Source: Ampullaceana balthica (lineage: Eukaryota > Mollusca > Gastropoda > Lymnaeidae). Taken from it: 64,000 nucleotides of DNA. Location: the NCBI GenBank assembly GCA_944989445.1, contig CALYLW010001097.1:687598-751597 (forward strand), read 5' to 3'. The position numbers were made by a program, and so were the translations under genes. The number at the start of each line of letters is the position of its first letter. The first letter of the stretch is position 1. The notes below the pieces were generated by a model, which was given only the letters and a program-made list of their open reading frames with translations, ran no database searches and had not been told where the DNA came from. Positions 1-64,000 of the stretch are shown piece after piece.

Positions 1-5
1 TTAAG

Positions 6-200
6 TCCCCACCACATCTCCCCACCACATCTCCCCACCACATCTCCCCACCACATCTCCCCACCACATCTCCCCACCACATCTCCCCACCACATCTCCC
101 CACCACATCTCCCCACCACATCTCCCCACCACATCTCCCCACCACATCTCCCCACCACATCTCCCCACCACATCTCCCCACCACATCTCCCCACCACATC
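6..200. repeat. 13-bp minisatellite, ~15 copies
   Basis: Near-perfect tandem copies of CCCCACCACATCT run from the window's left edge, so the array may extend further left. Open frames through it are a by-product of its purity. Confidence 0.95.
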
Positions 201-524
201 AGTTTCAAGTTCTCATACTACTTAAGCCTGTGGTATTTCAGTGCAGTAACATTATTATCAGACGAGTTTATAGCCATAACTTCAATAAGGAGTTTGAAGT
301 TTTGGCAGTTGAAACATTCCCATACTTTAGAATAATTGCTTATTTCTTTTATTGATTTCTTATTTGGCTTTTCTTTTATTTCGATTAAATAAAACGCCAT
401 GGTCTTATTAAATTTTCATTTATAGACACATACAACGACTAGAAATTTGCCGCCCCTGGCAAAGTGCCGCCTGGGGCGCTTGCCCCCTTACCCCTTTCAC
501 TACATCACTGTGTGAAGTACCTTG
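201..524. other. Unique spacer, no gene seen
   Basis: Mixed-composition sequence with no splice-bounded open frame, no recognisable domain and no repeat. Confidence 0.5.
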
Positions 525-985
525 CAGTAACAAACCATAGGTTACTTTAGGACATAAAGTAATTAATGTGAAGACCCTTACACTGATAAACCCTAGGTTA
601 CTTTAGGGTATATTAAAGTAAGACCCTAGGTTACTTTAGGGTATATTAAAGTAAGGTAATTAAGATTGCACAAACAAACCCTAGGTTACTTTAGGGTATA
701 TTAAAGTAAGGTAAACATGATTGCACAAACAAACCCTAGGTTACTTTAGGGTATATTAAAGTAAGGTAAACATGATTGCACAAACAAAACCTAGGTTACT
801 TTAGGGTATATTAAAATAAGGTAAACATGATTGCACAAACAAACCCTAGGTTACTTTAGGGTATATTAAAGTAAGGTAAACATGATTGCACAAACAAACC
901 CTAGGTTACTCTAGGGTATATTAAAGTAAGGTAATCAAGATTGCACAAACAAACCCTAGGTTACTTGAGGATGTTCGTATCAGTG
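525..985. repeat. 55-bp degenerate tandem repeat, ~8 copies
   Basis: Each unit contains CCTAGGTTACTTTAGGG, itself a partial palindrome, followed by an AT-rich half ending near GCACAAAC. The left copies are more divergent and shorter than the right ones. It lies upstream of the VWC-like gene but I cannot link it to an exon. Confidence 0.9.
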
Positions 986-1250
986 GCTCTCAAACTGAGT
1001 AGATCAGTGTTCCTAGTAATAACAGGGAAATAACCCTAGAAGTCTTTTTTGGAAAGCGATGTATCGTCAGGGTATATTGCACATGTTATCTTATTATCTT
1101 ATCTCATCTTATCTTATCTTGTCTAGACTTATCTATACAAATGCTCCAACAATTATTGCAACAATTGTTTTAATAGCTTATCTTATCTGTTTACAGACGC
1201 TCCTTATATACAGAAGATTATTGCGTCCTACGCTTATCTATGGTTTGTGT

Positions 1251-4200
1251 TTAGTCCTGTATTTTTATTAGAGATTTAAATGTTGATAAAGTGTTGGTTG
1301 TCCTGGATTCTTCAGGCAACCCATTCCACGCCCGAATTCCGGATGGGAAGTACGAAAATTTGTATGTGTTTGTTATTGCATACGGAATAAGAAAGGTGTT
1401 TTTATCCTTATGTCTATCTGAGGGTTGTATTAAGTTATCTTTGTGTTGTATTTCTAAATTAGAATTAATTGCTTTATGTATGATTACTACTTTGCTCTTG
1501 GTTCTTCTATCCTCTAGTGTTTCAAGGTTTAATGATTTAATTAATGGTGTTATTCTTGTCAGTTTCGAATATTCTCCAGTAATGAATCTGGCAGCTCTTT
1601 TTTGAATTTGTTCTAGTTTATCAATGTTTTCTTTGGTGGATGGGTCCCATACAGAAGATGCATATTCTAGTACAGGTCTCACCAAAGTGAGGTAGCATTT
1701 TAGTTTTATATCTCTATTACATTTGTTAAAGTTCCTTTTTATAAAGCCTAAGGTTTTGTTTGATTTTTTAATAACTTCATTGACATGGGGATTCCATGAT
1801 AGTTTCTCATTTATTAAGACTCCTAAGTATTTTGCATCTTTAGTTTGGGTCAGTTCTTTTCCATGAATGTAATATTTTGAATTTATTTGTTTCTTTTTCT
1901 TTGTTACTCTTAACAGTTGACACTTTTCTGGGTGGAAAGACATACTCCAGTTAGTTTCCCATTTTATCAATTCATCTAAGTCTTTTTGTAAAATTTTGCT
2001 ATCTTGCTCTGATTTAATTGTTCTATAGATTATACAATCATCAGCAAATAACCTAACTTTTGTACCTGTTGAGATGTTGTTGGGTAAATCATTTATATAA
2101 ATTAAAAAGAGTAAGGGACCTAGCACAGTTCCTTGTGGAACTCCTGAGTTAACCTTTATTGGTGCAGATTTAGATCCATTAATTATTACAGTTTGCTCCC
2201 TGCCCAAAAGGAAGTCTTGGATCCAGTGATGTAAGGAACCTGAGATTTCAAAGTAGTTAAGTTTTTTAAGTAAACTAAGGTGGTGAACTTTGTCAAATGC
2301 TTTTGAGAAGTCTAGTAATATTGTATCTATTTGATCATTTTTGTCCAAGCCTTTTGATAGTTCATCTATTAATCCTATTAATTGTGTTTCACATGATCTG
2401 TTTTTTCTAAAGCCGTGTTGATGTGGGCATAGGGCATTATATTTGTCAAGGTTGTTAACTATTCTACTATATATTATGTGTTCTAGTAATTTACAGGTGA
2501 TACTAGTAAGTGATACAGGCCTGTAATTACCAGGGTCTGATTTATCCCCTTTCTTAAAGAGTGGAGTTACGTTAGCTAATTTCCAATCCTGGGGCACTTT
2601 ACCCTGGTTTAGAGAGGCTTGAAAGAGAACTACAAGGATTGGGGACAGTTCATTGCTTAGTTCTTTTAATAATCTTGCAGGCAAATCATCTGGGCCAGTA
2701 GCTTTGTTTATTTTTAAGTTTTTTAGGAGTGAATGTATACCTATCTCATCTACAGTTATGTTACCTATTTCCTCCATTTTATTTAAATTTATTAAAACTT
2801 CCTGGTCGCCTGAGGCAGAAAAAGATGATGCAAAATATGTGTTAAGGATATTAGCTTTAGTTTCATTATCATTATAGGTTTTATTATTTGAGCCTTTTTG
2901 AGTGGCTATTCCTGAAGGTTCCATTTTTTTAGATTTGATAAAGGACCATAAGTTTTTATTGTTATCTTTGGTAATTACATTGTTTATATATTCATTTTGG
3001 AGGTTTCGACTAAGTTTTTGTGTCAAGTGTTTAATCTTTAAGTATTTTTTGTGTATCCTATATGAATAGGTAGCTTTATATTTCTTAAATAAGTTCTCTT
3101 TTAGTTTGCTAAGCTTTTTCAATCTAGAATTGAACCAGCATTTGTTAATTTTATTTGATGTTAGTTTTGTTGGAACATTCTCATCCATTATAGTTTTTAG
3201 ATTTGTTTTTATATCTTTCCAAATTTCTTCTACTGGGCTATTTGTGTTAAATTTACTTAGGAAAGTTTGTTGGAATTTAGCCGCTGATTGGTGTAGTTTT
3301 ATTGAATTACATTTATTCCAAAGATAGATTATTCTTCTAGGTATCTTATTACTTTTAGTTTTTATTGTATTGGTGACCCTAACAATATCATGGTCGGACA
3401 GTCCTGGAATTATTTTATAGTCTAACACTAGTCCTGGTCTATTTGTTAGGAATAAATCTAGTGTTTTATTTTTCCTTGTTGCTGTTTTTACTATCTGTTC
3501 TAGGTTTATGTTGTTTATAGTGTCTAAAAAGTGTTCATTAATTTCTTTGTTAGTTTGATGGTTATCAATTGTATAATTTTTCCAATTTATATCTGGAAGA
3601 TTAAAGTCCCCCATAATCCATAGAACTGAATTTTTATTATTCTCTTTTATGAAAGTTAATTGACTACAAAGATTGTTCATGTATTCTAGGTTTGTATTCG
3701 GAGGTCTATATATACTGCCTACAATAAGTGGGGATGAGTTTGGTGTAATTATTTTACAATAAATAGACTCTATATTAAAATTTGGCTGCGTAGTAATTTC
3801 TTCAGCTATGATATTTGATTTAATTGCAAGTAGCACTCCTCCATAATTGTCTGGTCTGTCTTTCCTAAAAATATTATAATTGGTGTTTAAAATCTCAGAG
3901 TTATATATGTTGGGGTTCAACCAAGTTTCAGAACCAGCAATTATGTCTGGTTCTTCTGTTTTTATAAGTAGTTCTAAATCTGGAATTTTATTTTTTAAGC
4001 TTTGGAAATTAACTATTAGTGTTTTGAGAATGTTTTGATTATTATTATTATTAGATTTTTTATGGGTAATTTTATGGGTTTGTGTGGTCGGTTTCATTTT
4101 ATCTAGTGGTTTATTTATAAAAGGATTAGCTAAAACACTGTAAGAGTTTGTGGTGATAAGGTCCTTATAGTTAAATAAATCTGAACTGATTTGGGGCAAC

Positions 4201-4640
4201 CCACAATGTATTCAGTGCCAAGATGCATATTTATTTCTTAGGCCTATTGCTATGTGCTTTGGTGTGTTAGAATGCAGGCATGCAATGTGGTACCATTCAT
4301 TGCAGGTGTCACACTGAATGGTTCCTTGTTTGGTAGTGCATGCCTTAATACAAATTTGACATTTAGATGATACTGGGCCTGGGTTAAGTTCTATGTCGCC
4401 TGAGAGGAGCAAAATTAAGATTAAGTGTTTTTGCTTATATCTACATATTTTATGTTTCCAATGTTTGAAGGAGATTTCCTTTATTGTGCTTAAGATAGAG
4501 GTGTTGTCAGTGTGCTTTGTGTTGTGGTGGTTTATAATTATTGATATATTACTCTGATTTTTAGGATGTTTGTTGGTTGACGTTAATGTCCTTAAAATTA
4601 GTGTGGTTATTACTAAGACTAAGCATGTGTATTTAGGCAA
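1251..4640 (-). pseudogene. LINE polyprotein: 2A, PHD finger, endonuclease, reverse transcriptase; one in-frame TGA
   Basis: One continuous frame of about 1130 codons is broken only by a TGA at 4214-4212. The N-terminal part is hydrophobic and carries GDIELNPGP, then a C4HC3-type PHD-like finger (CQIC...CDTC...WYH..CL). The endonuclease shows SETW, YRPP, GDFNLP and SDHD motifs. The reverse transcriptase shows DFSKAFD, GVPQGTVLGPLLF and the catalytic FADD box. A terminal region (RPVLEYASS, KRAARFI) closes the protein. The TGA falls in the spacing W-x-stop-x-x-C, where a PHD finger has its penultimate zinc-binding Cys, so it looks like a nonsense change from Cys. The first codon is unclear, because no good ATG lies upstream of the 2A motif. 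Endonuclease and RT are otherwise intact, so the insertion is probably young. Confidence 0.85.
4374..4400 (-). other. 2A-like ribosome-skipping motif GDIELNPGP
   Basis: The residues match the D-(V/I)-E-x-N-P-G-P consensus of 2A peptides, at which the ribosome skips the last Gly-Pro bond. 2A-like sequences near the N-terminus of AP-type LINEs are known from several marine invertebrates. Here it would release a short hydrophobic leader from the PHD-endonuclease-RT part. Activity is inferred from the motif only. Confidence 0.8.
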
Positions 4641-4785
4641 TTATTACAATTGTTTTAATAGCATGTGTATTTAGGCAATTATTACAATTGTTTTAATAGC
4701 ATGTGTATTTAGGCAATTATTACAATTGTTTTAATAGCATGTGTATTTAGGCAATTATTACAATTGTTTTAATAGCATGTGTATT
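4622..4785. repeat. 38-bp tandem repeat at the LINE 5' end, 4 copies
   Basis: Four nearly identical units (containing TTATTACAATTGTTTTAAT on the + strand) and a 12-bp partial unit sit at the 5' boundary of the LINE. The first unit overlaps the start of the open frame. Monomeric 5' repeats can act as LINE promoters, but that role is inference here. Confidence 0.9.
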
Positions 4786-4895
4786 AACAATTCATCTGCA
4801 AATTTGTTTTGACAATAACGTACAATGTTTGTACAGCTAAAAATATCTTTCAACAGGTTTTTTTAAAAATGTAATTGTTCTCCTTATGTCTTTAG

Positions 4896-4989
4896 CCCCG
4901 TGTCCGGATAATCACGTGAGTGGCGACACCTGGTTTCCGGAAGGTTGTATGGAATGTAACTGTGATGATGATGGTTACCAGTGTGCCAG
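4896..4989 (+). CDS. VWC-like secreted protein, penultimate coding exon
   Basis: The exon is bounded by an acceptor (CTTATGTCTTTAG) and a donor (GTGCCAG|GTAATG). It supplies two nucleotides to a preceding codon, then 30 codons, then AG of a split Ser codon. The peptide has PCPDN, a Trp and the Cys pattern C..W....C..C.C......C, which begins a von Willebrand factor C (VWC or single-VWC) module. Upstream exons, including any signal peptide, are not in the window; they lie beyond the LINE or left of position 1. The exact end of this exon is the seed of the 55-bp array that follows. VWC-like modules occur in secreted binding proteins and single-VWC immune-type peptides; function here is unknown. 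Confidence 0.75.
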
Positions 4990-5075
4990 GTAATGTATAC
5001 ACCACCAAACTTATAGGAACATATCATTTCTAAAATCGTGCCAAGTAATGTATACACCAGCAAACTTATGGGAAC

Positions 5076-6747
5076 TAGGGGACCTCCGGATATCCGGACC
5101 GGATATCGGGATTTCGCTACTATCCGGATTCGGCAAATACTTATGGCAGATCTGGATAGTATCCGGATATCAATGTAGTAAAGATTTTTTGAAATCAAAT
5201 TAAATTAATATTAATAAGTTTATAAACAAATATATAAAAAGTAAAAAACAATAACCAGAAATCAGTAGGCCTACATTTAACAAGAATGTATAGTGAGAGA
5301 GCATTCAGAATTCGCCGAACAAACGTGGGATGTTATTGTTGTTATTGTTATTGTTCTTGAAAAAGAATTCGGGCATGACAAGCTCTTAATGTTTCGAAAC
5401 TTGAAAATTGAAGAAACAAACTACAAACTTAAAGGTAACAAGTACTGCTGAGTACCATGTTACAACTTAGTTGTAACTGTTAACTAGTAACTATTTTATT
5501 TACTCATGTCATTAAATTATTTTCATTGTTAAAGCTGGTATATTAATTTTATGTTAAAAAATAATAATTTTATGTTAAAAAATAATAATTTTATGTTAAA
5601 AAATAGTAATTTTATGTTAAAAAATAATAATTTTATGTTAAAAAATAATAATTTTATGTTAAAAAATAATAATTGTAAGTTTAATTTGTAAATTTTAGTT
5701 TATAGTATAAACTTTATAGTTAAACGGGAGCCTTGGAAACTGGGACAGGCTGAGTGTTGGCTTTCGTTTTTAACTTCTTTTTCATTGACTAGTCCGTTTA
5801 CAGTAGTCAATCATTCAATACTTTCAATGCAGTATTTACATTAATTTTTTTTACTGATATGATTTAAGTTTTATCATTGTAATAATTTTATATTATTTGT
5901 TGGGGTTTTTTTTCGCTGAACTTTAAATTGCATTTGCTATTTGATTTGATATGCGAACTTAAAAATAAAAATGTGGCTTGTCTCACGTGTTATATCTTAA
6001 TCAGCTTCATAACTCTGAAACTCTAGTCTAATGTGAATATTATAATTATACAAAATAAGTTAAGTAACAAATTATGGTATACATTAAAATATTAATATAG
6101 AACAAAATAAACAAATTAACAAGCGTTGATCATGAAATCATTCAAATCCATGCAAAATACAGTAAAACAATCAAACTCAATACGAGAAAAAATATTTAGT
6201 TAAAAATTCACAAGTATAGATATTACTTTACTACATTAGATAACAAACCAAGTTGACGATTAACAACATGTTAAACTTAATTAAATCGTCTAAATAAAAG
6301 AACAGTTTATATTATAGCTCTAGATCACGACTTCTTGTACACTACACTACACACTCAGTACAACAATGTTCACTTGGTACACACTACACACTCAGTACAA
6401 CAATGTTCACTTGGTACACAGTTCAAAGTTCGTTGAACTTCGTTCAAGTTCGTTCATTCAATTCATTGTAAAATGTTTATTGTTCACGTAGACATTGTCA
6501 CAAACGGTCATTGTAGATAACAAATACTCTCCATATGTTGGATAATAAATATTTTAATAAATAGTATTAAATACTATTACATAAATGATATAAATTAGTA
6601 AAGTACACCCCCACCCCACCCACCCCACCCCCACCCTATCAGCTCTTACTTCAATGTGGAGATATACGGATTCTGGATCACGCAAATATTAGGGCCAAAC
6701 TATCCGGATCCGGCAAATAGTAAAAAAACATATCCGGCTGTTCCCTA
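5076..6747. mobile_element. Non-autonomous hAT-like DNA transposon (1.67 kb)
   Basis: Imperfect terminal inverted repeats TAGGGGACCTCCGGATAT and, from the right end, TAGGGAACAGCCGGATAT are flanked by 8-bp duplications atgggaac / ataggaac (one mismatch). Subterminal regions are rich in ATCCGGAT-type palindromes. The AT-rich interior has no transposase frame. It inserted into a unit of the donor array. Placement in hAT rests on the 8-bp duplication and TAGGG ends. Confidence 0.75.
5545..5672. repeat. 21-bp AT-rich tandem repeat, ~6 copies
   Basis: TTTTATGTTAAAAAATAATAA repeats with one variant copy inside the hAT-like element. Confidence 0.9.
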
Positions 6748-6993
6748 ATAGGAACATACCATTTCTACAATTGTGCCAGGTAATGTATACACCACCACAC
6801 GTATATCAACATATCATTTCTACAAACGTGCCAGGTAATGTATACACCACCACACTTATAGGAACATATCATTTCTACAATTGTGCCAGGTAATGTATAC
6901 ACCACCACACTTATAGGAACATATCATTTCTACAATTGTGCCAGGTAATGTATACACCACCACACTTATAGGAACATATCATTTCTGCAATTG

Positions 6994-7142
6994 TCTTATC
7001 TTATCTTATCTGTTTCAGACGCTCCTTCTATACAGAAGATTATTGCGTCCTACGCTTATCTATGGTTTGTGTTTAGTCCTGCATTCTTATTAGAGTTTTA
7101 AATTTTGATAAAGTGTTGGCTTTCCTGGTTTCTTCAGACAAA
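6994..7142 (-). mobile_element. LINE 3'-end fragment
   Basis: About 150 bp closely match the 3' UTR and last codons of the LINE at 1085-4785 (shared stretches ATACAGAAGATTATTGCGTC and GATAAAGTGTTGG). It is heavily 5'-truncated and interrupts a unit of the 55-bp donor array. Confidence 0.85.
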
Positions 7143-7236
7143 TGTGCCAGGTAATGTATACACCACCAAACTTATAGGAACATATCATTTCTACAAACGT
7201 GCCAGGTAATGTATACACCACCACACTTATAGGAAC

Positions 7237-7400
7237 ATAAATACGCACACGAATTGTGTAATCAAAACAATACATTAATGCTTTATTAATTGACTATAAT
7301 ACAAAAGTTGACGTTTCGGCTAAATGCCTTCGTCAGTACATATAACTGACTCAAGAATTAAAATTATATTTACCTTATATAAGATATTCTATATCATGGA
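7237..7400 (-). mobile_element. Penelope-like element terminal fragment (candidate)
   Basis: The stretch contains GACGTTTCGGC and GCCTTCGTCAGT on the + strand, a signature of Penelope-like element termini as I remember them. It directly abuts the last donor-array unit. No reverse transcriptase or GIY-YIG frame remains. Confidence 0.5.
7310..7336 (-). ncRNA. Hammerhead ribozyme core (candidate)
   Basis: On the minus strand the order is CUGACGA, a short hairpin AGGCAUUUAGCC (stem II), then GAAAC and GUC, matching the conserved hammerhead core CUGANGA...GAAA...UH. Minimal hammerheads with tiny stem III are known in Penelope-like element repeats. I could not draw a convincing stem I or III, so this copy may be degenerate or need a dimer. 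Confidence 0.45.
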
Positions 7401-7404
7401 TAAA

Positions 7405-7865
7405 TAAAAGTAAAAAGAGATTTTTAAAAACCACGTTTTTATAAGTGGACTAAAAAAAAATAATTTAAAACTTATAACTTCAAGTACTTTGATTTGAACG
7501 AACTGAACTGAACTATCCCTTAACCCGTCGTTAGGTCGTTGGGGCACCATCGTGAACTGCTCACTATCTCACGCCATTTGTCCCGGTCCTGTGCTGCCTT
7601 TTGAGAGTCGCTGAATGACAGGCCGGTCCACTCTTTGGTGTTTGGTATAAAAGTTAAAGATGTATCATTTAGAAGGCAAAAGAGAGATCTATAAGTGAGA
7701 GAATGAATGAACTGCATATGTTAAACCTCATAAGCACCGCCCCACGTTTTTAGTCATATTAAATCAAAGTACTTGAAGTTATGAATTTTTAAATTATTTT
7801 CTTCTTTTTAGTCCACTTATAAAAACTTGTTTGTTTTTTTTAAATCTTTTTTTACTTTTATTTAT
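7405..7865. repeat. ~100-bp inverted repeat flanking a LINE relic
   Basis: The left arm (about 7405-7497) and right arm (about 7758-7865) are reverse complements over most of their length, sharing AAGTACTTGAAGTTAT and TTTAGTCCACTTATAAAAAC. The spacer of about 260 bp holds the LINE relic. It could be a foldback element or an inverted duplication of a SINE-like tail. Confidence 0.65.
7520..7660 (-). pseudogene. LINE ORF2 C-terminal relic
   Basis: A minus-strand frame contains EWTGLSFSDSQ, then AAQDRDKWREIVSSS and a stop, resembling the C-terminal tail common in some invertebrate LINE polyproteins. No catalytic domain is left. Confidence 0.5.
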
Positions 7866-7930
7866 TTTCTTCTTTTTAGTCCACTAACAAAAACGTGTTT
7901 TTTTTATAATCTTTTTTTTTACCTCTATTT

Positions 7931-8340
7931 TACCTAACACCTCATCAGGTCACGGGGTGAACTCGGCACGTGAAATTGAAATACAGCAGACGGATATAGA
8001 TGCTTATATAGAGATAAACTAAAAATTTCAATAATGTAATTGCGGTACATTCAATCGATCTGACATTTTGATAAAATGCATTGTCATCCAAGATTTATCT
8101 GTGGTAAAATTTTGAGCTCTCTAGGACCATCAGAAGTGGTTTAATTTAACGTTGGCAAATTTGAAAAATTGGGGACAGACAGACAGACACGAAAGCAAGT
8201 TAATAAAAACGTGGTAAAAACCTTTAAGTAAAGATATAAAAAAGAAATAAACACTTTAAAGAAAAACAATGACAAAATGATATTAGAAAAGGGAGGACAA
8301 CATTTCTTCAATCCCCGAGGATCTTGTAAACTTATATTTT
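7931..8340. other. Intronic sequence, nothing recognised
   Basis: Intron of the VWC-like gene. It holds a short GACAGACAGACAGACA run near 8175 and no open frame or tandem array. Confidence 0.5.
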
Positions 8341-8357
8341 CATTTTACTCTTTACAG

Positions 8358-8682
8358 CTGCGGTGTCTACGCCTTTGACTACAATACAAGCCTGTGCTAT
8401 GAAGAAACCAACCTCACTGCACCTTACCCAGATTGTTGCCTGCCAAAAATCGTGTGTGTGGGAAATTCTGGCTTCAACTCCAGCAAATTAGCCAATCCAC
8501 TTCCGGTTGATCCAGTTCCGGTACCAGCAAACACCACCCCCAAACCTGAAGTATCTAAAGGAGGAAGTAAATCCCAATCTAACTCCAATCGACGTGTCCC
8601 CATCGTCCCACCTAAAAAATCCCCTCCCCGCTACATCAAACCCAAACCGAAACCACAACCCACCAACAACCGGAGAGGTTGA
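8358..8682 (+). CDS. VWC-like secreted protein, terminal coding exon
   Basis: The acceptor TTTACTCTTTACAG precedes C, which completes the AG of the previous exon to AGC (Ser) and keeps the frame. The peptide continues SCGVYAFDYNTSLCYEE, then PYPDCCLPKIVC, completing a ten-cysteine pattern ending CC....C as in VWC-type modules. The remaining ~65 residues form a low-complexity tail rich in Pro, Lys, Ser and Asn (VPVPANTTPKP, RVPIVPPKKS, KPKPKPQP), ending NRRG then TGA. An N-linked glycosylation sequon is visible (NTS). The tail suggests an extracellular or matrix-binding peptide. A single-VWC peptide or beta-microseminoprotein-like fold are alternatives. Confidence 0.75.
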
Positions 8683-8701
8683 TGTGTTCAACCAACCCCA
8701 A

Positions 8702-8982
8702 ACACAATAAATACAAACATAATAAATACAAACACAATAAATACAAACTCAATAAATACAAACTCAATAAATAAAAACCACAAACTCAATAAATAAAAAC
8801 CACAAACTCAATAAATACAAACCACAAACTCAATAAATACAAACCACAAACTCAATAAATACAAACCACAAACTCAATAAATACAAACCACAAACTCAAT
8901 AAATACAAACCACAAGTTCAATAAATACAAACCACAAACTCAATAAATACAAAACAAAAACCCAATAAATATAAACCACAAT
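8702..8982 (+). repeat. Tandem array of poly(A) signals in the 3' UTR, 14 or more AATAAA
   Basis: Starting about 20 bp after the stop codon, units of about 12-22 bp containing CAATAAATACAAAC repeat. Nearly every unit carries a canonical AATAAA on the sense strand, the first at 8706-8711. The gene's poly(A) signal thus appears reiterated. Which copy is used cannot be told from sequence. Confidence 0.85.
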
Positions 8983-9837
8983 TTTTGACATTCAGTGGCT
9001 ATTACAGGCAACTTGATTATCTATAGTACATTGGCAATGAATATTTAGTTGTTGCTTTTTATATTAGATGCAAATTGATGAGTATTTTTTTAAGACACCA
9101 CCGTGGCGTCCAATTAAAATTACGCCCTATATTTCGGTTGTTTTTGATTGGCTAAATGATAGAAATGGTCCAGTGCTATTAATAGAATGATGTTTGTGTA
9201 GATACACTCTCGTTAAGAAAAGATCTTATTAAACTATTATTTTGGATAAACTAAAACATTTAAACAATCAACTGTTGTAAGAAATATTTCAGTTGTATTC
9301 TCCATTAAACTAATACAATGATGTCGAGTTGATTTGTTTTTTTAAAGTACAGACATTGCTATACATTAATTAAAGAGAAAATGAATTTTTTTAAAGCCAC
9401 ATCGTGTTTTTTTTCATTCTTTGATTACAATTTTTTTTTAATCTTTACGCTACCATAAATCTTTGATTACTATGTTTCTTTATTACGATACTACTAAATA
9501 ATCTCAAATCTTCCTTTGGATCAACTCCATAAAACTTCCTATAACAACATGTTCAAAAATAGGATTTCACATCTTATTAATGAAAGAATCAAAATACAAA
9601 CGTTTAACTAATACGTCATTACACTCAATTTAATTTTACTAATCATTCGACCAAAAAATCGTCTGTCAAAATTTTGTAAAATATATTTTACAATTATTTT
9701 TGGTTCCGAATGCAAAAGATTACTTAGAATTAAGGAGTCACTTTAGTCACGTGCCCACCGGCTAGACATGTGTTTGAGAAATATTTCGTTTAACTGAGCT
9801 CACAAGTTGTTCAAGTCCAAGGTGGGGCAAACTACTA
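8983..9837. other. AT-rich intergenic DNA, nothing recognised
   Basis: No coding-like frame, domain or repeat array was seen. Poly-T runs and scattered AT blocks only. Confidence 0.5.
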
Positions 9838-10275
9838 ACAGACAAGCAGATAGACAGACAGGTAGACAGACAGACATATAGATAGACAGGCAGACAGATA
9901 GATAGACAGACAGACAGATAGATAGACAGGCAGACAGATAGATAGACATACAGGCAGACAGATAGATAGACATACAGGCAGACAGATCAATAAACAGAAA
10001 GACAGATAGACAGACAGAAGATAGACAGAAAGATAGACAGATACACAGACAGAAGATAGACAGCCATACATATAAGCAGACAGATAGATAAACAGACATT
10101 CAGATAGACAGGCAGACAGATAAACAGACAGATAGACTGACAGACAGAAGACAGATAGACTGACAGAAGATAGACAGACAGACGATAGACAGTCAGACAG
10201 ACAGATACACAGACAGAAGATAGACAGACATACATATAAGCAGACAGGTAGATAAACAGATAGACAGTCAGACCA
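9838..10275. repeat. GACA/GATA compound microsatellite
   Basis: Interleaved GACA and GATA tetranucleotides with longer sub-blocks (for example CAGACAGAAGATAGACAG) repeated irregularly. All open frames here are repeat artefacts. Confidence 0.95.
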
Positions 10276-10402
10276 TCGATCAATTGTCTAATCTCAGCAG
10301 TACGCAGGCCCTTAGGCAAATTTGACTATTGGGCCCCCAACCATCTCGAAGCTATTTTGAAAATTTATCTAATTAAATGCACTAGTACCGAACATGTAAT
10401 TT

Positions 10403-11300
10403 TTAATTGAGTTTAATAAACATCAGAATAATACAGGGTATTATGAATTTCAAAAATCGGTCAACAGTACATACGCCTTCAGAGACATATCTCAAAATGA
10501 AAGAAATTTGATCTGCAGGAGAAATGTCCGGAGTAGAATCCACAGATATAGAGAAATATTTAGCATGTTTTATCTCAGTCACGATTGTATTTATCACCAT
10601 TTCTACCACGATATTGATCATTTCATCGCATATTTATCACGAAAGATGTGATTTGTGCCACTTCCTTTGTTACATTATCTGTACGTCCAGAAAAGTCTCG
10701 AACTCAGCCAAAAGTTCTAGGGTCATAACATAGTTCCAACTATTTGTTAAAAATCCAAATCTATCATGGAAACCTAAACGGCAATCCGCGTGCAGGAAGT
10801 GACGTCACAACAGCCACAATGCGCCTCCAAACATCATGCCAGAATTTTATTTCTTCTTCCGTTTGAAGAACACGACTCTTGTCAACTCTGCCGCCATCAT
10901 TCTTCCTAGCTATTAGTGTCGCAAGTGCTGACCTGTGTTCGTCCGAAATCTCATGTTCCTTCATTCTTTGAACTGCTTTTTTCAAGTCGCTGAACGCTTC
11001 ATTATGAGTGACCGCGATTTCCCAATCATCTTACAAGGAGCGCAAAACACTGCACCCTTGCTCTTCGAAAATACGAGTATGAGCCAAAGTCGAGGTCGTG
11101 TTTCACCATTGCTTAAGTTCGGTTAAAAAGTGACAGCGATAGATATCTGAATTTATCTGAGTACTGACGCCTTGAAAAAGAAAGGTCGGCTTCAATATTT
11201 CGTTTCAAGCTATTTTGAACAAGGTACTCCAATGTAACTTCGTCTAGCATCCACTCAGCAGGATCTTCACTTAAAGAAGAATTAGATTAAGAATTTTATA
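10403..11300 (-). pseudogene. hAT transposase relic (ZMYM/TTF, DUF4371-type)
   Basis: Minus-strand fragments in different frames follow the order of a ZMYM-like hAT transposase. An N-terminal piece reads DPAEWMLDEVTLEYL. Next comes a region like the TTF zinc finger (KGAVFCAPCKMIG). A middle piece has EHEISDEHRSALATL and EEIKFWHDVWRRIVAVV. A DUF4371 piece has EIKHAKYFSISVDSTPDIS and ISFILRYVSE. Stops and frameshifts separate them. The catalytic C-terminal half is missing, probably replaced by later insertions or deleted. Confidence 0.75.
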
Positions 11301-11659
11301 AATACTCGTTTTTTTTTGTAGCTGTTGTGGGTTTTTCAGAAATAATGATTTCAGGTAACTAGTTGCAGGCAGACACGTTTGTTGGAGTTGCCTGTTGAGT
11401 GTCATCAGCAGCATCGCTGCAACTGCCACTGTCTACTGCCCTAGCACTACTAGTACTGGAACTAGAGCCAGAACTAGGTCTAGAAGTAAACGAGACGAAA
11501 GATGTGTTTAAGTTTAACTTAGGTTATGCTTTACGAAGAAGCTCTTTTTCTTTTTGGATTTTTAAAATCCTTTATATTAACTCGTGGTGTCTGGTTGCTT
11601 GCTTGCACCCTTGCACCCTTGCTTGTCGCCAAAACTTTGGATCGATTATTAACCCACTT

Positions 11660-11790
11660 CATCGTAAGCTAGCCAGCTGAAATTTTGAAGGCAGTTTTGT
11701 ACCGATGATAAAAACAATGTATCAAAATTTCAGATCAATCGCATGGACTGTAATTAAATTATTGATTTTTTAGATTATTTTATTTATTCC
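11660..11790. repeat. Dispersed repeat, copy 1
   Basis: About 130 bp shared with 15530-15665, including GTATCAAAATTTCAGATC and a CTGTAATTAAATTA-like end. Possibly a SINE or MITE core; family unknown. Confidence 0.65.
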
Positions 11791-11997
11791 CATGTATCAT
11801 GTTATTTTTTGAGATAGAGTGTCGAGGTGCGTATTATATTGAACAACCTTTCTGTCGCGCAATAAGGTGCGTATTTTATTGACAACACTTTTTATAAACA
11901 TATACCTGATCGGTGCGCACTATATTAAATATGTTTTACGACACAACTGCAATTTTGTATTTTTGGATGGTCTTGCGCTGCGTATTATAATGAACAT

Positions 11998-14548
11998 CGA
12001 TCGCGCCAATGGCACCAGCTGGACCTCATCATCACCAGGCGTGCACAACTGGCTAGCGTCCTACTTACCCGCAGCTATCACAGCGCCGACTGCGACACGG
12101 ATCACTCCCTTGTGGCCAGCAAGGTGCGAATTATGAGGAAAAACTCGTACCACACCAAGAAAAAGGGATGTCTACGCATTAACACCTTCTGCTTGAAAGA
12201 CCCTGTGATAACGCAGCTATTCACTGACAAAGTGAAGGAAGGTCTCCCAAAGACGTCCCCAAGTGTCACCATTGACTCCAAATGGACACATCTCAGAAAC
12301 ACAATCTATACATCAGCAATACATGCCTTTGGCAAGAAAACTCACAAAAATACGGACTGGTTTGATGAATATTGGGACGAGATGAAACCCGTCACTGAAG
12401 CCAAAAGGAAAGCTCTTATGGCCTACAAGGAAAAGCCCACACCCGACAGGCTGCATGCCTTAAAAACACCAAAGTCACATGCACAAAAAGTTGCCCGTCA
12501 ATGTGCCAATACCTACTGGCTAAACCTCTGCTCCAGCATACAATCAGCTGCAGACATGGGCAATGACAAAGCCATGTACGAAAATATCAAAAGAGCATCT
12601 GGCCCTTTGACGTCCAAAGTTTCCCCCCTAAAGTCCAAAAGTGGAGACCTTATCCAAGACCAGGCAGGACAGCTAAAACGGTGGGTTGAGCATTATCTGG
12701 AACTGTACTCAACAGTTACCACAGTCTCCAGCACCGCTCTAGATGACATCCCCGATATGCCTCTCATGGAAGAACTTGATATCATGCCCACACAGGAAGA
12801 GCTGAGCAAATCAATTGGCAGCCTAGCTTGTGGAAAAGCCCCTGGGAATGATGGCATACCACCGGAAGCTCTACGTGGCAAGACAGCCTTACTACAGCCA
12901 TTGCACGAGCTTCTGTCCCTCTGCTGGGAACAGGGCTACATCCCCCAAGACCTAAAGGATGCAAATATAGTGACACTATATAAAAACAAGGGTGATAGAA
13001 GTGACTGCAATAACTATCGTGGCATCTCACTCCTTAGTATTGTAGGAAAGGCCTTCGCCCGTGTCATACTAACACGTTTACAGAGTCTAGCATCCCGTGT
13101 CTATCCAGAATCTCAGTGCGGTTTCCAGGCTGGTCGGTCTACCATAGACATAGTGTTCTTCATACGGCAGCTCCAGGAAAAATGCAGAGAGCAACAGATG
13201 CCACTATAAATTGCCTATGTGGACTTTACGAAAGCCTTTGATTTCGTCAGTCGCAACGGGCTATTCCAAATCCTGGTAAAAATCGGCTGTCCCCCACACC
13301 TACTCGCCATCATCAGGCAGTTCCATGATAATATGCAGTGCACAGTGCAGTTCGATGGAGCTACGCCAGAAGCCTTTCCTGTCAGCAGCGGAGTTAAACA
13401 AGGTTGTGTACTTGCACCTACACTGTTCGCAATATTCTTCTCTGTACTGCTTCGATACGCATTCAAGGATAGCAGTGATGGGATCTGGTTACACACCAGA
13501 GCTGATGGAGAACTTTTTCAACACTACCCGCCTCCGAGCCAAGACCAAAACGACAGATATCCTAATTCGTGAGCTACTCTTTGCGGGTGATGCGGCATTA
13601 ACAGCACACGCAGAAACTGGTTTGCAATAACTCGTGTCAAGCTTCTCCAACGCCTGCAAAAAATTTGGTCTGCAAATCAGCTTGAAAAAGACAAACATCA
13701 TGGCCCAAGACACACAACCTCCTCCTACCATCAATATCGAAAATGAAAACTTGGAGGTTGTGGACAGCTTCACCTACTTGGGTTCCAAGGTCTCCAATAC
13801 ATTGTCCATTGAAGAGGAAATAAACAGTAGTATTGGCAAAGCAGCTGCCACAATGGCTAAATTAAGCAAACGGGTCTGGCAAAACACCAAGTTAACAGAG
13901 AAAACCAAACTGTGTGTCTATAGAGCCTGCGTCATTAGTACACTGCTATACGGGAGCGAGACATGGACCACATATACATCCCAAGAGCGCAAGCTTAATA
14001 GCTTCCACTTGAGATGCCTGCGACGAATCCTAGGCATTTAAAAGCAAGACAAGGTGCCTAATACTGAGGTCCTAATGCGTGCCAATACCCAAAGCATGTT
14101 CTCAATCCTTAGTGAAAGACGCCTGAGGACATGTTAAAAGAATGACCCTGGCCGAATCCCCAAGGATCTGCTATATGGAGAACTGGCATTGGGAAAGAGG
14201 AAGACTGGTCGCCCATGTCTTCGATTTAAAGATGTCTGCCAAAGGGACATGAAAGCAGCCAGAATACGCACAAGCGACTGGGAGTGTAAGGCAGAAGACG
14301 GATCTACGTGGCGCACAGTTGTCAAAGAGGGCGTCATAGTAGCCGAGGAGCGTAGGATGGAGGAGGCTACAGAAAGAAGAGCTAGGAGAAAGGCCAAAAC
14401 ATTTGGTAGCACAGAATTCGTGTGTAAAAGCTGTGGTAAAGACTGTCACTCAAGGATAGGACTGCACAGCCACTCGAAGAAATGCAACCCAACTCAACGG
14501 TGATGCACCATCGTCTCGCGAGACGGAAGGATGCCGATTATTATTATG
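11998..14548 (+). mobile_element. 5'-truncated LINE nested in the hAT element
   Basis: The element starts inside the endonuclease domain and ends in a short ATT-rich tail. Candidate 8-bp target duplications atgaacat lie at 11990-11997 and 14549-14556. It differs from the LINE at 1085-4785 in protein sequence and in having a C-terminal zinc-binding motif. I do not assign a clade. Confidence 0.75.
12004..14503 (+). pseudogene. LINE ORF2 relic: endonuclease end, RT, C-terminal zinc finger
   Basis: The frame opens with an endonuclease C-terminus (WHQLDLIITRR, DCDTDHSLV) and runs through the RT (GNDGIPPEAL, NNYRGISLL, YVDFTKAFD, GVKQGCVLAPTLF). It ends with a Cys/His motif (CKSCGKDCHSRIGLHSHSKK). 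Damage includes TAA at 13207-13209, a frameshift near 13520, TAA at 13628-13630, TAA at 14039-14041 and paired frameshifts near 14130. The catalytic RT box reads FAGD (13580-13591) where FADD is expected, so a key Asp is lost. Clearly non-functional. Confidence 0.85.
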
Positions 14549-14556
14549 ATGAACAT

Positions 14557-15529
14557 TCTTTTACGTACTATGTTAAACTGTAATTTTACACATGTTAATA
14601 AATATTTATTTTGCATGAAACGTAGTAAGCAAAGTTTGTCACAGGATAACAGAAAAGATTATCTTATCAACTGTTAATCATATTTAAAATGTAATATACA
14701 CGTGTTAGTAATTCACATAAAGGTTTTTATTGTTGTCAAGTCAGTACCTTTTTAAGATCTATTATGACTTGTCAGTTTATGCGCCCATTGGTCCATACAT
14801 TATTACCTTTACATAATCAAAAAGATGTAAATAAAAAATTGTAGCTATTTACTAATATGAATAACAACGAACTATTTATTTTGCATGAAACCTTGAAGTA
14901 AAGTTAAGCACTGGATAAAAGAAAATATTAAAGTATCAACTTTAATATAAACGTTTTAGGAATTCTAATAAACGTTTTCATTATTGTAAAGTCAGCATCC
15001 CTTCCAGTTTCATATTAAAAGCAAAGATGTTTAATTAAAAATTAGTCTAAGACGCATTAAAATATTGCATGTAAATAACAATTTTTAAAAAATATTGTGG
15101 GGAGGAGTCCGATTTTTAAATATGCTATTTTTTTAAACATACAAATATGCAATCTCAAAGTGTATAAAAGAAAAACAAACGCTAAACTGAAGCATAAGTT
15201 GACAAATTTCATTTTCAGTAATAAATAATGGCTTTGTAGTTCAAAACGCATCGAAACTTGACAACCGAACGACAACCAATTGTAAATTCCATGAACAGAA
15301 AAACAAATGTTATATATTAATATATAAAATTAAATTTATAATTACGTACGTAATATTGACATGGACACATACACAAAAACGGACATTTAATACAAAAAAA
15401 TAATAATAATATTAATCAAATCAAATAAAACATTGCTCTTTTTAAATCCCTTATATTAACTTCACCGCCGACTCGTTCGGCGTTCGTTCGTCCCGTCCGC
15501 CCGCCCACCCGCGGAAAAACAAAAGTCTA
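14557..15529. other. AT-rich hAT interior, nothing recognised
   Basis: Two loosely similar stretches (near 14590-14740 and 14870-15000) share TATTTATTTTGCATGAAAC and look like an old imperfect duplication. A GC-rich patch lies near 15480-15515. No transposase frame was seen. Confidence 0.45.
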
Positions 15530-15665
15530 AAATGACCCACTTCCAGTGAAGCCATCGAGCTGAAATTTGGCACACGGACCCGTCTCACCTAACAATGCAT
15601 CGTATCAAAATTTCAGATCGATCGAACGTACCGTAATTAAATTAATGAATTTTTAGTTTATCTAT
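15530..15665. repeat. Dispersed repeat, copy 2
   Basis: Counterpart of 11660-11790, sharing GTATCAAAATTTCAGATCGA and the following GTAATTAAATTA stretch. Adjacent sequence (15876-15915 and 16128-16170) contains two further related lines with AAAAACTTTGTTTTT. Confidence 0.6.
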
Positions 15666-16734
15666 ACTATATAAATCACTATTTAGAATGTTTAGTTTGT
15701 CGTCTGCTAGAGTTTTGACCTAGTTTTAAAGCCAAGGGAGATAATTAGGTTTCAGTTTTTAAATGTTTGGAACCGTCTCTCTCTCTGTCGTTCGTCATGC
15801 CCGTCCGCGACGCCCGACGCGGTGACAAGACCTTTCCCCTCTCCCACCCCACGGGTTAAAAGCAAATATAAGGGATTTATAGTCAAAAACTTTGTTTTTA
15901 CGGGGTTGTTTTATTACTTCGTTCCCTTCACACATTAATAAAAGCTCAAATAATGACGTCACGTCACAATATGTTATGGTGAGCAACACATTTTGTTATA
16001 ATCTCGAAAGCAACTTTTCATTTTTTTAAATCGGGAGTTACCTCGCATAGCGTAGGACTGACTGACAGACACTACTGACTTGCGTGACAATTGCAAATTA
16101 TATAGTTTTATAATGTCTCGTACATAAAGGATTCATAGTAAAAAACTTTGTTTTTCTACGTTTTTTTAATTCTTTATTCTGGAACCCACTAAGATTTTAA
16201 TTGAAGTCATACACCGTGATATCGGTAGTTTCTATTACGAATATAAAAGAGAGGGTCATTAAACAATAGAACTTTGTTTCATTATTTGGAACAATGCTTT
16301 TATGCTTCATTTTGTTGTTTAGTTGTTAATTTGTTCAAGACAATTTCGGTTTTCCTCAACTTTTCTTCATTCAAGATTTGTTCTCTTGGTTAAAGTAAAT
16401 CTTTTTTTTAAGCTTATGTAAAGATTCCACCACCGTGTCCCCTAGGCTGGCTGTGGCCCTAGGCCGGGGCCTTGTAGGACTAGGCAGAAATCCGGCCCTG
16501 GCAGTACGCGAGGAAAAACACAAATAAACATGGATGACAAAATAATTCGCTAAATTCTTTACATCAATTTTAGGGACTAAAACCCATGCTATTGATTAAT
16601 CTGTCAATTTTCCACCCTTTCCATCTTAAAAAAATTGTATGTCTTGAGATTTGACGACGCAAAATATTTTTTGTAAAGTTTGCTCGTTACTATTTATAGA
16701 TTTCGTCACAGATCGAGGTCCATGACTACATAAT

Positions 16735-16892
16735 TTAAGTTTACATCACCAATAAATCAGAAATTATACAGTTTACATCACCAACCAATCAGAAATTATA
16801 CAGTTTACATCACCAACCAATCAGAAATTATACAGTTTACATCACCAACCAATCAGAAATTATACAGTTTACATCACCAACCAACCAGAAAA
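16735..16892. repeat. 31-bp tandem repeat, ~5 copies
   Basis: Units contain ACATCACCAACCAATCAG and AAATTATACAGTTT. CCAAT occurs in most copies. Confidence 0.9.
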
Positions 16893-16977
16893 GAATCACT
16901 TGCTTCAAAATTTTAAAAAATCCAAATTATTTCCAACCATTTGGTTTTCGTCAAATGCATTTTAATTCATTTATTTT

Positions 16978-17096
16978 AGACTTTACATAGTTTAGACGTT
17001 ATATATTTTAGACGTTATATTATATTTTAGACGTCATAAATTTTAGACGTTATATATTTTAGATGTTATATATTTTAGACGTTATATATTTTAAAC
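16978..17096. repeat. ~16-bp tandem repeat, ~7 copies
   Basis: Variants of TTTTAGACGTTATATA, irregular in length. Confidence 0.85.
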
Positions 17097-17182
17097 GAAG
17101 TTTTTTATGACATAATTTGTTTAGCTTACGAGCAGCGGTTCTGCCACCGTACTTGAGATTGCAATAATTTGCCTCAGTTAAA

Positions 17183-18314
17183 GTGACACCTTATTTGATG
17201 AAAGTAGAAAGTAATGTCTGCTTGACACCTTATTTGATGAAAGTAGAAAGTAATGTCTGCTTGACACCTTATTTGATGAAAGTAGAAAGTAATGTCTGCT
17301 TGACACCTTATTTGATGAAAGTAGAAAGTAATGTCTGCTTGACACCTTATTTGATGAAAGTAGAAAGTAATGTCTGCTTGACACCTTATTTGATGAAAGT
17401 AGAAAGTAATGTCTGCTTGACACCTTATTTGATGAAAGTAGAAAGTAATGTCTGCTTGACACCTTATTTGATGAAAGTAGAAAGTAATGTCTGCTTGACA
17501 CCTTATTTGATGAAAGTAGAAAGTAATGTCTGCTTGACACCTTATTTGATGAAAGTAGAAAGTAATGTCTGCTTGACACCTTATTTGATGAAAGTAGAAA
17601 GTAATGTCTGCTTGACACCTTATTTGATGAAAGTAGAAAGTAATGTCTGCTTGACACCTTATTTGATGAAAGTAGAAAGTAATGTCTGCTTGACACCTTA
17701 TTTGATGAAAGTAGAAAGTAATGTCTGCTTGACACCTTATTTGATGAAAGTAGAAAGTAATGTCTGCTTGACACCTTATTTGATGAAAGTAGAAAGTAAT
17801 GTCTGCTTGACACCTTATTTGATGAAAGTAGAAAGTAATGTCTGCTTGACACCTTATTTGATGAAAGTAGAAAGTAATGTCTGCTTGACACCTTATTTGA
17901 TGAAAGTAGAAAGTAATGTCTGCTTGACACCTTATTTGATGAAAGTAGAAAGTAATGTCTGCTTGACACCTTATTTGCTGAAAGTAGAAAGTAATGTCTG
18001 CTTGACACCTTATTTGCTGAAAGTAGAAAGTAATGTCTGCTTGACACCTTATTTGCTGAAAGTAGAAAGTAATGTCTGCTTGACACCTTATTTGCTGAAA
18101 GTAGAAAGTAATGTCTGCTTGACACCTTATTTGCTGAAAGTAGAAAGTAATGTCTGCTTGACACCTTATTTGCTGAAAGTAGAAAGTAATGTCTGCTTGA
18201 CACCTTATTTGCTGAAAGTAGAAAGTAATGTCTGCTTGACACCTTATTTGCTGAAAGTAGAAAGTAATGTCTGCTTGACACCTTATTTGCTGAAAGTAGA
18301 AAGTAATGTCTGCT
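17183..18314. repeat. 39-bp satellite, ~29 copies in two blocks
   Basis: Units contain ACACCTTATTTGATGAAAG. The first ~20 copies read TTTGATG and the last 9 read TTTGCTG; almost nothing else varies. Because 39 is a multiple of 3, one + frame and two minus frames stay open over ~380 codons. I treat these as repeat artefacts. Location is intergenic, downstream of the PAQR gene. Confidence 0.95.
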
Positions 18315-18319
18315 GCTGA

Positions 18320-18918
18320 CACATTCTAGACTAATACTCAACAAGCTTACTTTTCCTTAATTCAGATTGAAGTAGAAAACACGATGCAAGCTCTTCATGA
18401 CTTTAGTTCATAGAGTCGCTTCAAATTGCTTGCTAGTAATTTGCTCGCGGTGTTTGGCCGATGAGGAAAACTGGCACATCTTATTTATCAACATATGCAA
18501 AGAGCTGTTCCCATTCTGCTAGAAAAAATTATATTTCTTTCTTTATATTTTCCGATTCCTGCAATTCGCCATATTTGATGTAAACTTTCAAATGATAAGG
18601 TACTGACTTAAGTAGGGTTTACAGTAATGGCCATTACCTCCAAATAAGGATTTTAAAAAAGAAATGTAAAGTTCACATCAACAACCAAGTGGAGACAAAT
18701 CGTCTTCCTTTAAAGTTTAAATAGGACTCTAACTCTAATTAATTTAAACTCCTTGTTTTCAGTCAAACATCATAAAATAATTTCATTTCCTTTTGATGTT
18801 ATTTTTTTCAAACAAAGTTTTTAATTTCACAAATTGTTAGCGAGCCTTGTGAACACAGAATAGCCGCATGCAGCTCTCGAGCCAAGGCTTCGCCACCGTT
18901 GGTATAGAAATATTTTGC
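18320..18918. other. Intergenic DNA downstream of PAQR, nothing recognised
   Basis: No domain, array or splice-bounded frame seen. Part may be PAQR 3' UTR. Confidence 0.45.
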
Positions 18919-19045
18919 ATTGGATGATCAAATCTAATGTTGAAATGATCAAATCTAATGTTGAAGTGATCAAATCCAAAGTTGAGATGATCAAATACTA
19001 TTTTGAAATTATCAAAGCCAATGTTGAAATGATCAAATCTAATGT
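18919..19045. repeat. ~22-bp degenerate repeat, ~6 copies
   Basis: Variants of GATCAAATCTAATGTTGAAA. Confidence 0.85.
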
Positions 19046-19164
19046 TATTTAAGCATGTAAAACTTTTAGTTTAGATTTGGACAAGACTAGGCCAAGGAGA
19101 CCAACCACAAGACAACCACAAGACAACCACAAGACAACCACACCTTAAACAAACAAGGAGTCGA

Positions 19165-19232
19165 GTAAATTAATTGATGTTCTTTAATTGATGTTCTTTA
19201 ATTGATGTTCTTTAATTGATGTTCTTTAATCG
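19165..19232 (-). repeat. 16-bp repeat covering the PAQR stop codon, ~4-5 copies
   Basis: On the minus strand each unit reads ATTAAAGAACATCA. The PAQR coding sequence ends ATCGAT-TAA inside the most upstream unit, so the stop codon itself is part of the repeated unit. A separate short run of ACAACCACAAG repeats lies at 19098-19145. Confidence 0.85.
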
Positions 19233-19813
19233 ATTTTCTTGTTTTCAGCATCTCCAAAGAGCAGCTGAAGATCTTGACAAAGATCTTGATCAGACAGTTG
19301 TCGGCCTGCTGCCACTAGGTGGCAGGAGTGGCATGGATACTCCATGGGGGGTGACTCTGATGTGTCTTCTGATGAAGCGTCCCTAACAACACATGGGATG
19401 ACGGAACGCTGAACACAATAAATAAGAGTGACGACTTCAAGGGCCATAAGCGTGGCAAGAGAGAGAGTCAGGTGACTCAAGTTGGGCTCTAAGTTCTCAC
19501 TGACGCGCGTCACATTGATGTCGTGATCCATGGCCCTAATCATGGCCAACATGGCCATCACGGCCAGAACGTGAAATATCTGGTGGCCGTGGCCGAATAA
19601 GTCAAATCCTCCAGGGAGGAAACTCTCAGGGATTTGGCCGGCGAACGTGATGGCGCAGAGCGCGGTAAGCGTTAAAACGAGGCCAAGATGGTGGAGAGAC
19701 GCGTAGGAACATCCGGGTTCTTGCATGCACTGGTAGTAGCGGGACAGAATGGGTGTGGCAACAAACACTCCCTGGATGGCCACTCCTACCAACATCAAAG
19801 CTTTTCTCTTGGA
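19226..19813 (-). CDS. PAQR: PAQR receptor, exon 4 (residues 198-392)
   Basis: The acceptor TTTTTATCCTCAAG precedes TCC AAG, in phase 0 with exon 3. This exon encodes the later membrane segments. Hydrophobic runs are visible around VGVAIQGVFVATPIL, LGLVLTLTALCAITF, IFHVLAVMAMLAMI and LSLATLMALEVVTLIY. The signature GHGHQIFH (271-278) carries the C-terminal zinc-binding histidines. A ~55-residue cytosolic-looking tail follows, with acidic and Cys-containing stretches, ending ENKKID. The tail makes the protein longer (392 aa) than typical vertebrate membrane progestin receptors, which I recall as ~340-350 aa. The stop codon lies inside a 16-bp tandem repeat. Confidence 0.9.
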   Translation of the reverse strand, partial: SKRKALMLVGVAIQGVFVATPILSRYYQCMQEPGCSYASLHHLGLVLTLTALCAITFAGQIPESFLPGGFDLFGHGHQIFHVLAVMAMLAMIRAMDHDINVTRVSENLEPNLSHLTLSLATLMALEVVTLIYCVQRSVIPCVVRDASSEDTSESPPMEYPCHSCHLVAAGRQLSDQDLCQDLQLLFGDAENKKID

Positions 19814-20574
19814 CTTGAGGATAAAAACATAGATTGAAAATTATGAGAAAAAACTTCTTACTAAATATTTAAACTATATTTTAAACGCTTGTAACATGTG
19901 TAAAATGTATGGGGTAAATATCAGGGGTGGACTGGGCCGCCGGGACACCGGGAAAATTTCCCGGTGGGCCACCAGGACCGGTGATATAATAATTAATAAC
20001 TAATATGCTGTGATATTAGAGGCCACTACCAGGTTGGCGGTCCATAATGTCCAAACCAACAGCAGCCGCACCCTTAGGTAAATAAAGAGCTCCGTACACA
20101 GGGTTGCCAGATTATAATTTGGGTAAAATGCCAAAATGTCGTCCAAAAAGCCTGAAAAAAATTTGACGTCAAACCATAAAACGTTGGCTTTAAAAATCCA
20201 ACATGGCAACCCAGAATATTGTGTCTGTAATCCTACAGCCAATATGCAAGGACAGTACAATGGGTTTACTAAATGGCTGAATGACGTCGCACCTCATGTC
20301 TGGTGCAATGCGCGTGTATTGAATTCTGTTATAGGTGATAACACTCAAACCAAGACCTCTTCAATGAGCCTATTTCAACTGATTAACGCTTGTGCGATGT
20401 TCTTTAGAGAATCGTTTAAAAGAATGGATGTTTGAGTTAATCACCATCAGAAATCAAGACACCAAAGATTAAATAATAATTTATGAAAATTGATGGTGGG
20501 CCAAAGAAAGTGCGTAAAAAAAGTATTTGGAAATGTTGATGATCCAAACTCATCATTGTTAATTGAATTGATTT

Positions 20575-22095
20575 ATACGTTACCAGAACTAACATCATCA
20601 TGTTACGAGAACTAACATCATCATGTTACAAGAACTAACATCATCATGTTACAAGAACTAACATCATCATGTTACAAGAACTAACATCATCATGTTACAA
20701 GAACTAACATCATCATGTTACAAGAACTAACATCATCATGTTACAAGAACTAACATCATCATGTTACAAGAACTAACATCATCATGTTACAAGAACTAGC
20801 ATCATCATGTTACAAGAACTAACATCATCACGTTACAAGAACTAGCATCATCATGTTACAAGAACTAACATCATCACGTTACAAGAACTAACATCATCAT
20901 GTTACAAGAACTAGCATCATCATGTTACAAGAACTAACATCATCATGTTACAAGAACTAGCATCATCACGTTACAAGAACTAACATCATCTTGTTACAAG
21001 AACTAGCATCATCATGTTACAAGAACTAACATCATCACGTTACAAGAACTAACATCATCATGTTACAAGAACTAGCATCATCATGTTACAAGAACTAACA
21101 TCATCACGTTACAAGAACTAGCATCATCATGTTACAAGAACTAGCATCATCATGTTACAAGAACTAGCATCATCACGTTACAAGAACTAACATCATCATG
21201 TTACAAGAACTAACATCATCATGTTACAAGAACTAGCATCATCATGTTACAAGAACTAACATCATCATGTTACAAGAACTAACATCATCATGTTACAAGA
21301 ACTAACATCATCACGTTACAAGAACTAACATCATCATGTTACAAGAACTAGCATCATCATGTTACAAGCACTAACATCATCATGTTACAAGAACTAGCAT
21401 CATCATGTTACAAGAACTAACATCATCATTTTACAAGAACTAGCATCATCATGTTACAAGAACTAACATCATCATGTTACAAGAACTAGCATCATCATGT
21501 TACAAGAACTAACATCATCATGTTACAAGAACTAGCATCATCATGTTACAAGAACTAGCATCATCATGTTACAAGAACTAACATCATCATGTTACAAGAA
21601 CTAGCATCATCATGTTACAAGAACTAACATCATCATGTTACAAGAACTAACATCATCATGTTACAAGAATTAGCATCATCATGTTACAATAACTAACATC
21701 ATCATGTTACAAGAACTAACATCATCATGTTACAAGAACTAGCATCATCATGTTACAAGAACTAGCATCATCATGTTACAAGAACTAACATCATCATGTT
21801 ACAAGAACTAGCATCATCATGTTACAAGAACTAACATCATCATGTTACAAGAACTAACATCATCATGTTACAAGAACTAACATCATCATTTTACAAGAAC
21901 TAGCATCATCATGTTACAAGAACTAACATCATCATGTTACAAGAACTAACATCATCACGTTACAAGAACTAACATCATCACGTTACAAGAACTAACATCA
22001 TCATGTTACAAGAACTAACATCATCATGTTACAAGAACTAACATCATCATGTTACAAGAACTAACATCAGCACGTTACAAGAACTAACATCATCG
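20575..22095. repeat. 23-bp satellite inside the hAT transposase, ~65 copies
   Basis: The unit ACATCATCATGTTACAAGAA plus CTA has a common A/G variant (CTAAC or CTAGC). It grew from transposase codons: the flanking gene reads LPELTSS on both sides of the array. Confidence 0.95.
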
Positions 22096-22771
22096 GACGC
22101 ATTCAATGCAAACTTCAGGGATACAGCTCAAACTTTACTAGATAAGTTTATCAAGTTTGAAACGGTTGTAACTGCAAAACTATACTTAAGAATATTCCAG
22201 CACACAGGATCGTTTTCTAATTATTTACAAACCACCGGAATGGATGCACTTCAAGCTTACCGTAATGTAGATTGTACTGATAAGTTGTTAAAAATATTTC
22301 CAGAGATTTCGATGGTGTTTTCGACAGTGCCAAAAGATTTGTTTCCTGTGCCAATAACAAGTTGGAAGAAGAAAATGTTGAAATTACCATTTTGTAGAGA
22401 AACTTTTACACCAACCAAAATTGATGTCTGATGAGAGAATAACGCACGTGGTAGTAGGAAATAATGCAGCGGACAGTTATCGCATTGAAGTTCATAATTG
22501 CGTCATGGACAAAATTGTAAAAACTTTTGAAAAGCGATTTAAAAGTCACGATTCCTTATACGCAGATATTGTCTGTCTTGATCCACAGAAATTTGAGGAT
22601 ATTAAACAACAAGGTTTGGCTACATCAGCGATAAAGCGTCTTAGCAGTTTTCTCGTTAAACTTAAATTCGATGAAAGCGCCTTAGCGACTAATCTCACAG
22701 AACAGCTAATTGGCTGCGCAGAAATGGGACAAATTTAAATAATGTACCGGACGAATACCTTCTCCAAATGT

Positions 22772-25700
22772 TCGATGATTCATTAGCGGACAGTGTCCGT
22801 GAAGATGATTCATTAGCGGACAGTGTCCGTGAAGATGATTCATTAGCGGACAGCGTCAGTGAAGATGATTCATTAGCGGACAGCGTCCGTGAAGATGATT
22901 CATTAGAGGACAGTGTCCGTGAAGATGATTCATTAGCGGACAGTGTCCGTGAAGATGATTCATTAGCGGACAGTGTCCGTGAAGATGATTCATTAGAGGA
23001 CAGTGTCAGTGAAGATGATTCATTAGAGGACAGTGTCAGTGAAGATGATTCATTAGAGGACAGTGTCAGTGAAGATGATTCATTAGAGGACAGTGTCCGT
23101 GAAGATGATTCATTAGAGGACAGTGTCCGTGAAGATGATTCATTAGAGGACAGCGTCAGTGAAGATGATTCATTAGAGGAAAGAGTCAGTGAAGATGATT
23201 CATTAGAGGACAGAGTCAGTGAAGATGATTCATTAGAGGACAGCGTCAGTGAAGATGATTCATTAGAGGACAGTGTCAGTGAAGATGATTCATTAGCGGA
23301 CAGTGTCAGTGAAGATGATTCATTAGAGGACAGACTCCGTGAAGATGATTCATTAGCGGACAGTGTCCGTGAAGATGATTCATTAGCGGACAGTGTCCGT
23401 GAAGATGATTCATTAGAGGACAGTGTCCGTGAAGATGATTCATTAGAGGACAGTGTCCGTGAAGATGATTCATTAGAGGACAGTGTCAGTGAAGATGATT
23501 CATTAGAGGACAGTGTCCGTGAAGATGATTCATTAGCGGACAGTGTCAGTGAAGATGATTCATTAGAGGACAGTGTCCGTGAAGATGATTCATTAGAGGA
23601 CAGTGTCAGTGAAGATGATTCATTAGCGGACAGTGTCCGTGAAGATGATTCATTAGAGGACAGTGTCAGTGAAGATGATTCATTAGCGGACAGTGTCAGT
23701 GAAGATGATTCATTAGCGGACAGTGTCCGTGAAGATGATTCATTAGAGGACAGAGTCAGTGAAGATGATTCATTAGAGGACAGTGTCCGTGAAGATGATT
23801 CATTAGCGGACAGTGTCCGTGAAGATGATTCATTAGAGGACAGAGTCAGTGAAGATGATTCATTAGAGGACAGTGTCAGTGAAGATGATTCATTAGAGGA
23901 CAGAGTCAGTGAAGATGATTCATTAGAGGACAGCGTCAGTGAAGATGATTCATTAGAGGACAGTGTCCGTGAAGATGATTCATTAGAGGACAGTGTCAGT
24001 GAAGATGATTCATTAGCGGACAGTGTCAGTGAAGATGATTCATTAGCGGACAGTGTCCGTGAAGATGATTCATTAGCGGACAGTGTCCGTGAAGATGATT
24101 CATTAGCGGACAGTGTCAGTGAAGATGATTCATTAGAGGACAGTGTCCGTGAAGATGATTCATTAGCGGACAGTGTCCGTGAAGATGATTCATTAGCGGA
24201 CAGTGTCCGTGAAGATGATTCATTAGCGGACAGTGTCCGTGAAGATGATTCATTAGCGGACAGTGTCAGTGAAGATGATTCATTAGTGGACAGTGTCAGT
24301 GAAGATGATTCATTAGCGGACAGTGTCCGTGAAGATGATTCATTAGCGGACAGTGTCCGTGAAGATGATTCATTAGCGGACAGTGTCCGTGAAGATGATT
24401 CATTAGAGGACAGTGTCCGTGAAGATGATTCATTAGAGGACAGTGTCAGTGAAGATGATTCATTAGCGGACAGTGTCCGTGAAGATGATTCATTAGCGGA
24501 CAGTGTCCGTGAAGATGATTCATTAGAGGACAGTGTCCGTGAAGATGATTCATTAGTGGACAGTGTCAGTGAAGATGATTCATTAGCGGACAGTGTCAGT
24601 GAAGATGATTCATTAGTGGACAGTGTCCGTGAAGATGATTCATTAGCGGACAGTGTCAGTGAAGATGATTCATTAGTGGACAGTGTCAGTGAAGATGATT
24701 CATTAGAGGACAGTGTCAGTGAAGATGATTCATTAGAGGACAGTGTCAGTGAAGATGATTCATTAGAGGACAGTGTCCGTGAAGATGATTCATTAGAGGA
24801 CAGTGTCAGTGAAGATGATTCATTAGAGGACAGTGTCCGTGAAGATGATTCATTAGAGGACAGTGTCCGTGAAGATGATTCATTAGAGGACAGTGTCCGT
24901 GAAGATGATTCATTAGAGGACAGTGTCCGTGAAGATGATTCATTAGAGGACAGAGTCCGTGAAGATGATTCATTAGTGGACAGTGTCAGTGAAGATGATT
25001 CATTAGAGGACAGTGTCCGTGAAGATGATTCATTAGAGGACAGTGTCCGTGTAGATGATTCATTAGAGGACAGTGTCCGTGAAGATGATTCATTAAAGGA
25101 CAGTGTCAGTGAAGATGATTCATTAGAGGACAGTGTCAGTGAAGATGATTCATTAGAGGACAGTGTCCGTGAAGATGATTCATTAGAGGACAGTGTCCGT
25201 GAAGATGATTCATTAGAGGACAGTGTCCGTGAAGATGATTCATTAGAGGACAGAGTCCGTGAAGATGATTCATTAGTGGACAGTGTCCGTGAAGTTGATT
25301 CATTAGAGGACAGTGTCAGTGAAGATGATTCATTAGCGGACAGTGTCAGTGAAGATGATTCATTAGAGGACAGAGTCAGTGAAGATGATTCATTAGAGGA
25401 CAGTGTCCGTGAAGATGATTCATTAGCGGACAGTGTCAGTGAAGATGATTCATTAGCGGACAGTGTCCGTGAAGATGATTCATTAGAGGACAGTGTCAGT
25501 GAAGATGATTCATTAGAGGACAGTGTCAGTGAAGATGATTCATTAGCGGACAGTGTCCGTGAAGATGATTCATTAGAGGACAGTGTCCGTGAAGATGATT
25601 CATTAGCGGACAGTGTCCGTGAAGATGATTCATTAGAGGACAGTGTCCGTGAAGATGATTCATTAGCGGACAGTGTCAGTGAAGATGATTCATTAGCGGA

Positions 25701-26373
25701 CAGTGTCCGTGAAGATGATTCATTAGCGGACAGTGTCAGTGAAGATGATTCATTAGCGGACAGTGTCCGTGAAGATGATTCATTAGAGGACAGTGTCAGT
25801 GAAGATGATTCATTAGAGGACAGTGTCAGTGAAGATGATTCATTAGCGGACAGTGTCAGTGAAGATGATTCATTAGACGACAGAGTCAGTGAAGATGATT
25901 CATTAGAGGACAGTGTCAGTGAAGATGATTCATTAGCGGACAGTGTCAGTGAAGATGATTCATTAGAGGACAGAGTCAGTGAAGATGATTCATTAGAGGA
26001 CAGTGTCAGTGAAGATGATTCATTAGCGGACAGTGTCAGTGAAGATGATTCATTAGAGGACAGAGTCAGTGAAGATGATTCATTAGAGGACAGTGTCCGT
26101 GAAGATGATTCATTAGAGGACAGTGTCCGTGAAGATGATTCATTAGCGGACAGTGTCAGTGAAGATGATTCATTAGCGGACAGTGTCCTTGAAGATGATT
26201 CATTAGAGGACAGTGTCAGTGAAGATGATTCATTAGTGGACAGTGTCCGTGAAGATGATTCATTAGTGGACAGTGTCAGTGAAGATGATTCATTAGCGGA
26301 CAGTGTCCGTGAAGATGATTCATTAGCGGACAGTGTCCGTGAAGATGATTCATTAGCGGACAGCGTCAGTGAA
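22772..26373 (+). repeat. 30-bp satellite, ~120 copies, one uninterrupted frame of ~1200 codons
   Basis: Each unit encodes ten residues of the form EDDSL(A/E)DSV(R/S). Over ~3.6 kb there is no indel: every unit is exactly 30 bp. Substitutions concentrate at three codons (gcg/gag/gtg, cgt/agt and agt/agc before GTC). Units contain GATGATTCATTAG on the + strand. The frame starts ATGTTCGATGAT at 22768 and ends ENLGRPSCG-stop at 26415. The seed is hAT transposase sequence around 22768. Expression as an acidic repeat protein is possible but unsupported. Confidence 0.95.
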
Positions 26374-26664
26374 GATTCGCCACATGAAAATCTGGGACGA
26401 CCAAGTTGTGGATAAGAGTGAGGAACTTTTAAAATACAAATCTTGCAAAAAATGTCCCTGTTTGCTGTTTTTCTTGAATTACGGACACTTCGACCCCGGA
26501 TGATTCGACCCCGGACGGTTCAACCCTATCGTATCTACACCGTATAAATTATTTATTTTTTTAAAATATACTTTTTAAAATTTATTGTTTTAAAAATTAA
26601 GCTGTGTTATAAAAATAAGTTAATTTAATATTATTATCCATTAAAAATTAAATACAGCTTGAAA

Positions 26665-27237
26665 TACCGTATATACTCGTTCGCAAGCCGACCTTTTTTG
26701 GACAAAATCTAGGGGGAAAAGTTGTCGGCTTATGAGCGGGTCATAGGTGATTTCTGCATGGATATTGAATATCGGTGTTGTTATTATAGATTATCAATGT
26801 CCTTTTCTACATTCTACAAGATTCGACTGCTCTATCAGAAGCTATAATATATTATTAAAGATCAGCACTTGCCTTATTTAATCATTTTATTTATTTTTGT
26901 GAACGTTCTAATAAATTGTTTTACAAATTTTGTTTTCAACCACGGATTTTAATGTACGCGCTTTCGTCACTGTTTACCAAATATATATTTTTTTAATACC
27001 GGTAACTCTTGCTTAACTTAACAAAGAGCAGAAAGACAAAGATAGCCAGTACAAAGTAAAGAATCATAATGACCGATTTAGCTTGTAGTGTTAAAAAAAA
27101 TATGTACCATTTTTTTAAAGCTTTCCTGTTATTTTTGGGGGGTAGGCTTGCGATCGGGTTATACACTTTTAATACTTTTCCCTTCCAAAAGTGGTCGGCT
27201 TATGAACGAGCGGGCTATAGAACGAGTATATACGGTA
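26665..27237. mobile_element. 573-bp MITE with 18-bp perfect inverted repeats
   Basis: Ends are TACCGTATATACTCGTTC and its exact reverse complement, with a second inner match around AAGCCGACC. If the outer TA is the target duplication it fits a Tc1/mariner-type MITE. Nested within the element at 26482-28233. Confidence 0.8.
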
Positions 27238-27906
27238 GTTATTTTTAACGTTTAATTTACGACGATTTGAAAAAAAGTATATACAGTACTACCAGTCAAC
27301 ATTCAAAGCGAATTTATGATTGTGATAAATGCGCCATTCCTCGAACTCTGAGGTCATTTCAAACTTCAAACCAATCTAACTCAACCCACACCTCGTCCGA
27401 TGTAATGTGACAATTCTGGACAATAAAAAGTCAATGTGGTCAGATAACGGTGCCTACTCCCTGTCTTCCCCCACTCACTCTATTTACCTCCCCATACCCC
27501 AGCTAGCACACGGCTTCTTGAGGTAGTCACTGGTCTAGCCTTCCTAACATCTCATTATGTAACCCCCGGACAAAATGTCAACACCAATGACATAACGTCC
27601 AGTCAGGTCATACCGGTCACAGCAGATTGAATGTTAACTTTAAATACTGACAACTTCATGTCTTATTCAAATCAGTATTTCTTCGAGGAAGGTCTTCACG
27701 TGTTAAGGAACACAAGGGACAGAAGTGAATGGAAGGGCGCGGGTTTGTACGCGTTTCAGCGCCTGCGAGGTGGGTCGTTCAGCATGTCGACACCTTTAAG
27801 AAAAGAAAATAAAAAACAGAAAAAATACAAAAAAAAATTTCATTTATTTTTGTTATCACAGTGAAAATCTTTGAACGACTAAATAAATACATTTTTAAAA
27901 CCCAAT

Positions 27907-28088
27907 GTGTGTGGGATATGAGTGGAGAGTTTGGGATATGAGTGGAGAGTTTGGGATATGAGTGGAGAGTTTGGGATATGAGTGGAGAGTTTGGGATATG
28001 AGTGGAGAGTTTGGGATATGAGTGGAGAGTTTGGGATATGAGTGGAGAGTTTGGGATATGAGTGGAGAGTTTGGGATATGAGTGGAGA
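27907..28088. repeat. 20-bp tandem repeat, 9 copies
   Basis: Perfect copies of TGGGATATGAGTGGAGAGTT. Confidence 0.95.
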
Positions 28089-28532
28089 TTCTGTTTTTAT
28101 CTTTTAATGGATAATATAACAAACATTAATTTTAAAAAGATATAATAATAATTTTTAAAAAAACAAAGAATGAATCAAAAAGTTTCACGGTGTAGAAACA
28201 AAAAGGTTGAAATGTCCGGGGTAGAAACGTCCGACCACCGCTTTTCTGTACTACATAAATACAGTTTCTATGGGCAAACACACAAGCATCCCTTTAGTGC
28301 ATATAAACTCTTTTTGACTCTGTCGTTTACCCAAGTAGCTTGTGAGAGATCCTTCTCTAAACTGAAATACATTAAGAATCGCTTGCGAATCTCATTGTCT
28401 TCTACACACATTGAAGCTGTTACGATTATGTCAACAGAAACAGATGTTTTAAGTCAAGTGAACTGAATAATGACACAATTATAGATCATGTAGCCGAAAT
28501 GGCACCCAGCTTAAAGAAGTTGCTTATAATTT

Positions 28533-28960
28533 AAACACCATCACAGTGAGTCCGAATAAACACCATCACAGTGAGTCCGTATAAACACCATCACAGTGAG
28601 TCCGTATAAACACCATCACAGTGAGTCCGTATAAACACCATCACAGTGAGTCCGTATAAACACCATCACAGTGAGTCCGTATAAACACCATCACAGTGAG
28701 TCCGTATAAACACCATCACAGTGAGTCCGTATAAACACCATCACAGTGAGTCCGTATAAACACCATCACAGTGAGTCCGTATAAACACCATCACAGTGAG
28801 TCCGTATAAACACCATCACAGTGAGTCCGTATAAACACCATCACAGTGAGTCCGTATAAACACCATCACAGTGAGTCCGTATAAACACCATCACAGTGAG
28901 TCCGTATAAACACCATCACAGTGAGTCCGTATAAACACCATCACAGTGAGACCGAATAAA
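28533..28960. repeat. 25-bp satellite starting at the transposase stop codon, ~17 copies
   Basis: Units contain AAACACCATCACAGTGAGTC and CGTAT. The transposase ends AAG TTG CTT ATA ATT TAA and the array begins within that TAA; each later unit also carries TAAACACC. Confidence 0.9.
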
Positions 28961-29292
28961 TTTATGTATAATTTGAATTGACGCATTCTCGATATTTTAT
29001 TTAGTTACAAATCATATATGCGATACGTCGTTTTTTAAAATTGTAATTTGTAATTTGTAATTTGTAATTTGTAAAGTGACCAATGACTTTGGAGGCCTCG
29101 GCCCTCATGGTTTGGATGGAAAAAATGCACAAGGAAAATAAAAGTTATGAAGATAGGGCCGCTTTTTGTTTGTTTCCCGGGCCGCTTGAGCACATTCATA
29201 CACACACACAGTCCACCCCTGGTAAATATTATAACATGTGTGAAATATCTGGGGTAAATATTGTAACATGTGTGAAATGTCTGTGGTAAATA

Positions 29293-29504
29293 TTTGTATC
29301 TCAAGTTATCCCCTGTGTCCAATGATCACTTAATCTCTTAACATTACATTTTTAAACTGACCCACTGCCAGATCTATTTTCACTTAGCACATTTCCAGGG
29401 AATACAGCACAATTTCAGATCATTTTTAAGGCTAAAATTTGCTAGCACCGTCACTGTGTTATCCTTTAAATATCGTAATCACATTTGCATGTTATATATA
29501 TATT
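29293..29504. other. PAQR intron 3, unique DNA
   Basis: Short unique stretch between the hAT target repeat and the CA-rich microsatellite; no feature recognised. Confidence 0.4.
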
Positions 29505-29765
29505 ATACACATACACAAAAGCATACAATCTCATACACATACACACGCATACACTCATACACACTCATACACATACACACTCATACACATACACACTCAT
29601 ACACATACACATTCATACACACACACTCATACACATACACAGTCATACACATACACACTCATACACATACAAACTCATACACATACATACTCATACACAT
29701 ACACACTCATACACATACAGACTCATACACATACAGACTCATACACATACAGAATCATACACACA
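29505..29765. repeat. CA-rich microsatellite
   Basis: CATACACATACACACT-type blocks of 10-16 bp with CAGACT variants. Open frames in all + phases are artefacts. Confidence 0.9.
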
Positions 29766-29859
29766 GTTTCCTTCTCCAAAAAGCGGGTGTGTCAAGCTGT
29801 TTGTCTCAAACTTTTCATCTTGGTGGCCACGCCCAGAAGTATGCTTTACATACTCTAAT

Positions 29860-31430
29860 GACATCCTGATGTCAATCCTTCCACATACATTCTGATGTCA
29901 AACCTTCCACACACATCTTGATGTCAAACCTTCCACACACATCCTGATGTCAAACCTTCCACACACATCTTGATGTCAAACGTTCCACACACATCTTGAT
30001 GTCAAACCTTCCACACACATATTGATGTCAAACCTTCAACACACATCCTGATGTTAAACCTTCCACACAAATCTTGATGTCAAACCTTCCACACACATCC
30101 TGATGTCAAACCTTTCACACACATCCTGGTGTGTCAAACCTTCAACACACATCTTGATGTCAAACCTTCCAGGCACATCCAGATGTGTTAAACCTTCCAC
30201 ACACATCTTGATGTCAAACCTTCCACACACATCTTGATGTCAAACCTTCCACACACATATTGATGCCAAACCTTCCACACACGTCTTGATGTCAAACCTT
30301 CCACACACATCCTGATGTCAAACCTTCCACACATATCCTGATGTCAATCCTACCACAAACATCCTGATGTTAAACCTTCCACACACATCTTGATGCCAAA
30401 CCTTCCACACACATCTTGATCTCAAACCTTCCACACACTTCTTGATGTCAAACCTTTAACACACATCCTGATGTGTCAAACCTTCCACACACATCCTGCT
30501 GTCAAACCTTCTACACACATCTTGATGTCAAACCTTCCATACACATCCGGATGTCAAACCTTCTACACACTTCCTGATGTCAAACCTTCTACACACATCT
30601 TGATGTCAAACCTTCCATACACATCCTGATGTCAAATCTTCCACTTACATCCTGATGTCAAACCTTCCACACATATCCTGATATGTCAAACCTTCCACAC
30701 TAATCCTGATGTCAAATCTTCCACAGACATCCTGATGTCAAACCTTCCACACACAACCTGATGTCAAACCTTCCACACACATCCTGATGTCAAACCTTCT
30801 ACACACATCCTGATGTCAAACCTTCCACACATATCCTGATATGTCAAACCTTCCGCACACTTCCTGATGTCAAATCTTCTACAGATATCCTGATGTCAAA
30901 CCTTCCACACACATCTTGATGTCAAACATTCCACACACATCCTGATGTCAAACCTTCCACACACATGTTGATATCAAACCTTCCACACACATCCTTATTT
31001 CAAACCTTCCACACACATCCTGATGTCAAACCTTCTACACACATCTTGATGTCAAACCTTCCACACACATCCTGATGTCAAAACTTACACACGCATCCTT
31101 ATATGTCAAATCTTCCACACATCCTGATGTCACATCTTCCACACACATTCTGATATGTCAAACCTTCCACACACACCCTGATGTGTTAAACCTTCCATCG
31201 ACACACATCTTGGTGTCAAACCTTTCACACAAATCCTGATGTCAAACCTTCCACACACATCTTGATGTAAAGCCTTCCACACACATCTTGATGTCAAGCC
31301 TTCCACACACATCCTGATGTCAAACCTTCCACACACATCCTTATGTCAAACCTTCTACACACATCATGATGTCAAACCTTCCACACACATCTTGATGTCA
31401 AACCTTCCACACACATCCTGATGTCACACC
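29860..31430. repeat. 26-bp satellite adjacent to the PAQR exon 3 donor, ~60 copies
   Basis: Units contain ACATCCTGATGTCAAACCTT (+ strand). On the minus strand the array begins about 8 nt into intron 3: the first unit reads GCAGGTGTGACATCAGGATG right after CAC|GTAAGTA. Units are degenerate, with C/T and indel variants. No exon bases are inside the unit, unlike the arrays at exons 1 and 2. Confidence 0.95.
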
Positions 31431-31440
31431 TGCTACTTAC

Positions 31441-31670
31441 GTGCTGATGAGTGAGGCAGAGTTTAGCCAGGCAGCACGTCAAGAATGCTACCCAACTCAG
31501 TAGTACATTGATGGGCAGGAAGCAAGTGTACATAACCTCATGATAGCTCGGGGTAGCGATGGCGTACATGGTAGCAATGCCAGAACCAAAGCAGAAGATG
31601 GTGACACCCATGTAGTCAAAGAGGAACAGGACGTAGTGATGCCATTGAGATTTGGAGTGGAGGAGGTGTG
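31441..31670 (-). CDS. PAQR: PAQR receptor, exon 3 (residues 121/122-197)
   Basis: The acceptor TTAAATTGCAG and donor CAGCAC|GTAAGT bound a 230-nt exon (2 nt plus 76 codons). The first two bases complete GCA (Ala 121) with the last G of exon 2, giving STGAHLLHSKS, as expected of a PAQR loop. It encodes FDYMGV, whose Asp 139 is the family's conserved zinc-coordinating acidic residue, and two membrane segments (VTIFCFGSGIATMYAI, FLPINVLLSWVAFLTCC). The first ~16 exon bases together with the acceptor AG are the unit core of the 100-copy array that follows on the + coordinate axis. Confidence 0.9.
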
Positions 31671-34600
31671 CTGCAATTTAATAGTGCTATTGAGTGGAGT
31701 AGGTGTGCTATAATGTAATGGTGCTATTGAGTGGAGGAGTTGTGCTGTAATTTAATGGTGATATTGAGTGGAGGAGTTGTGCTGTAATGTGATGGTGCTA
31801 TTGAGTGGAGGAGTTGTGCTATAATGTAATGGTGCTATTGAGTGGAGGAGTTGTACTGTAATGTAATGGTGCTATTGAGTGGAGGAGTTGTGCTGTAATG
31901 TAATGGTGCTATTGAGTGGAGGAGTTGTGCTATAATGTAATGGTGCTACTGAGTGGAGGAGTTGTGCTGCAATTTAATGGTGTTATTGAGTGGAGGAGGT
32001 GTGCTATAATGTAATGGTGCTATTGAGTGGAGGAGTTGTGCTGTAATTTAATGGTGATATTGAGTGGAGGAGTTGTGCTGTAATGTGATGGTGCTATTGA
32101 GTGGAGGAGATGTGCTATAATGTAATGGTGCTATTATGTGGAGGAAATGTGCTATAATGTAATGGTTCTATTGTGAGAAGGTGGTGTGCTATAATGTAAT
32201 GGTTCTATTGCGTGGAGGAGGTGTGCTATAATGTAATGGTGCTAATGAGTGGAGGAGGTGTGCTATAATGTAATGGTTCTATTGAGTGGAGGAGATGTGC
32301 TATAATGTAATGGAGGTATTGAGTGGAGGAGATGTGCTATAATGTAATGGTGCTATTGAGTGGAGGGGTTGTGCTATAATGTAATGGTGCTATTGAGTGG
32401 AGGAGGTGTGCTATAATGTAATGGTTCTATTGAGTGGAGGAGATGTGCTATAATGTAATGGTGCTTTTGAGTGGAGGGGTTGTGCTATAATGTAATGGTG
32501 CTATTGAGTGGAGGAGGTGTGCTATAATGTAATGGTGCTATTGAGTGGAGGAGTTGTGCTATAATGTAATGGTGCTATTGAGTGGAGGAGGTGTGTTATA
32601 ATGTAATGGTGCTATTGTGTGGAGGGGTTGTGCTATAATGTAATGGTGCTATTGAGTGGAGGAGGTGTGCTATAATGTAATGGTGCTATTGAGTGGAGGA
32701 GTTGTGCTATAATGTAATGGTGCTATTGAGTGGAGGAGGTGTGTTATAATGTAATGGTGCTATTGTGTGGAGGAGGTGTGCTATAATGTAATGGTGCTAT
32801 TGAGTGGAGGAGTTGTGCTGTAATTTAATGGTGATATTGAGTGGAGGAGGTGTGCTATAATGTAATGGTGCTATTGAGTGGAGGAGTTGTGCTGTAATTT
32901 AATGGTGATATTGAGTGGAGGAGTTGTGCTGTAATGTGATGGTGCTATTGAGTGGAGGAGTTGTGCTATAATGTAATGGTGCTATTATGTGGAGGAAATG
33001 TGCTATAATGTAATGGTTCTATTGTGAGAAGGTGGTGTGCTATAATGTAATGGTTCTATTGTGTGGAGGAGGTGTGCTATAATGTAATGGTGCTATTGAG
33101 TGGAGGAGGTGTGCTATAATGTAATGGTTCTATTGAGTGGAGGAGATGTGCTATAATGTAATGGAGGTATTGAGTGGAGGAGATGTGCTATAATGTAATG
33201 GTGCTATTGAGTGGAGGGGTTGTGCTATAATGTAATGGTGCTATTGAGTGGAAGAGATGTGCTATAATGTAATGGTGCTATTGAGTGGAGGAGGTGTGCT
33301 ATAATGTAATGGTTCTATTGAGTGGAGGAGATGTGCTATAATGTAATGGTGCTTTTGAGTGGAGGGGTTGTGCTATAATGTAATGGTGCTATTGAGTGGA
33401 GGAGGTGTGCTATAATGTAATGGTGCTATTGAGTGGAGGAGTTGTGCTATAATGTAATGGTGCTATTGAGTGGAGGAGGTGTGTTATAATGTAATGGTGC
33501 TATTGTGTGGAGGAGGTGTGCTATAATGTAATGGTGCTATTGAGTGGATGAGATGTGCTATAATGTAATGGTGCTATTGTGTGGAGGAGGTGTGCTATAA
33601 TGTAATGGTGCTATTGAGTGGAGGGGTTGTGCTATAATGTAATGGTGCTATTGAGTGGAAGAGATGTGCTATAATGTAATGGTGCTATTGAGTGGAGGAG
33701 GTGTGCTATAATGTAATGGTGCTATTGAGTGGAAGAGATGTGCTATAATGTAATGGTGCTATTGAGTGGAGGGGTTGTGCTATAATGTAATGGTGCTATT
33801 GAGTGGAAGAGATGTGCTATAATGTAATGGTGCTATTGTGTGGAGGAGGTGTGCTATAATGTAATGGTGCTATTGAGTGGAGGGGTTATGCTATAATGTA
33901 ATGGTGCTATTGAGTGGATGAGATGTGCTATAATGTAATGGTGCTATTGAGTGGAGGGGTTGTGCTATAATGTAATGGTGCTATTGAATGGAGGAGATGT
34001 GCTATAATGAAATGGTGCTATTGAGTGGAAGAGATGTGCTATAATGTAATGGTGCTATTGAGTGGAGGGGTTGTGCTATAATGTAATGGTGCTATTGAGT
34101 GGAAGAGATGTGCTATAATGTAATGGTGCTTTGGTGTGGAGGAGGTGTGCTATAATGTAATGGTGCTATTGAGTGGAGGAGATGTGCTATAATGTAATGG
34201 TTCTATTGAGTGGAGGGGTTGTGCTATAATGTAATGGTGCTATTAAGTGGAAGAGATGTGCTATAATGTAATGGTGCTATTGAGTGGAGGGGTTGTGCTA
34301 TAATGTAATGGTGCTATTGAGTGGAAGAGATGTGCTATAATGTAATGGTGCTATTGAGTGGAGGGGTTGTGCTATAATGTAATGGTGCTATTGAGTGGAA
34401 GAGATGTGCTATAATGTAATGGTGCTATTGAGTGGAGGTGGTGTGCTATAATGTAATGGTGCTATTGAGTGGAGGAGGTGTGCTATAATATAATGGTGCT
34501 ATTGAGTGGAGGAGATGTGCTATAATGTATGGTGTTATTGAGTGGAGGGGTTGTGCTATATTGTAATGGTGCTATTGAGTGGAAGAGATGTGCTATAATG

Positions 34601-35354
34601 TAATGGTGCTATTGAGTGGAGGTGGTGTGCTATAATGTAATGGTGCTATTGAGTGGAGGAGGTGCGCTATAATGTAATGGTTCTATTGAGTGGAGGGGTT
34701 GTGCTATAATGTAATGGTGCTATTGAGTGAAGGAGGTGTGCTATAATGTAATGGTGCTTTTGTGTGAAGGAGGTGTGCTATAATGTAATGGTGCTATTGT
34801 GTGGAGGAGGTGTGCTATAACGTAATGGTGCTATTGTGTGAAGGAGGTGTGCTATAATGTAATGGTGCTATTGAGTGGAGGAGGTGTGCTATAATGTAAT
34901 GGTGTTGTTGTGTGAAGGAGGTGTGCTATAATGTAATGGTGCTATTGTGTGGAGGAGGTGTGCTATAATGTAATGGTGCTATTGTGTGGAGGTGGTGTGC
35001 TATAATGTAATGGTGCTATTGTGTGGAGGAGGTGTGCTATAATGTAATGGTGCTATTGAGTGGAGGAGGTGTGCTATAATGTAATGGTGCTATTGAATGG
35101 AGGAGGTGTGCTATAATGTAATGGTGCTATTTTGTGGAGGAAGTGTGCTTTAATGTAATGGTGCTATTGTGTGGAGGTGTGCTATAATGTAATGCCGCTA
35201 TTGAATGGAGGAGGTGTGCTATAATGTAATGGTGCTATTTTGTGGAGGAAGTGTGCTATAATGAAATGGTGCTATTGTGTTGAGGATGTGTGCTATAATG
35301 TAATGGTGTGCTATAATGTAATGGTGCTATTGTGTGGAGGAGGTGTGCTATAAG
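31661..35354 (-). repeat. 37-bp satellite repeating the PAQR exon 3 acceptor, ~100 copies
   Basis: On the minus strand each unit reads ATTATAG|CACACCTCCTCC followed by ACTCAATAGCACCATTAC. The real junction is AAATTGCAG|CACACCTCCTCC followed by ACTCCAAATC. So each unit carries the first ~16 bases of exon 3, an AG before them, and the upstream CACTATTA-like intron bases. Most units have TATAG rather than TGCAG at the acceptor position. Units differ by many point changes (GAGG, GAAG, GGGG), implying an older, diversifying array. Confidence 0.95.
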
Positions 35355-35549
35355 TGTTTATAGGTGGAAATCGGGAATCAACCAGGAAAATGACAATTAT
35401 CGTTTTTGTTGTTAAAAATAGTTGACTGACGTGTTAGCAGAACATCACCAAAATTGTGTTAACCTAACAATAACAGGTGGATTTTTGATGATAAATTCCG
35501 AATTCTATATTATAAACTCTATGCTCTATATTCTACACATCCAATACCA

Positions 35550-37812
35550 TTGCCACCAACATTAGTAGATCTACCTCCACTACTTGACAACAAAATAAGT
35601 AGACCTACCTCCAGTACTTGCCACCAACATTAGTAGATCTACCTCCAGTACTTGCCACCAACATTAGTAGATCTACCTCCACTACTTGACAACAAAATAA
35701 GTAGACCTACCTCCAGTACTTGCCACCAACATTAGTAGATCTACCTCCAGTACTTGCCACCAACATTAGTAGATCTACCTCCAGTACTTGACAACAAAAT
35801 AAGTAGACCTACCTCCAGGACTTGCCACCATCATAAGTAGACCTACCTCCAGTACTTGCCACCAACATAAGTAGACCTACCTCCAGTACTTGCCACCAAC
35901 ATGAGTAGACCTACCTCCAGTACTTGCCACCAACATAAGTAGACCTACCTCCAGTACTTGCCACCAACATGAGTAGACCTACCTCCAGTACTTGCCACCA
36001 ACATAAGTAGACCTACCTCCAGTACTTGCCACCAACATAAGTAGACCTACCTCCAGTACTTGCCATCAACATAAGTAGACCTACCTCCAGTACTTGCCAC
36101 CAACATGAGTAGACCTACCTCCAGTACTTGCCACCAACATAAGTAGACCTACCTCCAGTACTTGCCACCAACATGAGTAGACCTACCTCCAGTACTTGCC
36201 ACCAACATAAGTAGACCTACCTCCAGTACTTGCCACCAACATAAGTAGACCTACCTCCAGTACTTGCCACCAACATAAGTAGACCTACCTCCAGTACTTG
36301 CCACCAACATGAGTAGACCTACCTCCAGTACTTGCCACCAACATAAGTAGACCTACCTCCAGTACTTGCCACCAACATAAGTAGACCTACCTCCAGTACT
36401 TGCCACCAACATGAGTAGACCTACCTCCAGTACTTGCCACCAACATAAGTAGACCTACCTCCAGTACTTGCCACCAACATAAGTAGACCTACCTCCAGTA
36501 CTTGCCACCAACATGAGTAGACCTACCTCCAGTACTTGCCACCAACATGAGTAGACCTATCTCCAGTACTTGCCACCAACATGAGTAGACATACCTCCAG
36601 TACTTGCCACCAACATAAGTAGACCTACCTCCAGTACTTGCCACCAACATGAGTAGACATACCTCCAGTACTTGCCACCAACATGAGTAGACATACCTCC
36701 AGTACTTGCCACCAACATGAGTAGACATACCTCCAGTACTTGCCACCACCACCAGTAGACCTACCTCCAGTACTTGCCACCAACATAAGTAGACCTACCT
36801 CCAGTACTTGCCACCAACATGAGTAGACATACCTCCAGTACTTGCCACCAACATGAGTAGACATACCTCCAGTACTTGCCACCAACATGAGTAGACATAC
36901 CTCCAGTACTTGCCACCACCACCAGTAGACCTACCTCCAGTACTTGCCACCAACATAAGTAGACCTACCTCCAGTACTTGCCACCAACATGAGTAGACAT
37001 ACCTCCAGTACTTGCCACCACCACCAGTAGACCTACGTCCAGTACTTGCCACCAACATGAGTAGACATACCTCCAGTACTGGCCACCACCACCAGTAGAC
37101 CTACCTCCAGTACTTGCCACCAACATAAGTAGACCTACCTCCAGTACTTGCCACCAACATAAGTAGACCTACCTCCAGTACTTGCCACCAACATGAGTAG
37201 ACATACCTCCAGTACTTGCCACCAACATGAGTAGACATACCTCCAGTACTTGCCACCAACATGAGTAGACATACCTCCAGTACTTGCCACCACCACCAGT
37301 AGACCTACCTCCAGTACTTGCCACCAACATAAGTAGACCTACCTCCAGTACTTGCCACCAACATGAGTAGACATACCTCCAGTACTTGCCACCAACATAA
37401 GTAGACCTACCTCCAGTACTTGCCACCAACATAAGTAGACCTACCTCCAGTACTTTCCACCGACATAAGTAGACCTACCTCCAGTACTTGTCACCAACAT
37501 GAGTAGACATACCTCCAGTACTTGCCACCAACATGAGTAGACCTACCTCCAGTACTTGCCACCAACATAAGTAGACCTACCTCCAGTACTTGCCACCACC
37601 ATCAGTAGACCTACCTCCAGTACTTGCCACCAACATGAGTAGACCTACCTCCAGTACTTGCCACCAACATGAGTAGACCTACCTCCAGTACTTGCCACCA
37701 ACATGAGTAGACATACCTCCAGTACTGGCCACCAACATTAGTAGACCTACCTCCAGTACTTGCCACCAACATGAGTAGACAAACCTCCAGTACTTGCCAC
37801 CAACATGAGTAG
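35550..37812 (-). repeat. 34-bp satellite repeating the PAQR exon 2 donor, ~67 copies (main block)
   Basis: On the minus strand units read GGCAAGTACTGGAG|GTAGGT and continue CTACTTATGTTGGT. The real exon 2 ends GTAGCAAGCACTGGAG|GTAG. Each unit thus contains exon-derived codons (VASTG) and the donor GTAGGT. The proximal block of the same array is at 42093-42250; an LTR retrotransposon separates the two. Some units read CACCACCACCAG in place of CACCAACATAAG. Unique DNA of ~195 bp (35355-35549) separates this array from the acceptor array. Confidence 0.95.
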
Positions 37813-37817
37813 ACCAA

Positions 37818-38105
37818 TGTAACATCTTCTTTGTGATGTTTTACTTATTAATATATCTTGTAGGCTTTCTCTCAATACATAACCTTGCATTAAATAATCC
37901 CCTCAAGAACTGGTTTCAATAAAACAACTTTAATATCTACACTATACACAGTACATATATAATTTGGGGTTATACAACGTGGAGTTCTCAGCCTCAGGCA
38001 GCCGTCCGCCATTACACACCAGAACTCCCTTAATCCTCCCGCGCTTTCACTCACGTGACCTCTCCGTCATCCAACTCGTGATACACTCGTGATTCACACG
38101 TGACA
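37818..38105 (-). repeat. 3' LTR
   Basis: 288 bp. Differs from the other LTR by point changes and an 11-bp duplication in its ACTCGTGAT region. AATAAA is absent but TTTATTGAAACC is present on the transcribed strand. Confidence 0.9.
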
Positions 38106-38736
38106 TTCACCCCCATCCTTCAAAAAAAATGTGTATGAAATACAACATTTTTAGTCTTCATAAAATCAAATTAATCTACATGTATATTCAAATTTCAAAT
38201 ATTTATCATCAATGGACATTCATTGCCTTACACACAATATCTAGACATAAAGATCAAGGGGAAAAAATCTGTAGGACTTCAACATAGTACTGAACCTGTA
38301 CTGAAAAAATGAAACTGAAATTTTAACACAAATATACTTTTGTGTAAGTAAAAAAATTTAAACAATCAATATTCTTAAAACTAAAATTTAATATATATCC
38401 AGTGGAATTCAAACACTGCTCCTTGTGTATTGTTCAGCGAATAAAAATACCAATATTAATACAGTCTCTGGTTTTATCATTTAGGAATTCACAGACTAAT
38501 ATTAATACAGTCTATGGTTTTATCATTTAGGAATTCACAGAATGTCTTTATTTATTGTAATTCAACTTAATATGTCTGCAACCATATTGTCTTTTCCTTT
38601 AACAGGTTAATGTCAAATTTGTAGTCGGCTAATAGCATAGCCTAGTTCAAAAATAGTCATTCTTCAACTGACGAGTATGAATTCAAATCATTGGGCTTTG
38701 AATGTTTCTTCAGCCTATTAAATGTTCAACAATTCA
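38106..38736. other. LTR element 3' untranslated region
   Basis: AT-rich with a 60-bp near-perfect local duplication (38453-38540, TTTTATCATTTAGGAATTCA). No coding frame. Confidence 0.6.
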
Positions 38737-39540
38737 CTAACCACGACCACGATTATGTCCATTCACAATATCAATTCCAGCATCTTGAATAAGTCGTTTA
38801 GCTTTTGAGATGTCATTTTTGCTTCCAGATAATTCAACAGAATTTCGACCAGATGAGTCACTGTCATTAGAAACCTTTATCTGAAAAGCATTGTCTGTAT
38901 CTATGTCTTTGATTCTGTTTAATACACAACCCATTGTTCTTACAACCCATTGTTCTTACAACCCATTGTTCTTACAACCCATTGTTCTTACAACCCATTG
39001 TTCTTACAACCCATTGTTCTTACAACCCATTGTTCTTACAACCCATTGTTCTTACAACCCATTGTTCTTACAACCCATTGTTCTTACAACCCATTGTTCT
39101 TACAACCCATTGTTCTTACAACCCATTGTTCTTACAACCCATTGTTCTTACAACCCATTGTTCTTACAACCCATTGTTCTTACAACCCATTGTTCTTACA
39201 ACCCATTGTTCTTACAACCCATTGTTCTTACAACCCATTGTTCTTACAACCCATTGTTCTTACAACCCATTGTTCTTACAACCCATTGTTCTTACAACCC
39301 ATTGTTCTTACAACCCATTGTTCTTACAACCCATTGTTCTTACAACCCATTGTTCTTACAACCCATTGTTCTTACAACCCATTGTTCTTACAACCCATTG
39401 TTCTTACAACCCATTGTTCTTCCTACTTCAGATGATTGTACATAAGACGTCTCAGAATGAACAGTACCATCTCTATCTCTGCTACTATGGCCTTCATCCC
39501 TTTTGTCATATACGTGATTGTCAATAGTGGCTTAAGTGTC
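38737..39540 (-). pseudogene. KH-domain-like segment in the LTR element, split by a satellite
   Basis: Downstream of gag, a minus-strand frame reads DKRDEGHSSRDRDGT, then SSEVGRTMG at the array edge. After the 16-bp array it resumes RIKDIDTDNAFQIKV, VELSGSKNDISKAKRLI and ends NRGRG-stop at 38737. This follows the KH order: helix and GxxG loop, then IKV strand, VELSG strand and the terminal KAKRLI helix, like KH modules of DDX43-type proteins. The satellite interrupts at the GxxG loop, so the fold is broken unless the array is spliced out (a GTATTAAACAG acceptor-like site flanks it). This may be a captured host fragment or a second element protein. Confidence 0.6.
38932..39425. repeat. 16-bp satellite, ~31 near-perfect copies
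   Basis: Perfect copies of CCCATTGTTCTTACAA. On the minus strand each unit contains GTAAGAAC, a donor-like hexamer. It sits in the KH-like segment of the LTR element. Confidence 0.95.
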
Positions 39541-39549
39541 TCTAGTTCT

Positions 39550-40983
39550 TTATTGTTCTCGGTTCATCTTTCTCCTATTTCTATCATTCATGTCTTGGTT
39601 TTCATTCTTTCTCCATGGTTGATCAAAATTTCTTATTGGGGTATCAAAACTATATCTGCCTCTCCATGATCTTCTACCTTGATTATAATCTATATATATG
39701 GAATTATGATTATATCTGTCTCTCCATGATTGTCTACTTTGATCATAATCGCTATGTCTGGAATTATGATTATATTTTTCTCTCCATGATTGTCTACCTT
39801 GATCATAATCTCTATGTCTGGAATTATGATTATATTTTTCTTTCCATGCTTGTCTACCTTTGTTTTCAAAGTGATCTTGTCTTGATTTTTCTTCTGTTTT
39901 CTTTCTTATAGGGCTGTCATTGGGTGACACCCTATTTGGTTGTCCTTTATTGTGGTAACACTGTCTCGCCATATGTCCTGGCTTGTTACAGTACCAGCAA
40001 ATAGTTTGTCTGTTGCCTTGGATTGGCAGACTCTGGTTTCTCATTCCTTGTCTTCTTTCTTGGTTTTTAATTTGTATTGCTGCACAAATATCTTGTCTCT
40101 TATCCATTTCCACATTTGGATGAGATTCTTTGAATGTGCGTAATGCATTTGTTAGCTCTGCTTGAGTACGAACTTTCTTATCAGTTAAATATGTGAATAG
40201 AGCTGGTGTTGCATTTTCTAAGAACTTGTCAATTAACACCATGTCTAGTATGGCCTTTGGATTGCTTGTATCTATTGCTGTAAGTTCCAGCCATTTTGTT
40301 AATTTAACTTGTGCTTCATGCACTATGATCTGTGGATCTTTGTCCATCTTGATTCTCATTTCATGAAATTCTTTTCTATAATCATTTTCTGACTTTCCGA
40401 AATGACATAGAAGTGCCTTTTTGACATTTTATATATGTTTTTGTCTTCTTTGGCTTTACTGTTGTAAGCTCCAAATGCTGCTCCAGTTAGTTGAATCATC
40501 AGTTGTGCTGGCCAATCTTCTTCATCATAACCTTTCATGGCCATTATGGATTCAAAATAATCCAGATAAACATCCATTTTTTTCTTTCTGGCTATCATAT
40601 TTTCTAACTTTGATAGTGTCCTTCGGTGCTGACTTTCTATTTGTGTCATTACCAGGATTGTGGCCTCTACTCTCTAAATCAATTTGTAGTTTTAACTTGT
40701 CAATTTGAAGTTGTTCAAGTTCTCTTCTTGCAGCTCTTTCTTCTCTTTCAATTATTTGTTTTTGCCTCTCTTCTTCTTTGGCTATTTTTCGCATCTCTTC
40801 TTCTCTGGCTATTTTAAGCTTCTCTTTTTCTTCAGCAATTTTTTGCCTTTCTTTTTCTTCAGCTATTCTTAGCTTCTCTTCTTCTTTAGCTACCTTGACT
40901 TTCTCTTCAATAAAGTCTTTCATTTCTTTTCCACTTAGTCCAATCTCTTTAGCTATGGCAGTGAATTCTTTGAAGTAATCCAT
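39550..40983 (-). pseudogene. Gag-like protein of the LTR element, two frameshifts
   Basis: Start chosen at MDYFKEF (40983). An N-terminal highly charged coiled-coil region of ~100 residues (KEEEKLRIAEEKERQKIAEE type) is followed by a capsid-like part (MDVYLDYFE, EEDWPAQLMIQLTGAAF). Then comes a zinc knuckle, CWYCNKPGHMARQCYH (CCHC). The C-terminal part has four ~20-residue repeats around RQSWREKYNHNS. Frames change near 40600 and 40358, so the copy is broken. It matches gag polyproteins of Ty3-like elements in domain order. Confidence 0.8.
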
Positions 40984-41815
40984 GTTTAGTTTTATGGAAT
41001 AATATGAGTCAAGCAATTCGGTAAGGAATGTAGGTATTTATTTATTAAGGTATAAGTCCTCCAAATGAAAAAATCTAGAATTCAAAATACGTTAATTCCA
41101 AATAAGTGATATAATTAAACCATTAAATTTGATTTTGACAAAATGAGGCAACAAAGCATCATCACACGGGATCTTCAGTATACTTTATATATACGCTCCC
41201 TCAGATTGACAAAACACATCCGATGGTCCAAAGTTTTGAAAAAAAATAGGTCACTTAGTCAAATTTTCAATTTCCGATTTTTAGTAGGGTAGTTTTTAGA
41301 CACATTAGTTCACTCCATTATTCCAAAATTGCAATTATCACACTTTTCAAACAATGAATGAATAAAAATGTCCGTTCCTTGATTTATAATTCACACTGAC
41401 ACAGTTGTTAATAGTCCATAGCTTCTCAAGTTCAAGGTTTCGTTTACAAATATTTCCTGGAATCAACCAGCACCAGTGAGCTTGCTGGCGTATATCTGTT
41501 TACTGTGTGTCAACACACTGTCGACAGTGTGACTGTAAGGTTAGAACCAACTAGGCTGACCTAGTTTTATACAGTGCATGCAGTGGTCACGTGCGTTTAA
41601 GCCGCCATATTGAAATACTTAAAATATTCCTTCAATCTTCAAAAGTTTACACACGGCATTTAATATTCACAAAATACGATAGCTGCTAATATTTCTTCTT
41701 TTAATGAATACTTCCCTTTTGTGAATCCACAAAATAATTGTCACTTCCACGAATAACTCCTTCTTGTACTGTGTTCACTTAGGACTAATGGTAATCACTT
41801 TTACTTTGACACCAA
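40984..41815. other. LTR element 5' leader
   Basis: About 830 bp between gag and the 5' LTR. It includes the candidate primer-binding site next to 41815. No open frame or domain seen. Confidence 0.6.
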
Positions 41816-42092
41816 TGTAATATCTTTTTTATGATGTTTTACTTATTAATATATCTTGTAGGCGTTCTCTCAATACATAACCTTGCATACAATAATCCTC
41901 TGAAGAACTGGTTTCAATAAAACAACTTTAATATCTACACTATACACAATACATATATAATTTGAGGTTATACAACGTGGAGTTCTCAGCCTCAGGCAGC
42001 CGTCCGCCATTACACACCAGAATTCCCTTACTCCTCCCGCGCTTTCACTCACGTGAACTCTCCGTCATCCAACTCGTGATTCACACGTGACA
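41816..42092 (-). repeat. 5' LTR
   Basis: 277 bp. Contains an inverted CACGTG-type motif near its start and a TTTTATTGAAACC stretch. Counterpart of 37818-38105. Confidence 0.9.
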
Positions 42093-42250
42093 ACCTACCT
42101 CCAGTACTTGCCCCCACCATCAGTAGACCTATCTCCAGTACTTGCCACCAACATAAGTGGACCTACCTCCAGTACTTGCCACCAACATAAGTTGACCTAC
42201 CTCCAGTACTTGCCACCAACATAAGTTGACCTACCTCCAGTGCTTGCTAC
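42093..42250 (-). repeat. 34-bp donor array, proximal block, ~5 copies
   Basis: This block starts inside exon 2: the last 16 exon bases are the first unit's left half. On the minus strand the first two intronic units keep the exon's GGTCAACTT variant, while distal units read GGTCTACTT. That supports origin from the exon end outward. Confidence 0.95.
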
Positions 42251-42403
42251 CAAGTTGACCAAGCTACACACACCGTAGCCCAGGACAGGCCAAGATGTCT
42301 TGTCACTGAGATTCCCTCCTCCATTGAAGAACAACAAGAGCCGTATCAAAACAAGAAGGAAGCCGCCCAGGTGTGTCCAGACATTGACCGTTTCATTGTG
42401 GAG
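42235..42403 (-). CDS. PAQR: PAQR receptor, exon 2 (residues 65-120, part of 121)
   Basis: The acceptor GTTTTCCGTCAG precedes CTC CAC AAT GAA. The donor is ACTGGAG|GTAGGTC, leaving phase 1. An alternative donor 16 nt earlier (TTG|GTAGCA) was rejected because it puts exon 3 out of frame. The exon encodes LHNETVNVWTHL, the most diagnostic PAQR signature, and the first membrane segment (GGFLLVLIRLLLFF). It then gives a loop and a second hydrophobic stretch (LGYGVCSLVNLVASTG). Spacing between YRP in exon 1 and HNET here fits the family exactly when exons 1 and 2 are joined. Confidence 0.9.
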
Positions 42404-42418
42404 CTGACGGAAAACATA

Positions 42419-42790
42419 ATTACACATCAACACGAGACACACATCAAAACCCAACACACATCAACACACGGCATACAACAACATACGACACAAATTAACA
42501 TACGACACACACGACATACGCGAAACACATCAACACAGGACACACATCAACGCAAGACACAAAACAACACAGGACACACATCGACACTAAACAAACACCG
42601 ACACACGGCACACATCAACACAAGACACACGACACACATCAACACACGAAACACATCAACACACGACACACATCAACACACGAAACACATCAACACACGA
42701 CACACATCAAAACACGGCCCACATTAACACGCGACACATATCAACACATGACACATATCAACAAATATCAACACAGGACACATATCAACA
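42419..42790. repeat. ACACATCAACACACGA-type degenerate repeat
   Basis: Irregular ~17-18 bp units rich in CAACAC and GACACA. It begins about 15 nt upstream of the exon 2 acceptor, in intron 1. Confidence 0.85.
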
Positions 42791-42896
42791 CTTTATATCG
42801 TAAAGTTATATCTTGAAACACATTTTATATCGTAAGTCTATTAAGATATGTCCTAGAACATCTAATCAAACAAATAGTGCATCATGTTAAAGTAAC

Positions 42897-43245
42897 ATTG
42901 ATTGAGGCCTACCTTAATGGGATCATGTTAAAGTAACATAGATTGGAACATACATTAATGGGATCATGTTAAAGTAACACAGATTGGAACATACCTTAAT
43001 GGGATCATGTTACAGTAACATAAATTGAAGCCTACCTTTATTGGGATCATGTTGCAGTAACATGCATTGAAGCCTACCTTTATTGGGATCATGTTGCAGT
43101 ACCATACATTGAAGCCTACCTTTATTGGGATCATGTTGCAGTACCATACATTGAAGCCTACCTTTATTGGGATCATGTTGCAGTACCATACATTGAAGCC
43201 TACCTTTATTGGGATCATGTTGCAGTACCATACATTGAAGCCTAC
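42897..43245 (-). repeat. 42-bp array repeating the PAQR exon 1 donor, ~8 copies
   Basis: On the minus strand units read CAATAAAG|GTAGGCTTCAA. Exon 1 ends CACCATTAAG|GTAGGC. The distal (left) copies read CATTAAG|GTAGG, closest to the exon. Because 42 is a multiple of 3, the frame stays open through the copies: each adds 14 residues (VGFNVWYCNMIPIK). Two or three distal units have point changes in the GTAGG (for example GTATG). Confidence 0.95.
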
Positions 43246-43437
43246 CTTAATGGTGCTGTAAAGGTAATAATTCCACGGCAGCCCTACGGGTCTGTAGCCA
43301 GTGTGGATGTACGGTTCCTTGAGCAGCTCTGGCATGTCATCCACAGTCAACAGTTCCACCTGCCTTGTAACGCTACCGTATCCGGCATCGGACCGGCCCT
43401 TTGGGACTAGCGCTTCTCGTATGTGGGCCTGCGCCAT
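43246..43437 (-). CDS. PAQR: PAQR receptor, exon 1 (residues 1-64)
   Basis: The start ATG at 43437 is in good context (GTGAAATGGCG), with the 24-bp array just upstream. The N-terminus (MAQAHIREALVPKGRSD) is cytosolic-looking. LLTVDDMPELLKEPYIHTGY then RPVGLPWNYYLYS follow, matching the conserved juxtamembrane block of membrane progestin receptors (the GYRP block). The donor is ATTAAG|GTAGGC in phase 0. Distal repeated donors could extend the exon in 14-residue steps without a stop for about six copies. Confidence 0.9.
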
Positions 43438-43471
43438 TTCACCAACTTAACGTCCGCTAGAAGACTAGAAG

Positions 43472-43868
43472 CGAGCAGAGATGTGGGTTAGTGAGACTGT
43501 AGAGATGTGGGTTAGTGAGACTGTAGAGATGTGGGTTAGTGAGACTGTAGAGATGTGGGTTAGTGAGACTGTAGAGATGTGGGTTAGTGAGACTGTAGAG
43601 ATGTGGGTTAGTGAGACTGTAGAAATGTGGGTTGGTGAGACTGTAGAGATGTGGGTTAGTGAGACTGTAGAGATGTGGGTTAGTGAGACTGTAGAGATGT
43701 GGGTTAGTGAGACTGTAGAGATGTGGGTTAGTGAGACTGTAGAGATGTGGGTTAGTGAGACTGTAGAGATGTGAGTTAGTGAGACTGTAGAGATGTGGGT
43801 TAGTGAGACTGTAGAGATGTGAGTTAGTGAGACTGTAGAGATGTGGTTAGTGAGACTGTAGAGATGTG
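43472..43868 (-). repeat. 24-bp array with branch-point/acceptor-like units, ~16 copies
   Basis: On the minus strand each unit reads CTCACTAACCCACATCTC then TACAG: a CTAAC branch-point match, a pyrimidine-rich stretch and a terminal CAG. The array ends ~35 bp upstream of the PAQR start codon, next to CTCTGCTCGCTTCTAG, a plausible acceptor of a 5' UTR intron. On the + strand the frame is open but looks non-coding. Confidence 0.9.
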
Positions 43869-43879
43869 GGTTATTCCCA

Positions 43880-43995
43880 GCCAGCCATGGTGGGTTCTTG
43901 GCCCCTGGACAAATCCCTGCCTTAAACGAGATTCGAACCCGTCGTGACCATCGTTACACCAGCCGTGGTCTTTGCTTGTTTACTGGCATGTATTT
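43880..43995 (-). mobile_element. tRNA-derived SINE (candidate)
   Basis: The minus strand has a B-box GGGTTCGAATCTCG and, ~35 nt upstream, an A-box-like TGGTGTAACGATGG. A tail reads AGGCAGGGATTTGTCCAGGG. No cloverleaf could be drawn, so a functional tRNA is unlikely. Confidence 0.65.
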
Positions 43996-44096
43996 GCTAC
44001 TGCGTCCAGTGATGCTACGGCCGAACACATAACAAATGTTACGAAAGTAGACACAATGTCAAGGACGTCTCAACTCAAAGCCTTCAGCAGACGAAG

Positions 44097-44212
44097 ACAT
44101 GACAACATTGTTTGACCATCTATATGGGGGCTCCTATGACAACATTGTGTGACCATCTATATGGGGGCTCCCATGACAACATTGTGTGACCATCTATATG
44201 GGGGCTCCCATA
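44097..44212. repeat. 37-bp tandem repeat, 3 copies
   Basis: Units contain GACAACATTGTGTGACCATC and ATATGGGGGCTCC. Confidence 0.9.
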
Positions 44213-45284
44213 TTTAGTTCCTCGGGATCTAAATATAGCTATGATTACAGTACTCATTTGTTGCAAGTTTGTATTTAGTATTTAGGGCCTCAGTAAGTGT
44301 TCTTTAAGACATTTCGCCCCACTTGATGTGATTGCATTACACAACAGCCTGGTGCCATTTCACTGCGACGCCCTGAGCTAACTTACCAGGTAGGTGGTCC
44401 GTTAGATGCTGCCTGCAAGACCCACATTTGCGATGACCAAAGCCATGTTTCCCCCCGCACCTCAGTGCAGAACCTTTCTTACCGAAGGAAACTCATGATT
44501 TTAAAATATAAAACTACAAAGAACCCAACAAATATATTTGCCATTTTTGCGTCATCAAAATGTGTTTAAATTTAAAACTTAATTAAATTGTGAAACTTTG
44601 TAAAAAATAACAATATGTGTGAGTGTTTGATAATTCAACAATGTTAACATTTCAAATTCGAGGTTATTACTGAAAATAGCGTGTCCCGTTAAAACGGCCC
44701 CGAGATAACGACCCGGTCAAAACGGTCTCCGTCAAAACGGCCCTGACCAAAACGGCCCCAGGCAAATTGTGAACTTTTTTTAAACACAAAATTTACATTT
44801 TTTTGCATTTTAACGTTTTTTTCCAACTTTTTCATCTTTTAAGAAAGTGATAAAATTATAATTGTAAAATTATTTCTTTTGATGTTATTATATTATTTCT
44901 TCTCAACAAACAATTGTTACTTGGTATCATATTGAGTAACTGTTATTAAATTGTTTCTTGTGATGTCATTATTATTGTCTCTTGTGAGCTAAACCTGACA
45001 CTGAATCGTAGAGTGAAAATACTAATATATTTGATTATATTTTTATTTAACATCTATTAGTCCACGGCCGATATGTCAGGAACCGTTTTGTCGGTTATTT
45101 TATCCGAAAAAATAAATATTTCTTGAAATTAAAAAAAAATATGTCAAGGCTTTCCGACTTCTGAGATAAATTTAAAAATTGTGAGATGTTAAATAAATGT
45201 ATATATTTTATACATAAATGGATGGTCTTTACAAGTTAGTGAAAGAAAATTTTGCCCAAAACTCAGAATTTTAAATATAATTGT
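44213..45284. other. Intergenic DNA upstream of PAQR; possible 5' UTR micro-exon
   Basis: On the minus strand a 26-nt stretch at 44412-44387 has a good acceptor (GGGTCTTGCAG) and an excellent donor (CTACCTG|GTAAGTT). It could be a PAQR 5' UTR exon, at low confidence. At 44690-44765 several AAAACGG(C/T)C units recur. The rest is AT-rich and featureless. Confidence 0.35.
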
Positions 45285-46697
45285 TATGTCTATCTCATCT
45301 GTTATAGATGCTTCTTCTATACAGAAGATTATTGCGTCCTATGGTTGTCTATTCTTTTATTTTTATTCGAGTTTTAAATGATAAAGTGATGGTTTTCCAT
45401 GTTTATTCAGACAACCCATTCCACGCCCGAATTCCAGACGGGAAGAAAGAGAATTTGTATGTTTGTTCTTACATACAGAATAAGAAAAGTGTTTTTATCC
45501 TTATGTCTATCTGAGGGTTGTATTAAGTTATCTTTTGTTGTATTAACTTGTATTTCTAAATTAGAATCAATTGCCTTATATATTAGTACTACATTGTACT
45601 TTGTTCTTCTATCCCCTGGTCACTAGAGTGTTTCAAGGTTTAATGAATTAACTAATAGTGTTATTCTTGTCAGTTTCGAAACTTTTTTTGGATTTAATCT
45701 AGTACTTGTATATCAATGTTCTCGCTGGTAGATGTGCCCAACAGATGCATATTCTAGTACAGGTCTCACCAAAGTCAGGTAACATATTCTAGTACAGGTC
45801 TCACCAAAGTCAGGTAACATATCCTAGTACAGGTCTCACCAAAGTCAGGTAACATACTCTAGTACAGGTCTCACCAAAGTCAGGTAACATATTCTAGTAC
45901 AGGTCTCACCAAAGTCAGGTAACATATTCTAGTACAGGTCTCACCAAAGTCAGGTAGCATCTTCTAGTACAGGTTTCACCAAAGTCAGGTAACATTCTAG
46001 TACAGGTCTCACCAAAGTCAGGTAACATTCTAGTACAGGTCTCACCAAAAACAGGTAACATTCTAGTACAGGTCTCACCAAAGTCAGGTAACATTCTAGT
46101 ACAGGTTTCACCAAAGTCAGGTAACATTCTAGTACAGGTCTCACCAAAGTCAGGTAACATACTCTAGTACAGGTCTCACCAAAGTCAGGTAACATATTCT
46201 AGTACAGGTCTCACCAAAGTCAGGTAACATTCTAGTACAGGTGTCACCAAAGTCAGGTAGCATATTCTAGTACAGGTCTCACCAGTCAGATAACATATTC
46301 TAGTACAGGTCTCACCAAAGTCAGGTAACATATTCTATTACAGGTCTCACCAAAGTCAGGTAGCATATTCTAGTACAGGTCTCACCAAAGTCAGGTAACA
46401 TATTCTAGTACAGGTCTCACCAAAGTCAGGTAACATATTCTAGTACAGGTCTCACCAAAGTCAGGTAGCATCTTCTAGTACAGGTCTCACCAAAGTCAGG
46501 TAACATATTCTAGTACAGGTCTCACCAAAGTCAGGTAACATATTCTAGTACAGATCTCACCAAAGTCAGGTACAGGTCTCACCAAAAACAGGTAACATAT
46601 TCTAGTACAGGTCTCACCAAAGTCAGGTAACATATTCTAGTACAGGTCTCACCAAAGTCAGGTAACATATTCTAGTACAGGTCTCACCAAAGTCAGG
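45285..46697 (-). mobile_element. 5'-truncated LINE copy with an internal satellite
   Basis: Matches the 3' UTR and C-terminal codons of the LINE at 1085-4785 (for example CATTCCACGCCCGAATTCC) up to the RPVLEYA region. There it turns into a tandem array of that segment. Frame is lost by small indels. Confidence 0.9.
45757..46697. repeat. 35-bp satellite born from LINE RT-tail codons, ~27 copies
   Basis: Unit CTAGTACAGGTCTCACCAAA plus GTCAGGTAACATATT. The intact LINE reads CTAGTACAGGTCTCACCAAA at 1668-1687, the codons for the LVRPVLE segment. Some units are 32-33 bp. Confidence 0.95.
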
Positions 46698-46756
46698 AAG
46701 CTTTTTAATTTTATTTTAAATACAAAATCCTGAAACTGAAAGAAATTTGATCAAGG

Positions 46757-47440
46757 GGGCATAATCTCACATCAATGAACAGTTTGACAAGGGGACATAA
46801 TCTCACATCAATGAACAGTTTGACAAGGGGACATACTCTCACATCAATGAACAGTTTGACAAGGGGACATAATCGCACATTAATAAACAGTTTGACAAGG
46901 GGACATACTCTCACATCAATGAACAGTTTGACAAGGGGACATAATCTCACATCAATGAACAGTTTGACAAGGGGACATACTCTCACATCAATGAACAGTT
47001 TGACAAGGGGACATACTCTCACATCAATGAACAGTTTAACAAGGGGGCATAATCTCACATCAATGAAAAGTTTGACAAGGGGACATAATCTCACATTAAT
47101 AAACAGTTTGACAAGGCGACATACTCTCACATCAATGAACAGTTTGACAAGGGGACATACTCTCACATCAATGAACAGTTTGACAAGGTGCCATAATCTC
47201 ACATCAATGAACAGTTTGACAAGGGGACATACTCTCACATCAATGAACAGTTTGACAAGGGGAAATAATCTCACATCAATGAACAGTTTAACAAGGGGGC
47301 ATAATCTCACATCAATTAACAGTTTGACAAGGCGACATACTCTCACATCAATGAACAGTTTGACAAGTGGACATAATCTCACATCAATTAACAGTTTGAC
47401 AAGGGGACATAATCTTACATCAATGAACAGTTTAAAAGGG
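46757..47440. repeat. 36-bp satellite, ~19 copies
   Basis: Units contain CACATCAATGAACAGTTTGA then CAAGGGGACATA. ORFs on both strands are repeat artefacts. Confidence 0.95.
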
Positions 47441-47565
47441 TCACTTTATCCCGATTGCTGATACAAAGAATTGAAAATATCTATTTTTTATCAAATACGC
47501 ATGTGTTAATGTCAAGTGCCACCTTAGACACTGGGCGCACAAAATTGTGTTAACAGTAACACGCA

Positions 47566-48297
47566 GGCCAACATAAGTAACAGGCAGACCAACATAAGTA
47601 ACACAGATACCAACATAGAAGTCACACAGATACCAACACAAGTCACACAGAGACGAACATGAGTAACACAGAGACCAACATAAGTAACACAGAGACCAAC
47701 ATAAGTAACACAGAGACCAACATGAGTAACACAGAGACCAACATGAGTAACACAGAGACCAACATGAGTAACACAGAGACCAACATGAGTAACACAGAGA
47801 CGAACATGAGTAACACAGAGACCAACATAAGTAACACAGAGACCAACATGAGTAACACAGAGACCAACATGAGTAACACAGAGACCAACATGAGTAACAC
47901 AGAGACCAACATAAGTAACACAGAGACCAACATAAGTAACACAGAGACCAACATAAGTAACACAGAGACCAACATGAGTAACACAGAGACCAACATGAGT
48001 AACACACACACCAACATAAGTAACACGCACACCAACATAAGTAACACAGAGACCAACATAAGTAACACAGACCAACATAAGTAACACAGAGACCAACATA
48101 AGTAACACAGAGACCAACATGAGTAACACAGAGACCAACATGAGTAACACAAACACCAACATAAGTAACACAGAGACCAACATAAGTAACACAGACCAAC
48201 ATAAGTAACACAGAGACCAACATAAGTAACACAGAGACCAACATGAGTAACACAGAGACCAACATAAGTTACACAGAGACCAACATAAGTTACACAA
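47566..48297. repeat. 21-bp satellite, ~34 copies
   Basis: AGTAACACAGAGACCAACAT plus A/G. Variants include CACACACC and missing GAGA. Confidence 0.95.
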
Positions 48298-48429
48298 GCT
48301 ATTTTACTATTACATTTTAGAAGTGGAATTTTGATTACAATAATTTGTAGGCACATCATTCAATAAGTTTTAAAAATCCAGGTAAAAAAAAATAATAAAA
48401 AAAGACTGCCAATAAAAGTTTGTCATCTT

Positions 48430-48435
48430 TTTATT
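48430..48435 (-). terminator. AATAAA poly(A) signal, candidate syntaxin 3' end
   Basis: The minus strand reads CCACCAATAAAAAGATG. It lies 3.7 kb after the last syntaxin stop with no other gene between, so a long 3' UTR (to ~48.4 kb) is plausible but unproven. Confidence 0.4.
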
Positions 48436-48679
48436 GGTGGAATACAAGACTTGACAAGTATCACATAATTAACATCTGTCACACATCACATAATTAACAT
48501 CTGTCACATATCACATAATAAACTTGTGTCACATGACTAAACAAAGTATTGCTTACTTAGTGTGACATCCTAGGATTGACTTTTAGAGCATTCATTTCTA
48601 TCACTTATTATTTAGACAAAAGTTCTCCACTATCTCTTCCTGTACATTTATTCTTCTATGAAATTCAAAATGTTTACAA

Positions 48680-48800
48680 AGTTTATTATCTTAGTATTAT
48701 CTTAGTATTATCTTAGTATTATCTTAGTATTATCTTAGTATTATCTTAGTATTATCTTAGTATTATCTTAGTATTATCTTAGTATTATCTTAGTATTATC
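48680..48800. repeat. 11-bp tandem repeat, ~11 copies
   Basis: ATTATCTTAGT repeats. Confidence 0.95.
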
Positions 48801-49017
48801 TCATTCAAGTTTAGAATCTTTGTTTTCCACTAAAATGTTCCCACCAGTTGATCACATCTACTGCTCACTGGACAAGGAAACAAACAAAAAAATGTTGGCA
48901 TACCAGCAACGATAAATAATACTAAAGTACAAAACAAAATTAGTGCTCTGTTCAACTATGACATCAATTGGTTGTGTATAGGCTCTAAGACTGCCAGTGA
49001 CCCAAATATCCAGCACA

Positions 49018-49112
49018 TCCAACCAATGTACTGGATATATGGATCATCTATAGAACCAATGTACTGGATATATGGATCATCTATAGAACCAATGCACTGG
49101 ATATATGAATCA
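49018..49112. repeat. 32-bp tandem repeat, 3 copies
   Basis: Units contain CCAATGTACTGGATATATGG. Confidence 0.9.
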
Positions 49113-49119
49113 TTCATAG

Positions 49120-50160
49120 AGCAAACTCTTTTAAACATTTTTGCAGACATTTCTAAATCTCTCCGCCCAAATGATCCAACTGCCTGGCCAGTTCTTATTG
49201 TAACTGTATTATAAAACAAAACAATGTGCACATAAATTGATTATTTTCTAAAGTTGAAAATAAAACACCAATGATCACAAAATAAATATTGATATATGTA
49301 TTTACACAAAGTAATTTTATTTATTTGAATGTTTTATTTACAAATTAAATAGAAGAGCCTTAAAAATCAAGGGAGGCCACCTTCTTGTGCAGACCAAATC
49401 ATGGATTTTTTTTGTGGGGCAGCTTGGTATGTCTTTGTAAGACAGCAAAGATTGCATTATTATGTTAACACATGCCAAGTAATGGAGCATCATTTTCTTA
49501 CAACTGTATTGTATACATACAACTAATGCTACAATTTTATCTGACAAACTAGTTTACAAGACAAAAAAAGGGGTGAACTTTAGAATAGCAATTAATAGAA
49601 CACCAAATGTTGACACACTTTTTAAAAATGTAACAATTTATAAATTAAAGTTTTCTCAAAGATTGAATCAACTAAGACATAACTAGGTATGTATCAGAAT
49701 ATAACTTTGGGGATGTGCCCATGGGCATAAGGAGCCCCAGTTGCTATTATGTAATGCCCACGGGCATGAGATGTCCTAGTTACAATTGTGGCAATGTAAA
49801 TTTGATTAAAGAGAAACTCTTTTATATTATTCCTTATATGAAAATAAAACCATTAACTTTGCTGGGCATAAAATATCTGTACAGTAGTAGAACCAATGGC
49901 CAAGGTACAAGGTAGAAAAGTTTCTACAGCTTATTGGATTCCTACATAAAACAAAAAGAATTGAATTTTTCTATCTTTAAATGCATGTTATGAATGAATT
50001 TTGTTTAAAAAGAAGTTTTTAAAAAAATTCAAAACTCCTATTGTTTTAACACAATGAGTTCTCTGTACAAGAGAAATGTGCAGAGCACGGTAAGGTCAAG
50101 GTCAGAGCACGGTAAGGTCAAGGGAACCAATGAAACTGACACCTCAGATTTGGAATGTAG
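49120..50160. other. Probable syntaxin 3' UTR or intergenic DNA
   Basis: AT-rich. A local ~50-bp imperfect duplication lies at 49705-49790 (GCCCATGGGCATAAGG / GCCCACGGGCATGAG). No gene was recognised. Confidence 0.4.
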
Positions 50161-50167
50161 AAACAAT

Positions 50168-50750
50168 GATGTTTGGTGTTGGTGTTTGGTGTTGATGTTT
50201 GGTGTTGATGTTGGTGTTTGGTGTGATGTTTGGTGTTTGGTGTTGATGTTTGGTGTTGATGTTTGGTGTTGGTGTTTGGTGTTGATGTTTGGTGTTGATG
50301 TTTGGTGTTGATGTTTGGTGTTGATGTTTGGTGTTGGTGTTTGGTATTGATGTTTGGTGTTTGGTGTTGATGTTTGGTGTTGATGTTTGGTGTTGATGTT
50401 TGGTGTTTGGTGTTGATGTTTGGTGTTGGTGTTTGGTGTTGATGTTTGGTGTTGATGTTTGGTGTTGATGTTTGGTGTTGATGTTTGGTGTTGATGTTTG
50501 GTGTTGATGTTTGGTGTTGATGTTTGGTGTTGGTGTTTGGTGTTGATGTTTGGTGTTGGTGTTTGGTGTTGATGTTTGGTGTTGATGTTTGGTGTTGATG
50601 TTTGGTGTTGATGTTTGGTGTTGGTGTTTGGTGTTGATGTTTGGTGTTGATGTTTGGTGTTGATGTTTGGTGTTGATGTTTGGTGTTGGTGTTTGGTGTT
50701 GATGTTTGGTGTTGATGTTTGGTGTTGATGTTTGGTGTTGATGTTTGTTG
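50168..50750. repeat. 13-bp satellite, ~45 copies
   Basis: GTTGATGTTTGGT with GTTGGTGTTTGGT variants and a few shortened units. Confidence 0.95.
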
Positions 50751-50807
50751 TAGGGGGGAATCAAACAGAATGAAATGGTGACATCAGCTGGGACTGTACT
50801 CATTGGC

Positions 50808-51345
50808 TGCATGTCTCCTTTATAGGCTGCATGTCTCCTTTATAGGCTACATGTCTCCTTTATAGGCTACATGTCTCTTTATAGGCTGCATGTCTCTTTA
50901 TAGGCTGCATGTCTCCTTTATAGGCTGCATGTCTCCTTTATAGGCTGCATGTCTCCTTTATAGGCTGCATGTCTCCTTTATAGGCTGCATGTCTCCTTTA
51001 TAGGCTGCATGTCTCCTTTATAGGCTACATGTATCCTTTATAGGCTGCATGTCTCCTTTATAGGCTGCATGTCGCCTTTATAGGCTACATGTCTCCTTTA
51101 TAGGCTGCATGTCTCCTTTATAGGCTGCATGTCTCCTTTATAGGCTGCATGTCTCCTTTATAGGCTGCATGTCTCCTTTATAGGCTACATGTCTCCTTTA
51201 TAGGCTACATGTCTCCTTTATTGGCTACATGTCTCCTTTATTGGCTACATGTCTCCTTTATAGACTACATGTCTCCTTTATAGGCTACATGTCTCCTGTA
51301 TAGGCTACACGTCTCCTTTATAGGCTACATATCTCCTTTATAGGT
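50808..51345. repeat. 20-bp satellite, ~27 copies
   Basis: GGCTGCATGTCTCCTTTATA with a G/A variant (GCTACATG) that clusters at the left and right ends of the array. Confidence 0.95.
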
Positions 51346-52111
51346 TAAATAACACTTCATAAGCATCTTTTCAAACAATGTTCCCTTAAAGCTACATGGC
51401 AGGGCAGATATCTAACCCACGCCGCGCAGCCATTTAGAATTAAAGCGCAGTGAATTTTGCTAAGGATAATATAACATCTGTGTTTGTAGGATATAAAATC
51501 TTAGAAAAAAATAAATGCTGTGCAACTTTGCACATGAGTTTGGTATTGTTGCAACAGGACCAACAAACCTTAGAGGAAACATTGCTTTCAAGGTTCAAAT
51601 AATCCTATATGAAAATAAGAAAAATTCCTGTTATAACTAATGAAATCATTTTAAAAGTTTAAAAATAGATGAAGTTTTGAGTCTAAAAATAGATGAAGTT
51701 TTGAGTCTTGAAATGTTTAGTATTAAATGATCATCTAAATCTGTGGTTCTAACATGGCAAAATTAATCTTATTTGTTCAAATATGTTGGACTGACAGAAT
51801 GAAAAACAAGTGAACTCTTAACTCTATCAAAAACTGAGAGGTTGCAGTGAAGGTCACGTCTGCTCTTATTTCATCCAAGGGCCGAGGCAGATATCAGCAA
51901 TGTTTGCCTACGCGAAACGTTCATCCACACATTTAGGTCTTAGATATCAGCAATGTTTGCCTACCATCCACACATTTAGGTCTTCAGACATCAAAACTAT
52001 AAGTTAAATCAAATATTGTTCAGTTCACTTAGGGATTACTGTGAGTCCATACAACAGCTTGTCTGAACACAAGCCTGGTCCTGGACGATGTTTGCTGTGC
52101 TTGTAGAGAGC
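51346..52111. other. Probable syntaxin 3' UTR, nothing recognised
   Basis: No array of note. A two-copy ~25-bp duplication (AGATATCAGCAATGTTTGCC) lies at 51890-51965. Confidence 0.4.
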
Positions 52112-52204
52112 TCACTTGACGGACAAGTAGATGATGAGAGACAAGATGAGAATGATGCAGCATACAACAATGATCAGAATGCAACATTTACGCCGAGACT
52201 TGGT
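52112..52204 (-). CDS. STX: Syntaxin-7/12-like, alternative terminal exon B (membrane anchor)
   Basis: The acceptor CCTTGTGTCCACAG opens a phase-0 exon of 31 codons: TKSRRKCC, then a hydrophobic anchor (ILIIVVCCIILILSLIIYL), then SVK-stop. Basic residues before the anchor and a short luminal end are typical of tail-anchored Qa-SNAREs of the endosomal syntaxin 7/12 type. It joins in frame to ARDYQ of the exon at 57448-57530. Cys pairs at the membrane edge could be palmitoylated (inference). It is downstream of the rival exon A. Confidence 0.8.
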   Translation of the reverse strand, partial: TKSRRKCCILIIVVCCIILILSLIIYLSVK

Positions 52205-52227
52205 CTGTGGACACAAGGGAAGAAAGG

Positions 52228-52315
52228 GACAATCATATATATTGAGTCTAAAAGAGGACATTCATATATATTGAGTCTAAAAGGGGACAATCATATATAT
52301 TGAGTCTAAAAGAAT
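52228..52315. repeat. ~30-bp repeat upstream of exon B acceptor, 3 copies
   Basis: Units contain ACAATCATATATATTGAGTC. On the minus strand they carry TTTTAG followed by ACTCAAT, and start ~25 nt upstream of the exon B acceptor. Confidence 0.85.
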
Positions 52316-52554
52316 GTTACTGCTATCCAAAGCCTTACAGAAATGACAACAGCTAACAAACATATTTCTAGATTAATTTTACCAATACTCACTCAGCATT
52401 TAATCAGGACCTTATAAGGTCATTCATTTGTTTAGATACGGAGACAAATAAATTAAAAGAACAACAAAAAAAAAGGCCAAACTGAATACATCTAAAATAA
52501 AATGACAACAAAAATGAACTAAAAACCTGTGGCAATGTCAGGGAGAACTTCCTG

Positions 52555-52650
52555 TTAATTTTTCACACTGAGGCCAATGATAAGGCCAATAATACCCAGA
52601 ATAACCAGAACTATGATCAAAATACAGCATTTTTTTCGCCGTGCACTTGA
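52555..52650 (-). CDS. STX: Syntaxin-7/12-like, alternative terminal exon A (membrane anchor)
   Basis: The acceptor ATTTATTTTCAG opens a phase-0 exon of 32 codons: SSARRKKCC, an anchor (ILIIVLVILGIIGLIIGL), then SVKN-stop. It also joins directly to ARDYQ. Exons A and B align along their length (basic patch, CCILII, anchor, LSVK), so they are diverged tandem duplicates. Since A has its own stop, including A gives one isoform and skipping it gives the B isoform. Anchor residues differ: A is Gly/Ile-rich, B has more Cys, Ser and Leu. Confidence 0.8.
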   Translation of the reverse strand, partial: SSARRKKCCILIIVLVILGIIGLIIGLSVKN

Positions 52651-53528
52651 CTGAAAATAAATAAAATTCATGCAAAATAATTAAGAAAATATAAATCAAT
52701 AAGCAGCAAATTAAATTTTAAAAAAAACAACAACAAAACAAGAGGTAAACTAAAATATAAAATAAATCCATCTAATGAATCTATCCAATGGACACATGAA
52801 AAGACAACAGAGTTGAACTTATAGATCATAAAAGTCTAAATCAGTGATTCACCAAATAGAGGGTTAAACTTATTTTTATTAATAGTTTTTTTTTAATTTG
52901 GAATATGAAAACATTTGATGCTAGTAATTAAAATTATTTTGAATTTATAATTAAAATGTGCCCTTAAATTTTATGCTTAGTATCATCAAGACCAGTATGA
53001 CTAATTTTAAAAAATGATAATTAAAAGAAATAACTACAAAAAGGGGAAAATTACTGATCTATGTCTATAGAAAAAAGGTAGATACATTTTGTAAGCAAAA
53101 CAAAAGACATTGAAAGCAATAATAAACATGTGTTCAGTTGTTTACTATACTAACATTTAATCTCATTTTAAACAACAACTTCACTTAATAGCGCACAACG
53201 TCATCATTCTCAACTATCATATCATAGCAGTTTTGGCCTTCAACTTCAATGTTTGACCATTATCTCACATGTTGCTCAAAGTTTGGTAATGAGCTTTACT
53301 AAACATAACTGAAATGTTATCACTCAAGGAAGCATGTAGCTGTAAATGGTGTATTAAGGACTCCATAGGTCAGGGGTCAGGTTCATATGTCAGGGGTTGA
53401 GTCCATAGGTCAGGTCAATAGGTCTGGTCCTAGAGCTCTCATAAATTAAAGGTTTGTTTAAGATAGGCAAAGAATACTTGAACAGTACAAAGAAAGGATG
53501 GACAGTCGGGACAGTCTAGTAAACACCA
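52651..53528. other. Syntaxin intron, nothing recognised
   Basis: AT-rich intron DNA without arrays until 53529. A few short GGTCAGG-type repeats lie near 53370-53420. Confidence 0.5.
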
Positions 53529-53802
53529 CCTGGGAACAGATGAAACTGACCAATGCCCCAGGGGAACAGATGAAACTGACCAATGTCCCAGGGGAACAGA
53601 TGAAACTGACCAATGCCCCAGGGGAACAGATGAAACTGACCAATGCCCCAGGGGAACAGATGAAACTGACCAATGCCCCAGGGGAACAGATGAAACTGAC
53701 CAATGCCCCAGGGGAACAGATGAAACTGACCAATGCCCCAGGGGAACAGATGAAACTGACCAATGCCCCAGGGGAACAGATGAAACTGACCAATGCCCCA
53801 GA
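53529..53802. repeat. 30-bp satellite, 9 copies
   Basis: Units contain CCAATGCCCCAGGGGAACAG then ATGAAACTGA, with one GCCC to GTCC change. The open frame is an artefact. Confidence 0.95.
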
Positions 53803-53859
53803 TTATAGTGGGACCTATCAGTGGATCAACTGCCAAAACCTGACTTGAATAAATCTTAA

Positions 53860-55224
53860 CTCTTTTTCTCCGGAACAACGCTACCATCGTTGATTTTAAA
53901 ATGACATTTTTGACGATCAACAATGCCAGCGTTGATTTATTAAAACTGAATTGTTTCGTTTCTTTCCTTAACTATTAAACGAAAATTAGTTTTAATGTAA
54001 TCTAGAATGATTTCCCTTAAATAAAAAGTAGGAAATTCTTTGTTTGAATGTAATTTCACCACAAAAGAAGAATTTGAATGGCTTGTTTTTATTTTCATTT
54101 TTACGTTTGTTTACAAACGTGGATATTCAACCAAGACATCTGGTAATTGATCTAATATTATTTTAAATACTACGATGATGAACAAGAAAAAGGTATTCTT
54201 TTTAATTATGATTTACATAGTAATTTTTAATTTCCGATGAATCATGCGCCTAGTGCCTAGTACTAGTAGTTGTAGTGAAATTGACAATGAAGTTGACAAG
54301 TCATCTGTTGATAAACAACAAGCCCCGCCCCCCTCTCAAATGCCTTGATGAACTGATAATATTTCTACTACAAATAATAATATAGACAATGTAGAGTCTA
54401 ATTTGAAAGCTGCTAAATTTTTTCACTAAAATTAAGTGCAATTTTAAATAGAATTTAAAATAATATATAGTTGCAATACATAGTATAGCTTCCAGTTCCA
54501 TTGTAAACATTTCAATTTTCCAATTATTTTCCTGTATGGGTGACCATGGATATTGAACTCTAATTTTTTATTAGTTTGTTTTTTTAATGTGAAATTATTT
54601 CTGTTTGGTGTAAATACGAATATAGTTCAGATAAAACACCATTTCATTATAGTTCAGATAAAACACCATTTCATTATAGTTCAGATAAAACACCATTTCA
54701 TTATAGTTCAGATAAAACACCATTTCATTATAGTTCAGATAAAACACCATTTCATTATAGTTCAGATAAAACACCATTTCATTATAGTTCAGATAAAACA
54801 CCATTTCATTATAGTTCAGATAAAACACCATTTCATTATAGTTCAGATAAAACACCATTTCATTATAGTTCAGATAAAACACCATTTCATTATAGTTCAG
54901 ATAAAACACCATTTCATTATAGTTCAGATAAAACACCATTTCATTACCTTTTGGATACAAATCTAAATGTTTGTCACTTTGAAAGTAGTTTTGTAAAACA
55001 AATGTGCTGGTTTTTTTTATTTTTATTTTCACTAAAACAAAATCATATCATTTTATTATAATAAAGTCATGAGTCTGTGTTGCCTGAAAACTTCATTCTT
55101 TTCTTTTTAATTCAATACAAAATATATCATTATCTGCTAAATAATAAAAAAGTTATTAACATTTTAAGTTAGCCACAATAGATGATTCCATCAGAATGAG
55201 GAGAATAATTCCGGAGAAAAAGAG
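53860..55224. mobile_element. Non-autonomous piggyBac-like element (1.37 kb)
   Basis: Perfect 16-bp inverted repeats CTCTTTTTCTCCGGAA are flanked on both sides by TTAA (53856-53859 and 55225-55228), the piggyBac target duplication. Subterminal inverted motifs CAACGCTACCATCGTTGA follow on the left. A short relic near 54260-54350 translates to an acidic stretch (SEIDNEVDKSSVDKQQAPPP) that resembles the N-terminus of piggyBac-like transposases. No catalytic domain remains. It carries an internal 27-bp satellite and lies in the syntaxin intron. Confidence 0.85.
54620..54945. repeat. 27-bp satellite inside the piggyBac-like element, ~12 copies
   Basis: Essentially perfect units containing TATAGTTCAGATAAAACACC. 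High purity suggests recent expansion. Confidence 0.95.
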
Positions 55225-55539
55225 TTAACTAAAGGTGTGACCTATACACTATCTATACAGTAACTAATGAAACAACATATTGTCTTATCTAACCAAAGAT
55301 TTATAATTAAGCAATTAGAAGACTAGAACTTTCCATTCTATTGAATTGAATAGTTGGTACTAGCTGAGTTTTACACCGGTAAAAAATACAGTTGTAGAAA
55401 ATATGGATTGTTGACCCCTACCCAAAAAGTCACTGGTCCACTATATATTACTGCTTGGGTCACATCAAAGACAAATGTATCTTTGGACTTTTTATACAAC
55501 AAATCTTTTCAACTCAAAGGTCCTGCATACTCATTGCAA

Positions 55540-55918
55540 CAACACCAAGATACAACTGTTTACCCATTGCAACAAGACCAAGATACAACTGTTTACCCAT
55601 TGCAACAAGACCAAGATACAACTGTTTACCCATTGCAACAAGACCAAAATACAACTGTTTACCCATTGCAACAAGACCAAGATACAACTGTTTACCCATT
55701 GCAACAAGACCAAGATACAACTGTTTACCCATTGCAACAAGACCAGGATACAACTGTTTACCCATTGCAACAAGACCACGATACAACTGTTTACCCATTG
55801 CAACAAGACCAAGATACAACTGTTTACCCATTGCAACAAGACCAAGATACAACTGTTTACCCATTGCAACAAGACCACGATACAACTGTTTACCCATTGC
55901 TAAAAACACCACGATACA
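55540..55918. repeat. 33-bp satellite, ~12 copies
   Basis: Units contain ACAACTGTTTACCCATTGCA then ACAAGACCAAGAT. All three + frames and two minus frames stay open because of the period. Confidence 0.95.
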
Positions 55919-56174
55919 ACTGTTAACTCTTTGTCACCAAAAAACTTGGATGGTAATGAATGTTTAAAGACAAGGTAAATTAATGGTTTGTTTCATTAAC
56001 TGTAGCTAACTTTTTCCTTATAACCTTTTCTTGTGTATACATCTTTATTCAGCTCAAACCATACTTTATTTAGCTCATGCCATAGTGCCACACAATTAAT
56101 GATGAATCAGACATTGAAGGTTTCTTGGTGTACTACTTTCATGTTTTTAACTATGCTGTTTACAGGTTTGGTTG

Positions 56175-57415
56175 TCACGTGATAATTCCTGGCTATGAGC
56201 AAGATATCATGTGACATGATAATCACTGGCTATCAACAAGATATCATGTGACCTCATAATCCCTGGCTATGAACAAGATATCAAGTGACCTGATAATCCC
56301 TGGCTATGAACAAGATATCATGTGACCTGATAATCCCTGGCTATGAACAAGATATCATGTGACCTGATAATCCCTGGCTATCAACAAGATATCATGTGAC
56401 CTGATAATCCCTGGCTATCAACTAGATATCATGTGACCTGATAATCCCTGGCTATGAACAAGATATCAAGTGACCTGATAATCACTGGCTATGAACAAGA
56501 TATCATGTGACCTGATAATCCCTGGCTATCAACAAAGATATCATGTGACCTGATAATCCCTGGCTATCAACAAGATATCATGTGACCTGATAATCCCTTG
56601 CTATGAACAAGATATCATTTGATCTGATAATCCCTGGCAATGAACAAGATATCATTTGATCTGATAATCCCTGGCTATGAACAAGACATCATTTGATCTG
56701 ATAAACCCTGGCTATGAACAAGATATCATTTGATCTGATAATCCCTGGCTATGAACAAGATATCATTTGATCTGATAAACCCTGGCTATGAACAAGATAT
56801 CATTTGATCTGATAATCCCTGGCTATCAACAAGATATAACTTGATCTGATAATCCCTGGCTATCAACAAGATATCACTTGATCTGATAAGCCCTGGCTAT
56901 GAACAAGATATCATTTGATCTGATAATCCCTGGCTATGAACAAGAAATCATATGATCTGATAATCCCTGGCTATCAACAAGATATCATGTGACCTGATAA
57001 TCCCTGGCTATCAACAAGATATCATGTGACCTGATAATGCCTGGCTATCAACAAGATATCATGTGACCTGATAATCCCTGGCTATCAACAAGATATCATG
57101 TGACCTGATAATCCCTGGCTATCAACAAGATATCATGTGACCTGATAATCCCTGGCTATCAACAAGATATCATGTGACCTGATAATCCCTGGCTATCAAC
57201 AAGATATCATGTGACCTGATAATCCCTGGCTATCAACAAGATATCATGTGACCTGATAATCCCTGGCTATCAACAAGATATCATGTGACCTGATAATCCC
57301 TGGCTATCGACAAGATATCATGTGACCTGATAATCCCTGGCTATCAACAAGATATCATGTGACCTGATAATCCCTGGCTATCAACAAGATATCATGTGAC
57401 CTGATAATCCCTGAT
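56175..57415 (-). repeat. 37-bp satellite repeating the syntaxin exon donor, ~34 copies
   Basis: On the minus strand each unit reads GCCAGGGATTATCAG|GTCA then CATGATATCTTGTTGATA. The exon ends AAAGCCAGGGATTATCAG|GT. So 15 exon bases plus GTCA are in the unit. The first intron bases after the true donor (TTTTTGTGATTTTTG) are unique, then the array begins with a partial unit (AATCAGGGATTATCAG). Distal units have GTGACC/TGATCT variants and a few mutated donors. Confidence 0.95.
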
Positions 57416-57447
57416 TAACCCGAGATACAAAAATCACAAAAACTGAC

Positions 57448-57530
57448 CTGATAATCCCTGGCTTTACTCAGCTGCTTTGTTCCTTCTTCCACTGACAGTT
57501 GAGCGTTGTCAATGTTTGCCTCAATACTAT
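57448..57530 (-). CDS. STX: Syntaxin-7/12-like, last common exon (end of SNARE motif)
   Basis: The acceptor TTTCGCTACTCAG and donor GATTATCAG|GTCAGTT bound an 83-nt exon (2 nt plus 27 codons). The peptide SIEANIDNAQLSVEEGTKQL then SKARDYQ matches the C-terminal half of the Qa-SNARE helix of syntaxins 7/12 (SIEANVE..... QL.KA..YQ). It is a t-SNARE segment that zippers with partner SNAREs in endosomal fusion. The N-terminal domain and the rest of the SNARE motif must lie right of 64000, on the minus strand. The exon's last bases seed the 37-bp array that follows. Confidence 0.9.
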
Positions 57531-57559
57531 CTGAGTAGCGAAATAAATGAGAACAATTA

Positions 57560-59155
57560 CATCATTCAGACATTGACAGATACACTTGGACATATGAGTA
57601 CATCATACAGGCATTGACATATACACTTGGACTCATGAGTACATCATCCAGGCATTGACATATACACTTGGACACATGGGTACATCATCCAGGCATTGAC
57701 ATATACACTTGGACACACGGGTACATCATCCAGGCATTGACATATACACTTGGACACATCAGTACATCATCCAGGCATTGACATATACACTTGGACACAT
57801 GGGTACATCATCCAGGCATTGACAGATACACTTGGACACATGGGTACATCATCCAGGCATTGACATATACACTTGGACACATGGGTACATCATCCAGGCA
57901 TTGAAATATACACTTGGACACATGGGTACATCATCCAGGCATTGGCATATACACTTGGACACATGGGTACATCATCCAGGCATTGACATATACACTTGGA
58001 CACATAAGTACATCATCCAGGCATTGACATATACAATTGGACACATGAGTACATCATCCAGGCATTGACATATACACTTGGACACATGAGTACATCATCC
58101 AGGCATTGACATATACACTTGGACACATGAGTACATCATCCAGGCATTGACATATACACTTGGACACATGGTTACATCATCCAGGCATTGACATATACAC
58201 TTGGACACTTGGGTACATCATCCAGGCATTGACAGATACACTTGGACACATGGGTACATCATCCAGGCATTGACATATACACTTGGACACATGGGTACAT
58301 CATCCAGGCATTGAAATATACACTTGTACACTTGGGTATATCTTCCAGGCATTGACATATACACTTGGACACATGGGTACGTCATCCAGGCATTGACATT
58401 TGACAAATACACTTCGAGACATGAGTACATCATCCAGGCATTGACATATACACTTGGACACATGATTACATCATCCAGGCATTGACATATACACTTGGAC
58501 ACATGGGTACATCATCCAGGCATTGAAATATACACTTGGACACTTGGGTATATCTTCCAGGCATTGACATATACACTTGGACACATGGGTACGTCATCCA
58601 GGCATTGACATTTGACAAATACACTTCGAGACATGAGTACATCATCCAGGCATTGACATATACACTTGGACACATGATTACATCATCCAGGCATTGACAT
58701 ATACACTTGGACACATGGGTACATCATCCAGGCATTGACATATACACTTAGACACATGGTTACATCATCCAGGCGTTGACATATACACTTGGACACATTG
58801 GTACATCATCAACACATTGACATATACACTTGGACACATGGGTACGTCATCCAGGCATTGACAAATACACTTTGACACATGAGTACATCATCCAGGCATT
58901 GACATATAAACTTTGACACCTGAGTACATCATCCAGGTATTGACATATACACTTGGACACATGAGTACATAATCCAGGCATTGACATATACACTTGGACA
59001 CTTGAGTACATCATCCAGGCATTGACATATACACTTTGACACATGAGTACATCATCCAGGCATTGACATATACACTTGGACACATGAGTACATCATCCAG
59101 GCATTAACATATGTACTTGGACACATGAGTACATCATCCAGGCATTTACATATAA
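57560..59155. repeat. 41-bp satellite upstream of the syntaxin acceptor, ~39 copies
   Basis: Units contain GACACATGGGTACATCATCC then AGGCATTGACATATACACTT. The array starts ~35 nt upstream of the exon acceptor; its first degenerate unit includes ACATCATTCAGACATTGAC. A higher-order duplication with a 248-bp period spans 58206-58700. Confidence 0.95.
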
Positions 59156-59204
59156 CACAGCCCATTTAAGTTATTGCATCCACTTTTACTGATGAAGTAG
59201 AAAC

Positions 59205-62200
59205 AGCTCTTACTTATGTCATTTGACTGTCTTATATGAGATGTTAATCAGAGGTCTATCAAACAGCTCTTACTTATGTCATTTGACTCTCTTATATGAG
59301 ATGTTAATCAGAGGTCTATCAAACAGCTCTTACTTATGTCATTTGACTCTCTTATATGAGATGTTAATCAGGTCTATCAAACAACTCTTACTTATGTCAT
59401 TTGACTCGCTTATATGAGATGTTAATCAGGTCTATCAAACAACTCTTACTTATGTCATTTGACTCTCTTATATGAGATGTTAATCAGAGGTCTATCAAAC
59501 AACTCTTACTTATGTCATTTGACTCTCTTATATGAGATGTTAATCAGAGGTCTATCAAACAGCTCTTACTTATGTCATTTGACTCTCTTATATGAGATGT
59601 TAATCAGGTCTATCAAACAACTCTTACTTATGTCATTTGACTCTCTTATATGAGATGTTAATCAGAGGTCTATCAAACAGCTCTTACTTATGTCATTTGA
59701 CTCTCTTATATGAGATGTTAATCAGGTCTATCAAACAACTCTTACTAATGTCATTTGACTCGCTTATATGAGATGTTAATCAGGTCTATCAAACAGCTCT
59801 TACTTATGTCATTTGACTCTCTTATATGAGATGTTAATCAGAGGTCTATCAAACAGCTCTTACTTATGTCATTTGACTCTCTTATATGAGATGTTAATCA
59901 GGTCTATCAAACAACTCTTACTTATGTCATTTGACTCTCTTATATGAGATGTTAATCAGAGGTCTATCAAACAACTCTTACTTATGTCATTTGACTCTCT
60001 TATATGAGATGTTAATCAGAGGTCTATCAAACAGCTCTTACTTATGTCATTTGACTCTCTTATATGAGATGTTAATCAGGTCTATCAAACAACTCTTACT
60101 TATGTCATTTGACTCGCTTATATGAGATGTTAATCAGAGGTCTATCAAACAACTCTTACTTATGTCATTTGACTCTCTTATATGAGATGTTAATCAGAGG
60201 TCTATCAAACAACTCTTACTTATGTCATTTGACTCTCTTATATGAGATGTTAATCAGAGGTCTATCAAACAACTCTTACTTATGTCATTTGACTCTCTTA
60301 TATGAGATGTTAATCAGAGGTCTATCAAACAACTCTTACTTATGTCATTTGACTCTCTTATATGAGATGTTAATCAGGTCTATCAAACAGCTCTTACTTA
60401 TGTCATTTGACTCTCTTATATGAGATGTTAATCAGAGGTCTATCAAACAGCTCTTACTTATGTCATTTGACTCTCTTATATGAGATGTTAATCAGAGGTC
60501 TATCAAACAACTCTTACTTATGTCATTTGACTCTCTTATATGAGATGTTAATCAGAGGTCTATCAAACAGCTCTTACTTATGTCATTTGACTCTCTTATA
60601 TGAGATGTTAATCAGAGGTCTATCAAACAGCTCTTACTTATGTCATTTGACTCTCTTATATGAGATGTTAATCAGGTCTATCAAACAACTCTTACTTATG
60701 TCATTTGACTCTCTTATATGAGATGTTAATCAGAGGTCTATCAAACAACTCTTACTTATGTCATTTGACTCTCTTATATGAGATGTTAATCAGGTCTATC
60801 AAACAGCTCTTACTTATGTCATTTGACTCGCTTATATGAGATGTTAATCAGAGGTCTATCAAACAACTCTTACTTATGTCATTTGACTCTCTTATATGAG
60901 ATGTTAATCAGAGGTCTATCAAACAACTCTTACTTATGTCATTTGACTCTCTTATATGAGATGTTAATCAGGTCTATCAAACAGCTCTTACTTATGTCAT
61001 TTGACTCTCTTATATGAGATGTTAATCAGAGGTCTATCAAACAACTCTTACTTATGTCATTTGACTCTCTTATATGAGATGTTAATCAGGTCTATCAAAC
61101 AGCTCTTACTTATGTCATTTGACTCTCTTATATGAGATGTTAATCAGAGGTCTATCAAACAGCTCTTACTTATGTCATTTGACTCTCTTATATGAGATGT
61201 TAATCAGGTCTATCAAACAGCTCTTACTTATGTCATTTGACTCTCTTATATGAGATGTTAATCAGGTCTATCAAACAGCTCTTACTTATGTCATTTGACT
61301 CTCTTATATGAGATGTTAATCAGGTCTATCAAACAGCTCTTACTTATGTCATTTGACTCTCTTATATGAGATGTTAATCAGAGGTCTATCAAACAGCTCT
61401 TACTTATGTCATTTGACTCTCTTATATGAGATGTTAATCAGAGGTCTATCAAACAACTCTTACTTATGTCATTTGACTCTCTTATATGAGATGTTAATCA
61501 GAGGTCTATCAAACAGCTCTTACTTATGTCATTTGACTCTCTTATATGAGATGTTAATCAGAGGTCTATCAAACAGCTCTTACTTATGTCATTTGACTCT
61601 CTTATATGAGATGTTAATCAGGTCTATCAAACAGCTCTTACTTATGTCATTTGACTCTCTTATATGAGATGTTAATCAGAGGTCTATCAAACAGCTCTTA
61701 CTTATGTCATTTGACTCTCTTATATGAGATGTTAATCAGAGGTCTATCAAACAGCTCTTACTTATGTCATTTGACTCTCTTATATGAGATGTTAATCAGG
61801 TCTATCAAACAGCTCTTACTTATGTCATTTGACTCTCTTATATGAGATGTTAATCAGAGGTCTATCAAACAGCTCTTACTTATGTCATTTGACTCTCTTA
61901 TATGAGATGTTAATCAGGTCTATCAAACAACTCTTACTTATGTCATTTGACTCTCTTATATGAGATGTTAATCAGAGGTCTATCAAACAGCTCTTACTTA
62001 TGTCATTTGACTCTCTTATATGAGATGTTAATCAGGTCTATCAAACAGCTCTTACTTATGTCATTTGACTCTCTTATATGAGATGTTAATCAGGTCTATC
62101 AAACAGCTCTTACTTATGTCATTTGACTCTCTTATATGAGATGTTAATCAGGTCTATCAAACAGCTCTTACTTATGTCATTTGACTCTCTTATATGAGAT

Positions 62201-64000
62201 GTTAATCAGGTCTATCAAACAGCTCTTACTTATGTCATTTGACTCTCTTATATGAGATGTTAATCAGGTCTATCAAACAACTCTTACTTATGTCATTTGA
62301 CTCTCTTATATGAGATGTTAATCAGGTCTATCAAACAGCTCTTACTTATGTCATTTGACTCTCTTATATGAGATGTTAATCAGGTCTATCAAACAGCTCT
62401 TACTTATGTCATTTGACTCTCTTATATGAGATGTTAATCAGGTCTATCAAACAGCTCTTACTTATGTCATTTGACTCGCTTATATGAGATGTTAATCAGG
62501 TCTATCAAACAGCTCTTACTTATGTCATTTGACTCGCTTATATGAGATGTTAATCAGAGGTCTATCAAACAGCTCTTACTTATGTCATTTGACTCTCTTA
62601 TATGAGATGTTAATCAGAGGTCTATCAAACAGCTCTTACTTATGTCATTTGACTCTCTTATATGAGATGTTAATCAGAGGTCTATCAAACAGCTCTTACT
62701 TATGTCATTTGACTCTCTTATATGAGATGTTAATCAGAGGTCTATCAAACAGCTCTTACTTATGTCATTTGACTCTCTTATATGAGATGTTAATCAGAGG
62801 TCTATCAAACAACTCTTACTTATGTCATTTGACTCTCTTATATGAGATGTTAATCAGGTCTATCAAACAGCTCTTACTTATGTCATTTGACTGTCTTATA
62901 TGAGATGTTAATCAGAGGTCTATCAAACAACTCTTACTTATGTCATTTGACTCTCTTATATGAGATGTTAATCAGGTCTATCAAACAGCTCTTACTTATG
63001 TCATTTGACTCTCTTATATGAGATGTTAATCAGAGGTCTATCAAACAGCTCTTACTTATGTCATTTGACTCTCTTATATGAGATGTTAATCAGGTCTATC
63101 AAACAGCTCTTACTTATGTCATTTGACTCGCTTATATGAGATGTTAATCAGGTCTATCAAACAGCTCTTACTTTTGTCATTTGACTCGCTTATATGAGAT
63201 GTTAATCAGGTCTATCAAACAGCTCTTACTTATGTCATTTGACTCGCTTATATGAGATGTTAATCAGGTCTATCAAACAGCTCTTACTTATGTCATTTGA
63301 CTCGCTTATATGAGATGTTAATCAGAGGTCTATCAAACAACTCTTACTTATGTCATTTGACTCTCTTATATGAGATGTTAATCAGGTCTATCAAACACTC
63401 TTACTTATGTCATTTGACTCTTATATGAGATGTTAATCAGGTCTATCAAACAGCTCTTACTTATGTCATTTGACTCGCTTATATGAGATGTTAATCAGGT
63501 CTATCAAACAGCTCTTACTTATGTCATTTGACTCGCTTATATGAGATGTTAATCAGGTCTATCAAACAGCTCTTACTTAGTCATTTGACTCTCTATTAGA
63601 TGTATCAGGTCTATCAAACAGCTCTACTATGTCATTTGACTCTTATATGAGATGTTAATCAGGTCTATCAAACAGCTCTTACTTATGTCATTTGACTCTC
63701 TTATATGAGATGTTAATCAGGTCTATCAAACAGCTCTTACTTATGTCATTTGACTCTCTTATATGAGATGTTAATCAGAGGTCTATCAAACAGCTCTTAC
63801 TTATGTCATTTGACTCTCTTATATGAGATGTTAATCAGGGTCTATCAAACAGCTCTTACTTATGTCATTTGACTCTCTTATATGAGATGTTAATCAGAGG
63901 TCTATCAAACAGCTCTTACTTATGTCATTTGACTCTCTTATATGAGATGTTAATCAGAGGTCTATCAAACAACTCTTACTTATGTCATTTGACTCTCTTA
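59205..64000. repeat. 58/60-bp satellite, ~80 copies, reaching the window end
   Basis: Units contain GTCATTTGACTCTCTTATAT then GAGATGTTAATCAG, with an optional AG that makes 60 or 58 bp, then GTCTATCAAACAGCTCTTAC. A second site alternates AACAG/AACAA. On the minus strand every unit carries ACATAAGTAAGAGC, which includes a donor-like GTAAGAG. Near 63577-63650 several single bases are missing from consecutive units. Confidence 0.95.

Follow-up and report, generated by a model that had tools for sequence, protein, structure and literature searches.

Minisatellites lying across exon-intron boundaries have been described in amphioxus as 'mirages': they occur in Adh3, in the globin genes BflGb6 and BflGb9 and in TnC, and duplications in PGBD5 have been likened to them (PMC3087553, PMC3902484). 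In the passages of these papers on which we draw, units measure 10-72 bp in Adh3 and 150-160 bp in the globins (PMC3087553), regular mRNA splicing is reported to be undisturbed, length instability and somatic polymorphism are among the features of mirages, and interior copies are homogenised with the boundary copies excluded (PMC3087553, PMC3902484). Two further systems are close. In human segmental duplications, internal tandem repeats at exon-intron boundaries are described, in the part of the account used here, as changing splicing or forming new introns (PMC2812944), and Rogers (1989, as cited in PMC3087553) proposed intron gain through tandem duplication of AG|GT segments. PMC6823432, also considered, proved unrelated.

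The arrays found here in 64,000 nucleotides of DNA from the snail Ampullaceana balthica (the window) are a known phenomenon, the amphioxus 'mirages', in a mollusc and at high copy number; the first-pass annotation, which knew of no described system of this form, was wrong on this point. As in the amphioxus cases cited above, the unit consists of an exon end, its splice site and the adjoining intron, both 5' and 3' boundaries are affected (four donors and one acceptor in the snail), and the snail units of 34-55 bp fall within the reported mirage sizes. The snail differs in being a mollusc host, in having ~70-100 copies in two arrays, lengths of up to 3.6 kb and five arrays in 64 kb, and in being described from genomic sequence only. 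Among the matches listed in the open literature, 'mirages' under that name concern only lancelets. The human repeats, as described in that account, share minisatellite units at exon-intron boundaries with the snail arrays, but the exons of the snail PAQR gene, the one gene compared, join as in relatives. Rogers-type gain, as outlined in the citing paper, shares tandem duplication with a splice signal but needs a new intron, whereas the snail introns seem lengthened.

Genes and splice sites

Homology and consensus in the genomic DNA placed 13 splice sites (5 donors and 8 acceptors) in three genes: a PAQR receptor gene, a syntaxin-like SNARE gene and an SVWC-like gene. The exon ends that had been put at 4989 (+), 43246, 42235 and 57448 (-) and the exon start put at 31670 (-) were all found there. 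The best match of the PAQR protein is that of Lymnaea stagnalis (81%), and by protein comparison its exons join as expected from gastropod PAQR proteins. At the exon B end (42235), L. stagnalis has VASTG, Physella IVSTG and other gastropods similar residues; these relatives back donor 42235, and an exon end short of it was rejected. The HLLHSKS motif at the exon C edge is found in several gastropods. The query protein for the homology searches did not contain the last exon B residues. The SNARE exon end (57448) aligns with syntaxin-1A. Least certain among the models are the SVWC-like gene and the second syntaxin tail exon, the former being the weakest: it scores 26.0 bits, below the Pfam cut-off of 27, and no homologue was found for it in the homology search. 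A few of the exon limits used in the computations deviate by 3-35 bases, in each case at an end that is not a splice site (PAQR start and stop, syntaxin tails).

Arrays spanning splice junctions

Five of the 13 splice sites lie inside tandem arrays whose units combine 8-19 exon bases with neighbouring intron (Table 1). This bears out the first-pass annotation, which had reported that four of the five donors are accompanied by arrays carrying their own junction (units of 55, 42, 34 and 37 bp) and that acceptor 31670 is repeated in a 37-bp unit. The exon bases shared number 8, 8, 17-19 and 16 at the donors and 16 at the acceptor. The array at the fifth donor begins just inside the intron, as had been said, at 10 nt rather than ~8. 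Donors are thus spanned more often than acceptors (4/5 vs 1/8, Fisher P 0.032), as expected if a first donor is easily preferred and extra acceptors are riskier. By TRF alone, 3/13 sites are spanned; the edges at 4989 and 57448 were added by eye, and at the latter an irregular 47-bp step separates the edge copy from the regular 37-bp array.

Table 1. Tandem arrays discussed in the text, with positions in the window
Array	Positions	Strand	Relation to exon edges or other features	Remarks
55-bp, first copies	4982..5078	+	Across SVWC-like donor 4989|4990; 8 exon bases shared	By eye; TRF silent
55-bp, main block	6748..6994	+	Separated by inserted DNA (5079-6747)	
55-bp, final piece	7139..7238	+	Past LINE 3' end-like stretch (6995-7138)	Stretch by eye
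42-bp	42881..43254	-	Across PAQR exon A donor (exon end 43246); 8 exon bases shared	
34-bp	42093..42253	-	Across PAQR exon B donor (exon end 42235); 17-19 exon bases in unit	
34-bp, main block	35550..37815	-	Separated by mobile-element-like stretch	
37-bp	31655..35308	-	Across PAQR exon C acceptor (exon start 31670); 16 exon bases in unit	~99 copies
37-bp plus edge copy	56173..57464	-	At syntaxin-like SNARE donor (exon end 57448); 16 exon bases	TRF 56173-57413
26-bp	29861..31431	-	Starts 10 nt into intron after PAQR exon C donor (31441)	Not spanning
17-bp	42422..42790	-	19 nt upstream of PAQR exon B acceptor (42403)	Not spanning
41-bp	57558..59154	-	28 nt upstream of SNARE exon acceptor (57530)	Not spanning
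29-bp	52223..52313	-	19 nt upstream of second syntaxin tail exon (52204)	Not spanning
14-bp	19170..19240	-	Contains PAQR stop codon (19226-19228)	
22-bp	8699..8981	+	3' of SVWC-like ORF	AATAAA in unit
35-bp	45748..46697	.	From LINE fragment; no known host splice site	Pieces 84-95% identical to LINE stretch within 1187-4640

The copies run from exon to array, most clearly at exons B and C of PAQR. The exon-derived parts of these two units encode residues conserved in other gastropods, and the end of the SNARE exon can be aligned with syntaxin-1A, so the copies derive from the exons. The PAQR exon A array keeps the reading frame, with no stop, over its first six units, and the exon B unit has 2 mismatches in the exon bases that it shares. 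Exon interiors are array-free. Of the 1,834 exon bases, 67 fall within arrays (4 bases beyond the PAQR stop are counted in each number); by our own count the 67 are the edges at 4989 and at PAQR exons A, B and C, plus the PAQR stop.

We consider it likely that these are 'mirage'-type minisatellites, produced by ordinary tandem duplication and amplification and retained where the outermost splice site is intact. A short stretch across an exon edge would have been duplicated in tandem and the copy then amplified, presumably by slippage or unequal exchange, through the turnover that made about half of the region tandem repeats. The duplication would be tolerated because the first donor or last acceptor, which adjoins the real exon, stays intact and still gives a normal mRNA when used, while duplications deeper in exons would not be tolerated. 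We infer that the outer site is the one used and that selection amounts to tolerance only.

Variation among the copies bears on this last point. Against tolerance alone, the splice dinucleotide is nearly always present in four of the five arrays (8/8, 6/6, 69/71 and 97/100, counts that include the real site), although its columns there are mid-range in conservation, except for the A of the acceptor AG, which exceeds 92% of columns. Two copies of the 42-bp array, its most diverged and carrying indels, dropped out of the ungapped scan; a fuller listing gives eight for this array. In the SNARE array GT is missing in 10/35 copies and is among the least conserved columns, and class-wide conservation of array donors was rejected. 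In the SNARE array, neighbouring copies resemble each other more than remote ones do (identity 0.934 v 0.893), and a slight difference in the same direction is seen in the two other large arrays (0.936 v 0.929 and 0.906 v 0.898), a pattern that local turnover gives. In the three large arrays the outermost copies are 0.70-0.91 identical to the consensus, against 0.94-0.96 in the middle, which is expected in any case since the end copy is partly unique flank.

The same copies allow two other origins to be weighed. Collapse or false extension of repeats at exon edges during assembly has a precedent, in that one amphioxus mirage is described as aberrantly assembled in the draft genome (in the relevant part of PMC3087553). 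The many substitutions between copies and the breaking of two arrays by separate insertions are unlikely to be an assembler's invention, and we regard an artefact as extremely improbable; copy number could nevertheless be wrong. Alternatively, the introns themselves might have been made by Rogers-type tandem duplication of exon segments with AG|GT, the arrays being the remains. The PAQR exon B array has features of this kind, with exon sequence making up half the unit (17/34) and GAG|GTAGGT in 47/71 copies, and intron gain from mirages has been proposed for the amphioxus globins (same source, in the part used here). The donor and acceptor ends of the PAQR intron between exons B and C carry two unrelated units, however, and there is unique DNA past the arrays, which makes such gain very unlikely here.

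Arrays elsewhere in the window

The first-pass annotation had extended the pattern to the region's satellites in general, and this is too wide: 49 of the 55 merged TRF intervals lie away from the five spanned junctions. No donor-motif excess was found in those 49 intervals (none at shuffle P<=0.05, one scoring at least 8, KS P 0.41), in a test that is weak because the six junction-array intervals themselves score only P 0.05-0.56. Stop codons had also been placed inside repeat units. That holds for PAQR. In the hAT relic the open frame ends at 28466, which is 65 bp short of its array, and a TAA coincides with the array start (28532) only in another frame, read by eye. The AATAAA signal does lie in a repeat unit, that of the 22-bp array after the SVWC-like ORF, with 14 occurrences in 8683-9000.

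Placement of arrays at exon edges

An array end lies within 30 bp of 9/13 exon edges, against 1.2-1.9 expected; by TRF alone the count is 7/13 (P 5.6e-5 when the null retains transposons, 9.7e-4 when it omits them). For this null 4,000 pseudo-edges were sampled and 2,089 or 1,566 kept, those dropped being deep in arrays or in window-end arrays. Five of the nine near-edge ends belong to spanning arrays and four lie just on the intron side. Uniform seeding predicts 0.51-0.83 spanned junctions out of 13, against 5 observed; a null that takes into account the collapsed length of each intron and the arrays it contains predicts 0.84-1.46 of 10, against 5 seen, and 0.42-0.73 spanned donors, against 4/5. 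Uniform seeding alone is therefore disfavoured (P 9e-5 to 5e-3, post hoc, with sites chosen for the pattern), in comparisons where two spanned edges (4989, 57448) were scored by eye whereas the null uses TRF arrays. With spanning by TRF arrays only, handled as in the null (3/13), P is 0.021, or 0.062 with transposons masked, again post hoc. These tests cover 13 sites in three genes of one window picked for this pattern. On these counts, tolerance plus uniform seeding alone explains too little in this window.

One way to make up the difference, to which we give somewhat less than an even chance, is a refinement of tolerated duplication in which exon-flanking intron DNA is the oldest unique DNA and mid-intron DNA consists of young transposon insertions, so that old seeds are seen mostly beside exons. 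There are transposon-like pieces in several introns, a rough transposon mask drawn by eye lifts the expected counts by 37-63%, and the PAQR intron between exons A and B collapses to 167 bp, a length at which each edge should have ~0.25 spanning seeds. An excess nevertheless remains after masking (P 0.0017-0.0046 for 5/10).

The surplus of array ends near edges and of spanned donors is also what one would expect if a mutational process acting preferentially at exon edges (e.g., co-transcriptional R-loops, nicks or replication-transcription conflict) seeded the duplications. We think this unlikely: the junction itself is not preferred, the other arrays have no donor-motif excess, one array arose in a LINE fragment, and the sites are few and come from a window selected for the pattern. 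The near-equal numbers of array ends on the two sides of the junction point to exon proximity plus tolerance rather than to a process that recognises junctions. Of the two explanations offered in the first-pass annotation, tolerance through one intact copy thus remains the best, while seeding tied to the junction is not favoured, given the intron-side arrays and the LINE-seeded one.

Significance

A broader proposition, which we find unlikely and slightly more so than edge seeding itself, is that in the snail lineage the birth of arrays is favoured within ~30 bp of an exon edge by mutation coupled to transcription or splicing, and that introns thereby lengthen outward from their splice sites. 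If array birth does favour exon edges, such loci would offer a direct test of intron lengthening and of whether splicing or transcription seeds repeats. If there is no edge preference, the arrays show how freely a splice site can be multiplied into tens of copies, which would bear on how the spliceosome chooses the outermost site.

Arrays that cross exon–intron junctions

Tandem repeats make up about half of the window (32,036 of 64,000 bases in 55 merged TRF intervals, counted at a period of at least 7) and hold 51.7% of its noncoding bases. The window shows three host genes. Joining four exons gives the PAQR protein, whose best match is a Lymnaea stagnalis protein (81% identity over 99%), followed by Bulinus, Biomphalaria and Physella; its Pfam match is HlyIII (E = 1.6e-27) and its PDB matches are adiponectin receptors. 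This ranking points to a lymnaeid-like pond snail as host and, at such a distance, probably to a species other than L. stagnalis. The syntaxin-like gene matches Pfam SNARE (E = 3.4e-8), and joining its SNARE exon to a tail exon gives a match to syntaxin-1A (E = 3.6e-6). Two candidate last exons, each with a different transmembrane tail, suggest that this gene has alternative 3′ ends; homology supports the first join, and the second tail exon is a putative one. The SVWC-like gene scores slightly below the Pfam cut-off, and a homologue search found none.

The five exon ends named in the first-pass annotation lie where it placed them, and the arrays beside them are real: in 5 of 5, the unit passes through the exon–intron junction. 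Insertions have split two of these junction arrays, at 4989 and 42235; between the two parts of the latter lies a mobile-element-like stretch whose gag-like ORF has SCAN and zinc-knuckle matches, both under Pfam cut-offs.

Coordinates and repeat units of features in the window
Feature	Position	Strand	Unit (bp)	Exon bases in unit
Junction array, SVWC-like gene	donor 4989	+	55	8
Far part of that array	6748-7238			
Junction array, PAQR exon A	donor 43246; array 42881-43254; in-frame open stretch 42964-43437	-	42	8
Junction array, PAQR exon B	donor 42235	-	34	17-19
Far part of that array	35550-37815			
Junction array, PAQR exon C	acceptor 31670	-	37	16
Junction array, syntaxin-like gene	donor 57448	-	37	16
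Mobile-element-like stretch	38452-42092			
Candidate syntaxin last exons	52558-52650; 52115-52204	-		
Array ahead of second tail exon	52223-52313	-	29	
LINE	within 1187-4640			
Array at one LINE end, related stretch past the other	4622-4785, 1140-1170		38	
LINE-derived array	45748		35	
Open array near hAT-like pieces	22693-26415	+	30	

At PAQR exons B and C the arrays grew from the exons, because relatives' proteins carry the exon residues concerned: L. stagnalis has VASTG, and other relatives something close to it, ahead of the B–C join, and HLLHSKS follows it. These proteins support reading the exon bases in both units as ancestral coding sequence. The same direction is less well supported at 4989, 43246 and 57448.

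Array ends near exon edges

The splice sites that we could place number 13, of which 5 are donors and 8 acceptors. An array spans five of them. At a further four the nearest array begins 10, 19, 19 and 28 nt into the intron, under a limit of 30 bp, and at the last four it is more than 100 bp away (111, 440, 712 and 766 nt). A null that drops a single seed unit for each array uniformly into non-array DNA predicts that 0.51 of 13 junctions would be spanned with transposons kept (P = 8.8e-5) and 0.83 under a rough transposon mask (P = 8.7e-4), all edge P values being post hoc, since the window was selected because this pattern had been seen in it. When the null was conditioned on five introns (10 edges), each with its own collapsed length and units, the expectation was 1.15 edges masked (P = 0.0017) and 0.84 unmasked (P = 0.00022) versus 5 observed; permitting longer exon overlaps gave 1.46 (P = 0.0046) and 1.00 (P = 0.00064), respectively. 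TRF arrays alone, handled exactly as the null, span 3 of 13 sites (P = 0.021; masked 0.062) and come within 30 bp of 7 (P = 5.6e-5; masked 9.7e-4); two edges added by eye bring the latter to 9. Array ends thus occur at exon edges more often than expected, to a similar extent on either side of the junction. Age may account for this excess: where insertions have otherwise filled the introns, the DNA beside exons could be the oldest unique sequence left. A mechanism directed at exon edges seems unlikely to us. A host splice site is not needed for an array to form, since the array at 45748 grew from a LINE fragment that is related to the LINE within 1187-4640 (77% over 529 aligned bases; array pieces 84–95%). 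That LINE is itself flanked by a 38-bp array and a related stretch, perhaps 5′ UTR monomers.

Away from the junctions, units of the other 49 TRF intervals are no richer in donor-like sequence than dinucleotide shuffles of them (0 of 49 at P ≤ 0.05; KS P = 0.41). This test is weak, since even the six junction-array intervals score no better in it than P = 0.05–0.56. Of the stop codons and AATAAA signal also reported inside repeat units, the PAQR stop and AATAAA are array ends at the 3′ edges of coding regions. They fit the same rule, by which arrays extend as far as constrained sequence and a little way into it. The hAT stop occurs only in a frame other than that of the open ORF. Near hAT-like pieces, a 30-bp array of ~120 copies reads through 1,240 codons without a stop, as DDSLEDSVRE-like repeats.

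Copied splice sites and a possible origin

Real sites included, the splice dinucleotide is kept in 8 of 8, 6 of 6, 69 of 71 and 97 of 100 copies of four junction arrays and in 25 of 35 of the SNARE array, in which few columns are less conserved than its G. Elsewhere its columns are of mid-range conservation, except for the A of the acceptor AG, which exceeds 92% of columns. Use of an inner copy would shift the frame for units of 55, 34 and 37 bp. The 42-bp array continues the reading frame of its PAQR exon without a stop for six units, so that splicing failure would add 14-residue repeats to PAQR.

We propose that tandem duplication across an exon edge would come first, tolerated because the outermost splice site would still give normal mRNA, and that amplification and local homogenisation would follow, as in any minisatellite. 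Neighbouring copies resemble each other more than distant copies do; the difference is clear in the SNARE array and slight in the other two large arrays. Donors are spanned more often than acceptors (4 of 5 versus 1 of 8; Fisher P = 0.032), a bias that fits tolerance because surplus donors lying beyond a good one would readily be passed over, whereas extra acceptors would compete.

The first-pass annotation erred in knowing of no described system: "mirages", minisatellites spanning exon–intron boundaries, have been reported in amphioxus. PMC3087553 describes them in Adh3 and at further loci, suggests that regular splicing is undisturbed and puts them forward as a possible origin of new introns; PMC3902484 extends the list to TnC and sees a resemblance between PGBD5 duplications and mirages; and human tandem repeats at such boundaries are also known (PMC2812944). 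The 29-bp array ahead of the second syntaxin tail exon, which repeats a TTTTAG acceptor-like motif, is possibly a decayed mirage. Among the literature matches listed from a limited open library, we found no mollusc report of such arrays. The snail arrays are mirage-type, a known phenomenon here at high copy number and in a phylum for which we found no report.
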